From NCBI RefSeq assembly GCF_014643735.1, contig NZ_BMKA01000004.1:291792-355791 (forward strand): DNA of 64,000 nt. Direction: 5' to 3'. Position numbers and translations under genes: made by a program. Shown in pieces: positions 1 through 64,000 of the stretch. The notes beneath the pieces are model-generated. The model did no database searches. It saw nothing but the letters and a program-made list of their open reading frames with translations, and was not told where the DNA came from. Source of the DNA: Neptunicoccus cionae (GTDB taxonomy: Bacteria; Pseudomonadota; Alphaproteobacteria; Rhodobacterales; Rhodobacteraceae). Every line of letters starts with the position of its first letter. The stretch's first letter is position 1.

Positions 1-189
1 GCCGTCCCAGATAGCCCGTTGAAGAACAACGCCCTCGCGGGAGGAGTTAAAGTAGCTATCTACGTTTTCCAGCTCTTTGGTGAAGGCTGCGTTCAGAACG
101 CCGTCTGCCTTATTTGCGTGTGCCGCGCCAGCGGCGATCATCGCAGCGGCAGCCGCAGCCATTCCCAATGCTTTAGCTTTGAAAGTCAT
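1..189 (-). CDS. ABC transporter substrate-binding protein (family 5-like), N-terminal part
   Basis: Only the first 63 codons lie in the window; the gene runs off the left edge. The start is the ATG at 187-189 on the minus strand. The first ~28 residues are an Ala-rich signal peptide ending near AAGAAHA. The mature start, with VDSYFNSSREGVVLQRAIWD, resembles the opening of peptide/opine-type (family 5) periplasmic binding proteins, where this stretch leads into the first ligand lobe. It probably captures a small organic solute for an ABC importer beyond the edge. It is divergent from the IclR gene at 380, which is the likely regulator. The substrate cannot be told from this fragment. Confidence 0.7.
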   Translation of the reverse strand, partial: MTFKAKALGMAAAAAAMIAAGAAHANKADGVLNAAFTKELENVDSYFNSSREGVVLQRAIWDG

Positions 190-236
190 TTTGTTTCCCT
201 TGTTGACTTGCCAGGTGCCCCCGGCTTCGTTGTTGC

Positions 237-255
237 CATATTATATTATAATATG
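237..255. promoter_or_regulatory. Perfect 19-bp palindrome, candidate IclR operator
   Basis: The sequence is CATATTATA, one central T, then TATAATATG: nine base pairs of perfect symmetry on each side. It lies between the divergent SBP gene (start 189) and the IclR gene (start 380), 48 bp upstream of the SBP start codon. IclR regulators bind short palindromes in such divergent regions, so this is the best operator candidate. Its AT-only core could also contribute a -10 element. Direct symmetry is seen; binding is inferred. Confidence 0.55.
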
Positions 256-379
256 TAGCATCGAATTGTAATTAAACGTATCAACGGGTTTAACGAGTCG
301 TCAAGAACAAAACATTCCGGTAAAGACTGATCTTTAAGGTCATCGACCTAACGTTTGCGACTTGGGAGGGGTAACAACG

Positions 380-1165
380 GTGAATTTCGAAACAAAACCA
401 AAGCAGAATACGCTTTTTGTGGCCTCTCTTGCAAAAGGTCTAAGTCTTATGAAGGCGTTTGACGAGAACCACACTGAAATGTCGCTCCCTGAACTGGCGG
501 AACGCACAGGGTTGGAAAAAAGTGCAGTGCAGCGGTTGGCCAATACGCTGCACCTTGAGGGGATGTTGGAAAAAGACCCCCACACGCGGCGATTCAGGCC
601 ATCACATGCGTTTCTAAACTTCGCGTATTCCTACCTTTGGTCCGACCCGCTGATCCCTGTGGCGATGCCTAAACTGATCGACCTGTCGCAGGAACTGGGG
701 GAAACGATCAATCTGGCCGAGATGTCAGGGGACCACATCATATATGTCAGTCGTCTGCCCTGTAAGCGGACCTACTTTGCAGCCACGGTAATCGGTCGTC
801 GGCTTCCGGTTCTAAGTACCTCTTCGGGACGGGCCATGCTTGGGACCCATCCAGATGAGGTGCGCCAACAGGCGGTTGCAGACTGGACCTTGCGGCGCCT
901 TACCCCCAGCACGACACTAGACCGCGAGGAAATTGCCCGCAGCGTTGAAAAAGCCCGCATCGATGGTTTTGCTATATCGCGTAACCAAATGATCCTGAAC
1001 GAAATTGGTGTTGCCGCCCCCATTTGCGGCCCTTCCGGTGTGGCCTATGCCGCGATACAATGTTCGGTTTCTTCGTTCCAGTGGAGCGAGGATGAAATAC
1101 AAAAGAAGATCGTGCCGCTCCTGCTTGATACTGCGAATGCAATGGGACCAGCACTGCGCCACTGA
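380..1165 (+). CDS. IclR family transcriptional regulator
   Basis: A 261-residue regulator of the IclR family. An N-terminal winged helix-turn-helix (about residues 15-75, including LPELAERTGLEKSAVQRLAN) is followed by the effector-binding GAF-like domain (about 85-255). I chose the GTG at 380 because GGGAGG lies 9 bases upstream at 365-370; a TTG at 362 is in frame but lacks such a site. It is divergent from the ABC binding-protein gene at the left edge, with a perfect 19-bp palindrome between them, so it probably controls that importer and itself. The effector is unknown. Confidence 0.85.
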   Translation: MNFETKPKQNTLFVASLAKGLSLMKAFDENHTEMSLPELAERTGLEKSAVQRLANTLHLEGMLEKDPHTRRFRPSHAFLNFAYSYLWSDPLIPVAMPKLIDLSQELGETINLAEMSGDHIIYVSRLPCKRTYFAATVIGRRLPVLSTSSGRAMLGTHPDEVRQQAVADWTLRRLTPSTTLDREEIARSVEKARIDGFAISRNQMILNEIGVAAPICGPSGVAYAAIQCSVSSFQWSEDEIQKKIVPLLLDTANAMGPALRH

Positions 1166-1261
1166 GCGCCGAGGTTTTCCTTGATCCCCGATCCCCAAGG
1201 ACGTTAGCCTTGGGTGCGCCGTGAATTCGGCCAACAAGTTTTTTGTTTACGTGTGTTGAAA

Positions 1262-2335
1262 ATGACCAAAGTAATTATCCACGTTGGATCCCATAAAACG
1301 GGAACAACCCTGTTGCAATCTGTGCTGGCGGATAACCGTGCGGCGCTGAAAGAGCGGGGTGTGTACTATCCCGAAACCTACCGCTTCATCGGAAAAAAGC
1401 GCAGTACCGCGATCAGTACGAATGCCCATTTCGAGGTGCCAAAATCGCTGGGTATATACGGGGCGCAAGACCGCGAAGAATTGGCCGGGTTTCGTCAACA
1501 TCTGTTAGAAATACGGCAGGAATATTCAAAAATTATCCTGAGTGCAGAGACATTCTACAGGATGCTTCCGAACAAGACGAACCTAAGTACGGCGGAGCGC
1601 TCGGCTGCCACAAATATCCGTGGACTGCGTTCAATTATATTTGCACGACTTGCAGAGCTGCTCGACGGTTTTGATGCAGAAATACTGGTCTACTTCAGAC
1701 GTCCTGACAGTTTTGCGGAATCCATGTACACCGAAGGGATCGTGAACGGAAAATCCACACGCAGCTTTGAGGAATTCCAGAATTTCCAAAAATTCCGCTT
1801 TGACTATGGCGCGCAAATCGCGACTTTCAAACAGTTTTTTCCAGTGCGTCATTTTGTATATGAAAACAGGGCCAAGGGTGGCTTGATCGGCAATATGTTT
1901 TCGGATCTTGGCATCGGCGCGGTGTTTCAACAGGACGCAGTGATGGAGCGCCGATCTGTTCCAAAACCGGCAACGCTGTGGTTGCGGCGCTTTAAGAAGC
2001 TACCGAAGTTTACCAAACGAGCGTTCAATCAGCGGAAATTGTTCGCCTATTTGCCAGAACATCGGAGGTTTTTTGGGGACGATACGACCTATGGGTTCTG
2101 GCGCACGCCCAAGGAACGGGACGCTTTTACAGCAGAGGCGCTTCGATATGCGCCCGAGTTGGATTTTCCGGCTGCGCCGTCTACGGTGCCCGAAGTATGT
2201 GAATGGTCACAAGACGACCATGCCAAAGCCGAAGCCGCATTTCGTGACTGGCGCGAAAGAGAGCAAGACTGGATCAAGCAACGCCGGAAAAACCGGATTA
2301 AACCGTTTATGATCGATCGAGACCCCGGCGAGTGA
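1262..2335 (+). CDS. Sulfotransferase-family protein (P-loop)
   Basis: A 357-residue protein starting MTKVIIHVGSHKTGTT. The GSHKTGTT segment (residues 9-16) matches the 5'-phosphosulfate-binding loop of PAPS-dependent sulfotransferases. A region near residue 150 (ILVYFRRPDSFAESMY) resembles the 3'-phosphate-binding segment. Proteins of this kind in Rhodobacterales are usually annotated as hypothetical or sulfotransferase family and may modify surface glycans. Start choice: ATG at 1262 fits the family N-terminus. An upstream in-frame GTG at 1214 has AAGGA at 1197-1201 and would add 16 residues. The stop is 6 bp from that of the convergent fructokinase gene. The acceptor is unknown. Confidence 0.65.
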   Translation: MTKVIIHVGSHKTGTTLLQSVLADNRAALKERGVYYPETYRFIGKKRSTAISTNAHFEVPKSLGIYGAQDREELAGFRQHLLEIRQEYSKIILSAETFYRMLPNKTNLSTAERSAATNIRGLRSIIFARLAELLDGFDAEILVYFRRPDSFAESMYTEGIVNGKSTRSFEEFQNFQKFRFDYGAQIATFKQFFPVRHFVYENRAKGGLIGNMFSDLGIGAVFQQDAVMERRSVPKPATLWLRRFKKLPKFTKRAFNQRKLFAYLPEHRRFFGDDTTYGFWRTPKERDAFTAEALRYAPELDFPAAPSTVPEVCEWSQDDHAKAEAAFRDWREREQDWIKQRRKNRIKPFMIDRDPGE

Positions 2336-2341
2336 CCCTGA

Positions 2342-3268
2342 TCAAAGTTCCGAATGCCAAGGCGGGTTGGCGCCTGCGCGGGATACAACGATGCCAGCAA
2401 CACGGGCGCCGAGTGCAAGCGCTTTTTCCAGTGTGTCTTTTGACAGCGATGCGATTGCCTGCTTGTTCAATGCGCCGGATTGGGCCAGTGACGCCAACAC
2501 GCCCGCGTTGAACGTGTCGCCCGCGCCCACGGTGTCTGCGACCTCTACTTTTTGGGCCGGAACGCTGACTTGCGCACCGCCTCTCAAGAAACCGCATGCC
2601 CCTTCGCTGCCTTTTGTCAGAATCACTAATTGCGGTCCTGACGACAAAAGCTCGGTAGCTTTTTCCTCGTATGATCGTGCGCCCACAATAAGCCAGCCCA
2701 GATCTTCATCGGAGATTTTCACTATGTCGGCCATCGCGATCATCCGCTTTAACCGTGCACGGTAAGCTGTTTCATCCGTTATGAAATTTTCCCTGATGTT
2801 CGGGTCTATCATGACAACGCGCCCATCCCCTTGGGAGGTCAGGAGCGTTTCGTAGGTTTGGGCGCAAGGCATGGAGGCAAGGCTGATGCCGCCAAAGAAC
2901 AGCGCGTTGACCGTGTCAGGCAGTTGTGGCAGGTTCTCTGGTGCGATCATCCGTCCGGCGGAATTTTCGTCGTAGAAATCGTATTTTGCCTGACCGTCCT
3001 GCAATTTCACAAACGCCAGTGTGGTCGGGCGATCCGATACAATCGCGTGGGCGGTGTCTACGTTGCTATCCGCCAAGGCGCGTTGCAATTGTGCTCCGAA
3101 CAGATCTGTGGACAAACCGGTCAGCAGGCCGGAGTCCATTCCAAGTCGGCCCAATGCCACGGAGGTGTTGAAGACCGCGCCGCCCGTGTGGGCGACGAAA
3201 CCGTCTACTCCGTTAAGGGTCGGTTTGGGGATCATGTCGATCAGGGCTTCACCGCAACACAGGATCAT
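2342..3268 (-). CDS. PfkB-family carbohydrate kinase, probable fructokinase
   Basis: A 308-residue ribokinase-like sugar kinase. It has the N-terminal substrate region HTGGAVFNTSVALGRLG (27-43) and the C-terminal signature DTVGAGDTFNAG (245-256), with D251 as the catalytic base. Its ATG overlaps the stop of the mannitol dehydrogenase gene (ATGA at 3265-3268), so the two are translationally coupled. In polyol catabolism mannitol is oxidised to fructose, and this enzyme would make fructose 6-phosphate, like the mtlZ product of Rhodobacter sphaeroides. In-frame codons extend upstream to 3448, but they lie within the mtlK coding region. Substrate is inferred from the operon. Confidence 0.85.
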   Translation of the reverse strand: MILCCGEALIDMIPKPTLNGVDGFVAHTGGAVFNTSVALGRLGMDSGLLTGLSTDLFGAQLQRALADSNVDTAHAIVSDRPTTLAFVKLQDGQAKYDFYDENSAGRMIAPENLPQLPDTVNALFFGGISLASMPCAQTYETLLTSQGDGRVVMIDPNIRENFITDETAYRARLKRMIAMADIVKISDEDLGWLIVGARSYEEKATELLSSGPQLVILTKGSEGACGFLRGGAQVSVPAQKVEVADTVGAGDTFNAGVLASLAQSGALNKQAIASLSKDTLEKALALGARVAGIVVSRAGANPPWHSEL

Positions 3269-4743
3269 GAGTTCAGATAACCTTCGAGAGTGTCCTCCAG
3301 ACCTTTGGTCTGAATTTTTTCGAACCACTGCGTAAATGCATCTGCAAAGCGTTGGTTCTGACCGAGATCGCCGTAGTATTGCGACATCTCTAGCCAGCGC
3401 ATTGGTGCGTCCGCGGCCTCTTGTGCGGTTTGCGTCAGGTCTTCCCAATGGGGATCGTTCGGCGCGATTGTACTGCCGTCCTCTCGGTGGCCCTGACAGT
3501 ACCGCGCCCAGATTGCCGAGACGAGGGCGAGCCCCTCAACTGGAGCACCGCTTTGGAGCCCGTCACGGATGGAGGGGATGATAAAGCCGGGTTGGCGGCT
3601 TGAGCCGTCAAAGGCGACACGACGGGTCGTGTCAAAGATCTCGCTGTTAGAGAAGCGAGCGGTGATCAGATCAAGATAGGCCAGCGGCGTGATGTTTGGA
3701 ACAGGGGCGATGTGGGGGACAATTTCTTCGGTTTCGACCTTGCGCATCAGCGCATTCAGCTGCGGATGCGCCATAGCTTGCGCGACGGTTTCCAACCCCA
3801 AAAGGTCACCAGCCCCTGCGATGATCTGATGCCCGCCGTTCAACATGCGGATTTTCATCGTCTCATAAAGATCGACATCGTTGACCAGAACTGCGCCCGC
3901 GTCATCCCATGAAGGACGGCCTGCGCAGAAGTTGTCTTCAATCACCCACTGGCGGAAATTTTCGTGCGTTACCGGAGCATTATCAGCGACACCAAAAGCA
4001 GCAGCCAGCGCAATTTCTTTTGGACCGGTGGCAGGCACAATGCAATCCACCATTGAATCAGGAAAGCTGCAGTTTTGATCAATCCAAGCAGCAAGATCAG
4101 GATCGGACAGCCGCGCGAGAGACGTCAACGTCTGATGCAACACGGTGCCGTTGCCTTGCAGGTTGTCGCAACTCATGCAGGTGAACGGGCCCGTGCCGGA
4201 TTCGCGGCGCAGACGCAGCGCTGCAATCATCGCGCCAAATGCGGTGCGGGGTTCGGCAGGATTTTCGGCGTCGTGCCGGATTTCGGGGTGGCCAGCGTCG
4301 AAACCACCGGTCGCGGCGTCGAGGTAATATCCGCCTTCTGTGACAGTCAAAGACACAATGCGGATTTCGGGACGGGCCATACATGTGATTAGTGCCTGAT
4401 TGGTTGGCTCTACCGGCAGATAATCTATCATGGCACCGCAGATTTCGGCGGAAGTGCCAGAAGGATCAAGCTCTATCAGAGTTGTCAGGCAGTTTTGTGC
4501 CAGCAGTTTTTCCCGCTGCAACGCATCCGAAGGTCGCACGCCTGCACCGACGATGGCCCAGTCATGGTTTTTGCCCGCATCAAACAGCCGGTGCGTGTAC
4601 CATGCCTGATGGGCACGGTGAAAATTTCCCAGTCCAATATGCACCATCCCGGCGGTTAGGTTGGCGCGGTCGTACTTGGGCGTGCGGATGTCACTGGCCA
4701 ATTGACCAAGAGAACTGTCGGACAGGGGTACAAGCGGTTTCAT
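3265..4743 (-). CDS. mtlK: Mannitol 2-dehydrogenase (polyol:NAD oxidoreductase)
   Basis: A 492-residue long-chain polyol dehydrogenase, the usual length for the family. It has an N-terminal Rossmann region (VHIGLGNFHRAHQAW, about 34-48) and the catalytic signature K297-x4-N302-x2-H305 inside KIRMLNGGHQ. This matches the Lys/Asn/His set known from Pseudomonas mannitol 2-dehydrogenase. It converts mannitol to fructose with NAD, and possibly also arabitol or sorbitol. The ATG at 4743 fits the family start. The open frame runs up to 4962 but overlaps smoK. It lies 82 bp after smoK and is coupled by ATGA to the kinase gene, completing uptake-oxidation-phosphorylation. Confidence 0.92.
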   Translation of the reverse strand: MKPLVPLSDSSLGQLASDIRTPKYDRANLTAGMVHIGLGNFHRAHQAWYTHRLFDAGKNHDWAIVGAGVRPSDALQREKLLAQNCLTTLIELDPSGTSAEICGAMIDYLPVEPTNQALITCMARPEIRIVSLTVTEGGYYLDAATGGFDAGHPEIRHDAENPAEPRTAFGAMIAALRLRRESGTGPFTCMSCDNLQGNGTVLHQTLTSLARLSDPDLAAWIDQNCSFPDSMVDCIVPATGPKEIALAAAFGVADNAPVTHENFRQWVIEDNFCAGRPSWDDAGAVLVNDVDLYETMKIRMLNGGHQIIAGAGDLLGLETVAQAMAHPQLNALMRKVETEEIVPHIAPVPNITPLAYLDLITARFSNSEIFDTTRRVAFDGSSRQPGFIIPSIRDGLQSGAPVEGLALVSAIWARYCQGHREDGSTIAPNDPHWEDLTQTAQEAADAPMRWLEMSQYYGDLGQNQRFADAFTQWFEKIQTKGLEDTLEGYLNS

Positions 4744-4825
4744 TTTTGTATGCCTTGCTTTCGGGTGGCCATAGGGCGACCCCGGGCCGCTCTCGCGTCC
4801 CGTCGTGTCTTGGAAATCCATTTGG

Positions 4826-5830
4826 TTATTCCACGCGCAGCCCGGAGGCATCAAAGCGGTGAATCTGATCGGCGCGCGGGGTAAGGTGAATGGTGTCGCC
4901 ATATTTGAAGCCGACTTCGCCGGTTGCCCGCACGGTGATGGTTTCACCCAGCCCTGTCCCATGCACGTGGAAGAAGGTGTCCGAACCGAGGTGTTCTGCG
5001 ACCGCGACCGTACCTTGCCACTGCCCGCCGCTGTCCGCTACGTCGATGTGCTCTGGGCGGATGCCGATGGTGTGGGCATTGTGCTTGGCGGCTTCAGAGC
5101 CTTCGATCAGGTTCATTTTCGGAGACCCGATGAAGCCTGCCACAAAGCTGTTGCGCGGCTTGTGGTAAAGTTCCAACGGGCTGCCAACCTGTTCGATATG
5201 ACCTGCGCGTAGCACCACGATCTTATCGGCCATTGTCATGGCTTCTACCTGATCGTGGGTCACATAAATCATCGTTGTTTCAAGGCGTTTGTGCAGCTCG
5301 CTGATTTCCAGCCGCATGCCAACCCGCAGGGCGGCATCAAGGTTGGACAGCGGTTCGTCGAACAAGAAGGCTTCGGGTTCGCGAACGATGGCACGTCCTA
5401 TGGCAACACGCTGGCGTTGGCCACCTGAGAGTTGACCGGGACGACGCTCCAAGTAGTCGGTCAGGTTCAGCGCAGCGGCTGCCTGTTCGATCCGACGGTC
5501 CTGTTCAGCTTTATCGACACCTGCCATTCGCATTGGAAAGGCGATGTTCTTGCGCACGCTCATATGCGGATAAAGCGCGTAAGACTGGAACACCATCGCC
5601 AGACCGCGTTTGGCGGGGGGCACGTGGGTAGCGTCCTGTCCGTCAATTTTCAGAGTACCAGAGGACATGTCCTCCAGCCCTGCAATCAAGCGCAGCAGCG
5701 TAGACTTACCGCAGCCGGATGGTCCGACGAAGACTGTGAACTCTCCGTTTTCAATCGTCAGATCGAGCGGCGGGATGACTTCGACATCGCCGAAGGTCTT
5801 GCTCACTTTTTCGAGTGTAATCTGTCCCAT
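4826..5830 (-). CDS. smoK: Polyol ABC transporter ATP-binding protein
   Basis: A 334-residue MalK/UgpC-type importer ATPase. It shows Walker [10 protein letters not shown] (near 38-46), the signature [14 protein letters not shown], Walker B with DEPLSNLDA, and a C-terminal OB-fold regulatory region of about 100 residues. It would energise the SmoFG permease on the inner face of the membrane. The start at 5830 lies 11 bp after the smoG stop. In Rhodobacter sphaeroides a sorbitol dehydrogenase gene (smoS) sits between smoG and smoK; here the two are directly joined. MalK-type C-terminal domains often receive regulatory signals, but none is evident here. Confidence 0.92.
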
Positions 5831-5841
5831 GTGTAACTTCC

Positions 5842-6672
5842 TTATTTAACTGCGCCGAAGGTCAGGCCACGGACAAGCTGTTTCTGGCTGAACCAGCCGA
5901 GGATCAAAATCGGTGCAATCGCCATTGTCGAAGCCGCCGAGAGTTTGGCGTAGAACAACCCTTCAGGGCTGGAATAGCTCGCGATGAACGCGGTGAGCGG
6001 GGCCGCTTTGGCGGCGGTGAGGTTGAGGGTCCAGAAGGCCTCGTTCCAAGCTAGGATGAAGTTCAGCAGCAAGGTTGATGCGATACCGGGAACGGCCATC
6101 GGAGTGAGGACATAAAGAATTTCCGATTTCAGAGTCGCCCCATCCATCCGCGCCGCTTCAAGGATTTCACCTGGAATTTCGCGGAAGTAGGTATAAAGCA
6201 TCCAGACAATGATCGGCAGGTTGATAAGCATGATCACGACTGTCAGACCGATGCGGCTGTCCAGAAGGCCCATTTTGATGAAGATAAGGTAGATCGGGTA
6301 AAGTACCCCAACCGCCGGAAGCATCTTTGTGGACAACATCCACAACAGGATGTCTTTGGTGCGGCGTGATGGAACAAAGGCCATCGACCAAGCCGCAGGG
6401 ATCGCGATGATCAGGCCGAGCAGTGTAGAGCCGCCGGCGATGAAAATCGAGTTCCACAAGAAGCGGGCATAGTTGGACCGCTCCAGAACCACTTCGTAGT
6501 TTTCCAGTGTCCAGTTGAAAGCCAGGAAGACCGGTGGATCGGCGATGGCCGTGGCTTCGGTTTTGAAACTGGTCAGGATTGTCCAGAGGATCGGGAAGAA
6601 GATCAGGAACCCGATCGACCAAGCGGCGATGGTGTTAACGAGCTTGCGTTGTGTTGTGACGCTGCGAGCCAT
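5842..6672 (-). CDS. smoG: Polyol ABC transporter permease (MalG-like)
   Basis: A 276-residue inner-membrane permease with about six transmembrane helices. The cytoplasmic EAA coupling loop is visible as [17 protein letters not shown], which docks on the ATPase. It pairs with SmoF as a heterodimer. I chose the ATG at 6672 because GAGGAGG lies 8 bases upstream; the open frame reaches 6708 but that start has no such site and overlaps smoF. It follows smoF by 13 bp. Together with SmoE and SmoK it makes a CUT1-family sugar-alcohol importer. Confidence 0.9.
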
Positions 6673-6685
6673 GTTCAGTTCCTCC

Positions 6686-7552
6686 TCAGGCGTCCAGGTT
6701 CTTGCCAACGATGCGCATCAGGAAGACTGCCATGATGTTCGCAAGGATGACGGCATAGATGCCACCGGCAGAGCCAAGTCCGATGTTCTGGCTTTCCAGT
6801 ACGCGTTGATAAATCAGATAGGTCAGTGTGCGGGTGCCAAAGCTGCCTTGGGTGGTCACAAAGATTTCAGCAAAGATCGACAGCAGGAAAATGGTCTGGA
6901 TCAGCACGACAATTGTGATCGCTCGGGACAGGTGGGGCAGGGTGATATAGCCAAAGCGCGACAGGGGCGGGGCGCCGTCCATTTCGGCGGCTTCCAGTTG
7001 TTCACTGTCCAGCGACTGGATCGCGGTCAGCAGGATCAGGGTCGCAAAAGGCAGCCATTGCCAAGACACGATCATCACGATAGAGCCGAGCGACGCCTGA
7101 CTGAGCCATTCTACAGGCGTCAGCCCGAAAGCCTGCCACAGATGGGCAAACAGACCGTTCACAGGGTCCATAAACATGTTCTTCCAGACCAGCGCGGTAA
7201 CGGTCGGCATCACAAAGAAGGGTGCGATAACCAGAATGCGCACGATACCCTGTCCCCACATAGGCTGGTCCAGAAGGATCGCCAGCAGGACACCGAAGAC
7301 AACGGTGATAAAGAGGACGCCGAGCACGATAATCAGGGTGGCGGCAACCGAAGGCCAGAAGGCGCTGGAGGTGACAAATCGGATGTAGTTGTCAAATCCT
7401 ACCCATCCAAGATCCCCACCTCGCATCGGCAGGTATTTCTTGAAAGAGAAAAACAACGTCATTGTCAGGGGCACGAGCATCCAGCCTAGAAGCAGTATTA
7501 CTGCTGGGGCCATCATCATGCGGGCAGCGGATCGGGAATGTTGGGTCGCCAT
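6686..7552 (-). CDS. smoF: Polyol ABC transporter permease (MalF-like)
   Basis: A 288-residue permease of the binding-protein-dependent transport family with six predicted membrane helices. The EAA loop is present as LEAAEMDGAPPLSRFGYITLP. AGGAG lies just upstream of the ATG at 7552. It is separated from the upstream smoE gene by a 135-bp spacer holding a 12-bp stem-loop (7636-7680), which probably lowers permease mRNA relative to the binding protein. It forms the translocation pore with SmoG. Confidence 0.9.
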   Translation of the reverse strand: MATQHSRSAARMMMAPAVILLLGWMLVPLTMTLFFSFKKYLPMRGGDLGWVGFDNYIRFVTSSAFWPSVAATLIIVLGVLFITVVFGVLLAILLDQPMWGQGIVRILVIAPFFVMPTVTALVWKNMFMDPVNGLFAHLWQAFGLTPVEWLSQASLGSIVMIVSWQWLPFATLILLTAIQSLDSEQLEAAEMDGAPPLSRFGYITLPHLSRAITIVVLIQTIFLLSIFAEIFVTTQGSFGTRTLTYLIYQRVLESQNIGLGSAGGIYAVILANIMAVFLMRIVGKNLDA

Positions 7553-7635
7553 GACATATCTCCTCGCGCAGAAAGGGGCGCGGCTGTTTGCACGGGTTCC
7601 GTGCAGTTGTTCTTGTCTGTCAGGAAAGGATATAA

Positions 7636-7680
7636 CACAGCCCGGGGTCCTGGTGTCCCGGGGATCGCCCCCGGGCTGTG
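7636..7680 (-). terminator. Stem-loop after the smoE binding-protein gene
   Basis: A perfect 12-bp stem, CACAGCCCGGGG at 7636-7647 pairing with CCCCGGGCTGTG at 7669-7680, encloses a 21-nt loop. It begins 7 bp after the smoE stop and precedes smoF. There is no clear U-tract on the minus strand. Such intercistronic hairpins are known, for example between malE and malF, to raise the level of the binding-protein mRNA by partial termination or by blocking 3' exonucleases. That role is inferred here. Confidence 0.75.
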
Positions 7681-7687
7681 CAAAGGA

Positions 7688-8995
7688 TTAGTAGCCTGCA
7701 GCTTCCATTTCTTCAGCGGTTAGGGCTTGGGCTTTTTCAAGCGCCTCTTGCACGGACTGCTGGCCTGCCAGCGCTGCCGAGAATTCCTGACCAACCTGAG
7801 TTGCGATACCGGCAAATTCGGGAATGGCAACAAACTGCACACCTGTGTAGGGAACCGGATCAACAGTCGGGTTCGTCGGGTCAGCAGAATTGATGGAGTT
7901 CAGTGTCATCTCTGCGAAAGGAACCTTCTTGTATTCCTCGTTTTCATAGAGGGATGTCCGCGTGCCCGGAGGTACGTTTGCCCAACCTTCGCTTTCAGCA
8001 ACAAGGGCGGTGTATTCCTTGGATGTGGCCCAAGCGACGAATTTCTTGGCTTCGTCTGTTGCATCGGAACCGGCAGGGATCGCCAGCGACCATGCCCAGA
8101 GCCAGTTGCCCCGTTTGCCAAGACCGTTGTCCGGTGCCAGCGCAAAGCCGACGTGTTCGGCCACGGTGGAATCTGTCGGGTTTGTCACGAACGACGCAGC
8201 AACTGTCGCGTCAATCCACATGCCGCATTTGCCTTGCTGGAACAGGGACAGGTTTTCGTTGAAACCGTTTGTAGAAGCACCCGGAGGACCGTAGTTGTTC
8301 ATCAGGTCCATGTAAGTGTTCAGCGTTGCGGCCCATTCTTCGGTGTCGAACTGGGGCTTCCAGTCTTCGTCAAACCAACGTGCGCCATAGCTGTTTGCCA
8401 TTGCAGAGAGGAACGCCATGTTCTCGCCCCAGCCTGCTTTACCGCGCAGACAGATGCCGTAGATGCCTTTTTCCTTGTCGGTCATGGCTTCGGCAGCTTT
8501 GGCGATTTCGTCCCATGTTGGCGCTTCGGGCATTTCCATGCCAGCATTTGCCATCAGGTCTTTGCGATACATCACCATAGAGCTCTCACCGTAGAACGGT
8601 GCGGCGTAGAGGTTGCCGTCTACTGTCAGGCCACCGCGGATTGCGGGCAGAATATCGTCTTTGTCCCACTCAGCAGGCAGGTCATCCAAAGATACCAGCC
8701 AGTCTTGTGCACCCCAGATTGGGACTTCGTAAGTGCCGATGGTCATCACGTCAAACTGGCCGCCCTTGGCCGCGATGTCCTGCGTGACGCGCTGGCGCAA
8801 AACGTTCTCTTCCAGTGTCACCCATTCCAGTTTGATGTCAGGGTTTTTCGACGTGAAGTCTTCGGTCAGACCCTGCATGCGGATCATGTCGCCGTTGTTC
8901 ACTGTCGCGATGGTAATAGTAGTTTCCGCAAACGCGGCATTGGCTGCTAGTATGGCAGCAATGCTTGTTAGGCGTAGTGGCATAGTCAAATTCAT
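7688..8995 (-). CDS. smoE: Polyol ABC transporter substrate-binding protein
   Basis: A 435-residue family-1 extracellular solute-binding protein, the usual length for the group. A Sec signal peptide (about 1-23, ending NAAFA) precedes the mature ETTITIATVNNGDM start. The protein would bind sorbitol, mannitol or arabitol in the periplasm and deliver it to SmoFG. GGGAGG lies upstream of the ATG at 8995. It is the first gene of the operon, followed by a strong stem-loop. Upstream lie a TTGACA -35 element (9056-9061) and a likely LacI operator (9069-9082). Confidence 0.9.
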   Translation of the reverse strand: MNLTMPLRLTSIAAILAANAAFAETTITIATVNNGDMIRMQGLTEDFTSKNPDIKLEWVTLEENVLRQRVTQDIAAKGGQFDVMTIGTYEVPIWGAQDWLVSLDDLPAEWDKDDILPAIRGGLTVDGNLYAAPFYGESSMVMYRKDLMANAGMEMPEAPTWDEIAKAAEAMTDKEKGIYGICLRGKAGWGENMAFLSAMANSYGARWFDEDWKPQFDTEEWAATLNTYMDLMNNYGPPGASTNGFNENLSLFQQGKCGMWIDATVAASFVTNPTDSTVAEHVGFALAPDNGLGKRGNWLWAWSLAIPAGSDATDEAKKFVAWATSKEYTALVAESEGWANVPPGTRTSLYENEEYKKVPFAEMTLNSINSADPTNPTVDPVPYTGVQFVAIPEFAGIATQVGQEFSAALAGQQSVQEALEKAQALTAEEMEAAGY

Positions 8996-9034
8996 CCCTA
9001 GTCCTCCCTTGGTGAATCAGATGCTGGGATGACC

Positions 9035-9061
9035 TTAGAATGTATCTTGTCGCGGTGTCAA
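9035..9061 (-). promoter_or_regulatory. Candidate sigma-70 promoter of the smo operon
   Basis: On the minus strand a consensus TTGACA (9056-9061) is followed after 15-16 bases by a weak -10 match (TTCTAA/TCTAAG, about 9035-9040), 40 bp before the smoE start codon. The LacI-type operator at 9069-9082 lies 7 bp upstream of the -35 box. The -35 element is seen directly; the weak -10 makes the call tentative. Confidence 0.45.
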
Positions 9062-9068
9062 TTAAAAA

Positions 9069-9082
9069 TTAACGCGCGTAAA
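9069..9082. promoter_or_regulatory. LacI-type operator upstream of smoE
   Basis: The site TTAACGCGCGTAAA is a near-palindrome around CGCGCG, the CG-centred form typical of LacI-family operators. A second copy lies before the lacI gene at 10160-10173. The two share 14 of 15 bases over CGCGCG-N-AAAGTTAT (9073-9087 and 10164-10178). Sharing by the regulator gene and the transporter operon supports both as targets of the LacI protein encoded between them. Confidence 0.65.
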
Positions 9083-9090
9083 GTTATCGG

Positions 9091-10119
9091 TTAGGCAGAT
9101 GACCGCATAATCAAACGGCCCTCGTACAAAGTGTCCTGACGTTGCTTTGTCGCGCGCCCGTGCTCGATCAGGTTTACCAGCGCATCGACACTGCGCTCCG
9201 TGATAGCTTCATAGTCTTGCGAGATCGTTGTCAGTGACGGACAGGTATATCGGGCGAAAGGATGATCGTCGTGGCCGGCGATCCGTAAGCTGCAATCGGG
9301 TGCAATACCAACCTTTATGTCTAATTCATAAGCGGCGGCCATAAGGCCGATGGCAAGCCTGTCATTGCTGCAAAGGATTGTCCGGCTTGGCAAATCGTCC
9401 TTTCCAAGTAGTTTCAAACCGCCCTTGTATCCGATCTCCTCAAATTCCCAATCGTTGCCGTCAACGCGGATCACGTGGGGGGTATGACCCAGTTCTTCCA
9501 TCGCCTGAGTATAGGCTGCGCGCCGCTTGTTGGCGTTTGGATTGACTGGAGGCATCTCGAAGAAACAGGGCGGCTCTCCGGTGCGGCAGAGATATTCGAC
9601 CATCAAAGGCACTGACTGAAAGTTGTTGGAGCCGATAAACGTCGCGCCGATTCCCTCAAGATTGCTATCGACCAGAACTGTCGGAATCTCCCTGCAGAAA
9701 GCCTCCAGTTTATTTTTGTGGGAAACTCGACCGATCGGCGCCATTAAAACACCCGCAGGGCGCATGGATCGCAATATTTCGAGGATCTCGACCTCGTGGT
9801 CGGGGCTGCCGTGGGAACTGAAGGTAGACGGAGAGAAACCCGCTTCGATACAGCATCGCTCCAGTTTACGGGCAACTTCGGAAAAGAACGGGTCAGCCAC
9901 GTAAGGCACGACAATGCCGATGTTCTTCGTGATCCGCCGGTTTTGGTTGACGGCGTATAGATTGGGGCGAAAGTCATATTGCTCCAGCGCCGCCTCTATT
10001 TTTTGACGGGTGGAGGCACGCACGCTGGTCGGTTCGTTAAAGTATTTAGAGACTGTCGGACGGGACACGCCGCATTTCGCGGAGAATTCTTCCATGTTCC
10101 GAATTTTCTGACCAACCAT
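9091..10119 (-). CDS. LacI family transcriptional regulator of the polyol operon
   Basis: A 342-residue LacI/GalR regulator. The N-terminal helix-turn-helix and hinge (MEEFSAKCGVSRPTVSKYFN, then FRPN near 52-55) are followed by a periplasmic-binding-protein-like effector domain. It lies just upstream of smoEFGK-mtlK-kinase in the same direction, so its effector is probably the polyol or fructose. AAGGAC precedes the ATG at 10119. Matching CGCGCG operators before this gene and before smoE suggest it regulates itself as well as the operon. Confidence 0.88.
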   Translation of the reverse strand: MVGQKIRNMEEFSAKCGVSRPTVSKYFNEPTSVRASTRQKIEAALEQYDFRPNLYAVNQNRRITKNIGIVVPYVADPFFSEVARKLERCCIEAGFSPSTFSSHGSPDHEVEILEILRSMRPAGVLMAPIGRVSHKNKLEAFCREIPTVLVDSNLEGIGATFIGSNNFQSVPLMVEYLCRTGEPPCFFEMPPVNPNANKRRAAYTQAMEELGHTPHVIRVDGNDWEFEEIGYKGGLKLLGKDDLPSRTILCSNDRLAIGLMAAAYELDIKVGIAPDCSLRIAGHDDHPFARYTCPSLTTISQDYEAITERSVDALVNLIEHGRATKQRQDTLYEGRLIMRSSA

Positions 10120-10159
10120 TGGGCGTCCTTGATAAAGCTTCTCTGCCGCAAATAGAAAT

Positions 10160-10173
10160 TTTCCGCGCGCAAA
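10160..10173. promoter_or_regulatory. LacI-type operator upstream of the lacI gene
   Basis: TTTCCGCGCGCAAA lies 41 bp before the lacI start codon and matches the site before smoE: the 15-mers at 10164-10178 and 9073-9087 differ at one base. This suggests autoregulation. Confidence 0.6.
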
Positions 10174-10252
10174 GTTATACTGTGTTACAATTGGGCTGCG
10201 GTCAACAGAGCAGGTTAGTTAATACGATAACCCGGACGGGAAAGCCGAAACA

Positions 10253-10271
10253 CCCGCTCCCGTGAGGCGGG
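10253..10271 (-). terminator. Weak stem-loop after the amidohydrolase gene
   Basis: CCCGC (10253-10257) can pair with GCGGG (10267-10271), 24 bp beyond the stop of the M20 gene. The stem is only 5 bp and the minus-strand tail has only a short U run, so this may or may not end the tctCBA-SIP-amidohydrolase transcript. Confidence 0.3.
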
Positions 10272-10295
10272 AAAAATCAACCAACGGTAGTTACT

Positions 10296-11462
10296 TTACG
10301 AAAGTGGCATCCGTCGCTCTATGATTCGCGACAGGATGCTGGCCCCAACGGGCAGGATGTCGTCATCAAGCGTATAGGCGGGGTTGTGAACAGAGACGGT
10401 CCCGCTGTGTCCAAGCGTGCAATACGCCCCCGGCACCACCTTCAGCATATCGGCAAAATCCTCGCTACCGGTGCGCAACTGGTCCGACCGCTCTATCATA
10501 TCGGTCCCGACCACTTCGGCGGCGGCATCCAGCATTTCTTCGGATAGGTCGGCATCATTCATCAGAACATCGAATACGTTCCAGATTTTGACGTAGATCT
10601 CAATGCCGTGGGCTTTTGCCAGACCGGTGCAGATTTCATTGATGCGCAGCTCCACCAGTTCGCGCACGTCGTCGTGGAAGTATCGCAAAGTACCTGTCAG
10701 TGTGGCCGAAGCTGGCACCACGTTGTAGGCGTTCCCTGAATTAAAAGTAGTCACCGAAAGAACTGCCGGTTTGGTTGGGGCGACGTTACGGCTTACAATG
10801 GATTGAAGTTCTCCAACCAGAGACGCGGCGATCACAATCGTGTCCCGTCCGGCTTGGGGCATGGCGGCATGGCTGCCAATTCCGTTTACGGTAATATCGA
10901 AAAAGCACGCCCCCGCCATAGCCGCACCGGGTTTCACGCTGACATGGTTGGGCTTGCCGTTGGGATTGTTGTGCATCCCGTAGATTTCGTCGCAAGGAAA
11001 CTTCTCAAACAGACCATCTGCAATCATAGTGCGCGCACCGCCAAGACCCTCTTCGGCGGGCTGGAAAACCAGCACGGCTGTGCCGTCGAAATCTCGTGTT
11101 TGGGACAGGTATTTTGCAGCCCCCAGAAGCATCGTAGTGTGGCTGTCATGGCCACAGGCATGCATCAGTCCCGGCGTTTTAGAGGCGTAGGGCAGATTGG
11201 TTGTTTCATGGATTGGCAGGGCATCCATATCCGCCCGCAGCCCGATGCGTTTGGGGCCTGTTCCCTTGCCGTGGATCAAGCCGACAACCCCTGTTGTGGC
11301 AAGACCGCTGTGGACCTCATCCACGCCGTATTCCTTTAACAAACCCTGCACAATGCCACTGGTGCGGTGTTCCTGAAAACCGAGTTCGGGGTGTGCATGA
11401 AGATCGCGCCGGATTTCGGTAAGGGTCTCTGCGTGGTCGGCAATCTGGGGCAATACAGGCAT
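10296..11462 (-). CDS. M20-family amidohydrolase (hippurate hydrolase-like)
   Basis: A 388-residue metal-dependent hydrolase of the M20D/amidohydrolase group. It has the metal-site motifs GLRADMDALP (about 75-84) and HACGHDSHTTMLLGAA (about 101-116), and later EEGLGGA and GSEDFADM (about 335-342). Such enzymes cleave N-acyl amino acids, hippurate-like amides or indole conjugates in the cytoplasm. AGGA precedes the ATG at 11462. It is the last gene of a co-directional set with tctCBA and a flavoreductase, which suggests a carboxylate or acyl-amino acid imported by TctABC as substrate. The exact substrate is unknown. Confidence 0.85.
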   Translation of the reverse strand: MPVLPQIADHAETLTEIRRDLHAHPELGFQEHRTSGIVQGLLKEYGVDEVHSGLATTGVVGLIHGKGTGPKRIGLRADMDALPIHETTNLPYASKTPGLMHACGHDSHTTMLLGAAKYLSQTRDFDGTAVLVFQPAEEGLGGARTMIADGLFEKFPCDEIYGMHNNPNGKPNHVSVKPGAAMAGACFFDITVNGIGSHAAMPQAGRDTIVIAASLVGELQSIVSRNVAPTKPAVLSVTTFNSGNAYNVVPASATLTGTLRYFHDDVRELVELRINEICTGLAKAHGIEIYVKIWNVFDVLMNDADLSEEMLDAAAEVVGTDMIERSDQLRTGSEDFADMLKVVPGAYCTLGHSGTVSVHNPAYTLDDDILPVGASILSRIIERRMPLS

Positions 11463-11527
11463 GGTCTGGTCCTAAATCTCTGCGGGTTTGCAGCACTTTA
11501 GGCTGCGCACCGCAGGTTGACCAGAGA

Positions 11528-12328
11528 TTAGCTGACCGGAGTTGCCTCCTTGCGTTTTTCGATCTGGTGTTCGTCCTCAATCAGTCCGATTTTCCAGTAG
11601 CCAGCGATATAAGCGTCTGCTTTTGGCAGCTTGCGATCCAAAAGGATGTACTGTCGCAGGGCGCGGATCATACTGCTTTCCCCTGCGATGCAAACTTGCA
11701 AACGCTCCTTTGGCCAAGGGAGCTGACGCACCAGTTTGTCCACCTGACCATCCGGTTTGGACGGGGTGGGATTTACCAGCCAATGGGCTGTGACACCTGC
11801 AGGCATCGTAAGGGTTTGCCGGTCATCGGGATGGGTGATCTCAAAGATTGCAGTGCCTTTGGCCGTGTCCGGCATAGCCTCCAGTGTTGCAGCGGCCAGT
11901 GGAAGAGCAGAAAGATCAGCCACCACCAAGTAGTGTTCGGCCTCAAAGGATTTGACTTTAACCATACCGGGTCCTGCAAAACCGCAATACGCACCAACCT
12001 GTGCTGCCCTTGCCCATGCAGAGGCCGGACCAGCGTCTCCGTGATCAACGAAATCGATGTCCATTTCGCAGGCAGCCTGCCGTTGATGGCGGACTGTATA
12101 GGTGCGCACATCCGGACGCGGGCCTTCGTTCAATTGCTTGCGAAAGGCTGCTATGTCCTGACCCGGTTCGGGAAGGAACAGTTTGCAATTTGCCCCCTCA
12201 CATCCATCGGCGATCTCCCCGATCTCGGGGCTGCTGAATGTCACGCGGATCATATGGGCCGAAACCCGACGAACGGCGGAAACGGTAAAAAGGCGGGGCG
12301 GACGTTTGCTACGGGCTGGTTCTTTCAT
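11528..12328 (-). CDS. Siderophore-interacting protein (FAD-dependent ferric reductase)
   Basis: A 266-residue protein of the SIP/ViuB family. The flavin-binding segment RTYTVR (75-80), DFVDHGDAGPASAWA, GPG and a C-terminal IAGESSMIRALRQYI/YIAGYWKIG block follow the family order. These cytoplasmic enzymes reduce ferric-siderophore complexes with NAD(P)H and FAD to release Fe(II). It is unusual to find one between a tricarboxylate transporter and an amidohydrolase: TctA ends 101 bp upstream and the M20 gene starts 65 bp downstream. The context allows import of an iron-binding carboxylate, but this is speculation. Confidence 0.85.
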   Translation of the reverse strand: MKEPARSKRPPRLFTVSAVRRVSAHMIRVTFSSPEIGEIADGCEGANCKLFLPEPGQDIAAFRKQLNEGPRPDVRTYTVRHQRQAACEMDIDFVDHGDAGPASAWARAAQVGAYCGFAGPGMVKVKSFEAEHYLVVADLSALPLAAATLEAMPDTAKGTAIFEITHPDDRQTLTMPAGVTAHWLVNPTPSKPDGQVDKLVRQLPWPKERLQVCIAGESSMIRALRQYILLDRKLPKADAYIAGYWKIGLIEDEHQIEKRKEATPVS

Positions 12329-12429
12329 GGTATCTTCCTGTCATGTCGTGGGTGGGAAAATACCTGCCTGTTGAAATGGATTGTATCACGGTATCTTGAA
12401 AGGTTCGAGCGTAAAGGCACCTCGCCGGA

Positions 12430-13944
12430 TCAGGTTTTGCTGTCGATCGCCTCCGCTTCAGCGTTCTTGCGCATAAAATAGACAAAAGACACCACCGACA
12501 GCACCAGTAAAGCGACTGCAACGGGGCTTTTGAACATCTGCGTCAGGTCTCCGTTCGTCAAAGCCAGCGATTGCGCGATGGATTTTTCAAAACGGGGTCC
12601 AAGGAAAAACGCGATGATGAAGATGACCAGTGAATAGCCGAAGGTGGACATCAGATAGCCGACAATGGCGAAGATCAGCATGATGGCTACGCCGAACAAT
12701 CCGCTGGTAGCCATGGAAACCCCGACGATGCACAACAACAAAGCTGCGGAAAAGATGATGGACTCCGGTGCCGACACCACTTTGGTCCAGAAGCGCAGCC
12801 CCAATTGTCCCACCCAAAGGTTCACAAAATTCGCCATCAGCATCGCGCCAAACAGCCCATAGACCAGACGACCCTGTTGTTCAAACAACAGCGGGCCGGG
12901 CTGCATTCCGTGGATCATAAAGGCCGAAATGATCAGCGCCGCACCCACACTGCCCGGAATACCGAGTGTCAGCAGCGGGATAAGGTTTGCTCCGACCACG
13001 GCAGAGTTTGCGGATTCAGATGCTGCGATCCCTTGCAGATTGCCCTTGCCAAAGCTTGACGGGTCTTTTGATCCGGCTTTGGTCATGGCGTAGGACATGA
13101 AGGCCGCCGCCGTGGATCCGATACCGGGTAGGGCGCCTAGGATTGTTCCAATCGTTGCACCGCGCAGCATCGTATAACGGCAGGCCCAGTATTCTGCCCA
13201 ACTGACACGGCGGTCTTCCGGCCTGTTGGAACCGTCGGTGATAATACCCGATTTCACGTTACCATGGGCCAGCGACATACGGCGCAGGATTTCGGAAATG
13301 GCGAGCATCCCGATCGCGACCGAGGGCAGGGGCAGCCCGTCGAACAGATCCCAATACCCGAAAATCAGGCGCGGAGTGTAATGCTCGGGGTCTTGTCCGA
13401 CCGAGGCCACCAGCAGGCCAAGTGCGGCCGCGATCATGCCTTTGATCAGGGAGTTTCCGATTAGTCCTGCCAAAATGGAAAAAGCGAAGATCATTAGCGC
13501 GACAACCTCAATCGGGCCCATTTTCAGCGCCATAATCGCCAGCGGGGCAGACACAGTAATCAGAACAATATCGCTGAATAGATCCCCCGTAACGGACGAA
13601 AACAGCGCCATTTTTGTCGCCTTCAGCGGCTTTCCCCTTTTGGCCAGCGGATGCCCGTCCAGCGCCGTGGCGGCCGCATCGGGTGTGCCGGGCGTATTCA
13701 TCAGGATTGCAGGCACCGCACCGCCAACCAGCCCGCCTTTGTTCACGCCCACAAGAAAGGCAATCGCGGGCAGTGGATCCAACCCGAAGGTAAAGGGGAT
13801 CGCGATGGCCATGGCCATGATCGGCCCGATCCCTGGCACCGCGCCGACGAACTGGCCAAGCAGTACCCCAAACAACACGAACATCAGGTTGAACGGGGTA
13901 AACGCGTCACCAAAACCGGCGGTTATTGTTGCTAAATCCACCAT
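12430..13944 (-). CDS. tctA: Tripartite tricarboxylate transporter, large permease TctA
   Basis: A 504-residue membrane protein of the TctA family with about 11-12 helices. It carries the conserved VGAVPGIGPIMAMAIAIPF (about 33-51) and a second repeat GALPGIGSTAAAFMSYA (about 265-281); these Gly-Pro motifs are typical of the substrate path. It forms a sodium- or proton-driven importer with TctB and the periplasmic protein TctC. AAGGAC lies before the ATG at 13944, 11 bp after tctB. The substrate is likely a di/tricarboxylate or other organic acid. Confidence 0.93.
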   Translation of the reverse strand: MVDLATITAGFGDAFTPFNLMFVLFGVLLGQFVGAVPGIGPIMAMAIAIPFTFGLDPLPAIAFLVGVNKGGLVGGAVPAILMNTPGTPDAAATALDGHPLAKRGKPLKATKMALFSSVTGDLFSDIVLITVSAPLAIMALKMGPIEVVALMIFAFSILAGLIGNSLIKGMIAAALGLLVASVGQDPEHYTPRLIFGYWDLFDGLPLPSVAIGMLAISEILRRMSLAHGNVKSGIITDGSNRPEDRRVSWAEYWACRYTMLRGATIGTILGALPGIGSTAAAFMSYAMTKAGSKDPSSFGKGNLQGIAASESANSAVVGANLIPLLTLGIPGSVGAALIISAFMIHGMQPGPLLFEQQGRLVYGLFGAMLMANFVNLWVGQLGLRFWTKVVSAPESIIFSAALLLCIVGVSMATSGLFGVAIMLIFAIVGYLMSTFGYSLVIFIIAFFLGPRFEKSIAQSLALTNGDLTQMFKSPVAVALLVLSVVSFVYFMRKNAEAEAIDSKT

Positions 13945-13955
13945 AGAGCGGTCCT

Positions 13956-14375
13956 TTAAGGCAATGCGCGGCCTAGCGCTTGGGTCACGAGAAACCAGAT
14001 CAGTGCTGGCATTCCGACGGCTCCGAAGGCCAACCAGAAGGGGCGGCGTTCACCGATGAACCACATGATGGCAAAGGCAAGGACCGGTGCGACATACTCA
14101 AAACCGAACCGTGACATGGCATAGAGCCCCGCGATCAGAAGCAGGCTGTAAAACCCCGTCCGCGCGATATTTCGAAGATCGCCTACTTCGTGGTGCGTCG
14201 GTTTCACCACCAAAAGTCCGCCGCACAGCGCAATGATCACAGAGATAATATTGGGCACGGTTTTGGGGTTCAAACTGCCCCCTTCCACCGTCTCGATATA
14301 GGCGGGGTTGACCACGAAATACATCGCGAGCCCGAGCAACAAAAAGAAAATACCGGAAATGCGGTCCGCTGACAC
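13956..14375 (-). CDS. tctB: Tripartite tricarboxylate transporter, small permease TctB
   Basis: A 139-residue protein with four predicted membrane helices, the usual size and topology of TctB subunits. It starts with GTG at 14375, preceded by an AGGGGGGA ribosome site right after the stem-loop that follows tctC. Sequence conservation in this family is low, so the call rests on position between tctC and tctA, size and helix pattern. Confidence 0.85.
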   Translation of the reverse strand: MSADRISGIFFLLLGLAMYFVVNPAYIETVEGGSLNPKTVPNIISVIIALCGGLLVVKPTHHEVGDLRNIARTGFYSLLLIAGLYAMSRFGFEYVAPVLAFAIMWFIGERRPFWLAFGAVGMPALIWFLVTQALGRALP

Positions 14376-14395
14376 TACGTGATCCCCCCTTGGAT

Positions 14396-14423
14396 GCCCC
14401 CCGCTGGATTGCCAGCAGGGGGC
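14396..14423 (-). terminator. Stem-loop after the tctC binding-protein gene
   Basis: Two 12-nt arms (14396-14407 and 14412-14423) pair over 11 of 12 positions around a 4-nt loop. The structure sits 8 bp after the tctC stop and just before the tctB ribosome site. No U-tract follows, so partial termination or 3' protection of the tctC mRNA is more likely than full termination. Confidence 0.7.
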
Positions 14424-14431
14424 GTTCAGTT

Positions 14432-15379
14432 TTACTTGCCAAACAGGACTTTGGCGTTGGCCAGACCGTCTACCATCATTTGCTTGGTGCCTTCGACGCC
14501 CATGTTGATCGGATCGCCTTTCACCGCATTGCGCACGATTTCTGCAAATTCGGGCGCTTTAATCGCCTCGTCTATGGCCGCTGAAATCGCCTTGATGGCC
14601 TCTGGATCAGTGCCGCCGGTCATCGCAAGGAAGAACACCGGATCAACATAGGCTGGCACACCGGATTCAGTGAAGGTTTTCACATCCGGCGCATAGCTCA
14701 GACGGGATTGGTTCGCACCGGCAATGACCTTCATGTCACCGGACTCAAGGTAGGGGTATTGCTCACCCGAGCCGAAACCCGCCAGAACCTGTCCGCCAAG
14801 AATCAGCTTCATCACTTCAGCCCCGCCGTCGGCTGTCACTAGGTTAAAGCTCGCGCCGGTTTTGGCTTCGGTCTGCTTCATCACCAGGACCTGCGGTGGC
14901 GCCATTGTGGCGACTGCCAGCGTGCCTTGTTCTTTGGCGTGTGCGACCATTTCTTCCAGCGTATCAAAGGGTGCGTCCTTGCTGGCCACAAGCGCCAGTT
15001 CGGCCTTGGCGACAGTGCCAAGGTAATCAAAACTGTCGATATCAAACGGCAGTTGGTCGCCGCGATTTACCAGTTGAACCAGCACAGGGATGCTGACCCC
15101 CATCCCGACGATATTCCGGTTTGGCGGCATCTGGGACAGGCCGGTAAACATGGCCACGCCCCCCCCGCCCGGTTTGTTTTCAACGACGACATTCCAGCCG
15201 GTATTGTCCTTCATCACCTTGCCCAGCACGCGCCCCATTGTATCGGTAGAGCCCCCCGCGCCAAAGCCGATCTGAATGGTAAGCGGGCCGTCCGGTGCCC
15301 AATCCTCTGCGAGAACCGGCGCTGAAAAGGCCATAAGAGCGGATGCGCCGAGCGCAAAAATTTTGGATTTCAGGTTCAC
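14432..15379 (-). CDS. tctC: Tripartite tricarboxylate transporter substrate-binding protein TctC
   Basis: A 315-residue periplasmic binding protein of the TctC/Bug family. A signal peptide (about 1-24, ending APVLA) precedes WAPDGPLTIQIGFGAGGSTD, the family's first ligand loop, and VVENKPGGGG. It captures an organic anion for TctAB. It is the first gene of the operon and is followed by a strong stem-loop. The 225-bp region upstream (15380-15604) presumably holds its promoter. The IclR gene at 15605-16411 lies upstream in the same direction and could regulate it. Confidence 0.92.
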   Translation of the reverse strand: MNLKSKIFALGASALMAFSAPVLAEDWAPDGPLTIQIGFGAGGSTDTMGRVLGKVMKDNTGWNVVVENKPGGGGVAMFTGLSQMPPNRNIVGMGVSIPVLVQLVNRGDQLPFDIDSFDYLGTVAKAELALVASKDAPFDTLEEMVAHAKEQGTLAVATMAPPQVLVMKQTEAKTGASFNLVTADGGAEVMKLILGGQVLAGFGSGEQYPYLESGDMKVIAGANQSRLSYAPDVKTFTESGVPAYVDPVFFLAMTGGTDPEAIKAISAAIDEAIKAPEFAEIVRNAVKGDPINMGVEGTKQMMVDGLANAKVLFGK

Positions 15380-15604
15380 TTGTTATCCTCCCGTAAAGTG
15401 AAATTCTTGTTAATATGTTAAGCATCTTTTGCAAGGGCGTTCAATGCAGGAAATTCGGACGACGCCTAATGTTCCCCTCCCAAGCGAATTAACCCCCTAA
15501 TTATGCTTAATAATTTTCGGACACGCAAACTGCTTTGGTATCATTGTGTCAGCTAAACACATTAAAGAATGGAACAACAGGGGCGTATTTCGGCGTAGCG
15601 CGTG

Positions 15605-16411
15605 TTAGATGGAGGGCAGCAAGAGATTGGGATGTTCTGCTGCCAGTTGCGCGCCGATAGTCTGCGCTGTCGCGTGCAGGCGGCCCAAATGTTGCGCGAC
15701 CACCGTGTCTGTGTCGTAGTCTTCAGCGAGCCACACTAAGCTGAGGGCGCCAACCGCATTTGGGCCGAATCGGATTGCAACGCTGATGGCCGTGGGCACG
15801 CCCCCATAATCCACCGCACGTCCCCAATATCCCTTCTCGCGCACAGCAAATTCCGTCGCCTTTATGTCTGCTAATTTGGTTGGGAACTCCAAGGCCGCTG
15901 CCCGGTCTGATCCTGTAAGCGTGGCTGACAGTTTAGTGATACATTTGCTGCGGCTTTCGTCTTCCAAAGTTGCCAGGAACACGCATCCGAGCGCAGAGCG
16001 GAACGGGGAGGGGCGATAGCCGATACAATCGGGAAAAATGCCATGAACCGAAAACTGGCGGGTTGTGTCGACAATCTCCAGTCGCCCGTCACCGATGGAC
16101 GCAGCCAGATCAACTCCCAGACCAGTCTTTACGGACAATTCCACGATGGGGCCGCTGCCTACTTCAACCAACGCATCAATCAGAACTGGCGCGGTTTCCA
16201 TTCGTGGGAAACGTGGACCCATCCGGTAGCGTCTGTCATTTCTGCTTTGGGACAGCCACCTGCGTGCAACCAGTGTGGCGCAAATCCGCAGCACTGTGGG
16301 TTTGGGCAAACCGGTCTGTGCGGCTAGAAATGCCAGCGAAGACACGCCGGTTTCCGATACGACTTCCAGAATTTCCATACTGCGCTCTACGGAGCGATTT
16401 GTCTTCGTCAT
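15605..16411 (-). CDS. IclR family transcriptional regulator
   Basis: A 268-residue IclR regulator. The N-terminal winged helix (about 5-65, with AFLAAQTGLPKPTVLRICATL) is followed by the effector domain to about 255. It is divergent from the TRAP permease gene (16536). A 21-bp near-perfect palindrome (16414-16434) lies only 2 bp before its start codon and contains the AGGTGG ribosome site, which suggests tight autoregulation. Its likely targets are the TRAP-sulfatase operon and possibly tctCBA. Effector unknown. Confidence 0.85.
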   Translation of the reverse strand: MTKTNRSVERSMEILEVVSETGVSSLAFLAAQTGLPKPTVLRICATLVARRWLSQSRNDRRYRMGPRFPRMETAPVLIDALVEVGSGPIVELSVKTGLGVDLAASIGDGRLEIVDTTRQFSVHGIFPDCIGYRPSPFRSALGCVFLATLEDESRSKCITKLSATLTGSDRAAALEFPTKLADIKATEFAVREKGYWGRAVDYGGVPTAISVAIRFGPNAVGALSLVWLAEDYDTDTVVAQHLGRLHATAQTIGAQLAAEHPNLLLPSI

Positions 16412-16413
16412 TT

Positions 16414-16434
16414 GCGTTCCACCTAGTGAAACGC
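16414..16434. promoter_or_regulatory. 21-bp palindrome, candidate IclR operator
   Basis: GCGTTCCAC, CTA, GTGAAACGC: two 9-bp arms with one mismatch around a 3-bp centre. It lies in the 124-bp divergent region, directly against the IclR start codon and 101 bp upstream of the TRAP permease start. A bound protein would cover the IclR ribosome site. Symmetry is seen; the regulator is inferred from position. Confidence 0.6.
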
Positions 16435-16535
16435 AGTCTCGACTAAATTTATCGGGGTGTCTAGGTAGTCACATAAGAATCACCGCGTCTAGCACATTTG
16501 CGAGATTGGTGATGATCATGGAGGAGAACAATCGG

Positions 16536-18404
16536 ATGGTGCAAAACCTGCTTTCCCGATCCATCAACGGTGCGAGTTTGGCGCTATCTGCGCTTATCGT
16601 TTCTGTTGTGTTTTACGTTTCGGTTTTTGGTGTCTTTAACGAATCTTACCTGCGGGTGGGGATGTTGCTGCTGGCGGGGCTGCTGGTCTTGCTGTTTCAC
16701 ATCAACGAGAGCCTGAAATTCTCGGACCGACTGGTTGCGGTGGTGACGGCAGGTTTCCTCGCGGTTGCGGTCTGGCAATATTTCAAAGCTGCCGCCGAGA
16801 TTGAGACAGGGCTGTACTTTCTGACAAATGCGGACATCTGGCTTGGCTGGTTGGGGCTGATCGCTGTGATCGAACTGACCCGCCGGTCTGTCGGGATGGT
16901 GATGGCCAGTGTGGCAGCGATTGTTTTGCTTTACGGTGCGCTTGGACAATATGCACCCGGTTTTATGCGTCATGCGGGGATCACATCCGAAGAATTGATA
17001 CAGGTCCTGTGGTATTCTTTTGACGGCGTGTTCGGGCGTCCTATGGCGACGGTGGTTTCGACCATTCTGATTTTTATCATATTCGGCGCGGTGCTGGAGT
17101 TTCTGACCATCGATCAGGTGCTGGTGAAGTTGGCTCTTGCCGCAACGGGGCGGGTGCGCTCCGGGCCGGCGGCAGCGGCCACTGTGGCAAGCGGGCTGTT
17201 CGGGACAATTTCGGGTAGTGCTGTGGCCAATGTAGTGGGCACCGGTGTCATCACCATTCCCCTTATCAAGAAACGCGGCTTTAAAGCCCATTTCGCCGGC
17301 GCGGTAGAGGCTGCGGCCTCAAGCGGCGGTCAGATCACGCCACCGATTATGGGGGCTGTGGCCTTCATTATGGCGGATGTGACCGGCCAGCCCTACCTGA
17401 CGATCTGCGCGGCTGCGACGGTTCCGGCGATCCTGTATTATGCGGGACTGTTCATGTCGATTTCCAGCGCCGCGCGGGATATGGATCTGGACGTTGCGCC
17501 CCCTGAGAAAGTTCAGTTCAGCTGGCGCGAAGTTGCGCAGATCATTGTTTTCATGCTGTCCCTCACAGCGATTGTTGTGGCGATGGTGGGCGGCGCGTCC
17601 CCGGCATACTCCGGCTTTATCGGCGTTGCCTTTGCGGTCGTGCTCGGCTTTGCGCTGCGCCCTAATTTGTTGGTGGATCTGAAATCATGGCTCCGGTTTA
17701 TCCGGTCTGCGGGGATGATCTCGGCGCAGTTAGTTGTCATTGTGGGCGCAGTTGGCATCATTATCGGAATTCTGAACCTAACCGGTGTTGGCCTGCGGTT
17801 CGCGTCTCTTGTGGCAAGCTATGCTGAAGGGCAGCTTATGGTCTCGTTGCTTTTGATGGCGCTGGCCTGTCTGTTTCTCGGGATGGGGATGCCCACGGTT
17901 CCGGCTTATCTGATCATCGTTCTGGTGATGGGTCCGGCGCTGCAACGTCTTGGTGTGCCGATCATTCACACCCACATGTTCGTGCTATACTTCGGGGTGT
18001 TGTCCGCCGTGACCCCGCCTGTCGCTCTGGCTGCATTTGCAGCGGCGCCTATCGCGCGCTCCGGTGCCATGCGCACAGCGGTTGAGGCATCACGGCTGGC
18101 GTTGCCGGGGTTCGTGATCCCGTTCGCCTTTATTTACCAACCCGCGATGCTGCTTGGAACCGGCTACAGCCTGTCGGACTCCGCACAGTCCATCCTGTTT
18201 GTCGGCTTTGCCGTCCTGCTGATCTCGCGCGCCTGCTATCCGGCGCGGGGCAAGAAACGCTACGCGCCAATCGGGCTCGCCATAGCGGTGGCGCTCTTGT
18301 TCTTTGGGCCGACTGTGTCCTGGATCGCTGTCGCGGCGGGTGTCGCGCTGTTGTCCGCTTCACGGTTCGGCGCTGTACCAATGCCTGAAAATTCACACAC
18401 CTGA
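16536..18404 (+). CDS. TRAP transporter fused 4TM/12TM permease (TAXI-associated)
   Basis: A 622-residue membrane protein joining the small (4TM) and large (12TM) TRAP permease parts in one chain, as is usual for TAXI systems. The conserved core FGTISGSAVANVVGTGVITIP and AAASSGGQITPPIMGAVAFI lies around residues 220-280. GGAGGAG at 16520-16526 fixes the start at ATG 16536 (MVQNLL); in-frame ATGs at 16512 and 16518 lie before it. With the TAXI protein encoded 12 bp downstream it would import an organic acid by a sodium gradient. The operon continues to a sulfatase-family gene. Confidence 0.9.
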   Translation: MVQNLLSRSINGASLALSALIVSVVFYVSVFGVFNESYLRVGMLLLAGLLVLLFHINESLKFSDRLVAVVTAGFLAVAVWQYFKAAAEIETGLYFLTNADIWLGWLGLIAVIELTRRSVGMVMASVAAIVLLYGALGQYAPGFMRHAGITSEELIQVLWYSFDGVFGRPMATVVSTILIFIIFGAVLEFLTIDQVLVKLALAATGRVRSGPAAAATVASGLFGTISGSAVANVVGTGVITIPLIKKRGFKAHFAGAVEAAASSGGQITPPIMGAVAFIMADVTGQPYLTICAAATVPAILYYAGLFMSISSAARDMDLDVAPPEKVQFSWREVAQIIVFMLSLTAIVVAMVGGASPAYSGFIGVAFAVVLGFALRPNLLVDLKSWLRFIRSAGMISAQLVVIVGAVGIIIGILNLTGVGLRFASLVASYAEGQLMVSLLLMALACLFLGMGMPTVPAYLIIVLVMGPALQRLGVPIIHTHMFVLYFGVLSAVTPPVALAAFAAAPIARSGAMRTAVEASRLALPGFVIPFAFIYQPAMLLGTGYSLSDSAQSILFVGFAVLLISRACYPARGKKRYAPIGLAIAVALLFFGPTVSWIAVAAGVALLSASRFGAVPMPENSHT

Positions 18405-18416
18405 GGAGGAACTATT

Positions 18417-19448
18417 ATGACTGATACAACACTTACACGGCGCGGCCTACTGGCTGGAACCGCCGGCATTGCAGCCGTTGCAGCCTTGCCAACAGGCGCA
18501 TTCGCCAAGGAACTGCTGCGCATGTCCACGCTGGGGCCGGGCACCAGCCCGAACCTTGTGATGACGACTTTTGCCAATGTGGTGAACAAATCTCTGCCCG
18601 ACTACGAAATCCAGTTGAACGCCACAGGTGCTGCCACCCGTCACGTTCTGGAAGTGGCGATGGGCCGGAGCGATTTTTGCATGTCCTCCCCGACCATCCA
18701 CGCACTGATGCGCAACAAGGCGGCGATGTATGCGAAAATCGACAAGGCGCCAGAACTGGTTGAAAAATTGCGCACCGTGCTGAATTTCCCGATGGGCGTT
18801 TATCACATCGCGGTTTACGGGGATTCCGGCATTACCTCGATTGATCAAGTCAAAGGCAAGCGGGTCTTTCTTGGACCACCAGGTGGTGCGGCTTATGCAA
18901 CCATGTCCCGTCTGTTCAAAGCTGTGGCCGGTCTGGAAGAAGGCACGGATTATGAGGCCGTAAAGCTCGGCTGGGATGCGGCAACTGCAGCATTTCAGGA
19001 CGGCAATCTTGATGTCTACTGCAATCCAACCAACGCGCCGAGCCCTGCGCTGACACAGATCGCCGTCACGAATGAAATCCGTTTCCTTGGCATTCCGGCT
19101 GACAAGCTGGAAACCGAAGCGGTGCAAAAACTGGTGAGCCGTCCGGGCTTTAGCGCGGCAACCCTGCCAGCGGGTGTTTACGGCGATAAACAGCTAAACG
19201 ATTCCGATGTGACAACTCTTGGGGTGACTGTGGGGATCGTGACAAATGAACAGGCTGATGAAGCGATGGTTTATGAGATGACTAAAGCCTTCTACGCCGG
19301 TGTTGCAGCCGAGGCAGAAACATCCCCGTGGTTGCGCGCCGTCACACCACAAGGCGCGGTTGAGGACATCAATCTGCCGCTGCACCCGGGCAGCCTGCGT
19401 GCGCTGACTGAACTGGGCGTCGATATTCCAGACGCTGCAAAAGGCTGA
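18417..19448 (+). CDS. TRAP transporter TAXI-family substrate-binding protein
   Basis: A 343-residue TAXI binding protein. The N-terminus TRRGLLAGTAGIAAVAALP looks like a Tat-type export signal with cleavage near GAFA. The mature part has the TAXI core, including the hydrophobic ligand loop GPPGGAAYATMSRLF and FQDGNLDVYCNPTNAPSP. GAGGAGG lies upstream of the ATG. It follows its fused permease by 12 bp and is itself followed by a stem-loop (19466-19490) before the sulfatase gene. Ligands of this family are often dicarboxylates or amino acids; this one is unknown. Confidence 0.9.
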   Translation: MTDTTLTRRGLLAGTAGIAAVAALPTGAFAKELLRMSTLGPGTSPNLVMTTFANVVNKSLPDYEIQLNATGAATRHVLEVAMGRSDFCMSSPTIHALMRNKAAMYAKIDKAPELVEKLRTVLNFPMGVYHIAVYGDSGITSIDQVKGKRVFLGPPGGAAYATMSRLFKAVAGLEEGTDYEAVKLGWDAATAAFQDGNLDVYCNPTNAPSPALTQIAVTNEIRFLGIPADKLETEAVQKLVSRPGFSAATLPAGVYGDKQLNDSDVTTLGVTVGIVTNEQADEAMVYEMTKAFYAGVAAEAETSPWLRAVTPQGAVEDINLPLHPGSLRALTELGVDIPDAAKG

Positions 19449-19465
19449 TAAAGCGACTTGATACA

Positions 19466-19490
19466 GGTCGGAGCCGTCGAGGCTCCGGCC
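19466..19490 (+). terminator. Stem-loop after the first TAXI gene
   Basis: A 10-bp stem (GGTCGGAGCC at 19466-19475 with GGCTCCGGCC at 19481-19490, one non-Watson-Crick position) closes a 5-nt loop. It sits 17 bp after the TAXI stop and 29 bp before the sulfatase start. There is no U-tract, so transcription probably continues in part. Confidence 0.65.
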
Positions 19491-19519
19491 AAACTAATTT
19501 TAAAGACTTAGGGATCGTC

Positions 19520-21145
19520 ATGGCTAAAAACGTGCTCTTTATTATGTGCGACCAACTGCGCTGGGACTATCTGTCTTGTGCAGGCCATCCCCATCTGGAT
19601 ACGCCCCATATCGACGCGCTTGCCAAACGGGGTGTCCGCTTTGATCGCGCCTATGTGCAATCCACAATCTGCGGTCCCTCGCGGATGTCGTTTTATACCG
19701 GACGATATGTCAGCTCCCACGGCTCTACGTGGAATAACATCCCTCTAAAAGTCGGGGAGATGACGCTGGGCGATCATCTGCGCCCCCTTGGCGTGCGCAC
19801 TGCACTTTGTGGCAAGACACATATGTCTGCGGACGTGGAAGGGATGAAGCGTCTCGGCCTTGCCCCTGACAGCGAAATCGGTGCGCTGGTCTCGGAATGC
19901 GGTTTTGAACCTTACGAGCGCGATGACGGTCTGCATCCGAGCGCGCGCAAGAAGAAGCGCAACGAAAACTATAAAGACTACATGAAGGATAAGGGCTGGG
20001 AGGATGAGAATCCTTGGGAAAGCGTCGCCAACAGCGGTGAGGACGAAGACGGCAACCTGCTAAGCGGCTGGTTTCTGGACAATTCCGATCAGGCAGCGCG
20101 GGCAGAGGAGGAGGACTCCGAAACGCCCTACATCACCCGCCGCGCGATGGATTTTATCCAAGAGGCCGGCGATACCCCGTGGTGTCTTCACCTCAGTTAC
20201 ATCAAACCCCACTGGCCCTATATCGTGCCGGAACCCTATCACGATATGTACGGGCCGCAGACCCATCAACCAATTCTGCGCAAGGACGCCGAGCAAGAAA
20301 ATCCCCACCCGATTTTTAAGGCGTTTATGGAAGAACGGGTGTCTAAAGCTTTCACCAATGACGCGACCCGCGCCAAGGTCATCGGGGCCTATATGGGGTT
20401 GATCAAACAGATTGACGACCAGACCGGCGCGTTGATGGCGTTTCTTGATGAACAGGGGATTGCGGATGATACGATGATCATCTTCACCTCTGATCACGGT
20501 GACTATCTCGGGGATCACTGGATGGGCGAGAAAGAACTGTTCCACGACCCTTCCGCCCGCATTCCGCTGATCGTGGTAGACCCTTCACCCGAAGCGGACA
20601 AGACGCGGGGCACCGTCAGCGACGCACTGGTTGAAGCAATCGACGTGGTGCCAACGATCCTCGACTTTTATGACGGGCCGGAGCTTGGCCATATCATCGA
20701 AGGCCAATCCCTGCGCCCGTTGTTGAACGGCGAAACAGATGCGCTGCGGGATTTTGTGATTTCCGAATACGATTATTCCTTCCGCCGTGCCCGCCGTAAG
20801 CTTGGGGTCGATGTAAAAGACGCCAATCTGACCATGCTGTATGACGGTCGCTGGAAGTACATTTTTGCAGACGGCTTCCGCCCGATGTTGTTTGACCTTC
20901 AGGAAGACCCGAACGAGTTTGTCGATCTTGGCGCTGATCCTGCCTATGAAGCGGAGTGCGCCCGTTTGAACGGGTTATTGTTCCAGTGGAGCCGCCGCAT
21001 CAGCCAGCGCACGACCATATCGAACGCGGAAATCGAAAAGCGCGGTGTTTACATGAGCGAGGCCAAGTCAGGCATCGTGATCGGTTTTGCGACCGAAGAG
21101 GATTATAATGACGCTCTGTCGCGAATGGGTGAGCCGGAGGAATAA
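19520..21145 (+). CDS. Sulfatase / phosphonate monoester hydrolase-family enzyme
   Basis: A 541-residue alkaline-phosphatase-superfamily hydrolase. The N-terminal metal site has D11 in FIMCDQLRWDY. The nucleophile motif C51-G-P-S-R is the C-x-P-S-R form whose Cys becomes formylglycine. The C-terminal metal motif is FTSDHGDYLGDH (about 320-331). Length and layout resemble phosphonate monoester hydrolases/arylsulfatases of rhizobia and roseobacters as well as choline-sulfatase-like enzymes. No signal peptide is seen, so it acts in the cytoplasm on an imported sulfate or phosphonate ester, presumably brought in by the TAXI TRAP system encoded just upstream. The true ester is unknown. Confidence 0.82.
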   Translation: MAKNVLFIMCDQLRWDYLSCAGHPHLDTPHIDALAKRGVRFDRAYVQSTICGPSRMSFYTGRYVSSHGSTWNNIPLKVGEMTLGDHLRPLGVRTALCGKTHMSADVEGMKRLGLAPDSEIGALVSECGFEPYERDDGLHPSARKKKRNENYKDYMKDKGWEDENPWESVANSGEDEDGNLLSGWFLDNSDQAARAEEEDSETPYITRRAMDFIQEAGDTPWCLHLSYIKPHWPYIVPEPYHDMYGPQTHQPILRKDAEQENPHPIFKAFMEERVSKAFTNDATRAKVIGAYMGLIKQIDDQTGALMAFLDEQGIADDTMIIFTSDHGDYLGDHWMGEKELFHDPSARIPLIVVDPSPEADKTRGTVSDALVEAIDVVPTILDFYDGPELGHIIEGQSLRPLLNGETDALRDFVISEYDYSFRRARRKLGVDVKDANLTMLYDGRWKYIFADGFRPMLFDLQEDPNEFVDLGADPAYEAECARLNGLLFQWSRRISQRTTISNAEIEKRGVYMSEAKSGIVIGFATEEDYNDALSRMGEPEE

Positions 21146-21166
21146 TCCGGCCCGCCGCGACAGTCT

Positions 21167-21847
21167 TCAGGAGAGCACTTTGACAAGGCTTGCCGCCGCG
21201 TCGGGCACCGCTGCGGCGGCCCCGTCGATGTCGAGCGCTTCTAAAGCAACAACGCCGATGGAAAACTCCAGCCCTGTCAGCCCCGCGTCTTGAAACACGA
21301 CCGGGCTTGATACCCCGACAGCGCCTTTGTGCAATTGCCCTTTGGTCACACTGTACCCGTTGGCGCGGGCGAACTGGATGTCTTCGGAATCCTCTGGTCT
21401 TTCGGGGCGCGAGGCCAGAATTGCGATCCCCGCAGCTCCGCGGTCAATAGGGTGGCGGGTGCCGAGTTTATAATGGATGTTAAAAGCTGTGTTGCGCGGC
21501 TCGGCTGTCATGACAACAACGCAGGTTTCACCTTCAGCCATCGAAAGGAATGATGTGGCACCGGTATCCTGCGCCAGTTTTTCCAGCACCGGACGGGCCA
21601 GCATCTGGATACTGTCCGACGAACGCGCTCCCAGTTGATAGGCGCCTACACCCATGACGATCCGCCCATCTTCCAGCCGGCGCACCATTGTCTGATCCAC
21701 CAACGTGGCCACGATCCGATAGGCGGTGGGTCGGTTCAATCCCAGTTGCGCAGCCAGTTCGTTGATCCTGATCCCCTCGGGGCTTTGGGAGACAAGACGC
21801 AGCAGGGCGATTCCGCGTTCCAGAGTTTGTAGTTTGCCGGTGGACAT
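21167..21847 (-). CDS. IclR family transcriptional regulator
   Basis: A 226-residue, rather short IclR regulator. The winged helix (RINELAAQLGLNRPTAYRIVATL, about 22-44) is followed by a compact effector domain. The start is ATG 21847 with AAAGGA about 13 bases upstream; the open frame extends to 21952 but crosses the operator region. It converges with the sulfatase gene (21 bp apart) and diverges from the P450 gene, with a perfect 15-bp palindrome between. It is the likely regulator of the P450-TRAP operon. Confidence 0.83.
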   Translation of the reverse strand: MSTGKLQTLERGIALLRLVSQSPEGIRINELAAQLGLNRPTAYRIVATLVDQTMVRRLEDGRIVMGVGAYQLGARSSDSIQMLARPVLEKLAQDTGATSFLSMAEGETCVVVMTAEPRNTAFNIHYKLGTRHPIDRGAAGIAILASRPERPEDSEDIQFARANGYSVTKGQLHKGAVGVSSPVVFQDAGLTGLEFSIGVVALEALDIDGAAAAVPDAAASLVKVLS

Positions 21848-21925
21848 AAGTGTATCGCGATCCTTTGTTAAACAATCGGTGGTGAGGAACAATATTAGGC
21901 CGACTTTGTCCAGTTGGCAATGCAT

Positions 21926-21940
21926 TTGCACTATGTGCAA
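21926..21940. promoter_or_regulatory. 15-bp palindrome between IclR and P450 genes
   Basis: TTGCAC-TAT-GTGCAA has perfect 6-3-6 symmetry. It lies 79 bp from the IclR start and 85 bp from the P450 start, in the middle of the divergent promoter region. It is the best operator candidate for the adjacent IclR protein. Confidence 0.6.
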
Positions 21941-22024
21941 CAATACTTTCACTATTTGCTATTGAACCTGATGGGCTACTCGTTTATTTCTGCTGCACCC
22001 TTTGGGGAAGGAGGAGGCGCAATT

Positions 22025-24355
22025 ATGACCAGCAAAGCCAAAGCAACTGCGGCAGGCTGCCCGTTTTCCGGTGCAGCGGCGCAGGATACTTGCCCGATGG
22101 GTGATCCGGCCGACAACGCCCGCGCCTTCAATCCTTTTGAGGGGGCGTATCAGCTCGACCCCGCCAAAGCGCTGCGCTGGTCACGGGACCAGTTGCCAGT
22201 CTTCTTTGCGCCCGAACTCGGCTATTGGGTGGTCAGCCGCTATGATGACATAAAATCGGTCTTTCGCGATCCGGTTCTGTTTTCCCCGAAAAACGTGCTG
22301 GAAAAGATCACACCCGCCACACCCGAGGCGATGGAAATCCTGCAAAGCTATGGCTACGGGATGAACAAGACGTTAGTGAACGAAGATGAGCCCGCCCATA
22401 TGGAACGCCGACGCGTGTTGCTGGATCATTTCGTGCCAAGCGAGCTGGAAAAGCACAAGGATATGGTGCGCCGCCTGACCCGCGAAAAAATCGACGCTTT
22501 TATCAATGAAGGCCGCACGGATCTTGTGGAATCGATGCTATACGAAGTCCCGCTTCTGGTGGCGTTGCACTTTCTTGGCGTGCCAGAGGATGAAATCGAG
22601 ACGCTGAAATCCTTCTCGCTCGCCCATTCGGTGAACACTTGGGGCAAACCTACGGACGAAAAGCAGATCGAAGTCGCTCATGATGTGGGCCGGTTCTGGC
22701 AATACGCCGGACAGGTGATCGAAAAGATGCGGGCAGAGCCGGAGGGCACGGGCTGGATGCATCACACCATTCGTATGAACGCCAAAATGCCCGATGTGGT
22801 GACGGACAGTTACGTGCATTCGATGATGATGGCGATCATTGTTGCCGCCCATGAAACCACCTCTTTGGCTTCGGCCAATATGTTCAAGACACTGTTGACC
22901 CACCGCGAGGCGTGGGAAGACATTTGCGCCGATCCTTCACTGATCCCCAATGCGGTAGAGGAATGCCTGCGGTACGCGGGGTCCATCGTGGCATGGCGTA
23001 GACAGGCGACTGCACCAACCTCGGTCGGTGGTGTGGATCTGCCGGAGGGGGCGAAACTGCTGGTGGTTCAGGCCTCTGGTAATCAGGACGAACGACACTT
23101 TGAAGATGGCGACACGTTTGACATCTACCGCGATAATGCGGTGGATCATCTGACCTTCGGCTATGGCGCGCATCAGTGTATGGGAAAGAACATCGGACGT
23201 ATGGAGATGCGGATTTTTCTGGAAGAAATGTCACGCCGTCTACCCCATCTGCAATTGTCAGAGCAGTCGTTCAGCTATCTCCCGAACACCTCTTTCCGTG
23301 GACCGGATGAATTGTGGGTAGAATGGGATCCTGCGCGAAATCCTGAACGGGTGGATAACACCGCCCTTGAACCGCGCCGCGATTTTGCAGTTGGCGCACC
23401 GGCGCGGCGTGATATTGCCCGAAAGGTGCGGGTGGCGGAGCTGCGGCAGGAAGCAGACGATATTCTTGGTCTGACCCTAGAGGATGCCCAAGGTCGCCCC
23501 CTGCCAAAATGGAGCGCCGGAGCGCATATCGAGCTTTGCGTTGGTGATTTCGACCGCAAATACTCGCTTTGTGGTGATCCAGACAGCGACAGCTATCAGG
23601 TGGCAATCCTGCGGGAAGATACGGGGCGCGGCGGATCAAGGTTTATTCACGAAACCCTAAAAGCGGGCGATGCGATAAAGCTGCGCGGACCTTCAAATCT
23701 GTTCCGGCTTGACCCTGACGCCGCCCACTATGTGCTGGTGGCTGGCGGTATCGGGATCACCCCGATCCTTGCAATGGCCGACCGCCTGAAAGCTGAAGGG
23801 CGCAGCTATGAGCTGCACCATGCGGGGCGTTCGTTAACCACGATGGCCTTCACCGCGCGTCTAAAAGCGGATCACGGTTCGGCGCTGACCCTTTATGCTG
23901 ATGACGAACAGACGTTTATGGATTTGCCAGCAATGGTGGCAGGTCTGGGCAAAGGCGCGCAAATTTATGCCTGCGGTCCCCAAGGGTTGCTGCGCGCTTT
24001 GGAAGACCTGACAGCGGATTTGCCTGACGGCACGTTCCATTTTGAACATTTCAGTACTTCTAATGCGGGTCTGGACCCTGAAAAGGAAACTGCCTTTGAA
24101 ATAGAACTGGTCGACTCCGGTATGGTATTGGAAGTCGCCAATGATACCACCGTGCTTGATACTATTCTGGCGGCGGGCATCGACATCGCATGTGATTGCC
24201 GCGAAGGGCTTTGCGGTTCGTGCGAGGTGGCGGTGCAAGAGGGAGACATCGACCACCGGGATATGGTGTTGACACGTACCGAGCGGAGCGAGAATAAACG
24301 GATCATGACCTGTTGTTCGCGTTCGACCGGCGGAAAGCTGAAGCTTGCCCTGTAA
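22025..24355 (+). CDS. Self-sufficient cytochrome P450 fused to FMN/[2Fe-2S] reductase (CYP116B-like)
   Basis: A 776-residue single-chain monooxygenase. The P450 domain (about 1-440) has an I-helix A274-A-H-E-T-T and the heme motif FGYGAHQCMG with C385 as axial ligand. It is followed by a phthalate-dioxygenase-reductase-type module: an FMN region (about 460-560), an NAD-binding region with VAGGIGITPI and YACGPQG, and a plant-type ferredoxin whose cluster ligands are C725, C730, C733 and C763. This is the layout and length of CYP116B enzymes, which hydroxylate or O-dealkylate aromatics with NAD(P)H. AGGAGG precedes the ATG at 22025. A DctPQM importer follows in the same operon and probably supplies the substrate. 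Confidence 0.9.
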   Translation: MTSKAKATAAGCPFSGAAAQDTCPMGDPADNARAFNPFEGAYQLDPAKALRWSRDQLPVFFAPELGYWVVSRYDDIKSVFRDPVLFSPKNVLEKITPATPEAMEILQSYGYGMNKTLVNEDEPAHMERRRVLLDHFVPSELEKHKDMVRRLTREKIDAFINEGRTDLVESMLYEVPLLVALHFLGVPEDEIETLKSFSLAHSVNTWGKPTDEKQIEVAHDVGRFWQYAGQVIEKMRAEPEGTGWMHHTIRMNAKMPDVVTDSYVHSMMMAIIVAAHETTSLASANMFKTLLTHREAWEDICADPSLIPNAVEECLRYAGSIVAWRRQATAPTSVGGVDLPEGAKLLVVQASGNQDERHFEDGDTFDIYRDNAVDHLTFGYGAHQCMGKNIGRMEMRIFLEEMSRRLPHLQLSEQSFSYLPNTSFRGPDELWVEWDPARNPERVDNTALEPRRDFAVGAPARRDIARKVRVAELRQEADDILGLTLEDAQGRPLPKWSAGAHIELCVGDFDRKYSLCGDPDSDSYQVAILREDTGRGGSRFIHETLKAGDAIKLRGPSNLFRLDPDAAHYVLVAGGIGITPILAMADRLKAEGRSYELHHAGRSLTTMAFTARLKADHGSALTLYADDEQTFMDLPAMVAGLGKGAQIYACGPQGLLRALEDLTADLPDGTFHFEHFSTSNAGLDPEKETAFEIELVDSGMVLEVANDTTVLDTILAAGIDIACDCREGLCGSCEVAVQEGDIDHRDMVLTRTERSENKRIMTCCSRSTGGKLKLAL

Positions 24356-24404
24356 TTTCAACGACTTGTAACAACGACCCACCGACAATAGGGAGGAACT
24401 GAAA

Positions 24405-25433
24405 TTGTCACTAAAGAAAACCTTACTCGCCGGACTGGCGCTGGCGACTGTCTCTGCTGCTACTGCGCAGGCGGAAACTACACTTAAAATCAGCCACTAT
24501 CTTCCGGCTGTTCACGGTTTGCATAAAGACTTTATCAAACCTTGGAGCGAGCAGATCACGGAATGCACAAACGGCGAAGTCCAGTTTGAGATCTTTCCGG
24601 CCGGCACCCAAATGGGCCATGTGGCACGTCAGCAAGAACAAGTGATGGCCGGTGTGGTTGACATTGCCCACGGTCTGCACGGCATCCCGCGCGGTCGTTT
24701 CCCGCGCACATCTCTGATCGACATGCCGTTCCTGACGGATGACGCGGCGGCTGCAAGCTATGCTTTGTGGGAGTTGTTCCCCGAATATCTGGCCGAAGAA
24801 TACCGCGGTCTGAAGGTTCTGGCGCTACATGCCCACAATGGCGGTCTGCTGCACACCAACGAGAAAAAAGTCGAGACTATGGAAGACATGGCAGGCCTGC
24901 GTATTCGCACGCCAAGCCCTGCAGTGTCTGCAATGCTGTCCCATCTGGGGGCTGATCCACAAGGTCTGCCGCCCGGTGAGGTTTATGAAAGCCTGCAAAA
25001 AGGGGTGATCGACGGGACGGTTTTCCCTTGGGATCCGGTCAAAAGTTTTGGCCTGAACGAAGTGCTGAACTATCACCTTGATCTTGGCGCATACACGGTG
25101 TCGTTTTTCTATGTGATGAACCAGCGCTCCTTTGACAAGTTAAGCACCGAAGCCCAATCCTGTATCGACCAGTACTCCGGTGCCGATCTGGTTGCCAAAT
25201 TTGGCGATTGGTGGGACGGCTGGGATGTGCCGGGCCGTCAGGACGCGATGGATGCCGGTCACGAGATCACCGAACTGTCGGACGAAGAACGCGCAAAATG
25301 GCGTGAAGCTCTGAAGCCGATGATGAAGGAATATCTCCAGTCGGTGAAAGATGCCGGTGTCGACAATGCCGATGAAATCTACCAGGCAATGCAGGATAAA
25401 ATTGCTGAATTTCAGGCCATGAAAACGGAGTAA
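24405..25433 (+). CDS. dctP: TRAP transporter DctP-family substrate-binding protein
   Basis: A 342-residue periplasmic binding protein. The signal peptide (about 1-23, ending ATAQA) is followed by a DctP fold; LRIRTPSPAVS carries the conserved Arg that grips a carboxylate. It starts with TTG at 24405, with GGGAGGA 5-6 bases upstream and no better ATG nearby. It follows the P450 gene by 49 bp and is itself followed by a strong stem-loop. With DctQM it should import a carboxylate, plausibly aromatic, that the P450 fusion oxidises. Confidence 0.9.
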   Translation: MSLKKTLLAGLALATVSAATAQAETTLKISHYLPAVHGLHKDFIKPWSEQITECTNGEVQFEIFPAGTQMGHVARQQEQVMAGVVDIAHGLHGIPRGRFPRTSLIDMPFLTDDAAAASYALWELFPEYLAEEYRGLKVLALHAHNGGLLHTNEKKVETMEDMAGLRIRTPSPAVSAMLSHLGADPQGLPPGEVYESLQKGVIDGTVFPWDPVKSFGLNEVLNYHLDLGAYTVSFFYVMNQRSFDKLSTEAQSCIDQYSGADLVAKFGDWWDGWDVPGRQDAMDAGHEITELSDEERAKWREALKPMMKEYLQSVKDAGVDNADEIYQAMQDKIAEFQAMKTE

Positions 25434-25455
25434 TCCGCCGCCTGTAAAAATTTGC

Positions 25456-25480
25456 GCCAGCGCGATTCCGTCGCGCTGGC
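25456..25480 (+). terminator. Stem-loop after dctP of the P450 operon
   Basis: A perfect 10-bp stem, GCCAGCGCGA with TCGCGCTGGC, closes a TTCCG loop and is followed by TGTTTTC. It sits 22 bp after the dctP stop and 23 bp before dctQ. The short U-rich tail makes partial termination plausible. Confidence 0.75.
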
Positions 25481-25503
25481 TGTTTTCTTGAAAGGGGTGG
25501 CCT

Positions 25504-25992
25504 TTGGATCTTGTGAAAACCGCAGCCCGTCGGCTGATTGATGGACTCGCTGTGCTTGGCGTATTGGCCTATGGCATCGCAGCACTTGTGACAGTGGCAG
25601 ATGTAATCGGGCGGCGGTTCGGTTTTCCGATAACCGGCGTTGTAGATCTGGTGCAGCTTTTTGTGGTCTCGGGCGCTTGGCTGGTCATGCCGTTTGCCTT
25701 TGCAGCTGCCACCCATGTAAGCGTTGACCTTTTGCTAACAAACGCCCCGCGCGCGGTTCAACTGCCGCTCGCGCTGTTTTCGGCGGTGCTGGCCTTTGGG
25801 TTGGTCGCGCTGATGTTGTGGCAGGGCTATCTGACATTCCAGACCCGCACCATGTTCGGAGACCGCTCCCAGCAGCTGGGGATTCCGATTGCGTGGTACT
25901 GGTATCCGCTTTTGCTTGGGCTGGCGGTATCGTTGGTCGCAATTCCGCTTTCCCTATTTACCAATACATCACCGGAGACCGCAGATGAGTGA
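25504..25992 (+). CDS. dctQ: TRAP transporter small permease DctQ
   Basis: A 162-residue protein with four membrane helices, typical of DctQ. The start is probably TTG at 25504, with AAAGGGG about 7 bases upstream; a GTG at 25513 is the alternative. It overlaps dctM by 8 bp, so translation is coupled. It stabilises the large permease and helps dock the binding protein. Confidence 0.86.
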   Translation: MDLVKTAARRLIDGLAVLGVLAYGIAALVTVADVIGRRFGFPITGVVDLVQLFVVSGAWLVMPFAFAAATHVSVDLLLTNAPRAVQLPLALFSAVLAFGLVALMLWQGYLTFQTRTMFGDRSQQLGIPIAWYWYPLLLGLAVSLVAIPLSLFTNTSPETADE

Positions 25993-27286
25993 TGCAGTTC
26001 TTGGCTTGGTCGGTTTCGCTGCTGCCCTTGGGTTGATTGCCCTTGGCACACCTGTTGCAATTGCGATGGGGGTGATTGGCGGTGTCGGTTACTGGTATCT
26101 GAACGGTTGGATGGGGGTAGCCTATATCTTTGGATCATCACCGTTTGAATCGATCTTTCCCTATTCTTTCTCGGTAATTCCGCTGTTTGTGATGATGGGG
26201 GTTTTTGCGTCTCATGCGGGGTTGTCCCGTTCGCTGTTTGACGTGATCAACTCTTTCATCGGCCACCGCAAAGGCGGGCTGGCTGTCACAACTGTCGGGG
26301 CGAGCGCGTTCTTCGGGGCGATCTGTGGATCATCGCTGGCAACCGTGGCCACGATTGGCCGCGTGGCCCTGCCGGAAATGAAGCGTCACGGTTATGATCC
26401 GTCCCTGTCTACCGCGACTGTTGCTGCGGGGGGGACGCTTGGCGTGTTGATCCCGCCTTCTGTGCTGCTGGTGATCTACGGCTTGCTTACGCAAAGCTCT
26501 ATCGGGCAACTGTTCATTGGCGCGCTGGTTCCGGGCCTATTGGGGGCGCTGCTTTATGCCGGTGCTATCATGGTGCGCGTGCGCCTGAACCCTGAAATCG
26601 CTCCGGCAGCTGAACGGACAAGCTGGCCGGACCGGTTTCGCTTTCTTGGAAAAGTCTGGCAAGTGGTTTTGCTGTTCGCGCTTGTGATCGGCGGGATTTA
26701 CCTTGGCTGGTTCTCCCCGACCGAGGCCGCAGCCGTTGGCGCTGTTGGTGCCTTCGTGCTGGCACTGTTATCAGGAGAGCTGACCTTTGGTGCCATGCGC
26801 GCCTCTGTGTTTGAAACAGCGGGCCTGACGGGGATGATCTTTTTCATCCTGATCGGTGCCGCCCTGTTTAACTTCTTTCTGGAAAACACTGGCTTGCCAC
26901 AACTGCTGATCGAGATGATCCGATCGTCCGGTCTTGGGCCTTATCAGGTGATGGTGTTGATCCTGTTGTTCTACGTGATTCTTGGCTGTTTCATGGATGC
27001 CATGTCTATGATCCTGTTAACGGTGCCTTTGCTGGCTCCCGTGGCGCTGGAGCTGGATTTCAATCTGATCTGGTTTGGCATCATTGTTGTGACAGTGGCA
27101 GAGATCGGTTTGATCACGCCGCCCATCGGTATGAACCTGTTCGTGGCGCAGGCTGCGGCGGGAAATATACCGCTTGGCACAATTATTAAGGGGATATTTC
27201 CATTCATCCTCGCGGATTTTGTGCGTCTTGGACTTCTGGTTGCCTTTCCGGCGCTGGTGCTCTGGTTGCCGGGGATGGCGTATTAG
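25985..27286 (+). CDS. dctM: TRAP transporter large permease DctM
   Basis: A 433-residue permease with about 12 helices. It carries the DctM motifs GAICGSSLATVATIGRVALPEM (near 105-126) and the helix-hairpin ending VAEIGLITPPIGMN. The start is ATG 25985, inside the end of dctQ (8-bp overlap). It forms the sodium-coupled transport unit with DctQ and receives substrate from the DctP encoded at 24405. Confidence 0.92.
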   Translation: MSDAVLGLVGFAAALGLIALGTPVAIAMGVIGGVGYWYLNGWMGVAYIFGSSPFESIFPYSFSVIPLFVMMGVFASHAGLSRSLFDVINSFIGHRKGGLAVTTVGASAFFGAICGSSLATVATIGRVALPEMKRHGYDPSLSTATVAAGGTLGVLIPPSVLLVIYGLLTQSSIGQLFIGALVPGLLGALLYAGAIMVRVRLNPEIAPAAERTSWPDRFRFLGKVWQVVLLFALVIGGIYLGWFSPTEAAAVGAVGAFVLALLSGELTFGAMRASVFETAGLTGMIFFILIGAALFNFFLENTGLPQLLIEMIRSSGLGPYQVMVLILLFYVILGCFMDAMSMILLTVPLLAPVALELDFNLIWFGIIVVTVAEIGLITPPIGMNLFVAQAAAGNIPLGTIIKGIFPFILADFVRLGLLVAFPALVLWLPGMAY

Positions 27287-27346
27287 CACAGTCACGCAGG
27301 ACGGCGCCAAAACAGATGAAGACGTAGAGTGAGGTGACGAGTGGGG

Positions 27347-27526
27347 CATATCAATCAATGACGACATTCCAAGAACATCGGACGCAAGGACAAACTTGTG
27401 CCGGTCCTTTGTTTCGATGACAGCGCAGCCTTTCAGAAACGCGATGCCCTGACGCCATTCATCATCGCTGGCGTGCTCTTCCGCGTCATTCAGGGTCTTT
27501 GCCCATTGCTGCGCGATATTAGGCAC
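27347..27526 (-). pseudogene. Relic of an intradiol ring-cleavage dioxygenase (N-terminal domain)
   Basis: About 60 codons read into a stretch resembling the N-terminal domain of catechol/hydroxyquinol 1,2-dioxygenases: DDEWRQGIAFLKG, then RHKFVLASDVLGMSSLIDM (family pattern EEW..GI.FL and EF.LLSDVLG.S.LVD). The catalytic domain with its iron ligands is missing. Downstream the frame becomes low-quality and runs into the antisense of dctM. There is no ribosome site at the GTG 27526. The frame is the same as that of the TetR gene upstream, separated by the TetR stop. I read it as a truncated, dead gene; recognition is by motif pattern only. Confidence 0.5.
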
Positions 27527-27580
27527 GACAGATATTTGTATGGGGACGGGTGGCTCTATCTCGCCGTCGGCGTCATGTCT

Positions 27581-28135
27581 TTAGTTGTCATTCGGGTTGG
27601 TCATCTGAACCATGAAGCGTGCCATCGTCTCGGCGTCAGGGCTGCAACCGCATTCGACCCATTTCAAAAGAACGCTTACGATTGCACCTGCGTGATAGGA
27701 TGGAAGGAAATGCTGTAGCTCAGGTGTGCCGCAATGAGGCGCGCTATGGGGGAGGGCATTGCGCAAGGAAATAATCTGTTCCTGAAAAGAGCTTAAAGCG
27801 TTCTTCCCCGCTGCACCGCTTAAGATGGCGTGGGCGATATGGGGCAGTGTCGCGACTTGTTCAAACGCAAAGAGATGCACCTGAAAAGACCACTCTTGGG
27901 GTGACAGATTATCTGCATTCGCAGAGGCCCATTCCTTTTGTCCCGACAAAACAAAGCTTAAGCGCATTTCGAGCATCGCGCCGATACTATCGAAATGGCG
28001 ATAAAACGTTTGCCTCCCGATCTGCGCCCGTCGCGCAAGATCGCTTACGCTGATGTCGCTGAACGGTTTCTCGGCGAGCAATTCATCAAGCGCGCCCAAC
28101 AGGGCTTCTTGGGTTCGTTGTTGGCGCGGATCGAT
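27581..28135 (-). CDS. TetR/AcrR family transcriptional regulator (possible ATC start)
   Basis: A TetR regulator of about 185 residues. The helix-turn-helix is SVSDLARRAQIGRQTFYRHF. The only conventional start is TTG 28099, which would cut into the first helix (upstream codons still read RQQRTQEAL, as in the family). A strong AGGGAGA site lies 6 bases before an ATC at 28135 and an in-frame stop lies just upstream, so translation may begin at ATC, or an original ATG has mutated. Two matching operators in the 385-bp divergent region point to control of itself and the RND pump genes at 28521. Confidence 0.75.
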   Translation of the reverse strand: MDPRQQRTQEALLGALDELLAEKPFSDISVSDLARRAQIGRQTFYRHFDSIGAMLEMRLSFVLSGQKEWASANADNLSPQEWSFQVHLFAFEQVATLPHIAHAILSGAAGKNALSSFQEQIISLRNALPHSAPHCGTPELQHFLPSYHAGAIVSVLLKWVECGCSPDAETMARFMVQMTNPNDN

Positions 28136-28173
28136 TTTGTGTCTCCCTGATCAAGAATATGTGTTTACCCCCT

Positions 28174-28197
28174 CTTACGGAACACTTGCTCCATAAG
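28174..28197. promoter_or_regulatory. Candidate TetR operator 1
   Basis: CTTACGGA, 8-bp spacer, TCCATAAG: an 8-8-8 inverted repeat with one mismatch, 39 bp upstream of the likely TetR start. A second copy lies exactly 34 bp further at 28208-28231. Confidence 0.6.
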
Positions 28198-28207
28198 TCA
28201 AATGCTG

Positions 28208-28231
28208 TATATGGAACGCCTGATCCATAAG
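28208..28231. promoter_or_regulatory. Candidate TetR operator 2
   Basis: TATATGGA, 8-bp spacer, TCCATAAG: the same 8-8-8 design with two mismatches. The right halves of the two sites are identical, and the 19-mers at 28179-28197 and 28213-28231 share 16 bases. The 34-bp spacing is about three helical turns, so both sites would face the same side of the DNA. Confidence 0.58.
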
Positions 28232-28290
28232 CGGGAGCGTGCCGGATCGTGGCACCACCGGGGCGGTTCGGCTTTACGAAAGGACACTGA

Positions 28291-28371
28291 ATGACCTTCT
28301 ATTCTGATCCATTTAAGGCGCAAACGGCACGCGGTAGATATGGCGGCATTTGCTTGGCTGTGGTTCCCTAG
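28291..28371 (+). CDS. Possible 26-residue leader peptide
   Basis: An ATG at 28291 has AAAGGAC about 7 bases upstream and opens a 26-codon frame beginning MTFYSDPFKAQTARG. It lies in the otherwise empty region between the TetR operators and the RND adaptor gene. It could be a leader peptide, a relic or chance. The rest of 28372-28520 shows no feature. Confidence 0.2.
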   Translation: MTFYSDPFKAQTARGRYGGICLAVVP

Positions 28372-28520
28372 ACCACGGTGCGCCTTGCCTGCTGCCGATG
28401 CACGGCCAGAACATGGATGGTATGTTGTGAAGGGTATCGACCCAAAGACCGATTGCACAAGACTTCCTAACGTGTTGTGGCTTTCAAACGTGTAAAACCT
28501 ACTAATTTCAGGACTCCGAA

Positions 28521-29573
28521 ATGAAATCCTTTGTCAATCGCGGGATACTCGCAGCCTTCTTGTTTCCTCTGTTTGCAACGATGCCGATGGCGCAGGACGG
28601 GCCGGTCAAGCTGGCCAAAACCATCACTGTGACCGCCGATCACGAAGGCCAGACGCGCCAGTTTTTTGGGCATGTGGTGGCAAAGGAAACTGTCGATCTG
28701 GCGTTTCAGGTGGACGGGCAGATCGTGGAATTCCCCGTGACCGAAGGGGGAACCGTTGCGCAAGGAGAGCTGATCGCACGCCTTGATGTGGAACCCTACA
28801 AACTGGCGCGTGATCAGGCACAAGTGCAGTACGATCAGGCGGTGCGCACGTTCGAGCGGCTGAAAAAGCTGCAAGGCGAAACCGTCAGTCAGGTCAGTGT
28901 TGATGACGCGGATACCCAGTTGCAAATCACCTCGATCGCATTGCGGGATGCGGAACGCTCTTTGTGTAACGCCAATCTTGTCTCGCCTTTTGATGGGCTT
29001 GTTGCGTCGCGCAATGTGGCAAAATTTGCCACCGTTGCGGCGGGTACGCCTGTGGTGCGTTTGCACGATATGTCCGACCTCAGGATCGAAATTGCAGTCC
29101 CGGAGGTCCTATTCCAGTATGCGGATCAAGAGGATGACATCAAATTGATGGCCCAATTCCCCTCTGGCGAGACGCAATACGAATTGGCAGTGCGCGAGTT
29201 TAATGCAGAAACAGCCGATATCGGTCAGACTTATCAGATCACCCTTGGCATGGCGCCGCCCGAAGATCTTCTGGTTTTGCCCGGTGCATCTGTAACGGTG
29301 TATGCGACAATGCCAGCCACGGATCAGGCGCCAGTTATACCGAATTCAGCCGTTATTACAGATTCCGCCGGCAACTCGCGGGTCATGGCATTTAATCCGC
29401 AAGACGGGGACCTTGGAACGGTGCAAAGCGTGTCTGTCACCATCACGCCCGGTCCCAGGGGGGAGGTCATCGTGACCTCGGGCCTGAAAGAAGGTCAAGA
29501 AATCGTAGCAAGCGGGGCCAACCTGCTTGCAGATGGTGAACGGGTCCGCCGTTTCACCGGTTTTGCAAGATAG
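28521..29573 (+). CDS. RND efflux system periplasmic adaptor (membrane fusion protein)
   Basis: A 350-residue HlyD/AcrA-type adaptor. An N-terminal signal (about 1-24) precedes a lipoyl half (VDLAFQVDGQIVEFPVTEGG), a short alpha-hairpin (about 95-150) and beta-barrel domains. It would link the inner-membrane pump at 29584 to an outer-membrane channel. No outer-membrane factor gene is present, so a TolC-type protein encoded elsewhere is needed. It is divergent from the TetR gene, with twin operators between. The hairpin contains a Cys at SLCNANLVSP, where adaptors often have Tyr-Thr. Confidence 0.9.
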   Translation: MKSFVNRGILAAFLFPLFATMPMAQDGPVKLAKTITVTADHEGQTRQFFGHVVAKETVDLAFQVDGQIVEFPVTEGGTVAQGELIARLDVEPYKLARDQAQVQYDQAVRTFERLKKLQGETVSQVSVDDADTQLQITSIALRDAERSLCNANLVSPFDGLVASRNVAKFATVAAGTPVVRLHDMSDLRIEIAVPEVLFQYADQEDDIKLMAQFPSGETQYELAVREFNAETADIGQTYQITLGMAPPEDLLVLPGASVTVYATMPATDQAPVIPNSAVITDSAGNSRVMAFNPQDGDLGTVQSVSVTITPGPRGEVIVTSGLKEGQEIVASGANLLADGERVRRFTGFAR

Positions 29574-29583
29574 GACCGGTATC

Positions 29584-32500
29584 ATGAATATTGCACGCGG
29601 TTCTATCAATCGCCCGATCCTGACGTGGCTGATTATTCTTGGCTGTCTGCTGGGCGGGCTGTGGGGATTTGCCACGCTCGGGCGGCTGGAAGATCCGGCT
29701 TTTACCATCAAGACCGCAGTTGTGGTGACCCAATACCCCGGCGCGGATGCCGAACATGTGGCGCGAGAGGTCTCTGAACCGCTTGAGTCCGAAATCCAAA
29801 AGATGGCCGAGGTGGATGAAGTCCGTTCCATGAACCAACCGGGGTTGTCGTGGATTACCGTCGATATGAAGAGCAAATACGACGGTTCCGAACTGCCCGA
29901 AATCTGGACCAAACTGCGCAACCGCGTGGCGGATGCCACACTGCCAAGCGGGACGAGCACTCCTTTCGTGAACGACAGTTTCGGGGACGTTTACGGGCTT
30001 TATTACGCTGTCACCGCACCCGGATTTACGGATGCCGAGATTTACGACCTGTCCACATTCCTGCGCCGTGAACTGCTCGCCGTGGACGGTGTTGCGGATG
30101 TGAACCTCTCGGGGGTTCCAAATGAAGTCATCTATGTAGAGCCTGATCTGGTTTTGAACGTGAACCAGAACGTCCCACCCTCGGCAATAGAAGGGGCTTT
30201 ATCGGCGGCAAACTCCGTTAGTGACGGGGGGGCGATACAATCGGCTGCGGGACGAACCCTGATACAGGGGCCTGAAGGGGACGATACAGTACAAGAAATC
30301 GCTGCCCTTTCTGTCGGAGTGGGTGGTAAGGTGCTGAATCTTGGAGACTTTACCACCGTGTCGCGCCAGCGCGAACAGAACCCCGATCTGATCATTCGTC
30401 ATGACGGGGTGGACGCCTTTACCGTTGGTGTGGCTGGTCTGAGTAGCGAAAACATCGTTGAAGTCGGTGCACGGGTTGATGCCAAACTGGCAGAGCTGGC
30501 ACCGCAGATTCCTGTGGGTGTTGGCCTGCACCCGATCTACCAACAACATATCATCGTAGACGAAGCCTCCAGCGCGTTTCTGGTTAATCTGGCCATGTCC
30601 GTGGCGATTGTTGTTGCTGTGCTTGCAATCTTCATGGGTCCCCGCGCGGCAATTGTGGTTGGTACGACGCTGCTGCTTACAGTCGTGGGCACGCTGTTTT
30701 TCATGGCGATCTTTTCTATTGAAATGGAGCGCATTTCCCTTGGTGCGTTGATCATTGCGATGGGCATGCTGGTCGACAACGCGATTGTTATTGCGGAGGG
30801 CATGCAGATTTCCATGCGGCAGGGCAAAACCTCCCGCGAGGCGGCATCCGAGGCGGCCAGCAAGACGCAAGTACCGCTGCTTGGCGCGACCGTGATCGGG
30901 ATTATGGCCTTTGCCGGTATCGGGCTTAGCCCTGATGCAACGGGGGAGTTCCTGTTCTCGCTTTTTGCGGTAATCGGTATTTCCCTGATGCTATCTTGGG
31001 TGCTTGCGCTCACGGCGACACCGCTGCTTGGCCATTACTTTTTCAAGCAGGGAGATGGGAGCGATACGGACGCTTATGGCGGCTTGTTGTTCCGCGCCTA
31101 TGGTAAAGTGCTTGGGCTGTGTCTAACGCTGTGGTGGGCGATGATCCCTGCTTTGCTGGTTATTACGGTCGCTTGTTTCGCGCTGTTCGGTCAGGTGAAA
31201 CAGCAGTTCTTCCCAGACAGCAATACACCGCTTTTCTTTGTGCATTACAAGCTTGCCCAGGGCGCATCGATCCACGAGACTTCACGCGATCTGGACGTGA
31301 TGGAGGATTGGCTTGACGGGCACGAAGACGTTTTGGCCTATACTTCATACGCCGGACAGGGCGCGTCCCGTTTTATGCTGACATATCAGTCCGAAGACCC
31401 GAACCCCAGCTACGGGCACATCATCGTGCGCACCGGCGCTGTTGAGACAATCGCGCCATTGATTGCAGAGTTTCGGGATTTTGCGGCGTCAGCCCTGCCA
31501 CAGGGAGAGTTCCGCGCAAAGCGGCTTGCATTTGGTCCGGGGGGCGGTGATCCAATTCAGGTGCGCTTCTCGGGGACTGATCCGGTAGTGCTGCGGGACT
31601 TGGCCAAACAAGCCGCGACCCGATTGTCAGAGGCGTCGCCCAACATTGAGACGCCGCGCATCGACTGGCGCGAGATGGAACAGGTGCTTCGCCCGATTTA
31701 CGCCACGGACCGTGCCAAAGAGGCGGGTATCGCGCGGGACGATCTGACAGATACTCTGCTGTTTGCTACAGAAGGCAAAACGACTGGGGTATTTCGGGAA
31801 GGCGAACGCCAGATCCCGATTGTGATGCGGGCTGATCCTGATGCTGGTCTCGCGCTGACGGACCATCTGATTTATTCGGGCAGCGGCCAGACCTTTGTGC
31901 CCCTAGCGCAGATCATCGACGGGTTCACTTTTGATCCGCAGAACACCTTGGTGAAGCGACGGGATCGCCGGTTGACGATTACCGTGGGCGCTGATGTGGC
32001 GAAGGGGCTTACCGCGGCACAGGTTCAGGGCGAAGTGCAGGACGCTATCGACACCATGCCACTGCCTGCGGGTTACAAAATGGCATGGGGCGGGGAGTTG
32101 GAGAGTTCCACCGAAGCTCAAGAAAGCCTCGCGGGGCAACTGCCGCTAAGCCTTGTGGTGATGGTGCTGATTTCGATTTTGTTGTTTAACGCGCTGCGCC
32201 AGCCATTAATCATCTGGCTGCTGGTTCCGATGTCGGTGAACGGGGTTGCTTTGGCGTTGCTAGGAACAGGTTTGCCCTTCACCTTTACCGCACTTTTGGG
32301 GCTTTTGTCTCTGTCAGGGATGCTGATCAAGAACGGTATCGTATTGGTAGAGGAGATCGACATCGTACGCGCGGATCGGCCAAGTTGGAGCCTGAAAGAC
32401 GCAATTGTGAGCGCGTCAACCTCAAGGTTGCGTCCCGTAATCCTTGCAGCGGCAACAACTATTTTGGGGATGATCCCACTGATTTGGGACGCTTTCTTCC

Positions 32501-32613
32501 AGTCGATGGCGATTACGATAATGGGGGGGTTGGCCTTTGCCTCAATCCTGACGTTGATCGCGGCGCCGGTGTTCTATTACGCCTTCTTCCCAACAGCCCG
32601 CAAAGCTGGGTGA
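29584..32613 (+). CDS. RND efflux pump, inner-membrane transporter (AcrB/HAE1-like)
   Basis: A 1009-residue proton-driven drug/solute exporter with 12 membrane helices and two large periplasmic loops. The helix-4 proton-relay motif reads GMLVDNAIVIAEG, with Asp-Asn where AcrB has Asp-Asp; this occurs in other RND subgroups. AGGA lies upstream of the ATG at 29584, 10 bp after the adaptor gene. Helix 10-12 motifs (GLLSLSGMLIKNGIVLVEEID) are intact. TetR control via the divergent region is likely. Substrates are unknown. Confidence 0.92.
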   Translation: MNIARGSINRPILTWLIILGCLLGGLWGFATLGRLEDPAFTIKTAVVVTQYPGADAEHVAREVSEPLESEIQKMAEVDEVRSMNQPGLSWITVDMKSKYDGSELPEIWTKLRNRVADATLPSGTSTPFVNDSFGDVYGLYYAVTAPGFTDAEIYDLSTFLRRELLAVDGVADVNLSGVPNEVIYVEPDLVLNVNQNVPPSAIEGALSAANSVSDGGAIQSAAGRTLIQGPEGDDTVQEIAALSVGVGGKVLNLGDFTTVSRQREQNPDLIIRHDGVDAFTVGVAGLSSENIVEVGARVDAKLAELAPQIPVGVGLHPIYQQHIIVDEASSAFLVNLAMSVAIVVAVLAIFMGPRAAIVVGTTLLLTVVGTLFFMAIFSIEMERISLGALIIAMGMLVDNAIVIAEGMQISMRQGKTSREAASEAASKTQVPLLGATVIGIMAFAGIGLSPDATGEFLFSLFAVIGISLMLSWVLALTATPLLGHYFFKQGDGSDTDAYGGLLFRAYGKVLGLCLTLWWAMIPALLVITVACFALFGQVKQQFFPDSNTPLFFVHYKLAQGASIHETSRDLDVMEDWLDGHEDVLAYTSYAGQGASRFMLTYQSEDPNPSYGHIIVRTGAVETIAPLIAEFRDFAASALPQGEFRAKRLAFGPGGGDPIQVRFSGTDPVVLRDLAKQAATRLSEASPNIETPRIDWREMEQVLRPIYATDRAKEAGIARDDLTDTLLFATEGKTTGVFREGERQIPIVMRADPDAGLALTDHLIYSGSGQTFVPLAQIIDGFTFDPQNTLVKRRDRRLTITVGADVAKGLTAAQVQGEVQDAIDTMPLPAGYKMAWGGELESSTEAQESLAGQLPLSLVVMVLISILLFNALRQPLIIWLLVPMSVNGVALALLGTGLPFTFTALLGLLSLSGMLIKNGIVLVEEIDIVRADRPSWSLKDAIVSASTSRLRPVILAAATTILGMIPLIWDAFFQSMAITIMGGLAFASILTLIAAPVFYYAFFPTARKAG

Positions 32614-32636
32614 AGGATTTTACAACTTAAAAATGG

Positions 32637-32665
32637 AACAGCGCGACAATTACTGGCGCGCTGTT
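32637..32665. terminator. Bidirectional stem-loop between convergent genes
   Basis: AACAGCGCG (32637-32645) pairs with CGCGCTGTT (32657-32665). It lies 23 bp past the RND pump stop and overlaps the last codons of the convergent DUF4112 gene. On the minus strand the stem is followed by a U-containing tail (TTCCATTTTTAAG). It probably ends both transcripts. Confidence 0.5.
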
Positions 32666-33069
32666 TCTCGTTGCTCGGCGGCTTCGACCCGCTCCAATTC
32701 CTGCTTCAGAATTTCAATATTACGTCGGTGGGATTTAAACACCACGTCGAACAGGTCTCCCACCAGCGGAATACCACCAATCAGCATATCCACACCGGTA
32801 TTCGCCGCAATTTTCACCTTGGCCCGCTTGCGCGCACCCATCTTATGGGCCTCATAGAACATGACCGCGCCCGGACCGGCGGTGATAAGATCACCAACGC
32901 CCGGGATGAGCCCGAGGATGGAATCCCACCCTACGGGTATCCCGAAAACACGGAACCGCGTGTCAAGTTTGTCAGCCAAACGGTCCAGCCGTTCGATCCG
33001 TGCACGACGGTCATGTGACCTTTGGCCCATTGCGGGGCTGTTATCGGCGAGCGATGATGTAGACAGCAT
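32650..33069 (-). CDS. DUF4112 domain-containing protein
   Basis: A 139-residue protein matching the DUF4112 pattern: a short N-terminal charged segment, then FGIPVGWDSILGLIPGVGD and IGGIPLVGDLFDVVFKSHRRN, two Gly-Pro-Gly-Asp hairpins likely at the membrane, and a charged C-terminal helix. Function is unknown. The ATG at 33069 has AGGGA 6 bases upstream and overlaps the end of the yqaE-like gene by 29 bp, so the two are probably co-translated. Confidence 0.82.
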   Translation of the reverse strand: MLSTSSLADNSPAMGQRSHDRRARIERLDRLADKLDTRFRVFGIPVGWDSILGLIPGVGDLITAGPGAVMFYEAHKMGARKRAKVKIAANTGVDMLIGGIPLVGDLFDVVFKSHRRNIEILKQELERVEAAEQRETARQ

Positions 33070-33199
33070 GGACGATCCCTGGGATATAACCGAGAAGTGT
33101 TAAGAGAAGATTTAGCCAGAAATGCTTGCCAAGACCGACTTCAAGGAACACCCCGAGCGGTGGAAGCAGGATAGCGATGATGATTTTAATAATGTCCAT
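33041..33199 (-). CDS. yqaE: YqaE/Pmp3 (UPF0057) small membrane protein
   Basis: A 52-residue hydrophobic protein. It reads MDIIKIIIAILLPPLGVFLE, then WLNLLLTLLGYIPGIVHAVY: two membrane helices with the PPLGVF and LGYIPGIVHA motifs diagnostic of the Pmp3/YqaE family. Members affect membrane potential and salt or cold tolerance in yeast and plants; the bacterial role is unclear. It overlaps the DUF4112 gene by 29 bp. Neighbouring MscS and DUF998-like genes make this a small envelope-stress group. Confidence 0.88.
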   Translation of the reverse strand: MDIIKIIIAILLPPLGVFLEVGLGKHFWLNLLLTLLGYIPGIVHAVYIIARR

Positions 33200-33356
33200 T
33201 TCAAACCCTTAGAGTGACTTCCTTTGTCACTTAACGCGCCAAGGCCCGCTGTGGTTCCCGGAAGATGTGAAAATGGGGGAAAACGATACACTGACCCGTT
33301 TATCAACGCTGCACGCGGGGACTGCACGCCTGTCATTGATCCACGTGAACCCATGC

Positions 33357-33399
33357 AAAAAGGGTTTACCAAGCGCGACAGAACGCTCTCGGTAAACCC
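33357..33399 (-). terminator. Intrinsic terminator of mscS
   Basis: On the minus strand GGGTTTACC (33399-33391) pairs with GGTAAACCC (33370-33362), with an inner AGCG/CGCT pair, and is followed at once by TTTTT (33361-33357). It lies 24 bp past the mscS stop. The remaining bases to yqaE (33200-33356) show no gene and presumably hold its promoter. Confidence 0.75.
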
Positions 33400-33422
33400 C
33401 ATCAACCGGTGATCTGCAGTGG

Positions 33423-34370
33423 TTAATCTGCTGCCTGACGCGATGTGCGGGCCGGTTTTGGCACCTCGGATTTGCCAGCAGGCCAACCTTCGCGCTGTTT
33501 GGCGCGGTCGCCATCGACTTCCTCGGTTTGATCGTGAAACAGATGCACTTGGGTTGGGTAGGGCATGTCGATGCCTTCCTCGTCCAGTGCTTTGTACACG
33601 CTTTGCAAAACGTCACCAAAGGTGTGGATCTGGCTGGCACGGTCGGATTTTGTCCACCAACGCAAACGAACCACATTTGCAGAATCGCCGAGCTCGATCG
33701 GGATGGTTTCCGGTTCAGGATCGCTGCACACACCTTCTACGCCAGCACAGACCTTGACCATCAGGTCGCGTGCCTTATCCCAGTCATCGTTGCAACCAAT
33801 GCCAATGTCATACTCCGAGCGGCGTGTTTCAAAGGCCGTGTTGACCACAACACTGTCGGTGTAAATGTCGGCATTCGGAATAACCACGCGGCGTCCATCG
33901 TAGGTTTTGATCAAGGTCGCCCGCGTTTCAATCCGCTCTACAGTGCCCTCGTGACCCCCGGACACAATCTGGTCACCGATCTCAAATGGTTGGCGCAGCA
34001 GGATCAGAATACCCGCCAGCATATTTTGCAGGATGTCCTTAAACGCAAAGCCGATTGCGACCGAACTGACCCCCAGTCCGGCGATCAGATCACCCGGAGA
34101 GATCGTGGGCGCGACGATGGTTACAGCCAGCATTATGCCGACAATGAAGATCGCCCATTTCACCAGCGAGCCACCCACATCGGCAAGGCTCGGGCGGTCC
34201 TGCTTTTTCGCGTAGCGCCGGACGAGCGAACTGATCCCCCGTGCGATCAGCCAGAAAATGACAAGCACGACAATCGCCACCGCAATATTGGGCAGCAGTT
34301 TGAACAGGCCATCCAGCCAAGCGTCAATCTTATCGAATATAAGACCGGGGTTTGTGTCCACTTCATCCAT
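33423..34370 (-). CDS. mscS: Small-conductance mechanosensitive channel (MscS family)
   Basis: A 315-residue inner-membrane channel. Three N-terminal helices are followed by the pore-lining helix 3 and beta domain (GVSSVAIGFAFKDILQNMLAGI, about 98-119) and the cytoplasmic vestibule (IPNADIYTDSVVVN). Such channels open under hypo-osmotic stress to release solutes. The C-terminal ~40 residues are hydrophilic and basic, longer than in E. coli MscS. The start is ATG 34370. It is followed by an intrinsic terminator. Confidence 0.92.
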   Translation of the reverse strand: MDEVDTNPGLIFDKIDAWLDGLFKLLPNIAVAIVVLVIFWLIARGISSLVRRYAKKQDRPSLADVGGSLVKWAIFIVGIMLAVTIVAPTISPGDLIAGLGVSSVAIGFAFKDILQNMLAGILILLRQPFEIGDQIVSGGHEGTVERIETRATLIKTYDGRRVVIPNADIYTDSVVVNTAFETRRSEYDIGIGCNDDWDKARDLMVKVCAGVEGVCSDPEPETIPIELGDSANVVRLRWWTKSDRASQIHTFGDVLQSVYKALDEEGIDMPYPTQVHLFHDQTEEVDGDRAKQREGWPAGKSEVPKPARTSRQAAD

Positions 34371-34437
34371 GTTCGGTTCCTTGTTGTTGATATTATTTTA
34401 GTTAGGGTCGGTGCCGAGATAGGCAAATCGGCGCTAG

Positions 34438-35091
34438 TTAATAGGACCCTGCACTGTTCAGCAGGGCGCGCCCCCGCGCGATGAACAGACGGGCCAGAGT
34501 TACCACGGCGACAATGGCGATCAGGCCAAGGTAGCGTTCGTAAATGCCGTCGATGCCGGTGGGCAGGAAAAAGAAAACCGGCGCGGATAGGGTCCAGACG
34601 ATGGCCACGCCAATCAGCGTATAGCCATAAGCCGCGCTCGCACGATGCGCCCCTTTTGCCATTCCGATGGGGATCAATGTCATCAAGATGCCGAGTACAT
34701 AGACAAGGTAGATATGGATCACCACACCGTCATTATCACTGTCGCCATATTCGTTCCGCGCACCAATCAAAAACACGATCAGCCCGAGCAAAGCAAACCC
34801 GACGGCGCCAAGGCTCCAGATCCAGCCGCCCAGATGCACATGGGCCGACAGCAGCGCAATCGAGATCAGCGCGGCGGCGAAAGCGTATATGCCGATATCA
34901 ACGATGAACTCGTATTTGCCCGCACCAAGATCGCTGATCGTATCCGCGATCCAGTCGTGATCAGGAACGATGATGTCCGCAATTAGGATCGACAAGCCAA
35001 GCACAACACACCCAAAAATGGCAAAGGCGCCCAAACCGATGAGCAACTTAGGCTGGTCATGCACCTGCGGAGTCGTAGCTTCATCGCTCAT
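34438..35091 (-). CDS. DUF998-like multi-pass membrane protein
   Basis: A 217-residue protein with six to seven predicted membrane helices. The pattern of DISDLG-like residues after helix 1 (WIADTISDLGAGKYEFIVD) and a conserved small-residue helix 3 fits the DUF998 family, whose function is unknown. It lies upstream of mscS in the same direction, 67 bp away, and might be co-transcribed. Confidence 0.7.
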   Translation of the reverse strand: MSDEATTPQVHDQPKLLIGLGAFAIFGCVVLGLSILIADIIVPDHDWIADTISDLGAGKYEFIVDIGIYAFAAALISIALLSAHVHLGGWIWSLGAVGFALLGLIVFLIGARNEYGDSDNDGVVIHIYLVYVLGILMTLIPIGMAKGAHRASAAYGYTLIGVAIVWTLSAPVFFFLPTGIDGIYERYLGLIAIVAVVTLARLFIARGRALLNSAGSY

Positions 35092-35415
35092 GTCACTGGG
35101 TCTCGTCGGTTCGTTCTAAATGCATGTGTTCTGGTGTGCTGGGTGGATCAGCGTTTCAGTCCGCTAAACCTGTCCCTGCAACCACAACGTATTGACCAAG
35201 ATATTGGTTCCCCTTTTACAGGCGTAATTCGGCCAGCGCTCCCGCGTGATGGTTTTTCGATCCTGTGCAAAACGCTCAAGGGTGATTCTCCCTGCGTCCC
35301 TGAAGACTGCTTCCGGCGGGCATTTGTTGGGCTCTGCGGGGATGTTTCTGGAAATTGCACGACCGCTCTATCGTCCGGTTTTTAAAGCATTATGCGGACA
35401 CTACTCAGATTTTAT
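35092..35415. other. Intergenic region without recognisable gene
   Basis: These 324 bp separate the divergent DUF998-like and MarR genes. Open frames here have no ribosome sites or family resemblance. Apart from the two MarR-type operators that begin at 35416, nothing clear was seen. Confidence 0.5.
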
Positions 35416-35450
35416 GTGATAATGTCACGAAAATTAGGTGACTTTATCAC
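35416..35450. promoter_or_regulatory. Twin MarR operators
   Basis: GTGATAATGTCAC (35416-35428) and GTGACTTTATCAC (35438-35450) are each palindromic (GTGA/TCAC arms) and are inverted copies of each other with one mismatch. Their centres are 22 bp apart, two helical turns. They lie 36-71 bp before the MarR start codon, where a bound dimer pair would block the promoter. Confidence 0.7.
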
Positions 35451-35486
35451 GTAATGAGGTACACATGTTAACCAGGAGGACAGGGA

Positions 35487-35999
35487 ATGCCGGATTTAAA
35501 GATGCAGATTGACGATGCGCCATTGGTGCACGGACCCCAGATTGAGAACCTTTCAGGGGCTCTGAGTTTCCGTATTTCCCGCCTCGCTGCAATAAACGAG
35601 CGGAACGGTTCCCATCATTTTCGCAATCAGCTTGGTGTGAGCCTGTCGGAATGGCGTGTCATCGGTTTAGTGGCGGAATCCGAACCGATGCTGACCAGCA
35701 CCCTGCGGGAAATACTTGTGATGGACCACGGACTGCTGAGCCGCGTGGTGAAAGAGTTGATCGCACGGGGATTGCTGTCCAGCCAGGCTTGTCAGACGGA
35801 CAAACGGCAGATTGAGCTGACCCTGACGTCAGAGGGCCGCCGCCTTCACAATGACTGTATTTCTTTCACAATTGAACGCAACGCGGTGATGGCATCCGTG
35901 CTGTCCCCTGATGAGCAGGCGGAGCTTAACCGCCTGTTGGACGTGATGATTGCCCACAACGCCACCTTGCTGAAATCCAAACAGGATCCGAGATCATGA
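35487..35999 (+). CDS. MarR family transcriptional regulator
   Basis: A 170-residue MarR regulator with the central winged helix (LTSTLREILVMDHGLLSRVVKELIARGLL) and wing (DKRQIELTLTSEGRRL). AGGAGGA lies upstream of the ATG. The stop overlaps the ATG of the TRAP permease gene (ATGA, 35996-35999), so regulator and transporter form one operon. Two palindromic operators upstream imply that it represses its own operon until an aromatic or amide-type ligand binds. The ligand is unknown. Confidence 0.88.
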   Translation: MPDLKMQIDDAPLVHGPQIENLSGALSFRISRLAAINERNGSHHFRNQLGVSLSEWRVIGLVAESEPMLTSTLREILVMDHGLLSRVVKELIARGLLSSQACQTDKRQIELTLTSEGRRLHNDCISFTIERNAVMASVLSPDEQAELNRLLDVMIAHNATLLKSKQDPRS

Positions 36000-37885
36000 C
36001 CAATACGTTGCTGGCCCCCAGAAACCCGTTACAGATCCTCGGTCGAGGGCTTGCTGTAGTGTTTTCGCTGATCATCATTGCGGTGATCGCTTTCTTTGTC
36101 ATCGACGAAGCCAACGCCCGTTTCGGGGTTATGGCAATTAGCCTCGCTGTGGTTGCGCTGACGTCGGACAAGGGGCGGATGGGCCGCTTGGGTTGGGTGC
36201 TTGATCTCGGCCTAATGCTTGCGTTCTTGTATTCGGCTGTGTGGTTTTTTCGGGTGAAAGAAGAACTTTACACCGGCTTTTTCACCGCGACCCCTGAAAA
36301 CATCGTGGCGGGGCTGGCTGGCATGTTGGCAATCCTTGTCCTGTCGATCCGCGCTTGGGGGGTGTCCCTTGCGATCATGGCGGTTGTCTTTGTCGTGTTC
36401 GGTTTTGCGGGACCATATCTGCCAGGTATTTTGGAACACTTCGGCATGGATTTGGCCGGTTTCATGCAAATCGGCTGGTATTCGTTTGACGGTGTTTTTG
36501 GCCGCGTGACCGGTCTGGTGGCGGACAATGTTCTGATCTTCCTGATTTTTGGCGCGGTGCTGGAGCGGACTGGCGCAGGTGAAAGTCTGATCCATCTGTC
36601 CACCGCCCTCACAGCGCGTATTCGTGGCGGCGCGGCCCATGCAGCAATTGTCGCCTCGGCTGTGTTTGGCATGATGAGCGGAAGCGTTGCAGCCAATATT
36701 GCGGGGACTGGCGTGTTTACGATCCCGATGATCAAACGTCAGGGGTTCTCCAAGAACTTCGCCGGCGCGGTCGAAACAGCAGCTTCTTCGGGGGGGCAAT
36801 TGACGCCGCCTATTATGGCTGCTGCGGTTTTTGTGATGGCTGATCTTGTTGGGATGCCTTTTGTGATGGTCATGGCAGCAGCTGCGATACCTGCGCTGTT
36901 TAAATACATCGGCCTGTTCGCACAGGTGTACGCCGAGGCGATCCGTCTGGATATCAAAAACCTGCCGGAAGATCAGATCCCTAAAATTACTGCGCGGGAC
37001 TGGCTAAATTCTGCGCTGGTTTTCGTGCCGATCGGCGCTTTGATGGTGGCGTTTATTTCTGGCAAGAGCCCGGCGATGGCAGGTCTTTACGGGTTGCTGA
37101 CCGCGATCATCATGGGCGCTTTGCTGAACCCTGATTTCCGGCGCGAGCCTAAACGGATTGTTCATGCGCTCGCCGATGGGGGTGTCAGTGCTGCGCAAAT
37201 TATTCTTGCGGTCGGGGTGATTGGCATGGTGCTGGCCGTGGTGAACGAAACCGGCGTGGCGATCCGTTTTGCGACTTCTATCGCGGCGGCTGGGGAAAGC
37301 AGTCTTATTCTGGCGCTGATCCTTGCCATGTTCGGGGCGCTGATCCTTGGCATGGGGCTGCCTACGCTTCCGGCCTACCTGATCATCGCGATTATGATTG
37401 CGCCTGCGATCATCAAAGCCGGAGTGGAACCGATCGCCGCCCATATGTTCGTTCTCTATTTCGCAGTCTACTCGTCGATTGTGCCACCGATTGCCTATGG
37501 GTGTTACGTGGCCGCGCCAATTGCAGGGGGCAACCCGCTGGCCACGTCGTTTGTTGCGCTGCGCATATCGGTCATCGGTTTGGTGGTGCCTTACGTCTTT
37601 GTCTATTCGCCCTCGATCCTGCTGGTTGCTGACGGATTCTCATGGGTGGAATTTGCTTGCACGATACTGCGCCTGCTGGCGGCTGTTTGGATGCTCGCCA
37701 GCGCCTTGGGCGGAGCTGATCCACGGGTGGGACGCTTGGGTGTCGGGCAGCGTAGCATCCGGCTTTTGATCGGCGCCGCTGCAATGATGCCGCTGATTTA
37801 CCTGTGGGCACCTGCGGTCATTGCAACCCTTGCAGTGGGGCTGTTTTCTAAAACGCCGACAACGACGGCCCCACTCAAAACCTGA
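35996..37885 (+). CDS. TRAP transporter fused 4TM/12TM permease (TAXI-associated), second system
   Basis: A 629-residue fused TRAP permease related to the one at 16536. The shared core reads FGMMSGSVAANIAGTGVFTIP and AASSGGQLTPPIMAAAVF. The ATG lies within the MarR stop (4-bp overlap). The second half ends with GMGLPTLPAYLIIAIM, the re-entrant hairpin of the 12TM part. It works with the TAXI protein encoded 32 bp downstream and probably imports a carboxylate or amide handled by the amidase and amidohydrolase that follow. Confidence 0.9.
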   Translation: MTNTLLAPRNPLQILGRGLAVVFSLIIIAVIAFFVIDEANARFGVMAISLAVVALTSDKGRMGRLGWVLDLGLMLAFLYSAVWFFRVKEELYTGFFTATPENIVAGLAGMLAILVLSIRAWGVSLAIMAVVFVVFGFAGPYLPGILEHFGMDLAGFMQIGWYSFDGVFGRVTGLVADNVLIFLIFGAVLERTGAGESLIHLSTALTARIRGGAAHAAIVASAVFGMMSGSVAANIAGTGVFTIPMIKRQGFSKNFAGAVETAASSGGQLTPPIMAAAVFVMADLVGMPFVMVMAAAAIPALFKYIGLFAQVYAEAIRLDIKNLPEDQIPKITARDWLNSALVFVPIGALMVAFISGKSPAMAGLYGLLTAIIMGALLNPDFRREPKRIVHALADGGVSAAQIILAVGVIGMVLAVVNETGVAIRFATSIAAAGESSLILALILAMFGALILGMGLPTLPAYLIIAIMIAPAIIKAGVEPIAAHMFVLYFAVYSSIVPPIAYGCYVAAPIAGGNPLATSFVALRISVIGLVVPYVFVYSPSILLVADGFSWVEFACTILRLLAAVWMLASALGGADPRVGRLGVGQRSIRLLIGAAAMMPLIYLWAPAVIATLAVGLFSKTPTTTAPLKT

Positions 37886-37917
37886 AATTTCAATTCAATC
37901 AACGGGAGTATACTTGA

Positions 37918-38931
37918 ATGTTAAATCTTATAACTAAAGCTAAGGGCCTGACGCTCGCCGGTGTTTTGGCAGTAACGCTGCCAGCAACCGCTGCTGTTGC
38001 AGATCTTTATAAAGTAACCTCTACCGCACCCGGCATGTCCCCGTTCGTGGTGAATACCGCAATCGCGAAAGTGGTGAACAAGCATGTGGATGACGTAGAG
38101 TTTCAGGTCCGCGCCACCGGGGCAGCGACCAAACACATGGTTGATGCGGGCATGGGGAAAGTAGACTTCTTGTTCGGGTCCTCAACGATCAACTGGCTGA
38201 TGGCGGAAAACATTGGCCCATTTAAAAACATGGCCAAAGCACCGGAGATTGAAAAGAATATCGGCATGATCTTTGCCTACCAGATCGGCCCGTACCATTA
38301 CGTGACGCGGGCGGATTCCGGTATTGAGACGCTGGCTGATTTCAAGGGGCGCACCGTATTCGCGGGCCCTCCGGGCGGGGCTGCAAAGAACGTCGTGCTG
38401 CGTAATATAGAATCTGCGACAGGGATCAAAGCGGATGAGATGAAGGTGCAAACCTTCGGGTTTGATGCGGCTATTCAGGCGTTTCAGGACGACAAAATCG
38501 ACGTGATTGTTTTGCCGACAAACATGCCAAGCCCGCCGATCCAGCAGTTTGCGCTGACCAAGGAAATTCGCATTCTTGATGTGGACATCGACAAGCTGAC
38601 CATCAACGCCAAAACCGGTGGGACGGTGAACACCATCGCCGGCGACACTTATGGTAGCAATCAGGTTGGCGGAGACGCGCGCACCCACGGGGCTGTGGTG
38701 AACTTCTCGGCGGGGATGCACGTGGACGAAGAGGTCGTCTATCAGGTCACCAAAGCGATCTGGGAGAATATCGACGAAATCCACGAGACAGCGATTTGGA
38801 TGCCCTCGACCGTGCGCAAAGAAGATGCGTTGCAGCAAATTGCCAGCCGCTTGCATCCGGGCGCCGAACGCTACTACCGTGAAATGGGCTGGGAAATTCC
38901 AGAACCAGTGACCTTTGGTAAAGCGGACTGA
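37918..38931 (+). CDS. TRAP transporter TAXI-family substrate-binding protein, second system
   Basis: A 337-residue TAXI binding protein with a Sec-type signal (about 1-28, ending AAVA). Mature motifs parallel the first TAXI protein: STAPGMSPFVVNTAIAKV, GPPGGAAKNVVLRNI and FQDDKIDVIVLPTNMPSPP. CGGGAG lies about 9 bases before the ATG. A stem-loop follows at 38944. It is the periplasmic receptor for the permease at 35996. Confidence 0.9.
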   Translation: MLNLITKAKGLTLAGVLAVTLPATAAVADLYKVTSTAPGMSPFVVNTAIAKVVNKHVDDVEFQVRATGAATKHMVDAGMGKVDFLFGSSTINWLMAENIGPFKNMAKAPEIEKNIGMIFAYQIGPYHYVTRADSGIETLADFKGRTVFAGPPGGAAKNVVLRNIESATGIKADEMKVQTFGFDAAIQAFQDDKIDVIVLPTNMPSPPIQQFALTKEIRILDVDIDKLTINAKTGGTVNTIAGDTYGSNQVGGDARTHGAVVNFSAGMHVDEEVVYQVTKAIWENIDEIHETAIWMPSTVRKEDALQQIASRLHPGAERYYREMGWEIPEPVTFGKAD

Positions 38932-38943
38932 TAAAATAAAATC

Positions 38944-38977
38944 GGCCTGCGCCCTGATCAAAGATCCGGCGCAGGCC
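38944..38977 (+). terminator. Stem-loop after the second TAXI gene
   Basis: GGCCTGCGCC (38944-38953) pairs with GGCGCAGGCC (38968-38977); an inner GATC-AAA-GATC can extend the structure. It sits 12 bp after the TAXI stop, and TTCCCTTAC follows. It precedes the amidase gene by 75 bp. Confidence 0.7.
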
Positions 38978-39052
38978 TTCCCTTACATATAATGAATTGG
39001 GGCAATCGCAGCGGATGCCTCTGAACCCAAAGCCCCAAGCGCTGGAGACACG

Positions 39053-40501
39053 ATGGCCGAGACAACACACAGAGATTTCACCGGCGATGATCTGTCGTCC
39101 TTGCAAGCCTATGAGGTGGTCGATCTTCTTAAACGTAAAGAGGTCTCCCCGAAGGAATTGCTCGACGTTAGTTTTGCGCGGATCGAAGCGGTAAGCCCAG
39201 CGATCAATGCCAGCCCGACGATCTGTCCGTCCCGTGCGTATGAAGCCGCCAACAAATTAGACTATACCAACGCGGATCACGCGGGTTGGATCGGTGGGCT
39301 GCCGCTCGGGATTAAGGATCTCACTCCGGTGAAGGGGGTGCGCACTACATTTGGAACACGCGGTCTGGGGGATCATATCCCCGATGCCAGTGACCCGCTG
39401 GTAGAGCGGCTGGAAAAGCGCGGCGGTATAGTGGTTGGCAAAACCAACACGCCGGAATTCGGGGCGGGGGGCAACACCTTCAACGATGTTTTCGGCCCGA
39501 CCCGCAACCCTTGGGACACACGGCTGAATGCGGGGGGATCTTCTGGCGGTGCGGCAGCATCGATTGCGGCTGGTGAGGTTTGGCTGAGCCATGGTTCGGA
39601 TCACGGTGGCAGCTTGCGTACACCGGCTGCTTTTTGCGGCGTGGTGGGTATGCGCCCCAGCCCCGGACGGATCAGCAGCGGGAACTTTGATAACCTCTAC
39701 ATGATCGAAGGCGCACAGGGGCCGATGGCCCGTTCCACGCGGGATTGCGCCTTGTTTCTGGATGCGATGGCGGGTTTTGACAGACGCTATCCCTTGTCGA
39801 TCCCCGCGCCTGAGGGGTCTTTTCAGGACGCAGTGCTGCGGGCAGATAGCAAGTTGCGCATCGCTTATTCACCGGATCTGAACGGATTTTCGCCGGTGGA
39901 TACCGAAGTTTCCCAACACCTTGAAGGGGTGCTGGGGCTGTTAACGCGGGAGGGGGCGGTTGTAGAGCAAACATGCCCCGATCTGACTGGCCTTGAAACC
40001 GCATACCGCAGCTTACGCGGTTTAATGTGGGCTGCGATGGGGCAGGGGGTTGCACCCCAGATCCGCGCCCACTTCAAAGATACGCTTGAAGAAAACATCG
40101 CCAGCGGCGAGTCCTTGGGCGTGTCGGACATTGCATCTGCCCACCGGACCCGCTCTGGAATTTACACGCGCATGGTCGGGTTGTTTGAACATTTTGACGT
40201 GCTGGCCTGTCCCACTGTTGGGTGTTTGCCCCACGCACAAAGCGAAGAATGGGTGCAACGTGTGGGGGGAGTTACCTTTGACGATTATCTTGGCTGGCTG
40301 CGCTTTGCGTATCTTGCCACCGTCACAGGGTTGCCTGCGATTTCCGTGCCGGTTGGGATCGGTCCACGAGGACTGCCTGTGGCGATTCAACTGATCGGTA
40401 AACCACGTGGAGAAGCTGATCTGCTTGCCGCCGCCCGCGCCGTGGAAATGGCTGTCGGTGGTCCGCTTGGCCCGATTGATCCCAACGTGACGCACTCCTA
40501 A
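39053..40501 (+). CDS. Amidase (amidase-signature family)
   Basis: A 482-residue amidase-signature hydrolase. The catalytic Lys is in GIKDLTPVKG (about 86). The cis-Ser lies in LNAGGSSGGAAASIAAG (about 160-176), and the nucleophile Ser in GSDHGGSLRTPAAF, where the usual GSDGGGS has His in place of one Gly. It hydrolyses an amide in the cytoplasm. The start is ATG 39053. It follows the TAXI TRAP genes and precedes an amidohydrolase, suggesting a short route for an imported amide or N-acyl compound. Confidence 0.9.
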   Translation: MAETTHRDFTGDDLSSLQAYEVVDLLKRKEVSPKELLDVSFARIEAVSPAINASPTICPSRAYEAANKLDYTNADHAGWIGGLPLGIKDLTPVKGVRTTFGTRGLGDHIPDASDPLVERLEKRGGIVVGKTNTPEFGAGGNTFNDVFGPTRNPWDTRLNAGGSSGGAAASIAAGEVWLSHGSDHGGSLRTPAAFCGVVGMRPSPGRISSGNFDNLYMIEGAQGPMARSTRDCALFLDAMAGFDRRYPLSIPAPEGSFQDAVLRADSKLRIAYSPDLNGFSPVDTEVSQHLEGVLGLLTREGAVVEQTCPDLTGLETAYRSLRGLMWAAMGQGVAPQIRAHFKDTLEENIASGESLGVSDIASAHRTRSGIYTRMVGLFEHFDVLACPTVGCLPHAQSEEWVQRVGGVTFDDYLGWLRFAYLATVTGLPAISVPVGIGPRGLPVAIQLIGKPRGEADLLAAARAVEMAVGGPLGPIDPNVTHS

Positions 40502-40533
40502 GCAGTGGCGCGTAGTCCAGGAAAGGTGCTGAA

Positions 40534-42180
40534 ATGCAAAAGGCGGATACGGTTTTTCTTGGTGGCAATATCCTGACACTAAATCCTTCACAGCCCCATG
40601 CGGAGGCGATTGCCGTTGCCAAAGGGCATGTGCTGGCATGTGGCAGCGACCAAGACATCGATGCCTTTGTGGGGCCGCAGACGCGGAAGGTCTCGTTCGG
40701 GGGGCGGTTTGTTATGCCCGGCTTGATCGAGTCCCATACCCATGCGCTTTGGGGGGCGTGCCGCGATTTGTTCGAGGTCTATGTTGGCTATACCGCCACA
40801 TCGCAAACCTTGGCGCAGGCGATCCGCAATCGCGCGGAGTCCACCGCAAAAGGCCTCTGGATCAGCGGCGGTCCGTGGCGTTATGAAATGCGCGACGAAC
40901 TGGGCATGTCACCACGGGACTGGCTCGATACACTGGCACCGGCCCATCCTGTGGCCCTGTTTGACACCAGCCAGCACGCGGTATGGTGTAATAGCCAAGC
41001 GCTCTCCCTATGTGGTTTTGATGAAGATAGCCCACCCATAGCAGGTGGTGTGATAGAGCGGGATGCAACCGGCAGACTGAGCGGAATGCTGGCCGAAGCG
41101 GCCCTTGCGCCGGTTCGTGGCAAAATCAAAGAAACACCGGAGCAACTGCGCGAAGCCTGCGATTATGCGCTGCGGTATCTTAACAGTCTGGGGTACACAG
41201 GTTTCAAGGAACCTATGGCAGATGAGAGGACACTTGCCGCCTATGCACAAGCCTGCGACGCGGGGCGCTGGAGTCTGCACGCCGCTGCCCATATCACAGC
41301 TTATTCGCCCCTTTCCGACGGAAATGTACCGTTGGATGAAATAAACCGGTTGCGAAACACCTACACTCGGGATGATCTGCGACTGGATTACGCGAAGCTG
41401 TTTCTGGACGGGGTGGCGCCAGCTCATACTGCGTCTTTTCTCGATCCCTACCAGCCTGCGGTGGGCTATGATCCGGACTCTCACGATCCTGATGCGACTT
41501 TGCTGATGTCCCCATCGGATCTTAATGACAAGGTGACAGAACTGGACCGGCACGGCTATGTGGTCAAGATGCACGCGGTCGGGGATAACGCAATCCGCAA
41601 GGGGCTGGACGCGATAGAGGCAGCGCGACGGACCAACGGTTTTTCCGGCTTGCGCCATGAAATTGCCCATTCCGCCTTTGTCAGCGACGCGGATTTACCC
41701 CGTTTCGCCGTGCTCGACGCTGTTGCCGAAGTGTCTCCGAAGCTTTGGATGCCAAACGCCGCGACCCCGTCACAAAAGGCAGTTTTGAACGCAGAGCAGA
41801 TGAACCGCCTGCACCGTATACGCGATTTGCTGGACGCGGGTGCAGAGGTTATCTTCGCCACGGACTGGCCCGCGAGCGCACCGGACGCCGACCCGTGGAG
41901 TGGTCTGGCAGGCATGTTGAACCGGCAAGATCCCACAAAAAAGTTTTCCGGCACCATGAACGGGGCGCAGTCTGTCCCGCTGGATTGCGCGCTGGACCTG
42001 TTCACAAAAAACGCCGCCCGCGCAATCGGTCTTGGAGGTCAGACGTCGATCCTTCGGGAGGGGGCATTTGCAGACTTTATCGTGCTAAACGGTGATATCC
42101 AAACGCTGACACCGGCGGAAATCGGCGCGATTGAGGTGCAAGAGACCGTCTGGAAGGGCAATACAGTTTTCGCGCGTTAG
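40534..42180 (+). CDS. Amidohydrolase family protein (YtcJ-like)
   Basis: A 548-residue metal-dependent hydrolase of the amidohydrolase superfamily, amidohydrolase-3/YtcJ group. It shows the HxH metal motif in LIESHTHALWG (about 67-69), a later MHAVGDNA (about 345) and a C-terminal ATDWPAS (about 444). Relatives cleave cyclic or N-acyl amides. It starts 32 bp after the amidase, so the two enzymes probably act in sequence or on related bonds. The precise substrate is not predictable. Confidence 0.87.
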   Translation: MQKADTVFLGGNILTLNPSQPHAEAIAVAKGHVLACGSDQDIDAFVGPQTRKVSFGGRFVMPGLIESHTHALWGACRDLFEVYVGYTATSQTLAQAIRNRAESTAKGLWISGGPWRYEMRDELGMSPRDWLDTLAPAHPVALFDTSQHAVWCNSQALSLCGFDEDSPPIAGGVIERDATGRLSGMLAEAALAPVRGKIKETPEQLREACDYALRYLNSLGYTGFKEPMADERTLAAYAQACDAGRWSLHAAAHITAYSPLSDGNVPLDEINRLRNTYTRDDLRLDYAKLFLDGVAPAHTASFLDPYQPAVGYDPDSHDPDATLLMSPSDLNDKVTELDRHGYVVKMHAVGDNAIRKGLDAIEAARRTNGFSGLRHEIAHSAFVSDADLPRFAVLDAVAEVSPKLWMPNAATPSQKAVLNAEQMNRLHRIRDLLDAGAEVIFATDWPASAPDADPWSGLAGMLNRQDPTKKFSGTMNGAQSVPLDCALDLFTKNAARAIGLGGQTSILREGAFADFIVLNGDIQTLTPAEIGAIEVQETVWKGNTVFAR

Positions 42181-42191
42181 GGGGTTACTCT

Positions 42192-42422
42192 GTGATCAAA
42201 CGCGAAGTGTCTGCGAACGAAGGACACGCCCACATCTACATCAACGGAAAAAATAACGCGGGTTTACGGGAACTGGCATCACTTGCTATCTCCACTGTCT
42301 TTCTCCGCGAAAACGCGCTGACCTTCACGCTGATTGCATACGATCACAGCACTTGGGTCACACCAACAGGCGATTTGATCGCATTTACCACTCCGGTGAT
42401 CCGGCCCGAAGCGCGCGGTTAG
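42192..42422 (+). CDS. Small hypothetical protein
   Basis: A 76-residue open frame beginning GTG at 42192, 11 bp after the amidohydrolase stop, with AGGGGG 6-8 bases upstream. It has no signal peptide and no recognised motif; a beta-rich pattern ending in TPVIRPEARG is visible. Its operon position supports a real gene, perhaps an accessory or binding subunit. I do not recognise the family. Confidence 0.45.
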   Translation: MIKREVSANEGHAHIYINGKNNAGLRELASLAISTVFLRENALTFTLIAYDHSTWVTPTGDLIAFTTPVIRPEARG

Positions 42423-42496
42423 GGCGCTGGTCCAATAGATCTGCCACCTGTTGCTATGCTATTTCTGATTAAAAATGCGCCGTTCTGGCATTACTC

Positions 42497-42581
42497 TGTG
42501 CTTTTTTAGGGGCGCAGCCGGGGGTGTCCGTGTGGAGAATTGTGTTTTTCAGAAATTATTTCGCAAATCCACAAAAACACA
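42497..42581. promoter_or_regulatory. Repeated TGTGYTTTTT half-sites, candidate DeoR operators
   Basis: Three related sites lie before the ABC operon: TGTGCTTTTT (42497-42506), TGTGTTTTT (42541-42549) and its inverse AAAAACACA (42573-42581). The last two form an inverted repeat with 32 bp between half-site starts. DeoR proteins often bind spaced repeats and loop DNA, and a DeoR gene is in this operon. The rest of 42423-42717 shows no gene. Confidence 0.4.
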
Positions 42582-42717
42582 CTAATACATAAATATGCTC
42601 AAATCACATCGTGATTCGGGTCTGAAGAAACGCTGCATGTTCCGTGCCATTCCTTGGCTGTGGCAATGGTTTTTGGGGGACGATGCTGCGAAACTTGCAA
42701 ACAGGGAATTATACAAA

Positions 42718-43725
42718 ATGTACAAAAACACCATCAAACTTACCGCTTCCGCCGTAGCGCTTTGTGCGGCATCTTCTGCTTTCGCTGACTCTTTGACAGT
42801 CTACACCGCGCTTGAGGAAGAAGAGGTGGCGATCTATCTCGATGCAGCGAAGGCGGCGATGCCTGATCTGGAAATCGACGTGCTGCGCCTGTCCACCGGC
42901 AAGCTGGGCGCGCGTCTGCTGGCCGAAGCGGGCAATCCGCAGGCGGATGTTATCTGGGGCTGGGCTGTGACAGCCATGATGGACCCGCAGGTTCTGGAAT
43001 TGATGGCACCCGTGAAAATCGCCGGAACCGAGGCGCTGGCCCCGCAGTTCCGCGATACCGAGGATCGCTGGTTCGCGCAAATCGGTTATATGGGCGCATT
43101 CTGTGTGAACACCGCACGGCTGGAAGACAAAGGCTTGACCATGCCCACCAGCTGGGCCGATCTGGAAGCGCCTGAATTCAAGGGCGAGGTTCTGATGCCC
43201 GATCCAAATGAATCCGGCACGGGTTATTTGCATGTGAATGCGGTTCTGCAAGGCATGGGTGTGGAAAAAGGTTGGGCGCAGCTGGAAGCGGTCGATCCGA
43301 ACATGGCGCAATATACGTCTTCGGGGTCAAAGCCGTGTAAATCTGCCCGTACCGGCGAATATACCGTTGGCATCTCGCTGGCTTTCACCGCGATGCAATC
43401 CATCGAAGAGGGCTATCCTTTGGCCATGGTGTTCCCGTCCGAAGGTGTAGGCTATGAACTGGAAGCCTCCGGTATTCTGTCCAGCAGTGACCAGCAGGAA
43501 GAAGCGAAGAAGTTTCTGGACTGGACCATGTCCCCTGACGCGATTGAACTGTTCAGCCAGTACAAAGCGCTGGTGACTGTAGCGGGTGCAAAACCGTCTG
43601 AAACGGCCGTCAAAGCGGGATTGCCGAGTGATATTTCAACCGTGCTCGCCCCAGTAGATTTCGTAGAGTCTGCCGGTCGCCAGAACGAGATCAAAGCAGA
43701 GTGGCGCGAAAAGTTCGGTCGTTAA
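42718..43725 (+). CDS. ABC transporter substrate-binding protein (AfuA/PhnS2-type)
   Basis: A 335-residue periplasmic protein of the ferric-iron/2-aminoethylphosphonate/sugar-phosphate binding group. A signal peptide (about 1-23, ending SSAFA) precedes DSLTVYTALEEEEVAIYLDA. The motif TSSGSKPCKSARTGEYTVGI, with clustered Ser/Lys, is at the place where the phosphonate and hexose-phosphate binders hold phosphate. It lacks the paired Tyr ligands expected of true iron binders, as far as I can see. The ATG at 42718 fits the family; the frame extends upstream to 42595. A 12-bp stem-loop follows. With a DeoR regulator and an IMPase enzyme in the operon, an organophosphate ligand is likely. Confidence 0.8.
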   Translation: MYKNTIKLTASAVALCAASSAFADSLTVYTALEEEEVAIYLDAAKAAMPDLEIDVLRLSTGKLGARLLAEAGNPQADVIWGWAVTAMMDPQVLELMAPVKIAGTEALAPQFRDTEDRWFAQIGYMGAFCVNTARLEDKGLTMPTSWADLEAPEFKGEVLMPDPNESGTGYLHVNAVLQGMGVEKGWAQLEAVDPNMAQYTSSGSKPCKSARTGEYTVGISLAFTAMQSIEEGYPLAMVFPSEGVGYELEASGILSSSDQQEEAKKFLDWTMSPDAIELFSQYKALVTVAGAKPSETAVKAGLPSDISTVLAPVDFVESAGRQNEIKAEWREKFGR

Positions 43726-43738
43726 GCTGCCTCTTTTG

Positions 43739-43767
43739 GGCTGCGGGGGCGCAGTGCCCCCGCAGCC
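43739..43767 (+). terminator. Stem-loop after the AfuA/PhnS2-type gene
   Basis: A perfect 12-bp stem (GGCTGCGGGGGC with GCCCCCGCAGCC) with a 5-nt loop GCAGT, 13 bp after the SBP stop and 74 bp before the ATPase gene. No U-tract follows. It is the strongest of the window's binding-protein-linked hairpins. Confidence 0.75.
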
Positions 43768-43841
43768 AGTCTGCCCGATTTACCATAATTCAATACCCGT
43801 TCAGCGCCCCCGTTGAACGCCCTTATTCAAGGCACGCGGTC

Positions 43842-44870
43842 ATGTATCTTACCGTCAGTAACGTAACCAAGCGGTTTGGCACTTTCACCGCTTTGGACGA
43901 TGTTTCCATCTCAATCGAACAGGGCGAATTTGTATGCCTTCTGGGGCCGAGCGGCTGTGGCAAGACCACGTTGTTGCGGCTGATCGCGGGTCTGACGGAC
44001 ATCGATTCAGGCACCGTGTCACTGGAGAACGGGGTTCTGAGTGACTTGCCCGCGCGCAAGCGGGGCTTTGGCATTGTGTTCCAATCCTATTCCCTGTTCC
44101 CAAGCATGACGGTCGCGGAAAACATTGGTTACGGTCTGAAAATTCGCAATGCTCCGCAGGAACAGATCACGGCACGGGTGGCGGAGTTGCTTGAGATTGT
44201 AAAGCTGCCCCATTTGGCGGATAAGTTTCCTGGACAGTTGTCTGGCGGTCAGCAACAACGCATTGCGCTGGCCCGTGCGATTGCAGTTGATCCGCGCGTT
44301 TTGCTGCTGGACGAACCGCTGTCCGCGCTTGATGCCAAGGTGCGTGGCAGTTTGCGTGATGAGATAAAACAGCTCCAGCGTTCGCTTGAAATCCCGACCC
44401 TGATGGTGACGCACGATCAGGAAGAGGCGCTGGCACTGGCGGATAAAATCATCTGTATGAACCACGGAGTTGTGGTGCAGGCGGGGACGCCCGAAGACCT
44501 GTATCACCGCCCCGCAACGCGATTTGTGGCGGATTTCATGGGGGTCAGCAATCTGGTTCCTACCGCAGTGATCCGCCAAGAGATGCCCGCCCTTCTGGCA
44601 GAGCGACCCGATGGGCCGGATGAACAGTTTGATGCGTGTATTCGCCCTGAAAAAATACAGCTTGCCGCCGATCCGAGTGGGATGGCGACCGTGCGTTCGG
44701 TCGGTTTCCTGGGCAACCTGACCCGGTACAATCTGGACAGTGCTTTGGGCGATCTGGTGGTCGAAACCCACGGTTCGCTTGGTATAACCGAGGGGCAGAA
44801 GGTTGCGTTGCAAATTGCGCCGACCGATTGCACTTGGGTCGTGAACGACGGCACCGAGGTGTCTGAATGA
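43842..44870 (+). CDS. ABC transporter ATP-binding protein (PotA/FbpC-type)
   Basis: A 342-residue importer ATPase with Walker A GPSGCGKTT (about 36-44), signature LSGGQQQRIALARA, Walker B DEPLSALDA and a C-terminal TOBE region after about 250. The start is ATG 43842; an in-frame GTG at 43701 lies in the SBP gene. Its stop overlaps the start of the permease gene by 4 bp (ATGA). It drives the double permease encoded at 44867. Confidence 0.9.
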   Translation: MYLTVSNVTKRFGTFTALDDVSISIEQGEFVCLLGPSGCGKTTLLRLIAGLTDIDSGTVSLENGVLSDLPARKRGFGIVFQSYSLFPSMTVAENIGYGLKIRNAPQEQITARVAELLEIVKLPHLADKFPGQLSGGQQQRIALARAIAVDPRVLLLDEPLSALDAKVRGSLRDEIKQLQRSLEIPTLMVTHDQEEALALADKIICMNHGVVVQAGTPEDLYHRPATRFVADFMGVSNLVPTAVIRQEMPALLAERPDGPDEQFDACIRPEKIQLAADPSGMATVRSVGFLGNLTRYNLDSALGDLVVETHGSLGITEGQKVALQIAPTDCTWVVNDGTEVSE

Positions 44871-46558
44871 GCGTTGCAGAAACCCGTGCAACCGCACCGA
44901 AACAGCGGTGGTGGATGGACAGTGACAAACTGCTTGCTGCGGCCTGTATCCTGATCCCGCTGATCGGTTTGACGTTGTTCTTCCTGTACCCGATGGTCAT
45001 CGTTTTCTTACGCTCGCTCACCACGCCGGATGGAACTTACGGACTTGGCAATTATGCCGAGGTTCTGTCCTCCAAGGGGTTCTGGCGCGCGACGCAGCAT
45101 TCGATGACCATGGGCGTTGCCACCACTGTGGTCAGCGTGTTTCTGGGGTTCATCATCGCCCACGGCCTGCACCGCTGTGCGTTTCGTGGCAAATGGCTGA
45201 TCCGCGGGGTGATCGTCCTGCCACTGCTCGCGCCGTCTTTGGTGCAGGCGTTGGGATTGATCTTTCTGCTGGGGCGCAACGGTTTGATTTCCCGCGCGAT
45301 TGGGATTGAACTGGATATTTACGGATTTTGGGGGCTGCTCATTGCCAACACGCTTTATGCGCTGCCCCAAGCGGTGATGATCATCGGTGCGTCACTGGTG
45401 CTGCTGGATGCCCGCACCTATGAAGCGGCCGAGGTGATGGGAGCCAAGCCCATGCGCCAGTTCCGCGATCTGACCCTGCCTGCGATTTTCTTCGCCCTGT
45501 TGAACAGCGCTTTTGTGGTCTTCATCATCACGATTACCGATTTTGGCAATGCGGCTGTGATCGGCGGGGATTATTCGGTTCTGGCCACTGAAATCTATAC
45601 CCAAGTGATCGGCTTGCGTAACTTCAACATGGGGGCGGTTGTGGGTATTATGCTGCTGCTGCCAACCGTGGTGTCTTATTATATCGAACGCCAGTCAATG
45701 AAGCGCCAGCAGGGGCGGCACGCGACCAATGTGCAAAAGTTCATCCCCAGCTTTTATCTCAACCGCGACATTCCGATGGCAGCGGCTTGTTTCGTAGTGG
45801 TGGCAATGATCCTGTCGGTGATTGGCGTGGTGATCTATGCCAGTTTCGTCAAGCTTTGGCCTTATAACCATGACCTGACCTTCAAGCATTTCAACATCAC
45901 TCTGGCAGGGGGATATGCCTCTCTCTGGATCACAATCGCCATTTCGTTGGGGGCGGCGGCTGGTGGTACGGTGTTGATTTTCATCATGGCCTTGGGTTTG
46001 CGCAAACTGTCTGGCGGGATTGCGCAGGCGGTTCAGGTTCTGGCGGCGATGCCTGCGGCGGTTCCGGGTATTGTTCTGGGGCTTGCCTATATCCTGACGT
46101 TCAATTCCACGGCGACACCTTTGTATCTGTTGTACGGCACGGCAACGCTGATCGCTGTAATCAACTTCTATCACTACCACACGCAGGCGTTCCTGACAGT
46201 GATGACTGGATTTCGCCAATTCCCGTCAGCCTTGGAAGAGGCCGCAGGCACCCTTGGCGCGGGTTATGGGCGCACGGCGGTAACCGTGGTGGCCCCTTTT
46301 GTAGCACCAATGCTGATTGCGGTATTTTTCTTCCTGTTCATGCGGTCGATGGTGACGCTGTCCGCTGTCGTGTTCTTGACCACGGCCAAGCTGGATGTGG
46401 CAGCGGTGACGATCATGCGGCTGGATGATGCGGGGCTGACATCACAGGCAGCTGCTTTTTCGACATGTGTGATGGCGGTGGTCTGTGTGGCCTTGGGTGT
46501 GATGAAGCTGGGGCTGAAACTGTTGTCGCGGTCTCCCAAACTGAACAAGGCGGGTTGA
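44867..46558 (+). CDS. ABC transporter double permease (PhnU2/FbpB-like)
   Basis: A 563-residue permease holding two fused transport domains of about six helices each, as in FbpB, AfuB and the putative 2-aminoethylphosphonate permease family. The EAA loops are visible near residues 185-200 (TYEAAEVMGAKPMRQFRDL) and near 450-465 (ALEEAAGTLGAGYGRTAVTV). It overlaps the ATPase gene by 4 bp and ends 2 bp before the DeoR start, so all are one transcript. Confidence 0.9.
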   Translation: MSVAETRATAPKQRWWMDSDKLLAAACILIPLIGLTLFFLYPMVIVFLRSLTTPDGTYGLGNYAEVLSSKGFWRATQHSMTMGVATTVVSVFLGFIIAHGLHRCAFRGKWLIRGVIVLPLLAPSLVQALGLIFLLGRNGLISRAIGIELDIYGFWGLLIANTLYALPQAVMIIGASLVLLDARTYEAAEVMGAKPMRQFRDLTLPAIFFALLNSAFVVFIITITDFGNAAVIGGDYSVLATEIYTQVIGLRNFNMGAVVGIMLLLPTVVSYYIERQSMKRQQGRHATNVQKFIPSFYLNRDIPMAAACFVVVAMILSVIGVVIYASFVKLWPYNHDLTFKHFNITLAGGYASLWITIAISLGAAAGGTVLIFIMALGLRKLSGGIAQAVQVLAAMPAAVPGIVLGLAYILTFNSTATPLYLLYGTATLIAVINFYHYHTQAFLTVMTGFRQFPSALEEAAGTLGAGYGRTAVTVVAPFVAPMLIAVFFFLFMRSMVTLSAVVFLTTAKLDVAAVTIMRLDDAGLTSQAAAFSTCVMAVVCVALGVMKLGLKLLSRSPKLNKAG

Positions 46559-46560
46559 GC

Positions 46561-47319
46561 ATGTGGGCACAGGACCGCCATCAACGTATTTTGAATGTGC
46601 TGCAAAGTAATCGGCAGGTCAGCGCCAATGATTTAGCTGATCTACTGAATGTGTCCCGCGAAACCGTGCGCCGTGATCTGCTGGAGCTGGAGCGCGATGG
46701 TTTGGTGGATCGGGTCCACGGCGGTGCGGTTCTGCCGCGTCAGGAAAACGAGGCGCCTTTCGAAACCCGCAAAGGGGCCCATCACCGCGCAAAACAGGAT
46801 ATTGCCCGCAAGGCGGTTTCGCTTATTCCTGCGGGGTCTTCGATCATGGTGGATGCAGGCACGACGACCACTGTGTTTGGGGAAGTACTGGCGAAACTGT
46901 CGGGAATAATGGTGGTGACCAATTCCATCGACATCGCCCAGACCATCCGCGCGGCGGGATCTGACATTGATCTGATCCTGCTTGGCGGACAGATTGTTTC
47001 CGATGTACCGGCCACTTACGGCGAGATGACCTTGTCGGAAATCGCGCGGTTCAATGTGGATCAGACCTTTATCGCGCCTGTTGCTGCGGATGCGCACGAA
47101 GGGGCTTTTTCGTTTGAGTTTAAAGAGGCCGAGGTGGCTCGCGCGATGGTGGCACAGGCCCGTGAAGCGGTGCTGTTGTGTGATCGCAGCAAGCTTGGTG
47201 AAACCAGCCGCGTGCGGTTCTGCGAGGCCTCGCGGATTGACACGCTGGTTACGGACAGTAAGGCACGACCCGATCAGATCGATCCGTTTAAAACTGCCGG
47301 AACAACCGTAGTTATCTAG
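46561..47319 (+). CDS. DeoR/GlpR family transcriptional regulator
   Basis: A 252-residue DeoR-type repressor. The N-terminal helix-turn-helix (VSANDLADLLNVSRETVRRDL) is followed by an RpiA-like effector domain with VDAGTTTTVFGEVL and TNSIDIA; this domain usually senses phosphorylated sugars. The start is ATG 46561, 2 bp after the permease stop. Being inside the transporter operon, it probably controls it, with a phosphorylated sugar or polyol as inducer. The repeated TGTGYTTTTT half-sites before the operon are possible targets. Confidence 0.88.
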   Translation: MWAQDRHQRILNVLQSNRQVSANDLADLLNVSRETVRRDLLELERDGLVDRVHGGAVLPRQENEAPFETRKGAHHRAKQDIARKAVSLIPAGSSIMVDAGTTTTVFGEVLAKLSGIMVVTNSIDIAQTIRAAGSDIDLILLGGQIVSDVPATYGEMTLSEIARFNVDQTFIAPVAADAHEGAFSFEFKEAEVARAMVAQAREAVLLCDRSKLGETSRVRFCEASRIDTLVTDSKARPDQIDPFKTAGTTVVI

Positions 47320-47340
47320 GCCAGAACAGGAGATTACCCC

Positions 47341-48144
47341 ATGAGCGACCCTACCTCCACTTCGGCAGGCGATATCAGTCTTCGCCAAATACTCGCAGAT
47401 GGCGTGGATTTTGCGCAGGCTGCTGGCAAAACGGCCCGTACCTATTTCCGCCAGCACAATGCGGTAGAATTCAAAGAGGACGAAAGCCCGGTTACGGTAA
47501 TTGACCAAAGGATCGAGCAAGAACTGAAAACGGCTATTTCCGCGAAATATCCGTTGGACGGTATTTTTGGCGAGGAAAGCGGCGTTGATGGTGGACTCGA
47601 CGGTAATCTTTGGGTGATTGATCCGATCGACGGAACCCGCTCTTTCATTTCGGGAAACCCGCTGTTCGGGATGCTTTTGTCCTATGTGCAAAATGGCGCG
47701 CCTGTGGCGGGGTTGATTTCCATGCCGATGCTGGACGAGATTTATTGCGGGGCGGTGGGGCAGGACGCAACCTGCAACGGTGCGCCGATTTCGGTTTCCA
47801 ACCAGCGCAGCATTGATGATTGCACGCTTTACATAAACGAAGGCGAAAAGCTGATCGCAGAGCACCCCGAACGGCTATCGCGCTTGCTTATGGCCGGTAA
47901 GACAAGGCGGTTCGGGTATGATTGCTACCCCCATGCGCTGCTGGCGGCGGGGCATATAGATGCGGTGGTGGACTATGACCTGAAACCCTATGACTATCTC
48001 GCGCTAAGCGCGGTGATCACAGCTGCGGGCGGAATTATGACCGATTGGCAGGGAAAGCCGCTCGATCTGAACTCCGGTGGCGCAGTTGTGGCAGCCGCAA
48101 CGCCTGAACTACACCATTCGCTTCTGGCGCTGTTAAAAGAATAA
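47341..48144 (+). CDS. Inositol monophosphatase family protein
   Basis: A 267-residue Mg-dependent phosphatase of the IMPase/HisN/FIG superfamily. Metal-site motifs are GEES (77-80), D94-P-I-D97-G-T and PYDYLALSAVITAAGG near 220. It removes phosphate from a small phosphomonoester such as an inositol, histidinol or sugar phosphate. AGGAG lies 7-8 bases before the ATG. As the last gene of an ABC-DeoR operon it probably dephosphorylates the imported compound. The substrate within the superfamily cannot be chosen from sequence alone. Confidence 0.87.
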   Translation: MSDPTSTSAGDISLRQILADGVDFAQAAGKTARTYFRQHNAVEFKEDESPVTVIDQRIEQELKTAISAKYPLDGIFGEESGVDGGLDGNLWVIDPIDGTRSFISGNPLFGMLLSYVQNGAPVAGLISMPMLDEIYCGAVGQDATCNGAPISVSNQRSIDDCTLYINEGEKLIAEHPERLSRLLMAGKTRRFGYDCYPHALLAAGHIDAVVDYDLKPYDYLALSAVITAAGGIMTDWQGKPLDLNSGGAVVAAATPELHHSLLALLKE

Positions 48145-48300
48145 AACCGAGCGGGGTAGGGGTGCGAAAAATTACTCCGAGGAAGTTTGTTTGAGGCTGT
48201 TGGGGTATCTTAAATACCATCAAGGGGTTTCAGCTATGGCCCGATCAACTCGCTCAGCGCGTTGCGAACCGCTATGAAATCATTTCCTACGGCGGGTTTT

Positions 48301-48351
48301 TGCGAGTAGTTCGCATTTGCAGTTGACAGTTGCGAGTGATTTGCATTTACA
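48301..48351 (+). promoter_or_regulatory. Two Mur/Fur-type boxes around the sitA promoter
   Basis: TGCGAGTAGTTCGCA (48301-48315) and TGCGAGTGATTTGCA (48331-48345) are 15-bp palindromes exactly 30 bp apart, close to the known alphaproteobacterial Mur box (manganese-bound Fur homologue). A TTGACA -35 (48323-48328) lies between them, with a weak TTTACA -10 at 48346 after a 17-bp spacer, so the second box sits between -35 and -10. Manganese-dependent repression is the expected mode. Nothing else was seen in 48145-48300. Confidence 0.72.
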
Positions 48352-48381
48352 GGAGATGTATTTAGGTTACAGGAGAACCCC

Positions 48382-49284
48382 ATGCTTCCCCGCTTTTTAA
48401 AAAAGACGTGGTTTGCGGCTGTTGTCGCTGTTTCAGCTTCCGGTGCGTATGCTGATGAAAAAATGAAGGTGGTGACGACCTTCACCGTTCTCGCCGATAT
48501 GGCCGCAAATGTAGCGGGAGAGGCGGCTGAGGTTGTTTCGATTACCAAACCCGGCGCAGAAATTCACGGGTATGAACCAACACCCCAAGACATCGTGCGC
48601 GCCTATGATGCGGATTTGATTTTGTGGAACGGGATGAATCTTGAACTTTGGTTCGAACAGTTCCTCTCTAATATGAAAAACGTTCCTGCTGCCACGCTTA
48701 CAAGGGGAATAGAGCCGATTTCCATTTCGTCCGGCAGCTATGAGGGTAAGCCAAACCCCCATGCGTGGATGGGTTTGGACAGTGCGCTCATCTACATCGA
48801 TAACATCCTAGAGGCATTCGTCGACCATGATCCCGATAATGCCGAGTTATATGCCGCCAATGCGCTAGCCTATAAAGAGAAGCTTCGCGCAACCATAGAG
48901 CCGCTGCGCTCTGCTATTGCTGCTATTCCAGAGGATCGTCGCTGGCTGGTGACGTGCGAAGGGGCTTTCAGCTATCTGGCCCGAGATTTCGGACTGGAAG
49001 AAATGTATCTCTGGCCGATGAACGCAGATCAGGTGGGCACGCCCCAACAGGTGCGCAAGGTGATTGATGGCGTGCGCGACAATAACATTCCGGTGGTGTT
49101 TTGCGAAAGCACTGTGAACACGGCTCCGGCGAAACAGGTCGCCCGTGAAACCGGTGCCGCATATGGCGGCGTGCTATATGTCGACAGCCTGAGCGAACCG
49201 GACGGTCCGGTTCCGACGTATCTTGATCTGCTCAGCGTGACGGCGCGGACCGTAGCGGAAGGGCTAACGGCGGCCACGAATTGA
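48382..49284 (+). CDS. sitA: Manganese/iron ABC transporter substrate-binding protein
   Basis: A 300-residue cluster-A1 metal-binding protein. The signal peptide (about 1-24, ending GAYA) is followed by VVTTFTVLADMAANVAG. Expected metal ligands are visible as His in GAEIHGYEPTPQD and NPHAWMG, Glu in CEGAFSYLARDFGLEE and Asp in YVDSLSEPDG: the His-His-Glu-Asp set of Mn/Fe binders rather than the His-rich zinc type. AGGAGAA precedes the ATG. It is under two Mur-like boxes and is followed by a stem-loop. Confidence 0.9.
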   Translation: MLPRFLKKTWFAAVVAVSASGAYADEKMKVVTTFTVLADMAANVAGEAAEVVSITKPGAEIHGYEPTPQDIVRAYDADLILWNGMNLELWFEQFLSNMKNVPAATLTRGIEPISISSGSYEGKPNPHAWMGLDSALIYIDNILEAFVDHDPDNAELYAANALAYKEKLRATIEPLRSAIAAIPEDRRWLVTCEGAFSYLARDFGLEEMYLWPMNADQVGTPQQVRKVIDGVRDNNIPVVFCESTVNTAPAKQVARETGAAYGGVLYVDSLSEPDGPVPTYLDLLSVTARTVAEGLTAATN

Positions 49285-49304
49285 TCCTATATACTAACAG
49301 ACCA

Positions 49305-49330
49305 AACCTGCGGCATCCCAACCGCAGGTT
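49305..49330 (+). terminator. Stem-loop after sitA
   Basis: AACCTGCGG pairs with CCGCAGGTT around an 8-nt loop, 20 bp after the sitA stop and 45 bp before sitB. ATTTGG follows, so there is no strong U-tract. Probably reduces sitBCD relative to sitA. Confidence 0.7.
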
Positions 49331-49374
49331 ATTTGGAATAATCGAAGACGGCACGACCCGCCAAAGGAATTGAT

Positions 49375-50268
49375 ATGCGCGACGACGTAATTCCCACTGA
49401 ACCGGACGACAGGACAACCCCTGCCGGCATTTGCGCGCAGGACGTGACCGTGACCTACCGGAACGGACACACAGCGCTGTGGAATGCTAGTTTTGAGGTG
49501 CCCCGCGGCACCGTGACGGCGCTTGTGGGGGTGAATGGTGCAGGAAAATCAACGCTGTTCAAGGCTATCATGGGGTTCGTTCCCGCAGCTAGGGGCAGCA
49601 TCAAGATTCTTGGGCTGGACGTAAGCGAGGCCCTTGCGAAAAACCTTGTCGCCTATGTGCCGCAATCCGAAGAAGTGGATTGGGCCTTTCCGGTTTTGGT
49701 GGAAGATGTGGTCATGATGGGCCGCTATGGCCATATGGGCTTCCTGCGGCGCCCCAAGAAAGCGGACCACGCTGCGGTTGATCAGGCCTTGGCCCGTGTC
49801 AACATGCAGGACTTTAGAAAGCGTCAGATCGGAGAGCTGTCCGGTGGTCAACGAAAGCGCGTGTTTCTCGCCCGCTCGCTGGCACAAGACGGTCAGGTGA
49901 TCCTCTTGGACGAGCCTTTCACCGGAGTGGATGTGAAGACGGAAGAGCAAATCATCCAACTTCTGCGCGAATTGCGTGATGAGGGGCGGGTCATGCTGGT
50001 TTCGACCCATAACCTCGGGTCTGTGCCGGAATTTTGTGACCGGACCGTGCTGGTCAAAGGAACGGTTCTGGCCCACGGGCGCACCGAAACAACCTTCACC
50101 CGCGAAAACCTTGAAGTGGCCTTTGGCGGTGTCCTGCGCCACTTCACCCTAGGGGGCGAGGCACTGCATGACGACGACGATATTCGCTCTGTCACCATCT
50201 TTACCGATGATGAACGTCCGCTGGTGCAATATGACGACAAAACCCAGCGCACGAAGCGGGGCAAATAA
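49375..50268 (+). CDS. sitB: Manganese/iron ABC transporter ATP-binding protein
   Basis: A 297-residue ATPase of the MntB/ZnuC type with Walker [10 protein letters not shown] (about 54-62), signature [15 protein letters not shown], Walker [11 protein letters not shown] and an extended C-terminus of about 50 residues with a DDDD stretch near residue 265. Its stop and the sitC start share one base (TAATG). Confidence 0.9.
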
Positions 50269-51152
50269 TGGAGTATCTGTTAGAGCCCTTTTCCTACGGC
50301 TATATGACCAACGCTATGTGGGTGTCAGCGCTGGTGGGCGGGGTCTGTGCGTTTTTGTCGGCCTATCTGATGCTGAAAGGGTGGTCCCTGATCGGGGATG
50401 CGCTGTCCCATTCAGTGGTGCCGGGGGTGGCGGGGGCCTATATCCTTGGCCTGCCATTTGCGCTGGGTGCCTTCATCGCAGGCGGGCTTGCAGCGGGGGC
50501 AATGTTGTTCCTGTCTGAAAGATCGGGCTTAAAGGTTGATGTGATTATCGGCTTGATTTTCACGTCATTTTTCGGGCTGGGCCTGTTTGTTGTGTCGGTC
50601 AATCCGATGTCCGTTTCGATCCAGACCATTACTATGGGGAATATTCTGGCGATCACACCAGAGGACACACTGCAACTGGCGATCATCGGGTTCGTGTCGC
50701 TTGCCGTTTTGGTGGCCAAGTGGAAAGACCTAATGGTGACGTTTTTTGATGAAAGCCACGCGCGCACCATCGGGTTGCGCCCCGGTCTGTTAAAAGCAGT
50801 GTTCTTCATCCTGTTGTCAGCCTGCGTTGTGGCCGCGATGCAAACTGTCGGTGCGTTTCTGGTGATCGCTTTGGTGGTCACACCCGGAGCAACCGCATAT
50901 CTGTTGTGCGACCGGTTCCCGCGACTGATACTGGTTTCGGTCGCAATTGGTTCAATCACCAGTTTTCTGGGCGCCTACATCAGTTATTTCCTCGACGGGG
51001 CAACCGGCGGAATAATCGTGACATTGCAAACCCTGATCTTTCTTGTGGTGTTTGTCTTTGCGCCAAAACACGGGCTTCTGGCCGCAAAGCGCAAAGCCAG
51101 ACTGGCGCTGGAGCGTGGCCCTGAGGCCCTGACGGCGGAGTTCAAAGGATGA
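50268..51152 (+). CDS. sitC: Manganese/iron ABC transporter permease
   Basis: A 294-residue permease of the ABC-3 family with about eight membrane helices. GWSLIGDALSHSVVPGVAGAYILG near residue 40 is the family's conserved coupling and entry segment. It starts within the sitB stop codon (50268) and ends overlapping sitD by 4 bp. It forms a heterodimeric channel with SitD. Confidence 0.9.
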   Translation: MEYLLEPFSYGYMTNAMWVSALVGGVCAFLSAYLMLKGWSLIGDALSHSVVPGVAGAYILGLPFALGAFIAGGLAAGAMLFLSERSGLKVDVIIGLIFTSFFGLGLFVVSVNPMSVSIQTITMGNILAITPEDTLQLAIIGFVSLAVLVAKWKDLMVTFFDESHARTIGLRPGLLKAVFFILLSACVVAAMQTVGAFLVIALVVTPGATAYLLCDRFPRLILVSVAIGSITSFLGAYISYFLDGATGGIIVTLQTLIFLVVFVFAPKHGLLAAKRKARLALERGPEALTAEFKG

Positions 51153-52006
51153 CGGTTGAAACGCTTCTGCTGCCCTTTCAGTTTCCGTTCATGCAAAACG
51201 CCTTTCTGATTTCTATGATCGTATCGGTGCCGACTGCGCTGCTGTCGTGCTTTTTGGTTATGAAGGGTTGGGCATTGATGGGGGATGCGGTCAGTCATGC
51301 TGTCCTGCCGGGAATTGTGCTGGCTTATATCCTTGGCATTCCGCTGATCATCGGGGCGTTTGCCGCCGGTATGACCTGCGCCCTTGCGACCGGATATTTA
51401 TCCACCAACAGTCGGGTCAAACAGGACACACTGATGGGAGTGGTTTTCTCGGGCATGTTCGGGCTTGGCATCGTGCTCTATGTCTCGGTTGAGACCAACG
51501 CCCACCTTGATCATATTTTGTTTGGCAACATGCTGGGTGTGGAAACACACGAGCTGTGGACTGCGGGGATCATCGCGCTTGGGGTTGGGTTGATCCTGAC
51601 GCTGAAGTGGAAGGATTGGCTGTTGCACAGCTTTGATCCGGCACAAGCGCGCGCTTCGGGGCTTTGGGTGAACTGGCTTCACTATGGTATGCTCGCCGCC
51701 CTTTCACTGACCATTGTGGCAACGCTTTCAGCGGCTGGATTGATCCTTGCGATTGGCCTACTAATTGCGCCGGGTGCGATTGCGTTCCTGATCGTTCGCA
51801 AGTTCTCGACGATGCTTTGGGTATCTGTGATCGTCTGTATGGCGTCGATGCTGCTTGGAACGTATGCCAGCTTCTTCCTCGACAGCGCACCTGCGCCGAC
51901 GGTTATCCTGATCATGACCATTTTGTTTATCATCGCGTTTGTGCGACGCCAGCTTTTAACACGGCGCATGTCCTTGCAACGTGTAGAGGACGGGCAGGGC
52001 GTTTAA
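51149..52006 (+). CDS. sitD: Manganese/iron ABC transporter permease
   Basis: A 285-residue ABC-3 family permease, paralogous to SitC (GWALMGDAVSHAVLPGIVLA). The ATG overlaps the sitC stop (ATGA). It completes the sitABCD set. The stop lies 16 bp from that of the convergent TetR gene, with no clear terminator between. Confidence 0.9.
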   Translation: MTVETLLLPFQFPFMQNAFLISMIVSVPTALLSCFLVMKGWALMGDAVSHAVLPGIVLAYILGIPLIIGAFAAGMTCALATGYLSTNSRVKQDTLMGVVFSGMFGLGIVLYVSVETNAHLDHILFGNMLGVETHELWTAGIIALGVGLILTLKWKDWLLHSFDPAQARASGLWVNWLHYGMLAALSLTIVATLSAAGLILAIGLLIAPGAIAFLIVRKFSTMLWVSVIVCMASMLLGTYASFFLDSAPAPTVILIMTILFIIAFVRRQLLTRRMSLQRVEDGQGV

Positions 52007-52022
52007 CGCAGACGATACCCCT

Positions 52023-52655
52023 TCAGGCCATCAACCCTCTGACGATGGTGTTTGCCATTGTGTCTACAATCCGTGCCTGATCCGCGCGATTTTGTTCGGG
52101 TCTAAGGCGGTACCAATCCACAAGGGAGTTCAACGCGCCCAAGATCGCGCGCCCTGAAATCGCAACATCCGGCACGCATAAGGTTCCGTCTTCCTGTCCC
52201 TGTTGTAACACGGCACGGTACAGATCTTCGTAATCGTTACGCCTTGCGATTAAGGCCCGCAGCACTTCGTGATCCTCTTTTGATGCCTGCCCGTGCAAAT
52301 AGACGTTCACGCCCTGCCGGATACTGCGCTGGAAGGGTAGGGTGTCCATCATCACCCAGCCGTGCGCCTTGGCCATTTCCAGCAGTTTCATGTCGGCTGG
52401 CATGGGCTGGTCGACGATGGGCAGTACTGCATCGAAACAGAATTGCATCGCTTGACGGTAGACCGCAAAGAAGATTTCGTCCTTGGAGCGGAAGTGGTGG
52501 TAAACCCGCCCTTTCGTCGCGCCAAGCTCTGCGGCCATATGGTCCATCGTGGCCTTTTCCAGCCCGTATTTCATGAAGCAGACCGCGGCGGCCTCGATAA
52601 TCTGCCGGCGGCTTTCAAGCTGACGCTTGGTTAATTTGGTGCTTTGTTCGTCCAT
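52023..52655 (-). CDS. TetR family transcriptional regulator
   Basis: A 210-residue TetR regulator. The helix-turn-helix (TMDHMAAELGATKGRVYHHFRSK) follows a basic N-terminus; the C-terminal part is a TetR ligand domain. It is divergent from the DctPQM operon starting at 52956 and is the likely regulator of that operon. The start is ATG 52655. The ligand is probably related to the TRAP substrate and is unknown. Confidence 0.86.
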   Translation of the reverse strand: MDEQSTKLTKRQLESRRQIIEAAAVCFMKYGLEKATMDHMAAELGATKGRVYHHFRSKDEIFFAVYRQAMQFCFDAVLPIVDQPMPADMKLLEMAKAHGWVMMDTLPFQRSIRQGVNVYLHGQASKEDHEVLRALIARRNDYEDLYRAVLQQGQEDGTLCVPDVAISGRAILGALNSLVDWYRLRPEQNRADQARIVDTMANTIVRGLMA

Positions 52656-52955
52656 AGGGTTTCCGACGTAAGTGTCTAAGCAACGGCATTGGCAAGTTTA
52701 TAGGCACCAGAGACGGTCCCTTTACACGACCTTGCAAGTCTGACGTTACGGAAGTCAAGCAACGGGCGATTGAAGTGGCTTGACACTCACGGGCGCAAAT
52801 TGGTGTATGAACATACTGACGGGAATGTTTTTGCGGGAGGTCCCTAGGGAGGGATTCGTCAAAGGCGCTAGGGGGCTTTTTGATCCGTTTGATCGGATGG
52901 ATACCCTTTTGCCTCGCAAACATTTTTAACGAATTATCGCTCGGGAGGAGCAAAT
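52656..52955. promoter_or_regulatory. Divergent TetR/dctP promoter region
   Basis: This 300-bp region has no gene. A TTGACA at 52780-52785 on the plus strand could be the -35 of the dctPQM promoter, with TGTATG 18 bases on as a weak -10. AACAT (52810-52814) and ATGTT (52825-52829) form a short inverted repeat just after it, a possible TetR site. Confidence 0.35.
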
Positions 52956-54116
52956 ATGACGCGCACTATGAATTTGAAAACACTGACTGGCGCCGCACTT
53001 GGGGCGGTTCTAACAGTTGCGACACCACTGGCAGCGCAGGAGCGACTGAATTTTGCCTACGGGTATCCAAATACTTCCGCAATCGGGGTTGCTGTTGACG
53101 AATACGCCGAGGCTGTAGCCGAAAAAACCGGTGGGAACGTAAAGCTTAAAGGCTTTCCGATGTCCCTTCTGAGCCTGCCGGAAACAAGCCCCGGTGTGCG
53201 GGACGGTCTGGCCGATGCCGGCTTCGTTCTGACGCCATATTACGCCGCTGAATACAGCACGAACTTGTTCCTGCACGAAATGAACTTGCTGATCAATCTG
53301 GCAGATAATCCCAACGGGAAAGAGCCTTTGGCTTTCACCGGCGCGATGCTGGAGTACACCTTTAACGACTGCCCTGAATGTATGGCAGAATTTGAAGCGC
53401 AAAATCAGGTCTATACCGCTGGCGGTGTGACCCCGCTGTATAACCTTCTGTGTAAAGACGTAAAAGTCACGTCCGTTGAGGACCTTAAAGGCAAGCGCCT
53501 GAGAGCAGGCGGTGCGGGTTTTGTCCGGTTTGCCGAGGAATTCGGTGCGCAGGGTGTTCGACTGCCGGTGAACGAAGTCTATGAAGCACTGGATCAGGGC
53601 ATCCTCGATTGCGCCATGCTGAGCGCACCGGAGCTGACCAATTATAACCTGCATGAAGTTGTCACCGACATCACGCTTGGAGTGCCAGGGGGTGCTTTTG
53701 CCGGTGTTGCTTCGGCCAATATCAATGCGGACCGCTGGAAAGCCATGAGCACCGAAGACCGCAAGGCGCTGCTTTGGGGCGGTAGCCACATTACGGCTGG
53801 TGTGACTTGGGGTTTTTACAGCGATGACGCGAATGCGATCAAACATGCTGAAGAAAATGGCATCAATATTTACCAGCCAGAGCCGGAGCTGACTGCGGCT
53901 GTGAAGGAATTCGTTAACAAGGATCTGGCCACAGTGTCCGCCCTGTTCAAAGATTCCTACGGTGTTGCGCGCGCAGAAGAGATTGCCGCAGACTTCCCAC
54001 CACTGCTGGAAAAATGGTATGGTCTGGTTGCGGACGTTGAAACCAAAGAACAGTTGCAACAGCTGTACTGGGATCAGGTGATTTCCAAAATCGACGCCGA
54101 GACTTACGGTCAGTAA
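52956..54116 (+). CDS. dctP: TRAP transporter DctP-family substrate-binding protein
   Basis: A 386-residue DctP-type binding protein, longer than usual (about 330-340). The signal peptide (about 1-28, ending PLAAQ) precedes ERLNFAYGYPNTSAIG. LKGKRLRAGGAGFVRFAE holds the ligand-binding Arg segment. A CPEC pair near residue 145 and another Cys near 168 could form disulfides and are unusual for the family. GGGAGGAG lies before the ATG. It is followed by a stem-loop and by dctQM. Confidence 0.88.
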   Translation: MTRTMNLKTLTGAALGAVLTVATPLAAQERLNFAYGYPNTSAIGVAVDEYAEAVAEKTGGNVKLKGFPMSLLSLPETSPGVRDGLADAGFVLTPYYAAEYSTNLFLHEMNLLINLADNPNGKEPLAFTGAMLEYTFNDCPECMAEFEAQNQVYTAGGVTPLYNLLCKDVKVTSVEDLKGKRLRAGGAGFVRFAEEFGAQGVRLPVNEVYEALDQGILDCAMLSAPELTNYNLHEVVTDITLGVPGGAFAGVASANINADRWKAMSTEDRKALLWGGSHITAGVTWGFYSDDANAIKHAEENGINIYQPEPELTAAVKEFVNKDLATVSALFKDSYGVARAEEIAADFPPLLEKWYGLVADVETKEQLQQLYWDQVISKIDAETYGQ

Positions 54117-54123
54117 ATCTCAC

Positions 54124-54150
54124 ACGGGGCACCGTTCAGCGGTGCCCCGT
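54124..54150 (+). terminator. Stem-loop after the third-system dctP
   Basis: A perfect 11-bp stem, ACGGGGCACCG with CGGTGCCCCGT, closes a TTCAG loop and is followed by TTTCCC. It begins 7 bp after the stop and ends 32 bp before dctQ. It may partly terminate transcription. Confidence 0.75.
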
Positions 54151-54182
54151 TTCCCTGCTTTCCGTAAATTAAGGGTCCCGCC

Positions 54183-54734
54183 ATGAAACCCATCGGCAAA
54201 ATTATATCTTGGGCCAACCTTTCGGCCTCCAGCATTGCTGGTATTCTCGTCATTTTTATGGTGGTTCACGTATCGGCAGATGTCACCATGCGCTATGTTT
54301 TCGAACAACCGATGGATTCGACAATCCTTTATGTGTCTGCCTTTTATATGGTGGCAGTCGCCTTCCTGCCCCTTGGGACGGTTGAAGAACATAACGGCCA
54401 TATCGCTGTGGAACTTCTTGTTGAAAACTTCCCCGACAAACTGCAATCCATCCTGCTGTTTATCGCCACCCTAATCACCGCGTTTGTGACCGCTGCAGTA
54501 GCTGTGCGGACCGGGCAAGAGGCTTGGGCTAAGTATCTTACAGGGGCCTATTCGATAGAGTCCGGCGGCAAGGTTATTACTTGGCCGACGTATCTTTCGT
54601 TGCCGCTCGGCTTTGGCCTGATGTCGCTTGTGTCCGCGTGGAAAGCCATTGCGATGATCACCGGAAAGGAAAGCGGACTAAGCGGATTTGTTGTTGAAGA
54701 CCCCTATCTGACGGAAGAAAACGAGAATGTCTGA
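54183..54734 (+). CDS. dctQ: TRAP transporter small permease DctQ
   Basis: A 183-residue protein with four membrane helices, including the DctQ-type VSADVTMRYVF turn after helix 1. It overlaps dctM by 8 bp. The C-terminus is acidic (VVEDPYLTEENENV). It partners the DctM at 54727. Confidence 0.87.
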   Translation: MKPIGKIISWANLSASSIAGILVIFMVVHVSADVTMRYVFEQPMDSTILYVSAFYMVAVAFLPLGTVEEHNGHIAVELLVENFPDKLQSILLFIATLITAFVTAAVAVRTGQEAWAKYLTGAYSIESGGKVITWPTYLSLPLGFGLMSLVSAWKAIAMITGKESGLSGFVVEDPYLTEENENV

Positions 54735-56037
54735 CTTTGAAATTGCCGGACTTTTTATCGGCGCGTTGTTCTTCCTGATTATGATGCGTATCCCGATCGG
54801 GGTTTCCCTGATCGCGGTCTCCTTTTGTGGGCTGTGGTCGATGTTCAACTGGAACATCGCTTGGGGATCGCTTGGCATTGTGCCTTATAACTTCGCCAAC
54901 AGTTGGGTGCTCAGCTCGATCCCTGCTTTCCTGTTGATGGGCTTCATCTGCTATCATACACGCCTGACCCAAGGTTTGTTCAACGCGGCGCAAATCTGGC
55001 TTTCAGGATTGCCGGGCGGGCTGGCCATTGCGTCTGTCTTTGGGTGCGCGGGCTTTGCCGCCGTTACCGGTTCATCCGTCGCTTGTTCTGCCGCAATGGG
55101 CAAAATTGCCGTCCCTGAAATGATGCGCAACCGCTATAGCGCGGAACTTGCGACCGGAACGGTGGCTGCTGCGGGCACCATCGGGGCGTTGATCCCGCCG
55201 TCCATTCTGATGATCCTTTATGGTATTATCTCTCGCCAGTCTGTCAGCCAATTGTTTCTGGGTGGCCTTGCGGTGGGCACGATCACTTTGATCGCCTATG
55301 TGCTGTTGATCGTGATCCGCGTTAAACTGAACCCGAGCCTTGCGCCAGCGGTTCACGGCAACAAAGCCACGCGGGCAGAAAAGATCAGAGCATTGGGTCA
55401 GACTTGGCCGGTGTTGTTGATCGTGATCGGTGTCTTCGCGGGCCTGTTCGGGGGGGCGTTCACCCCGACCGAAGCGGGTGCCATTGGTGCGATTTTGTCG
55501 ATGATGGTTGCAGCACTGTACCGGACGCTGACCTTCAAAGCGCTGCGCATGGCGCTGGTTGAAACGATCACCACAACGGCTGCTTTGCTTATCATTGCAG
55601 TCGGGGCGAGCCTGCTGACACGTTTCCTTGCGCTGTCAGGTATTGGCGATGCGCTGTCATCTTCGGTCCTGTCATTCGGGGTTTCCCCCGTGTTCATCAT
55701 GTTCGGGATCGTTATCGTCTACCTGATCCTTGGCATGATGCTGGAACCAGTGGGTGCGATGCTGCTGACACTGCCCATCATGTTGCCGATCGTTGACGAG
55801 ACCGGTTTCAGCCTGCTGTGGTTCGGTGTTGTTCTGGTTAAACTGCTAGAGATCGGCATGATCACTCCGCCGATGGGAATGAACGTGTTTGTCATCAAAG
55901 GTGTTGTGGGGAAGGTTGCTTCTCTTACGACAATCTTCCGCGGCGTGTTCTGGTTTGTGGTTGTGGATCTGTTGATTGTGGCCCTGCTGATCGCTGTGCC
56001 GGACATCGTATTGTTTCTGCCAAAATGGGCGGGTTAG
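54727..56037 (+). CDS. dctM: TRAP transporter large permease DctM
   Basis: A 436-residue large permease with about 12 helices and the DctM motifs AAVTGSSVACSAAMGKIAVPEM and ATGTVAAAGTIGALIPPSI. Its ATG lies within the end of dctQ. An intrinsic terminator follows at 56069. The substrate of this third DctPQM system is unknown. Confidence 0.92.
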   Translation: MSDFEIAGLFIGALFFLIMMRIPIGVSLIAVSFCGLWSMFNWNIAWGSLGIVPYNFANSWVLSSIPAFLLMGFICYHTRLTQGLFNAAQIWLSGLPGGLAIASVFGCAGFAAVTGSSVACSAAMGKIAVPEMMRNRYSAELATGTVAAAGTIGALIPPSILMILYGIISRQSVSQLFLGGLAVGTITLIAYVLLIVIRVKLNPSLAPAVHGNKATRAEKIRALGQTWPVLLIVIGVFAGLFGGAFTPTEAGAIGAILSMMVAALYRTLTFKALRMALVETITTTAALLIIAVGASLLTRFLALSGIGDALSSSVLSFGVSPVFIMFGIVIVYLILGMMLEPVGAMLLTLPIMLPIVDETGFSLLWFGVVLVKLLEIGMITPPMGMNVFVIKGVVGKVASLTTIFRGVFWFVVVDLLIVALLIAVPDIVLFLPKWAG

Positions 56038-56068
56038 GGCTTCGCTGATCCTTCGCCAATCGAATTTC

Positions 56069-56098
56069 AAACCCGCCCTGAAAAGGGGCGGGTTTTTT
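56069..56098 (+). terminator. Intrinsic terminator of dctPQM
   Basis: AAACCCGCCC (56069-56078) pairs with GGGCGGGTTT (56086-56095) around a 7-nt loop, and the run of six T (56093-56098) follows. It lies 31 bp after the dctM stop. Confidence 0.9.
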
Positions 56099-56171
56099 GC
56101 TTCGGACTAAGTGCGCCGGTTTCAGTGCGGACGGATTGACCTTCACAGCGGAATGGCGCAAACGTAAACAA

Positions 56172-56361
56172 GATGGTTTCGAGACACCGAATATGTGTCT
56201 TGGATGAAAAGGGAATACGGTGAGGAAGAGCTGAACAGCGCCAAATCCGTAACTGCCCCCGCAACTGTAAGCGGTGAGTGCCCCGAGTTATACCACTGAG
56301 CCGATCGCGGCTTGGGAAGGTTCGGGAAAACGCTGATCCGCAAGTCAGGAGACCTGCCATC
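56172..56361 (+). ncRNA. Cobalamin riboswitch
   Basis: The B12-box core is plain: AAAAGGGAATACGGTG near 56207-56222, AATCCGTAACTGCCCCCGCA near 56244-56263, CTGTAAGCGGTGAG, TACCACTG, TTGGGAAGG and finally AAGTCAGGAGACCTGCC (about 56342-56358). Outer bases GATGG (56172-56176) and CCATC (56357-56361) can form the closing P1 stem. It lies upstream of the ATPase-SBP-permease operon and would turn it down when adenosyl- or other cobalamin binds. The promoter should lie between the terminator at 56098 and about 56165. Confidence 0.95.
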
Positions 56362-56421
56362 AACGGTGCTTTTGCGCCGACATTGCAATTCTAACCAGAC
56401 GGGGCGTCTGCTTGGGAGATC

Positions 56422-56526
56422 ATGATGAAATCTCGGGTTTTCCCGCTTTCAAATTCATGTCTGTCCAATGCGCTCTGCAAAATCGCGGAGGGCGATATGG
56501 ACGTTAAATGTATCCGTGCAGTATGA
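56422..56526 (+). CDS. Possible 34-residue leader ORF overlapping the ATPase start
   Basis: Tandem ATGs at 56422 and 56425, the second about 6 bases after GGGAG, open a short frame (MMKSRVFPLSNSCLSNALCK...) whose TGA at 56524-56526 overlaps the ATPase ATG (ATGA). The ATPase gene has no good ribosome site of its own, so translation through this leader could couple ATPase synthesis to the riboswitch-controlled region. It may instead be chance. No homologue is recognised. Confidence 0.35.
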   Translation: MMKSRVFPLSNSCLSNALCKIAEGDMDVKCIRAV

Positions 56527-57305
56527 AGGCCGCCGAACTTGAGGTCATTGGCGCAAGTTGGGCGCCGCACAAATCGACACAACCGATCCTGCATCCAACC
56601 AGCTTTCGTGTCTGCGCCGGACGGGTGTTGGGCGTCGTTGGTCCGAACGGTGCCGGCAAATCTACACTGCTGCGGCTGCTCTACCGGTTTCACAAACCCC
56701 ATAGTGGACAGGTGATGGTGGACGGGCAGGACATCTGGTCCATGAACGCGCGGGCCGCTGCAAAACGGATCGCGGCGGTGTTGCAAGAACAAGCCTCGGC
56801 CTTTGGCCTGACAGTGCGCGAAATCATAGAATTGGGCAGAACCCCGCACAGATCGGGCTTTGCGACGGGGCGGGTTGGTGACGCGCAAGTCGTTGAGCGG
56901 GTCCTAAGTTCATTGAACCTTCAGGCTCTGGCGGATCGTGATTTTCGTACTCTGTCCGGCGGTGAGAGACAGCGCGTCATGGTGGCACGGGCGTTGGCGC
57001 AGGAACCCCAAGTTCTGATCCTTGACGAGCCAACCAACCATCTTGACGTGCGCCACCAGCTAGAGGTCGTCTCGTTGATCCGCAGTTTGGGTCTGACCAT
57101 TGTGGTTTCTTTGCACGATCTGAATATGGCGAATGGCTTGTGCGACGATGTTTTGGTGCTCAGGGACGGGCATCCCCAAGGATTTGGCCCGCCTCAGGCG
57201 CTTCTGACAGATCGGCTCGTTTCGGACACATTCCGCGTCGATGCACGGCGCGAACAGCTGGTCCCAAGCGGCACGCCCCATTTTTCTTTTACCCTTCCAC
57301 ATTGA
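56523..57305 (+). CDS. Cobalamin/iron-complex-type ABC transporter ATP-binding protein (BtuD/FecE-like)
   Basis: A 260-residue ATPase of the FecE/BtuD class: Walker A GPNGAGKST (about 39-47), signature LSGGERQRVMVARAL, Walker B LILDEPTNHLD. Start ATG 56523 fits the family; ATG 56508 in the same frame would add five residues. It is the first gene after a cobalamin riboswitch, so the operon likely imports cobalamin or a related corrinoid. Gene order is ATPase, binding protein, permease. Confidence 0.88.
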   Translation: MKAAELEVIGASWAPHKSTQPILHPTSFRVCAGRVLGVVGPNGAGKSTLLRLLYRFHKPHSGQVMVDGQDIWSMNARAAAKRIAAVLQEQASAFGLTVREIIELGRTPHRSGFATGRVGDAQVVERVLSSLNLQALADRDFRTLSGGERQRVMVARALAQEPQVLILDEPTNHLDVRHQLEVVSLIRSLGLTIVVSLHDLNMANGLCDDVLVLRDGHPQGFGPPQALLTDRLVSDTFRVDARREQLVPSGTPHFSFTLPH

Positions 57306-57319
57306 AGCGGAGCTGATCC

Positions 57320-58255
57320 ATGAAATTCGTTTTTACAACAACCCTCGCCCTGTTCTGTGCCGGCATTGCATCGGCGCAAACCACGGTTCAAAGCTGTGAT
57401 CGTCAGGTGACTTTCGCCGTACCGCCCAAGGCGGCTATTTCCAACGATGTGAACCTGACCGAGATGATGTTGGTGCTGGGCCTCGCGGATTCTATGGTCG
57501 GGTATACCGGCATATCAGGCTGGAAAACGCTGGATGAAGATATGACAGCGGGAATTGAGGCATTGCCGGAATTATCAGCGAAATACCCGTCCAAAGAGGT
57601 GCTGATCGGGGCGGACGCCGATTTTTTCTTTGCTGGCTGGAACTACGGAATGAAGGTCGGCGGAGAGGTAACGCCAGAAACCTTGGCCCCTTTTGGTATC
57701 GATGTTTATGAACTTACCGAAAGCTGTATTCATATCGGCGATAAAGACGCCGCCTCGATGGAGGATATGTACACCGATTTACGTAATCTCGGAGCGATCT
57801 TTGGCGTTTCGGAGCGGGCGGAAAAATTGATTGCAGGCTATCAGGCGGAACTGGAAACCTTCCTTGCAGATCAGGACGCACTGGACGTGCCACCGCGGGT
57901 ATTTGTTTATGACAGCGGCGAAGATGTACCGTTCACTGCGGGCCGCTATGCCATGCCAAATGCGCTGATAGAGGCGGCGGGAGGCATCAACATCATGGAC
58001 GATTTTGAAAAGAGCTGGGCCACGGTTGGTTGGGAAGCGGTAGTGGAACGCAATCCCGAAGTGATCGTGATTGTAAATTATGGAGAGGTTACGGCGGATC
58101 AGAAGCGGGCATTTCTGACGGGCAACCCTGCCTTTGCCGAGATTGATGCAGTGCGGAACGATCGCTTTGTTGTGCTGGAGTATGTCGAAGCAACCCCAGG
58201 ACCGCGCAACATTGAGGCCGTCAAAACCCTCGCCGCTGCTTTGCGGGACGAGTAA
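57320..58255 (+). CDS. ABC transporter substrate-binding protein, riboswitch-controlled (BtuF/FepB-like)
   Basis: A 311-residue class III (long-helix backbone) binding protein. The signal peptide (about 1-19, ending GIASA) precedes the first lobe with NLTEMMLVLGLADSMVGYTG. Two Cys pairs of positions (about 24 and 136) could be bridged. The riboswitch suggests a corrinoid ligand, but the protein is not close to BtuF by the motifs I know, so another cobalt or metal complex is possible. It starts 14 bp after the ATPase stop. It is the only complete binding-protein gene here without a following hairpin: the permease starts 6 bp on. Confidence 0.83.
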   Translation: MKFVFTTTLALFCAGIASAQTTVQSCDRQVTFAVPPKAAISNDVNLTEMMLVLGLADSMVGYTGISGWKTLDEDMTAGIEALPELSAKYPSKEVLIGADADFFFAGWNYGMKVGGEVTPETLAPFGIDVYELTESCIHIGDKDAASMEDMYTDLRNLGAIFGVSERAEKLIAGYQAELETFLADQDALDVPPRVFVYDSGEDVPFTAGRYAMPNALIEAAGGINIMDDFEKSWATVGWEAVVERNPEVIVIVNYGEVTADQKRAFLTGNPAFAEIDAVRNDRFVVLEYVEATPGPRNIEAVKTLAAALRDE

Positions 58256-58261
58256 CGCGCT

Positions 58262-59317
58262 ATGGGTGCTCCTTACCAACCGATGACGCCGCGCGCTAGA
58301 ACCTCTGTGGGGTTCTGGATTACGGGGCTCTTGGGTTTCGCGATCCTTCTTGGGTCTTTGGCGATTGCTGTCAGCGTAGGGGCTATCGCTGTTCCGTTTG
58401 AAGCCGTCTGGGGCATTCTGATCAACAAAATCGCGCCGGACACTATTTCTGTGGATTGGTCCAAGGGACGGGAAGCTATCGTCTGGGACATTCGTCTGCC
58501 CCGCGCAATTCTAGCATGTTTGGTCGGTGCTGGGCTGGCGATGGTGGGGGCGAGCCTTCAGGCGGTCACGCGCAATCCTCTGGCCGACCCCCATCTTCTG
58601 GGGATTTCGGCCGGAGGGGCCTGCGGCGCAATTCTTGCACTGTTGCACACGGGGTTGTTTGTCGGGCTTTTGACTGTGCCACTTCTGGCATTTCTGGGAT
58701 CACTCGGGGCAACGCTGTTGGTGCTTGCCGTTTCGCAGTTTGCATCGGCTACCAGCGCGGACCGGTTGGTTCTGGCAGGCGTTGCTGTGTCCTTTGTGGT
58801 GATGTCAGCGGCGAATGTCCTGATCTTTCTGGGGGACCCCCGTGCGACACATACGGTCGTGTTCTGGATGTTGGGGGGGCTTGGTCTGGCCCGTTGGGAC
58901 CAGCTGTTGTATCCGGCTGTGGTTCTGCTCTTTGCGGGGACATACCTGCAACTGAAATCCGCTACGCTGAACGCGATGACTGTGGGTGACGAGACAGCAA
59001 CTACACTTGGCATACCGGTTGCACGTTTCCGGCTTAGCGTCTTTGTGATCGGTGCAATGATCACCGGCGTGATGGTCGCTTTTTCCGGTATCATCGGATT
59101 TGTTGGCCTGATGATCCCCCATATCGTGCGCCTTCTGGTGGGCGGGGATTACAGCCGTCTGCTTCCGCTTTCGGCCCTTTGCGGCGCGGTTTTTCTGGTT
59201 TGGGCGGATGTCATCGCGCGAACCGTTATGGCACCCGATGACATGCCAATCGGCATCGTGACCGGCCTGATCGGTGGCGTGTTTTTCGTGTGGTTATTGC
59301 GGCAGCGGATAAGGTGA
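58262..59317 (+). CDS. FecCD-family ABC transporter permease (BtuC-like)
   Basis: A 351-residue permease with about ten membrane helices. It carries DIRLPRAILACLVGAGLAMVG, the family's VRLPR segment, and AVTRNPLADPHLLGISAGGACG, both hallmarks of FecCD/BtuC proteins; FIGFVGLMIPHIVRLLVG near residue 280 is the coupling helix region. The start is ATG 58262, with ATG 58283 as an alternative. It completes the riboswitch operon. Confidence 0.9.
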   Translation: MGAPYQPMTPRARTSVGFWITGLLGFAILLGSLAIAVSVGAIAVPFEAVWGILINKIAPDTISVDWSKGREAIVWDIRLPRAILACLVGAGLAMVGASLQAVTRNPLADPHLLGISAGGACGAILALLHTGLFVGLLTVPLLAFLGSLGATLLVLAVSQFASATSADRLVLAGVAVSFVVMSAANVLIFLGDPRATHTVVFWMLGGLGLARWDQLLYPAVVLLFAGTYLQLKSATLNAMTVGDETATTLGIPVARFRLSVFVIGAMITGVMVAFSGIIGFVGLMIPHIVRLLVGGDYSRLLPLSALCGAVFLVWADVIARTVMAPDDMPIGIVTGLIGGVFFVWLLRQRIR

Positions 59318-59401
59318 ACCGATGCTTTATAATCACCGACTAACCTGAAGCAGATGCGCCGGTTTTGGTTTAGTGGTTCATCCCGCTGCCGCCGACAACC
59401 G

Positions 59402-59906
59402 TCACAGTGTAAGGCACTCATCCAATGCCGGCGCCAATGAACACGATTTCTTGCCGTCGATCGCCCCAAGGTCCGATCCAGTGCTGGCTGAACTCTGCCA
59501 CCCAATCGGGCCGTGTCGCGAGCCAGAAGTGGCCTTTCGCACGAATTACCCCCGGCATCGGACCGTTCAAAACTGCGTGGATCGCTTCTGGTACAAAGGG
59601 TTGGCGCGCGCGGTAGACGAAAGAGGCAACACCGTATTCTTCAGTTTCCCGAGTATGGTCAGCAAAACCGTAAAGCTCCTTGGCCCACATTGGATGGTCA
59701 TGGGCTTTCTCAAAATGGAACAGTCCGGTGTCGCGGAATTCGAAAGTGGCAGCCACGGGCAGCGGCTCCGATATGCCGGTAGACTCGATCAACAAGGTGT
59801 CGAACCGCTCCAGCCGTGGATCGCGCGCGGCCAGCCCATGCGATTGCCGCTTTGGGCGCGGATCTAAACTGCAACGGTGTCTGTACGATGATGGCTCTCC
59901 AGTCAC
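59402..59906 (-). pseudogene. CobW/COG0523-family GTPase relic
   Basis: The frame reads DPRLERFDTLLIESTGISEP and PVAATFEFRD, the G3-region signature of COG0523 metallochaperone GTPases. It then jumps to the C-terminal domain (EEYGVASFVYRARQPF, PEAIHAVLNGPMPG, AKGHFWLATRPDWVAEFSQ, WGDRRQEIVFIGAG). The N-terminal Walker A and metal-site region and most of the middle are missing. Near the end a shift or small deletion is needed to reach LDECLTL and the stop at 59402. Such proteins deliver zinc or cobalt; this copy cannot work. It lies beside the cobalamin-type importer and abuts a truncated exporter gene. Confidence 0.8.
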
Positions 59907-61090
59907 ACGCGTCCCGTAGCGAAATAGCGGAACACTTCGCGGTAACGGATGCGGACGTCTTCGAGGGACTGGTAGTAGCGGAATAGCTCTTTTAGGGGGG
60001 CGGAAAATTCTTTATGTGCCGCCAGCACCGCCACTAGCGCGCCAAGCGTTATGCGGCCTTCGATGACGAAGTAACCGCCAAGGGCATAAAAGAAGAACGG
60101 GGTCAGGGCGGTTAGGAAATTGTTCAAGACTTTGATGAAGAATTTCATTCGGTGAATATCCTGACGAACAGATTCAATCCGGCGCAGGCTCTTGATTACG
60201 GGTTTGGTCGTGCAATTCCGGTTGGTCGCGCTTTCTGTTTGCTGACCAAGTTCAGAACCTAGGATGCGCACCTCATGGATGCGACGCCGAGCCAGTTTAT
60301 TCAGCTTTCGTTGCAACTTTGGCAGCAGGATAAGTTGCACAGGAAGGATCGCGATTGCCGCCAGACCGAGCATCGGTTCTTGCACAAACATAAACAACAT
60401 AATCGTCAGCAATGTGCCCCCCTGAAACACAGGAAGGGTTAGAATATCAGCGGCAAACCCGCCAATCGGTTCAACCTCTTGCACCATGATCGGAATAATA
60501 TCGGTGCCTTTCGTGTTTGTTTTGGGACTGCGCCAACGGCGGTAAATCAGCAGGCGCAGGCGGCGGAGGAAACGCTCGGCCACGCGGCCCTTAAAGACAT
60601 TCAACCAGTATTTATGCATACCGTTCAAAAGGATCGCGATAAGGTAAAGACCGCAGAGCATTCCGAGCAACTGGATTTGTGTCAGTTCATACTCCATTAC
60701 TTTCGTGGGAAATTGGTCTGCGTCGAGCGCGATGTTAATGATCTGTTTTGGCAGCTCCAGTGTGCTGTAGAGGATCGGCATAGCCAGCAGGCTCGTCAGA
60801 AGCAGAATAATCTGCTGCCCTTTAGAGGCGCGAAAAACGAAGCGAAACAGGTTCCGGTCCATGCCCGGAATTGGTTCAGACGGCGAAGTGGGGTGAATAA
60901 TTTTACGGGCGCGGGATCTCCTTTGGATGCGTTTGATCATCCAATAACAAAGCACACACAACAACAGCAGCGGGGCGTAGAACAACACCACATGCAAGAC
61001 CGGATGCAACCAGTCTGGCGCACCGTCGTTGTATTGGTGACCCAACGTGTGGGAAAGCCGGTGGATTAGCAGATGGTACAGCTCAAGCAT
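59903..61090 (-). CDS. ABC exporter transmembrane domain, truncated before the ATPase domain
   Basis: A 395-residue protein. After an N-terminal extra helix pair (about 1-60) comes an ABC type-1 exporter domain of about six helices (from RFVFRASKGQQ), ending FRYYQSLEDVRIRYREVFRYFATGRV. In the family this point leads into the nucleotide-binding domain, with Walker A about 40 residues on. Here a stop follows at 59903 and the next DNA is the CobW relic, so the ATPase half is gone. The 4-bp overlap of the two frames marks a deletion junction. It could be expressed but should not transport alone. Confidence 0.75.
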   Translation of the reverse strand: MLELYHLLIHRLSHTLGHQYNDGAPDWLHPVLHVVLFYAPLLLLCVLCYWMIKRIQRRSRARKIIHPTSPSEPIPGMDRNLFRFVFRASKGQQIILLLTSLLAMPILYSTLELPKQIINIALDADQFPTKVMEYELTQIQLLGMLCGLYLIAILLNGMHKYWLNVFKGRVAERFLRRLRLLIYRRWRSPKTNTKGTDIIPIMVQEVEPIGGFAADILTLPVFQGGTLLTIMLFMFVQEPMLGLAAIAILPVQLILLPKLQRKLNKLARRRIHEVRILGSELGQQTESATNRNCTTKPVIKSLRRIESVRQDIHRMKFFIKVLNNFLTALTPFFFYALGGYFVIEGRITLGALVAVLAAHKEFSAPLKELFRYYQSLEDVRIRYREVFRYFATGRV

Positions 61091-61287
61091 CGGCTTTGCA
61101 GTCCACTAAAGGATCAGGGAGGGCCCTAAGGCTGGTTGCTCCGATCCCGGGAGGACGAGGATGCTCTACTGAAATATTCATAAAAATCATGAGGTTATCC
61201 CAAAATGCACGGCAAGGAGTGCTGCGGATCAGGACATTGCGTCGAGACACACAGCGGCAGGCACCCAGCGGGTGTGGTCTTGTCGAA

Positions 61288-61716
61288 CTACAGGTTGGGA
61301 GGCCTTAAAAAGCCGGAAACATCCGTTGAGGCCAGTTGGAACACTGGCAAGGAAAGATGGTTATCTGCAAAGGCCCCGTCGCGGGTCAGGGCGGCGTCCA
61401 TCACAATCGTTGAGATACACATCATTGAGCAACAAATCGCCCCTGAACCGTGAGAGCTTGCTGTGTCATCAAGGTCTGTTTCGCAAGCTTTTGCGCCGTG
61501 CCTATCATCCTCGGTGCGGTCGAACACAGTGTAACATGATGACCCTTGGCTTTCGAACAGACTGTCTGATGTGTCCATAATCTGGTGTTCGGACAAAAAT
61601 GCCAAGTGATTCATACTCGCATAGGCAGTCAGTGGCGAAAACAACAACACTGCAAGTAACAGGGCGATGGTTCCGGCCAAACCTTTATTTTTGTCATTAG
61701 CGCGCAGTCGATTCAT
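61288..61716 (-). CDS. Hypothetical secreted Cys-rich protein
   Basis: A 142-residue protein with a signal peptide (about residues 10-35, LAGTIALLLAVLLFSPLTAY). The mature part has several Cys (SSCYTVF, KACETD, AICCSMMC) that could bind metal or form disulfides. Start at ATG 61716; GTG 61725 is in frame and would add three residues. I do not recognise the family. It is upstream of the truncated exporter in the same direction, with 197 bp between them (61091-61287) where I see no gene. Confidence 0.5.
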   Translation of the reverse strand: MNRLRANDKNKGLAGTIALLLAVLLFSPLTAYASMNHLAFLSEHQIMDTSDSLFESQGSSCYTVFDRTEDDRHGAKACETDLDDTASSHGSGAICCSMMCISTIVMDAALTRDGAFADNHLSLPVFQLASTDVSGFLRPPNL

Positions 61717-61856
61717 AGGTTCCACTAGACCGGATTCAATTTAGCGGTCAAGTCACGGAAGTGTGAGAGCCGTGATCCCATGAAGCCCGTTTGAGCGTGA
61801 TTTAAAGGATGGTGCTGGTTCGGTGTCCCTTAAACATACTTGTTGCAACCAAGTAG

Positions 61857-61890
61857 AAATGTCACTGGTTGTGCAAAGCAGGAATGTCAC
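61857..61890 (+). repeat. Left inverted end of the insertion sequence
   Basis: AAATGTCAC at 61857-61865 and CAGGAATGTCAC at 61879-61890 match the reverse complement of the right end, including CAGGAATGTCAC in full. The two AATGTCAC copies start 25 bp apart and look like paired transposase-binding sites. Confidence 0.8.
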
Positions 61891-62017
61891 CAAGAGCGAT
61901 GACGGTAGCAAGGCTTAGCAGCCCGGAGACCTCAAATATTGCAGGGTTGATAAGCCTTGCGGGTGATGGCTTACAATCGATTTTGCAGGAATGGTGGCGC
62001 GGATGTAGATTGCGCCT

Positions 62018-62443
62018 ATGACTGAAGAATCGATTTACCAATTCGTTAAAGACAAGCTCATTACCCACGGTGTTGATAAGACGCCTGACGGTCTGCTGAC
62101 CTTAACAGACCAAAAGCTATTTTCTTTGTTCGTTGATCTTGAGCGCGCGGCGCGCGAAAGCAGCTTTGACGCCGTTCAATCTGCTTCGTTCAAGATCGAA
62201 GAATACCTGTCTTCATTGGAAAAACGCCAGCTGATGGCGTTCGTTTATATGTACCTGAAGTTCTCTGATTTTACACCGAAGCGGACGCTGTTGGACGAAC
62301 CCCTTGAAGATGGCGGGGTCAGGAAATGCACAGAGTATCGAAGACAGGTATCTGATGAAGAGGCGCTTATTGGTCTTTGGGCAAGGGTGAAATATGACCA
62401 AGAAGGCGAGAGGCTGCTCCGCGTCATTTACTCAGCATCATAA
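62018..62443 (+). CDS. Passenger protein of unknown function inside the insertion sequence
   Basis: A 141-residue hydrophilic, mainly helical protein beginning MTEESIYQFVKDKLITHGVD. No signal peptide, membrane helix or known catalytic motif was seen. It ends 12 bp from the stop of the convergent transposase gene, and both lie inside the inverted ends, so it moves with the element. It could be a regulator, an accessory factor or cargo. I do not recognise the family. Confidence 0.65.
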   Translation: MTEESIYQFVKDKLITHGVDKTPDGLLTLTDQKLFSLFVDLERAARESSFDAVQSASFKIEEYLSSLEKRQLMAFVYMYLKFSDFTPKRTLLDEPLEDGGVRKCTEYRRQVSDEEALIGLWARVKYDQEGERLLRVIYSAS

Positions 62444-62455
62444 GGCCAACGTTCA

Positions 62456-63817
62456 TCAGCTCTCCGCCGCACGCTCCGCGCGTCTGCGCTCGTAGTAAGC
62501 TTCCATCTTTGAAGGTCGTCCAGGGGGCCGTCGCCCAGTCTTCTTATAGCCGTTCCTTGCGCTCTCGGGTTTGACCTTTGGTGGTGGTGCGGCCTGCTCC
62601 TGCTCTTCCTTGATATAGGCCAAGACCGCGCTCAGGTGTTTGTTCTCGATGATTGCAGCGTGCGTGACCCGTTGCTGGTGCGGATCGAAGATACTGCAGG
62701 GTAGGGGAACGCCCTTTGCGCGGACTTGGATGCGCCCATCTGGGAACTCGTAGGTATCGACGTACTTGCCGACCAAACCGCGCGTTAGATCGTTAACCTC
62801 CAATCGGATGCGCTTGCGGTTGTATTTAAGCGTCAAATCCTTGGTGACTTAACGTTTGTCGCGCAGGCAAAACACCTCTGCAAGCCTGTCTGGTTCGATG
62901 TTCAAGGCGCGATGCAGGTTGTCTGGCTTTGCCGGAGCCTTTGCAAACTTGCCGTTGTAGCGCTCAGTGAAGCCAGCAAGAAATGCATTGCCGTCTTCCA
63001 TGTTCGAAATGCCAGCAAGGCGTAGTTCCTTCACCAGCCGATCCTGCAATGTGCGATTGGCACGTTCCACACGGCCCTTGGCTTGGCTGGAATTGGCGCA
63101 AATAATCTCAACGTTCAGCTCTGCCAGTGCAAGCCCGAACTGCGTCATGCCTGTCATATGTTGATTGGGCCTCGCGACCCGAAACACCGAGTGTTTGTCG
63201 CTGTAGAAGGCTATGGGGCGGCCGTGCCTCAGCAGATATCGCTCCAAGGCATCGAAATAGCTGAACGTGCTTTCCGACTTCACAAACCGCAGTTCCATTA
63301 GCGTGCTGGTCGCGTCGTCGATGAAAACGAGCAGAGTGCAGGGATCGCCGCGATCCTCGAACCAACGATGATCTGATCCGTCGATCTGGATCAACTCGCC
63401 AAAGCACTCTCGGCGTAGTCTGGGCTGGTGAAATGTGCGCCGCTGTTTGCGCGATAACCAGATGCCATCTTCCTGCATCCACTTGCGTAACGTCTCGCGC
63501 GATACCTTGAACCCGTGATGTTCCGCCAGCATCTCAACCGCCAATGTCGGGCCGAAATCCGGATACAGCTCTTTGACCAAAGCCATCGCATAGTCACGCT
63601 TGGCTTTGTGAATTTGGTTGTTCGGGGTTTTGCCACGCGCTTTGTGCCGGATCGCAGCAGCGCCGTCTGTCCGGTACGTCTTCAACAAGCGGAACATCTG
63701 CCGCTTGGTGACGTCCAACATGTTCGCGCCATTCTGGACGCTCAACCATCCGTCATCAATCTGCGCCAATACTTCGATACGGTTCAAATCCCGTTCGCTC
63801 ATCATCACCCATCCCAT
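62456..63817 (-). pseudogene. ISNCY-family transposase interrupted by a nonsense codon
   Basis: A DDE-type transposase of about 454 codons. The N-terminal helix-turn-helix (SVQNGANMLDVTKRQMFRLL) leads to the rve-like catalytic core with IQIDGSDHRWFEDRG, TLLVFIDDATST and SSQAKGRVERANRTLQDRL. The first 322 residues end RDKR, TAA (62849-62851), and the same frame continues VTKDLTLKYNRKRI to 62456 with a basic C-terminus (KKTGRRPPGRPSK). A single base change (probably a Tyr codon to TAA) therefore splits the gene. The catalytic part is intact, so partial activity is possible. Confidence 0.85.
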
Positions 63818-63850
63818 GCCCGTTCTCCCTCGCAGTCTTTTGCGGGGAGA

Positions 63851-63884
63851 GTGACATTCCTGAATTGCTCATGGGTGACATTTT
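63851..63884 (-). repeat. Right inverted end of the insertion sequence
   Basis: GTGACATTCCTG at 63851-63862 and GTGACATTT at 63875-63883 mirror the left end. The two inner 8-mers start 24 bp apart here and 25 bp apart on the left. The transposase start is 33 bp inside. Confidence 0.8.
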
Positions 63885-63940
63885 AGCTTTGTCGCTGTGA
63901 GTTCCATTCCGATTGCATCGGTTTGCGTGGGCAGGATACT

Positions 63941-64000
63941 TCATCTTCGCTCCAATTTCATCAGCTCATCTCTGAAGGCCTCAGCTGGCGTTCGATAGCC
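63941..64000 (-). CDS. C-terminal tail of another DDE transposase (partial)
   Basis: The last 19 codons and stop of a gene that runs off the right edge: GYRTPAEAFRDELMKLERR. A GYRTPAEAF-type ending is common to IS3- and IS30-like transposases, where it closes the integrase core. It shows that the insertion sequence at 61857 landed close to another mobile element. Family assignment is not possible from so few residues. Confidence 0.5.
   Translation of the reverse strand, partial: GYRTPAEAFRDELMKLERR

Follow-up and report, generated by a model that had tools for sequence, protein, structure and literature searches.

Intergenic hairpins of the REP/BIME type can stabilise the mRNA upstream of them, REP being a dispersed repeat, and an intercistronic hairpin in the puf operon of Rhodobacter capsulatus was reportedly described by Klug in 1987; older remarks are also said to place stem-loops in the Rhizobium aap and Rhodobacter dct operons. 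The available text of a study of Escherichia coli describes five ABC operons in which the stabilised gene is always that of the solute-binding protein (SBP), at any position, and E. coli operons with a stabilised first gene that carry 3′ hairpins without U tracts (PMC5927463). In cellulolytic Clostridia a stem-loop with a long GC-rich stem and few U lies in the SBP–permease spacer, as it does in the DNA analysed here, and at least 15 internal terminators past SBP genes are predicted in E. coli (PMC9045158). Segmental stability is in use in the puf operon of Rhodobacter, according to the available part of PMC6238624.

Hairpins in the Neptunicoccus cionae window

The window, a 64-kb stretch of Neptunicoccus cionae DNA, holds eight hairpins directly behind genes whose SBP identity is backed by Pfam:

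7635..7681, minus strand: hairpin, −28.0 kcal/mol, 13-bp stem, 21-nt loop
7688-8995, minus strand: CUT1 SBP gene upstream of it, first gene of its transport set
14396..14423, minus strand: hairpin, −25.9 kcal/mol, 12-bp stem, preceding tctB
14432-15379, minus strand: TctC SBP gene upstream of it
18417-19448, plus strand: TAXI SBP gene, permease upstream
19466..19490, plus strand: its hairpin, −20.8 kcal/mol, SBP gene on one side and sulfatase gene on the other
24405-25433, plus strand: DctP SBP gene
25456..25480, plus strand: its hairpin, −20.4 kcal/mol, preceding dctQ, tail UGUUUUCU
37918-38931, plus strand: TAXI SBP gene, permease upstream
38944..38977, plus strand: its hairpin, −20.9 kcal/mol, 10-bp stem, 14-nt loop, amidase gene next
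42718-43725, plus strand: SBP_bac_6 (AfuA-like) gene
43739..43767, plus strand: its hairpin, −28.8 kcal/mol, preceding an ATPase gene
48382-49284, plus strand: ZnuA/SitA-type SBP gene
49305..49330, plus strand: its hairpin, −14.8 kcal/mol, weakest of the eight
52956-54116, plus strand: DctP SBP gene
54124..54150, plus strand: its hairpin, −24.0 kcal/mol, preceding dctQ

An earlier note on this DNA had placed all eight, correctly to within one base. Its dimensions needed some adjustment: the claimed stems of 9–12 bp, offsets of 7–23 bp and loops of mostly 4–8 nt were found by folding to be stems of 9–13 bp that start 6–22 nt past the stop, with loops of 3, 3, 3, 4, 5, 8, 14 and 21 nt and stem energies from −14.8 to −28.8 kcal/mol. 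The fold z-scores of the eight regions run from −3.0 to −5.1, and at most one in 200 dinucleotide shuffles per region folds equally well. At same-strand gaps of 40–149 bp in the window, a strong hairpin (dG ≤ −14, here and below) follows eight of eight SBP genes and none of eight other genes.

The note had also singled out the SBP gene of a riboswitch operon as an exception, and this holds:

56157-56375, plus strand: cobalamin riboswitch of the operon (RF00174, 132.4 bits)
57320-58255, plus strand: Peripla_BP_2 SBP gene, the ninth of the window, followed after a 6-bp gap by a FecCD permease gene

There is no hairpin at the junction of this gene with the permease gene, the 70 nt downstream having a z-score of −1.4, and the sole stem nearby (−12.2) falls within the FecCD permease gene.

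Specificity for binding-protein genes and conservation

Three sources made up the main sample: the window, 2.38 Mb of Cognatishimia maritima sequence and, from Sedimentitalea arenosa, 20 of an intended 40 SBP-centred stretches. At matched gaps (same strand, 40–149 bp; gene starts and gaps from our own gene calling) a strong hairpin stands behind 56 of the 59 SBP genes, compared with 117 of the 493 other genes (p = 7e-28), the Sedimentitalea part being a non-random sample because its stretches were picked around SBP matches. With the first gene labels the counts were 52/54 and 104/452, a contrast robust for energy cut-offs from −8 to −20 kcal/mol, and with any same-strand neighbour allowed they were 72/83 and 258/1785. 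An artefact of spacing is ruled out, since the contrast persists at matched gaps, as are chance stems, for the threshold was reached by 59 of 61 real SBP downstream regions and by only 40 of 1220 dinucleotide shuffles. In Ruegeria TM1040, where the labels came from an incomplete database table, strong hairpins stand behind 7/9 SBP genes and 3/22 others. As for class assignment, 11 same-strand SBP-family genes that failed the signal, neighbour or length rule were placed in neither class (strong hairpin in four), a phosphonate-type SBP gene with a strong hairpin was counted among the non-SBP genes, and two SBP-family matches lay outside called genes or sampled stretches. A late-found set of eight SBP genes came from searching families PF01547 and PF09084 and is half blind, because four of them had first been spotted by their hairpin, and identified by Pfam, before the families were chosen.

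The hairpin goes with the binding-protein gene and not with gene order, as the earlier note had maintained: it is present in all six SBP genes that have transport genes upstream only and in 56 of the 63 that are followed by a permease or ATPase gene, and it is retained when the downstream neighbour is a chemoreceptor, a second SBP, a sulfatase or an amidase gene. The note's proposed comparison with other intra-operon junctions did not give equal frequencies, permease and ATPase genes having a strong hairpin at nine of 66 matched gaps. Its view of an SBP-tied rule across transporter superfamilies is likewise borne out by the SBP counts. A dispersed repeat of the REP/BIME type, which the note had rejected, is ruled out by the unrelated stems: among 73 SBP hairpins a 9-mer is common to 41 of 2628 pairs (raw count).

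Whether the rule evolved repeatedly, as was also claimed, depends on the level considered. Across families this fits; within an orthologous group, sequence comparison indicates that the hairpin is inherited and maintained through compensatory change. In a structure-registered count limited to the eight closest TAXI sequences, from eight genomes, three of the ten pairs of hairpin 19466..19490 are changed on both sides with pairing intact. Strong hairpins follow the orthologues of the TAXI SBP gene at 18417 in 13 of 16 relatives, and those of the TAXI SBP gene at 37918 in only three of six, an incomplete conservation that speaks against the decay block proposed below.

The lineage range was sampled with one top-scoring DctP gene per genome. 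Within Rhodobacterales the hairpin was found in 18 of 20 genomes, a sample of top-scoring DctP genes and not of random SBP genes, because the 20 were taken by best DctP score from 41 genomes, all with matches (G001 and G026 excluded). Across the Alphaproteobacteria, with matches in 36 of 58 genomes, it was found in only 14 of the 29 loci counted out of 30 (L083, a Cognatishimia, was left out; the reading frame of L241 was read as 623 codons, which exceeds DctP length), so that a universal alphaproteobacterial rule is unsupported. One lineage-assigned tabulation omitted the three loci L001, L002 and L029.

Decay, termination and other readings

A U run of at least four follows three of 52 SBP hairpins. 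In the same genomes such a run follows 78 of 232 hairpins where genes end convergently and 45 of 90 in gaps of at least 150 bp, and the SBP hairpins are more stable and closer to the stop than both controls (median start 13 nt past it). Their tails contain U and are poor in G, with at least five U in 8 nt in 16 of 62. A consensus terminator scan of window positions 1-20000 picked up none of the three SBP hairpins in that interval, and its 21 sites do not exceed the 23.1 expected. The canonical terminator look, absent from most SBP hairpins, is seen after dctM, the last gene of the operon that starts at 52956:

56069..56095, plus strand: comparison hairpin entering a U run, −19.8 kcal/mol, 3′ of dctM

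We consider it reasonably probable that the hairpin forms the 3′ boundary of the SBP message, a decay block that raises SBP over the downstream product, with some termination possibly adding to the effect. Transcription, with co-transcription suggested by strand and spacing, would mostly continue through the hairpin into the next gene; endonucleolytic cleavage would follow within or past the spacer, and the SBP segment would outlast the downstream segment because the stable, U-poor stem-loop near the SBP stop stops 3′–5′ exonucleases. Observed are the position, strength and SBP-specificity of the hairpins, the compensatory changes and the weak U tracts; from these we infer the steps just given and the mRNA and protein ratios expected from them. 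One prediction, that of A+U-rich spacers with RNase E sites, is unsupported by composition: spacer A+U past SBP hairpins is 0.468, no higher than in the control spacers (0.474 and 0.491), so that the expected sites are not visible in it.

The SBP hairpins might instead be weak internal intrinsic terminators, a possible role in which part of the polymerases halt past the SBP gene and transcription of the permease gene is lowered. The stem-loops of Ruminiclostridium cellulolyticum, likewise long, GC-rich and poor in U, terminate in Northern blot and dual-reporter experiments, and 87.3% of long 5′-SBP spacers there hold one (PMC9045158); Wu et al. describe working internal terminators with just this combination of a long stem and a weak U tract, and U occurs in some tails of the window, such as UGUUUUCU behind the gene ending at 25433, which makes hairpin 25456..25480 the closest of the eight to a terminator in look. 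We nevertheless think termination unlikely as the main role, given that U runs follow SBP hairpins significantly less often than they follow the other hairpins in these genomes and that, where the permease precedes the SBP gene, termination would leave the SBP:permease ratio unchanged. The earlier note had expected an excess of SBP mRNA over permease mRNA, and perhaps stable 3′-end RNAs; as an effect of termination the excess fails in both TAXI operons within the window, where the permease lies 12 and 32 bp upstream of the SBP gene and termination therefore cannot lower permease relative to SBP mRNA.

Other readings fare much worse. It is very improbable that the hairpins serve mainly as 3′ ends of trans-acting small RNAs cut from SBP mRNAs, even though Rhodobacter has 3′-UTR-derived small RNAs (PMC6238624, available part) and a stable 3′ end might represent such an RNA: no Rfam family reaches its gathering score at these sites, the stems are unrelated among loci and altered among orthologues, and the available text of a survey of small RNAs in Ruegeria pomeroyi, which lists RNAs antisense to transporter genes, has none at SBP 3′ ends (PMC4809877). 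The loop motif CUUCCAAG is weak as well, occurring at three of 76 SBP genes and seven of 2595 other genes, and is partly due to two paralogous SBP_bac_5 genes. Still less probable is that these are ordinary terminators or boundary structures such as stand behind any gene followed by a wide gap. Gaps of 40–149 bp are indeed commoner after SBP genes (59/83, against 66/335 for permease and ATPase genes), yet the contrast at matched gaps and that from the Ruegeria TM1040 labels both speak against it. Least probable of all is an effect on translation of the permease and not on mRNA, the hairpin covering the next gene's ribosome-binding site or uncoupling translation: hairpins do lie in the spacer ahead of permease genes, but they adjoin the SBP stop, away from the next start, and occur also where the next gene has no role in transport.

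On the favoured reading, a decay block at the 3′ boundary of the SBP message, the cell probably makes more binding protein than it does of the neighbours' products through the hairpin, which would match the needs of a substrate-scavenging transporter; where the SBP gene is the last of the transport genes, the hairpin would do no more than make the SBP-bearing segment longer-lived compared with what lies downstream. Such a block would offer a simple candidate explanation of how these uptake systems obtain the SBP excess they require. On a broader proposal our judgement is evenly balanced, namely that in Rhodobacterales the functional class of SBP genes comes as standard with a U-poor protective stem-loop some 5–25 nt past the stop, in ABC, TRAP, TAXI and TTT systems and with any neighbour, through selection for product abundance; the hairpin would then be a class-specific mRNA element, because selection would have equipped nearly every SBP gene with one. 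SBPs are abundant in marine proteomes, and if the proposal is true the hairpin may underlie that abundance and would aid SBP gene prediction and annotation. With its dozens of natural stem-loops, the set would also allow decay to be measured against termination within one organism.

Relation to known systems

In structure the SBP hairpins resemble decay-blocking intercistronic elements more than canonical terminators. A stable stem-loop between cistrons, right past the SBP gene, is the arrangement of the malE-malF and puf type (with co-transcription judged from strand and spacing), and a long GC stem past the SBP gene with reduced U is that of the Clostridial internal terminators; the GC-rich stem with an immediate U run of intrinsic (Rho-independent) terminators is not a feature of the group as a whole, single members such as 25456-25480 coming near. 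REP/BIME elements are intergenic hairpins as well, but belong to a dispersed repeat, whereas the stems here are unrelated. The open-access literature searched gave, among the matches listed, no report of the rule for TRAP, TAXI or TTT systems or for Rhodobacterales; we do not claim priority, because that literature was open access only and because of the older remarks on aap and dct.

The rule is not new in principle, being already published for ABC importers of E. coli (PMC5927463, available text) and Clostridia (PMC9045158). The hairpin of malE-malF in E. coli, like those here, lies 3′ of the SBP gene; it has no U tract, and those here seldom have a U run, though their tails contain U. In the available text of that study 17 of 26 protective structures lie within the next ORF, while the hairpins here are mostly intergenic, and decay was studied there in five ABC operons, while here most SBP genes examined, those of TRAP, TAXI and TTT systems too, have a hairpin identified from sequence alone (PMC5927463). 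The Clostridial cases are ABC importers for which premature termination is shown, whereas ours are Alphaproteobacteria and include secondary transporters (PMC9045158). The puf operon of Rhodobacter capsulatus comes from related bacteria and sets a protein ratio by differential segment stability (PMC6238624, available part), though its genes are for photosynthesis and those here for transport. The present analysis adds how regular the rule is in Rhodobacterales and that TRAP, TAXI and TTT systems use it: scattered cases, malE with four further E. coli ABC operons and the Clostridial ABC importers, become a regular rule in a major marine lineage, one that secondary transporters obey too.

Stem-loops behind the binding-protein genes of the window

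The 64 kb of the window (55% G+C) hold nine solute-binding protein (SBP) genes, assigned by Pfam to SBP_bac_1, TctC, NMT1_3 (TAXI, two genes), DctP (two genes), SBP_bac_6, ZnuA and Peripla_BP_2. All eight of the GC-rich stem-loops that the earlier note had placed directly 3' of these genes were recovered, with folding z-scores of -3.0 to -5.1. Their stems (9-13 bp, 9-12 bp claimed) and starts (6-22 nt past the stop, 7-23 bp claimed) lie close to the first description, while loops range over 3-21 nt rather than mostly 4-8 nt. The riboswitch operon is the exception, as had been proposed: its Peripla_BP_2 gene, 6 bp ahead of the FecCD permease, is the sole SBP gene without a hairpin.

56157-56375, cobalamin riboswitch heading the Peripla_BP_2 operon
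56523-59317, operon behind the riboswitch, with ATPase, SBP and FecCD permease genes following one another

The window belongs to the Roseobacteraceae or a lineage close to them, judging by one of its permeases, whose best matches (78-81%) are in Sedimentitalea arenosa, a Rhodobacteraceae MAG and Cognatishimia maritima. Adjoining a DctP transporter, 21920-24355 encodes a cytochrome P450 fused to a 2Fe-2S-domain part, with similar stretches on Sulfitobacter and Pseudosulfitobacter plasmids; 62849-63817 encodes a winged-helix HTH_29/HTH_32 protein, which we take to be perhaps a relative of IS630-type transposases.

Specificity for SBP genes

Gene ends were called by our own gene caller and hairpins by a scan of ours that required a perfectly paired stem with 7 or more pairs, 4 or more of them G-C, a loop of 3-25 nt and a start at most 45 nt from the stop; hairpins with dG <= -14 kcal/mol were termed strong. 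The 2671 gene ends came from 2.38 Mb of Cognatishimia (total about 3.3 Mb), 20 Sedimentitalea stretches picked around SBP genes, and the window. SBP genes were labelled by Pfam family searches and a signal/neighbour rule; the comparison set consisted of permease/ATPase genes together with cytoplasmic and exported genes distant from transporters. Where the next gene on the same strand lay 40-149 bp away, strong hairpins followed 52/54 SBP genes and 104/452 other genes (p=2e-27), a contrast that stayed intact at dG thresholds from -8 to -20. Other intra-operon junctions had been proposed beforehand as the test; behind permease and ATPase genes at these gaps the figure was only 9/66. Dinucleotide shuffles reached the strong threshold in 40 of 1220 cases, against 59 of 61 real SBP downstream regions.

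Two further family searches added eight SBP genes, seven of them with strong hairpins and the eighth at -13.2; four had first been spotted through their hairpins, which leaves four found blind (3/4 strong). The final count at 40-149 bp is 56/59 for SBP genes versus 117/493 for all others (p=7e-28), or 48/51 versus 117/485 without the window, and across all same-strand gaps 72/83 versus 258/1785.

Strong hairpins by SBP family (73/84 in total, including one SBP gene facing a convergent neighbour)
DctP, 21/24
SBP_bac_3, 8/8
SBP_bac_5, 7/9
SBP_bac_8, 8/9
Peripla_BP_6, 4/5
Peripla_BP_4, 4/6
TctC, 6/6
TAXI, 5/5
Late-found SBP_bac_1/NMT1, 7/8
CUT1, 1/1
SBP_bac_6, 1/1
ZnuA, 1/1
Peripla_BP_2, 0/1

Below 40 bp, strong hairpins were found at only 9/17 SBP genes, G001:C7:48960-49787 on a sampled contig outside the window being one of these short-gap genes. 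Either starts were miscalled or, as the figure suggests, there is a second arrangement that does without a hairpin. Some hairpins at such short gaps lie inside the next called ORF.

Breadth and inheritance

Database product names gave independent labels for a 198-kb part of the Ruegeria sp. TM1040 megaplasmid, where strong hairpins followed 7/9 SBP genes versus 3/22 others at 40-149 bp (p=0.0013) and 9/11 versus 10/37 at 40-250 bp (p=0.0033). Two SBP genes fell short, one with a stem of -13.7 and one with no stem. One hairpin-bearing SBP gene there precedes another SBP gene. A further one, ABC-type (NC_008043.1 161441-162601), lies right before a chemoreceptor gene, with no adjoining permease in the gene table.

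Hairpins at 40-149 bp gaps in loci sampled around TAXI permease relatives (SBP versus other genes)
Other Rhodobacterales, 8/11 versus 5/31
Other Alphaproteobacteria, 9/10 versus 5/45
Betaproteobacteria, 3/4 versus 2/22
Gammaproteobacteria, 13/22 versus 24/100

At 150-400 bp the contrast in these loci was clear only in Gammaproteobacteria (12/15 versus 13/50), the remaining lineages offering two or three SBP genes apiece. None of the six SBP genes with gaps of 15-39 bp had a hairpin. Taking the single top-scoring DctP gene from each genome, a hairpin was found in 18/20 Rhodobacterales genomes (shuffles 7.8%) and in 14/29 of the class Alphaproteobacteria (shuffles 6.7%). From these figures and the lineage counts, the rule is close to universal in the sampled Rhodobacterales and, beyond them, frequent but not universal.

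Relatives of the TAXI SBP at 18417-19448 (at least 50% identity) occur in 16 other sequences, 13 with a strong hairpin. In a structure-registered count over the eight closest sequences (the window and seven others), three of ten stem pairs show substitutions in both partners that preserve pairing (C-G/U-A, A-U/G-C, C-G/G-C/U-A); eight are standard in all sequences having them and the remaining two in 6/8 and 7/8. The TAXI SBP at 37918 is less regular (strong in 3/6 relatives). Between loci the stems are unrelated, as had been claimed, only 41 of 2628 hairpin pairs having a 9-mer in common. Compensatory changes within orthologues and unrelated stems across loci together point to a stem inherited inside each orthologous group and kept by selection on pairing, with a separate origin per family; the description 'repeatedly evolved' would thus suit families but not orthologues.

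Two SBP_bac_5 genes of the same sampled contig (G001:C7:88247-90175 and G001:C7:242209-244137) have near-copy downstream regions with a loop containing CUUCCAAG; the two differ by compensatory change in at least one pair of the stem.

Probable protection, possible partial termination and known systems

The stem could block mRNA decay and spare the SBP segment, or act as a partial internal terminator. A run of at least four U follows 3/52 SBP hairpins. Among the remaining strong hairpins of these genomes it is commoner: 78/232 at convergent gene ends (p=1.5e-5), 45/90 at gaps of at least 150 bp (p=1.4e-8) and 28/104 behind non-SBP genes whose same-strand neighbour lies 40-149 bp away (p=0.0013). 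Compared with other strong hairpins, SBP stems have greater stability and lie closer to the stop codon. Both kinds occur in the operon starting at 52956, where UUCCCUGC follows the dctP stem and the dctM stem runs into a U run. The A+U-rich spacer past the stem predicted by a cleavage model was not seen (0.468 versus 0.474 and 0.491).

The hairpin was said to be present even where the SBP comes last among the transport genes, and it was found at 6/6 SBP genes with transport genes solely upstream. Since termination at such a site could not shift SBP relative to permease, this arrangement speaks for a protected SBP segment, although a stem so placed could also simply end the message. Partial termination draws on the 16/62 SBP hairpins with at least five U in 8 nt, and on working Clostridia SBP terminators (PMC9045158), whose long stems and reduced U equally fit the stems seen here. 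On balance, protection of the SBP mRNA segment is the probable main action and partial internal termination a rather unlikely one, though the two may operate at one and the same site.

The principle itself is already published for E. coli ABC operons (PMC5927463) and cellulolytic Clostridia (PMC9045158), and Rhodobacter puf mRNA is the classic example of segmental stability (PMC6238624). In five E. coli ABC operons the stabilised gene is always the SBP, whether first, middle or last, and the U-poor SBP stems resemble the decay-blocking hairpins reported there. In the cellulolytic Clostridia, Wu et al. found a stem-loop in 87.3% of the long spacers of 5'-SBP clusters, and functioning internal terminators with measured termination of 20.7-96.1%; a long stem and low U are shared with the SBP hairpins here, at which termination is a possibility. 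Among the papers listed by searches of mainly open-access literature, the rule appeared neither for TRAP, TAXI or TTT systems nor as a genome-wide one in Rhodobacterales. What is added to the known principle is thus its extension to secondary transporters and its near-universality in one order. The Rhodobacterales SBP hairpins share the anatomy of the published cases and probably their use.
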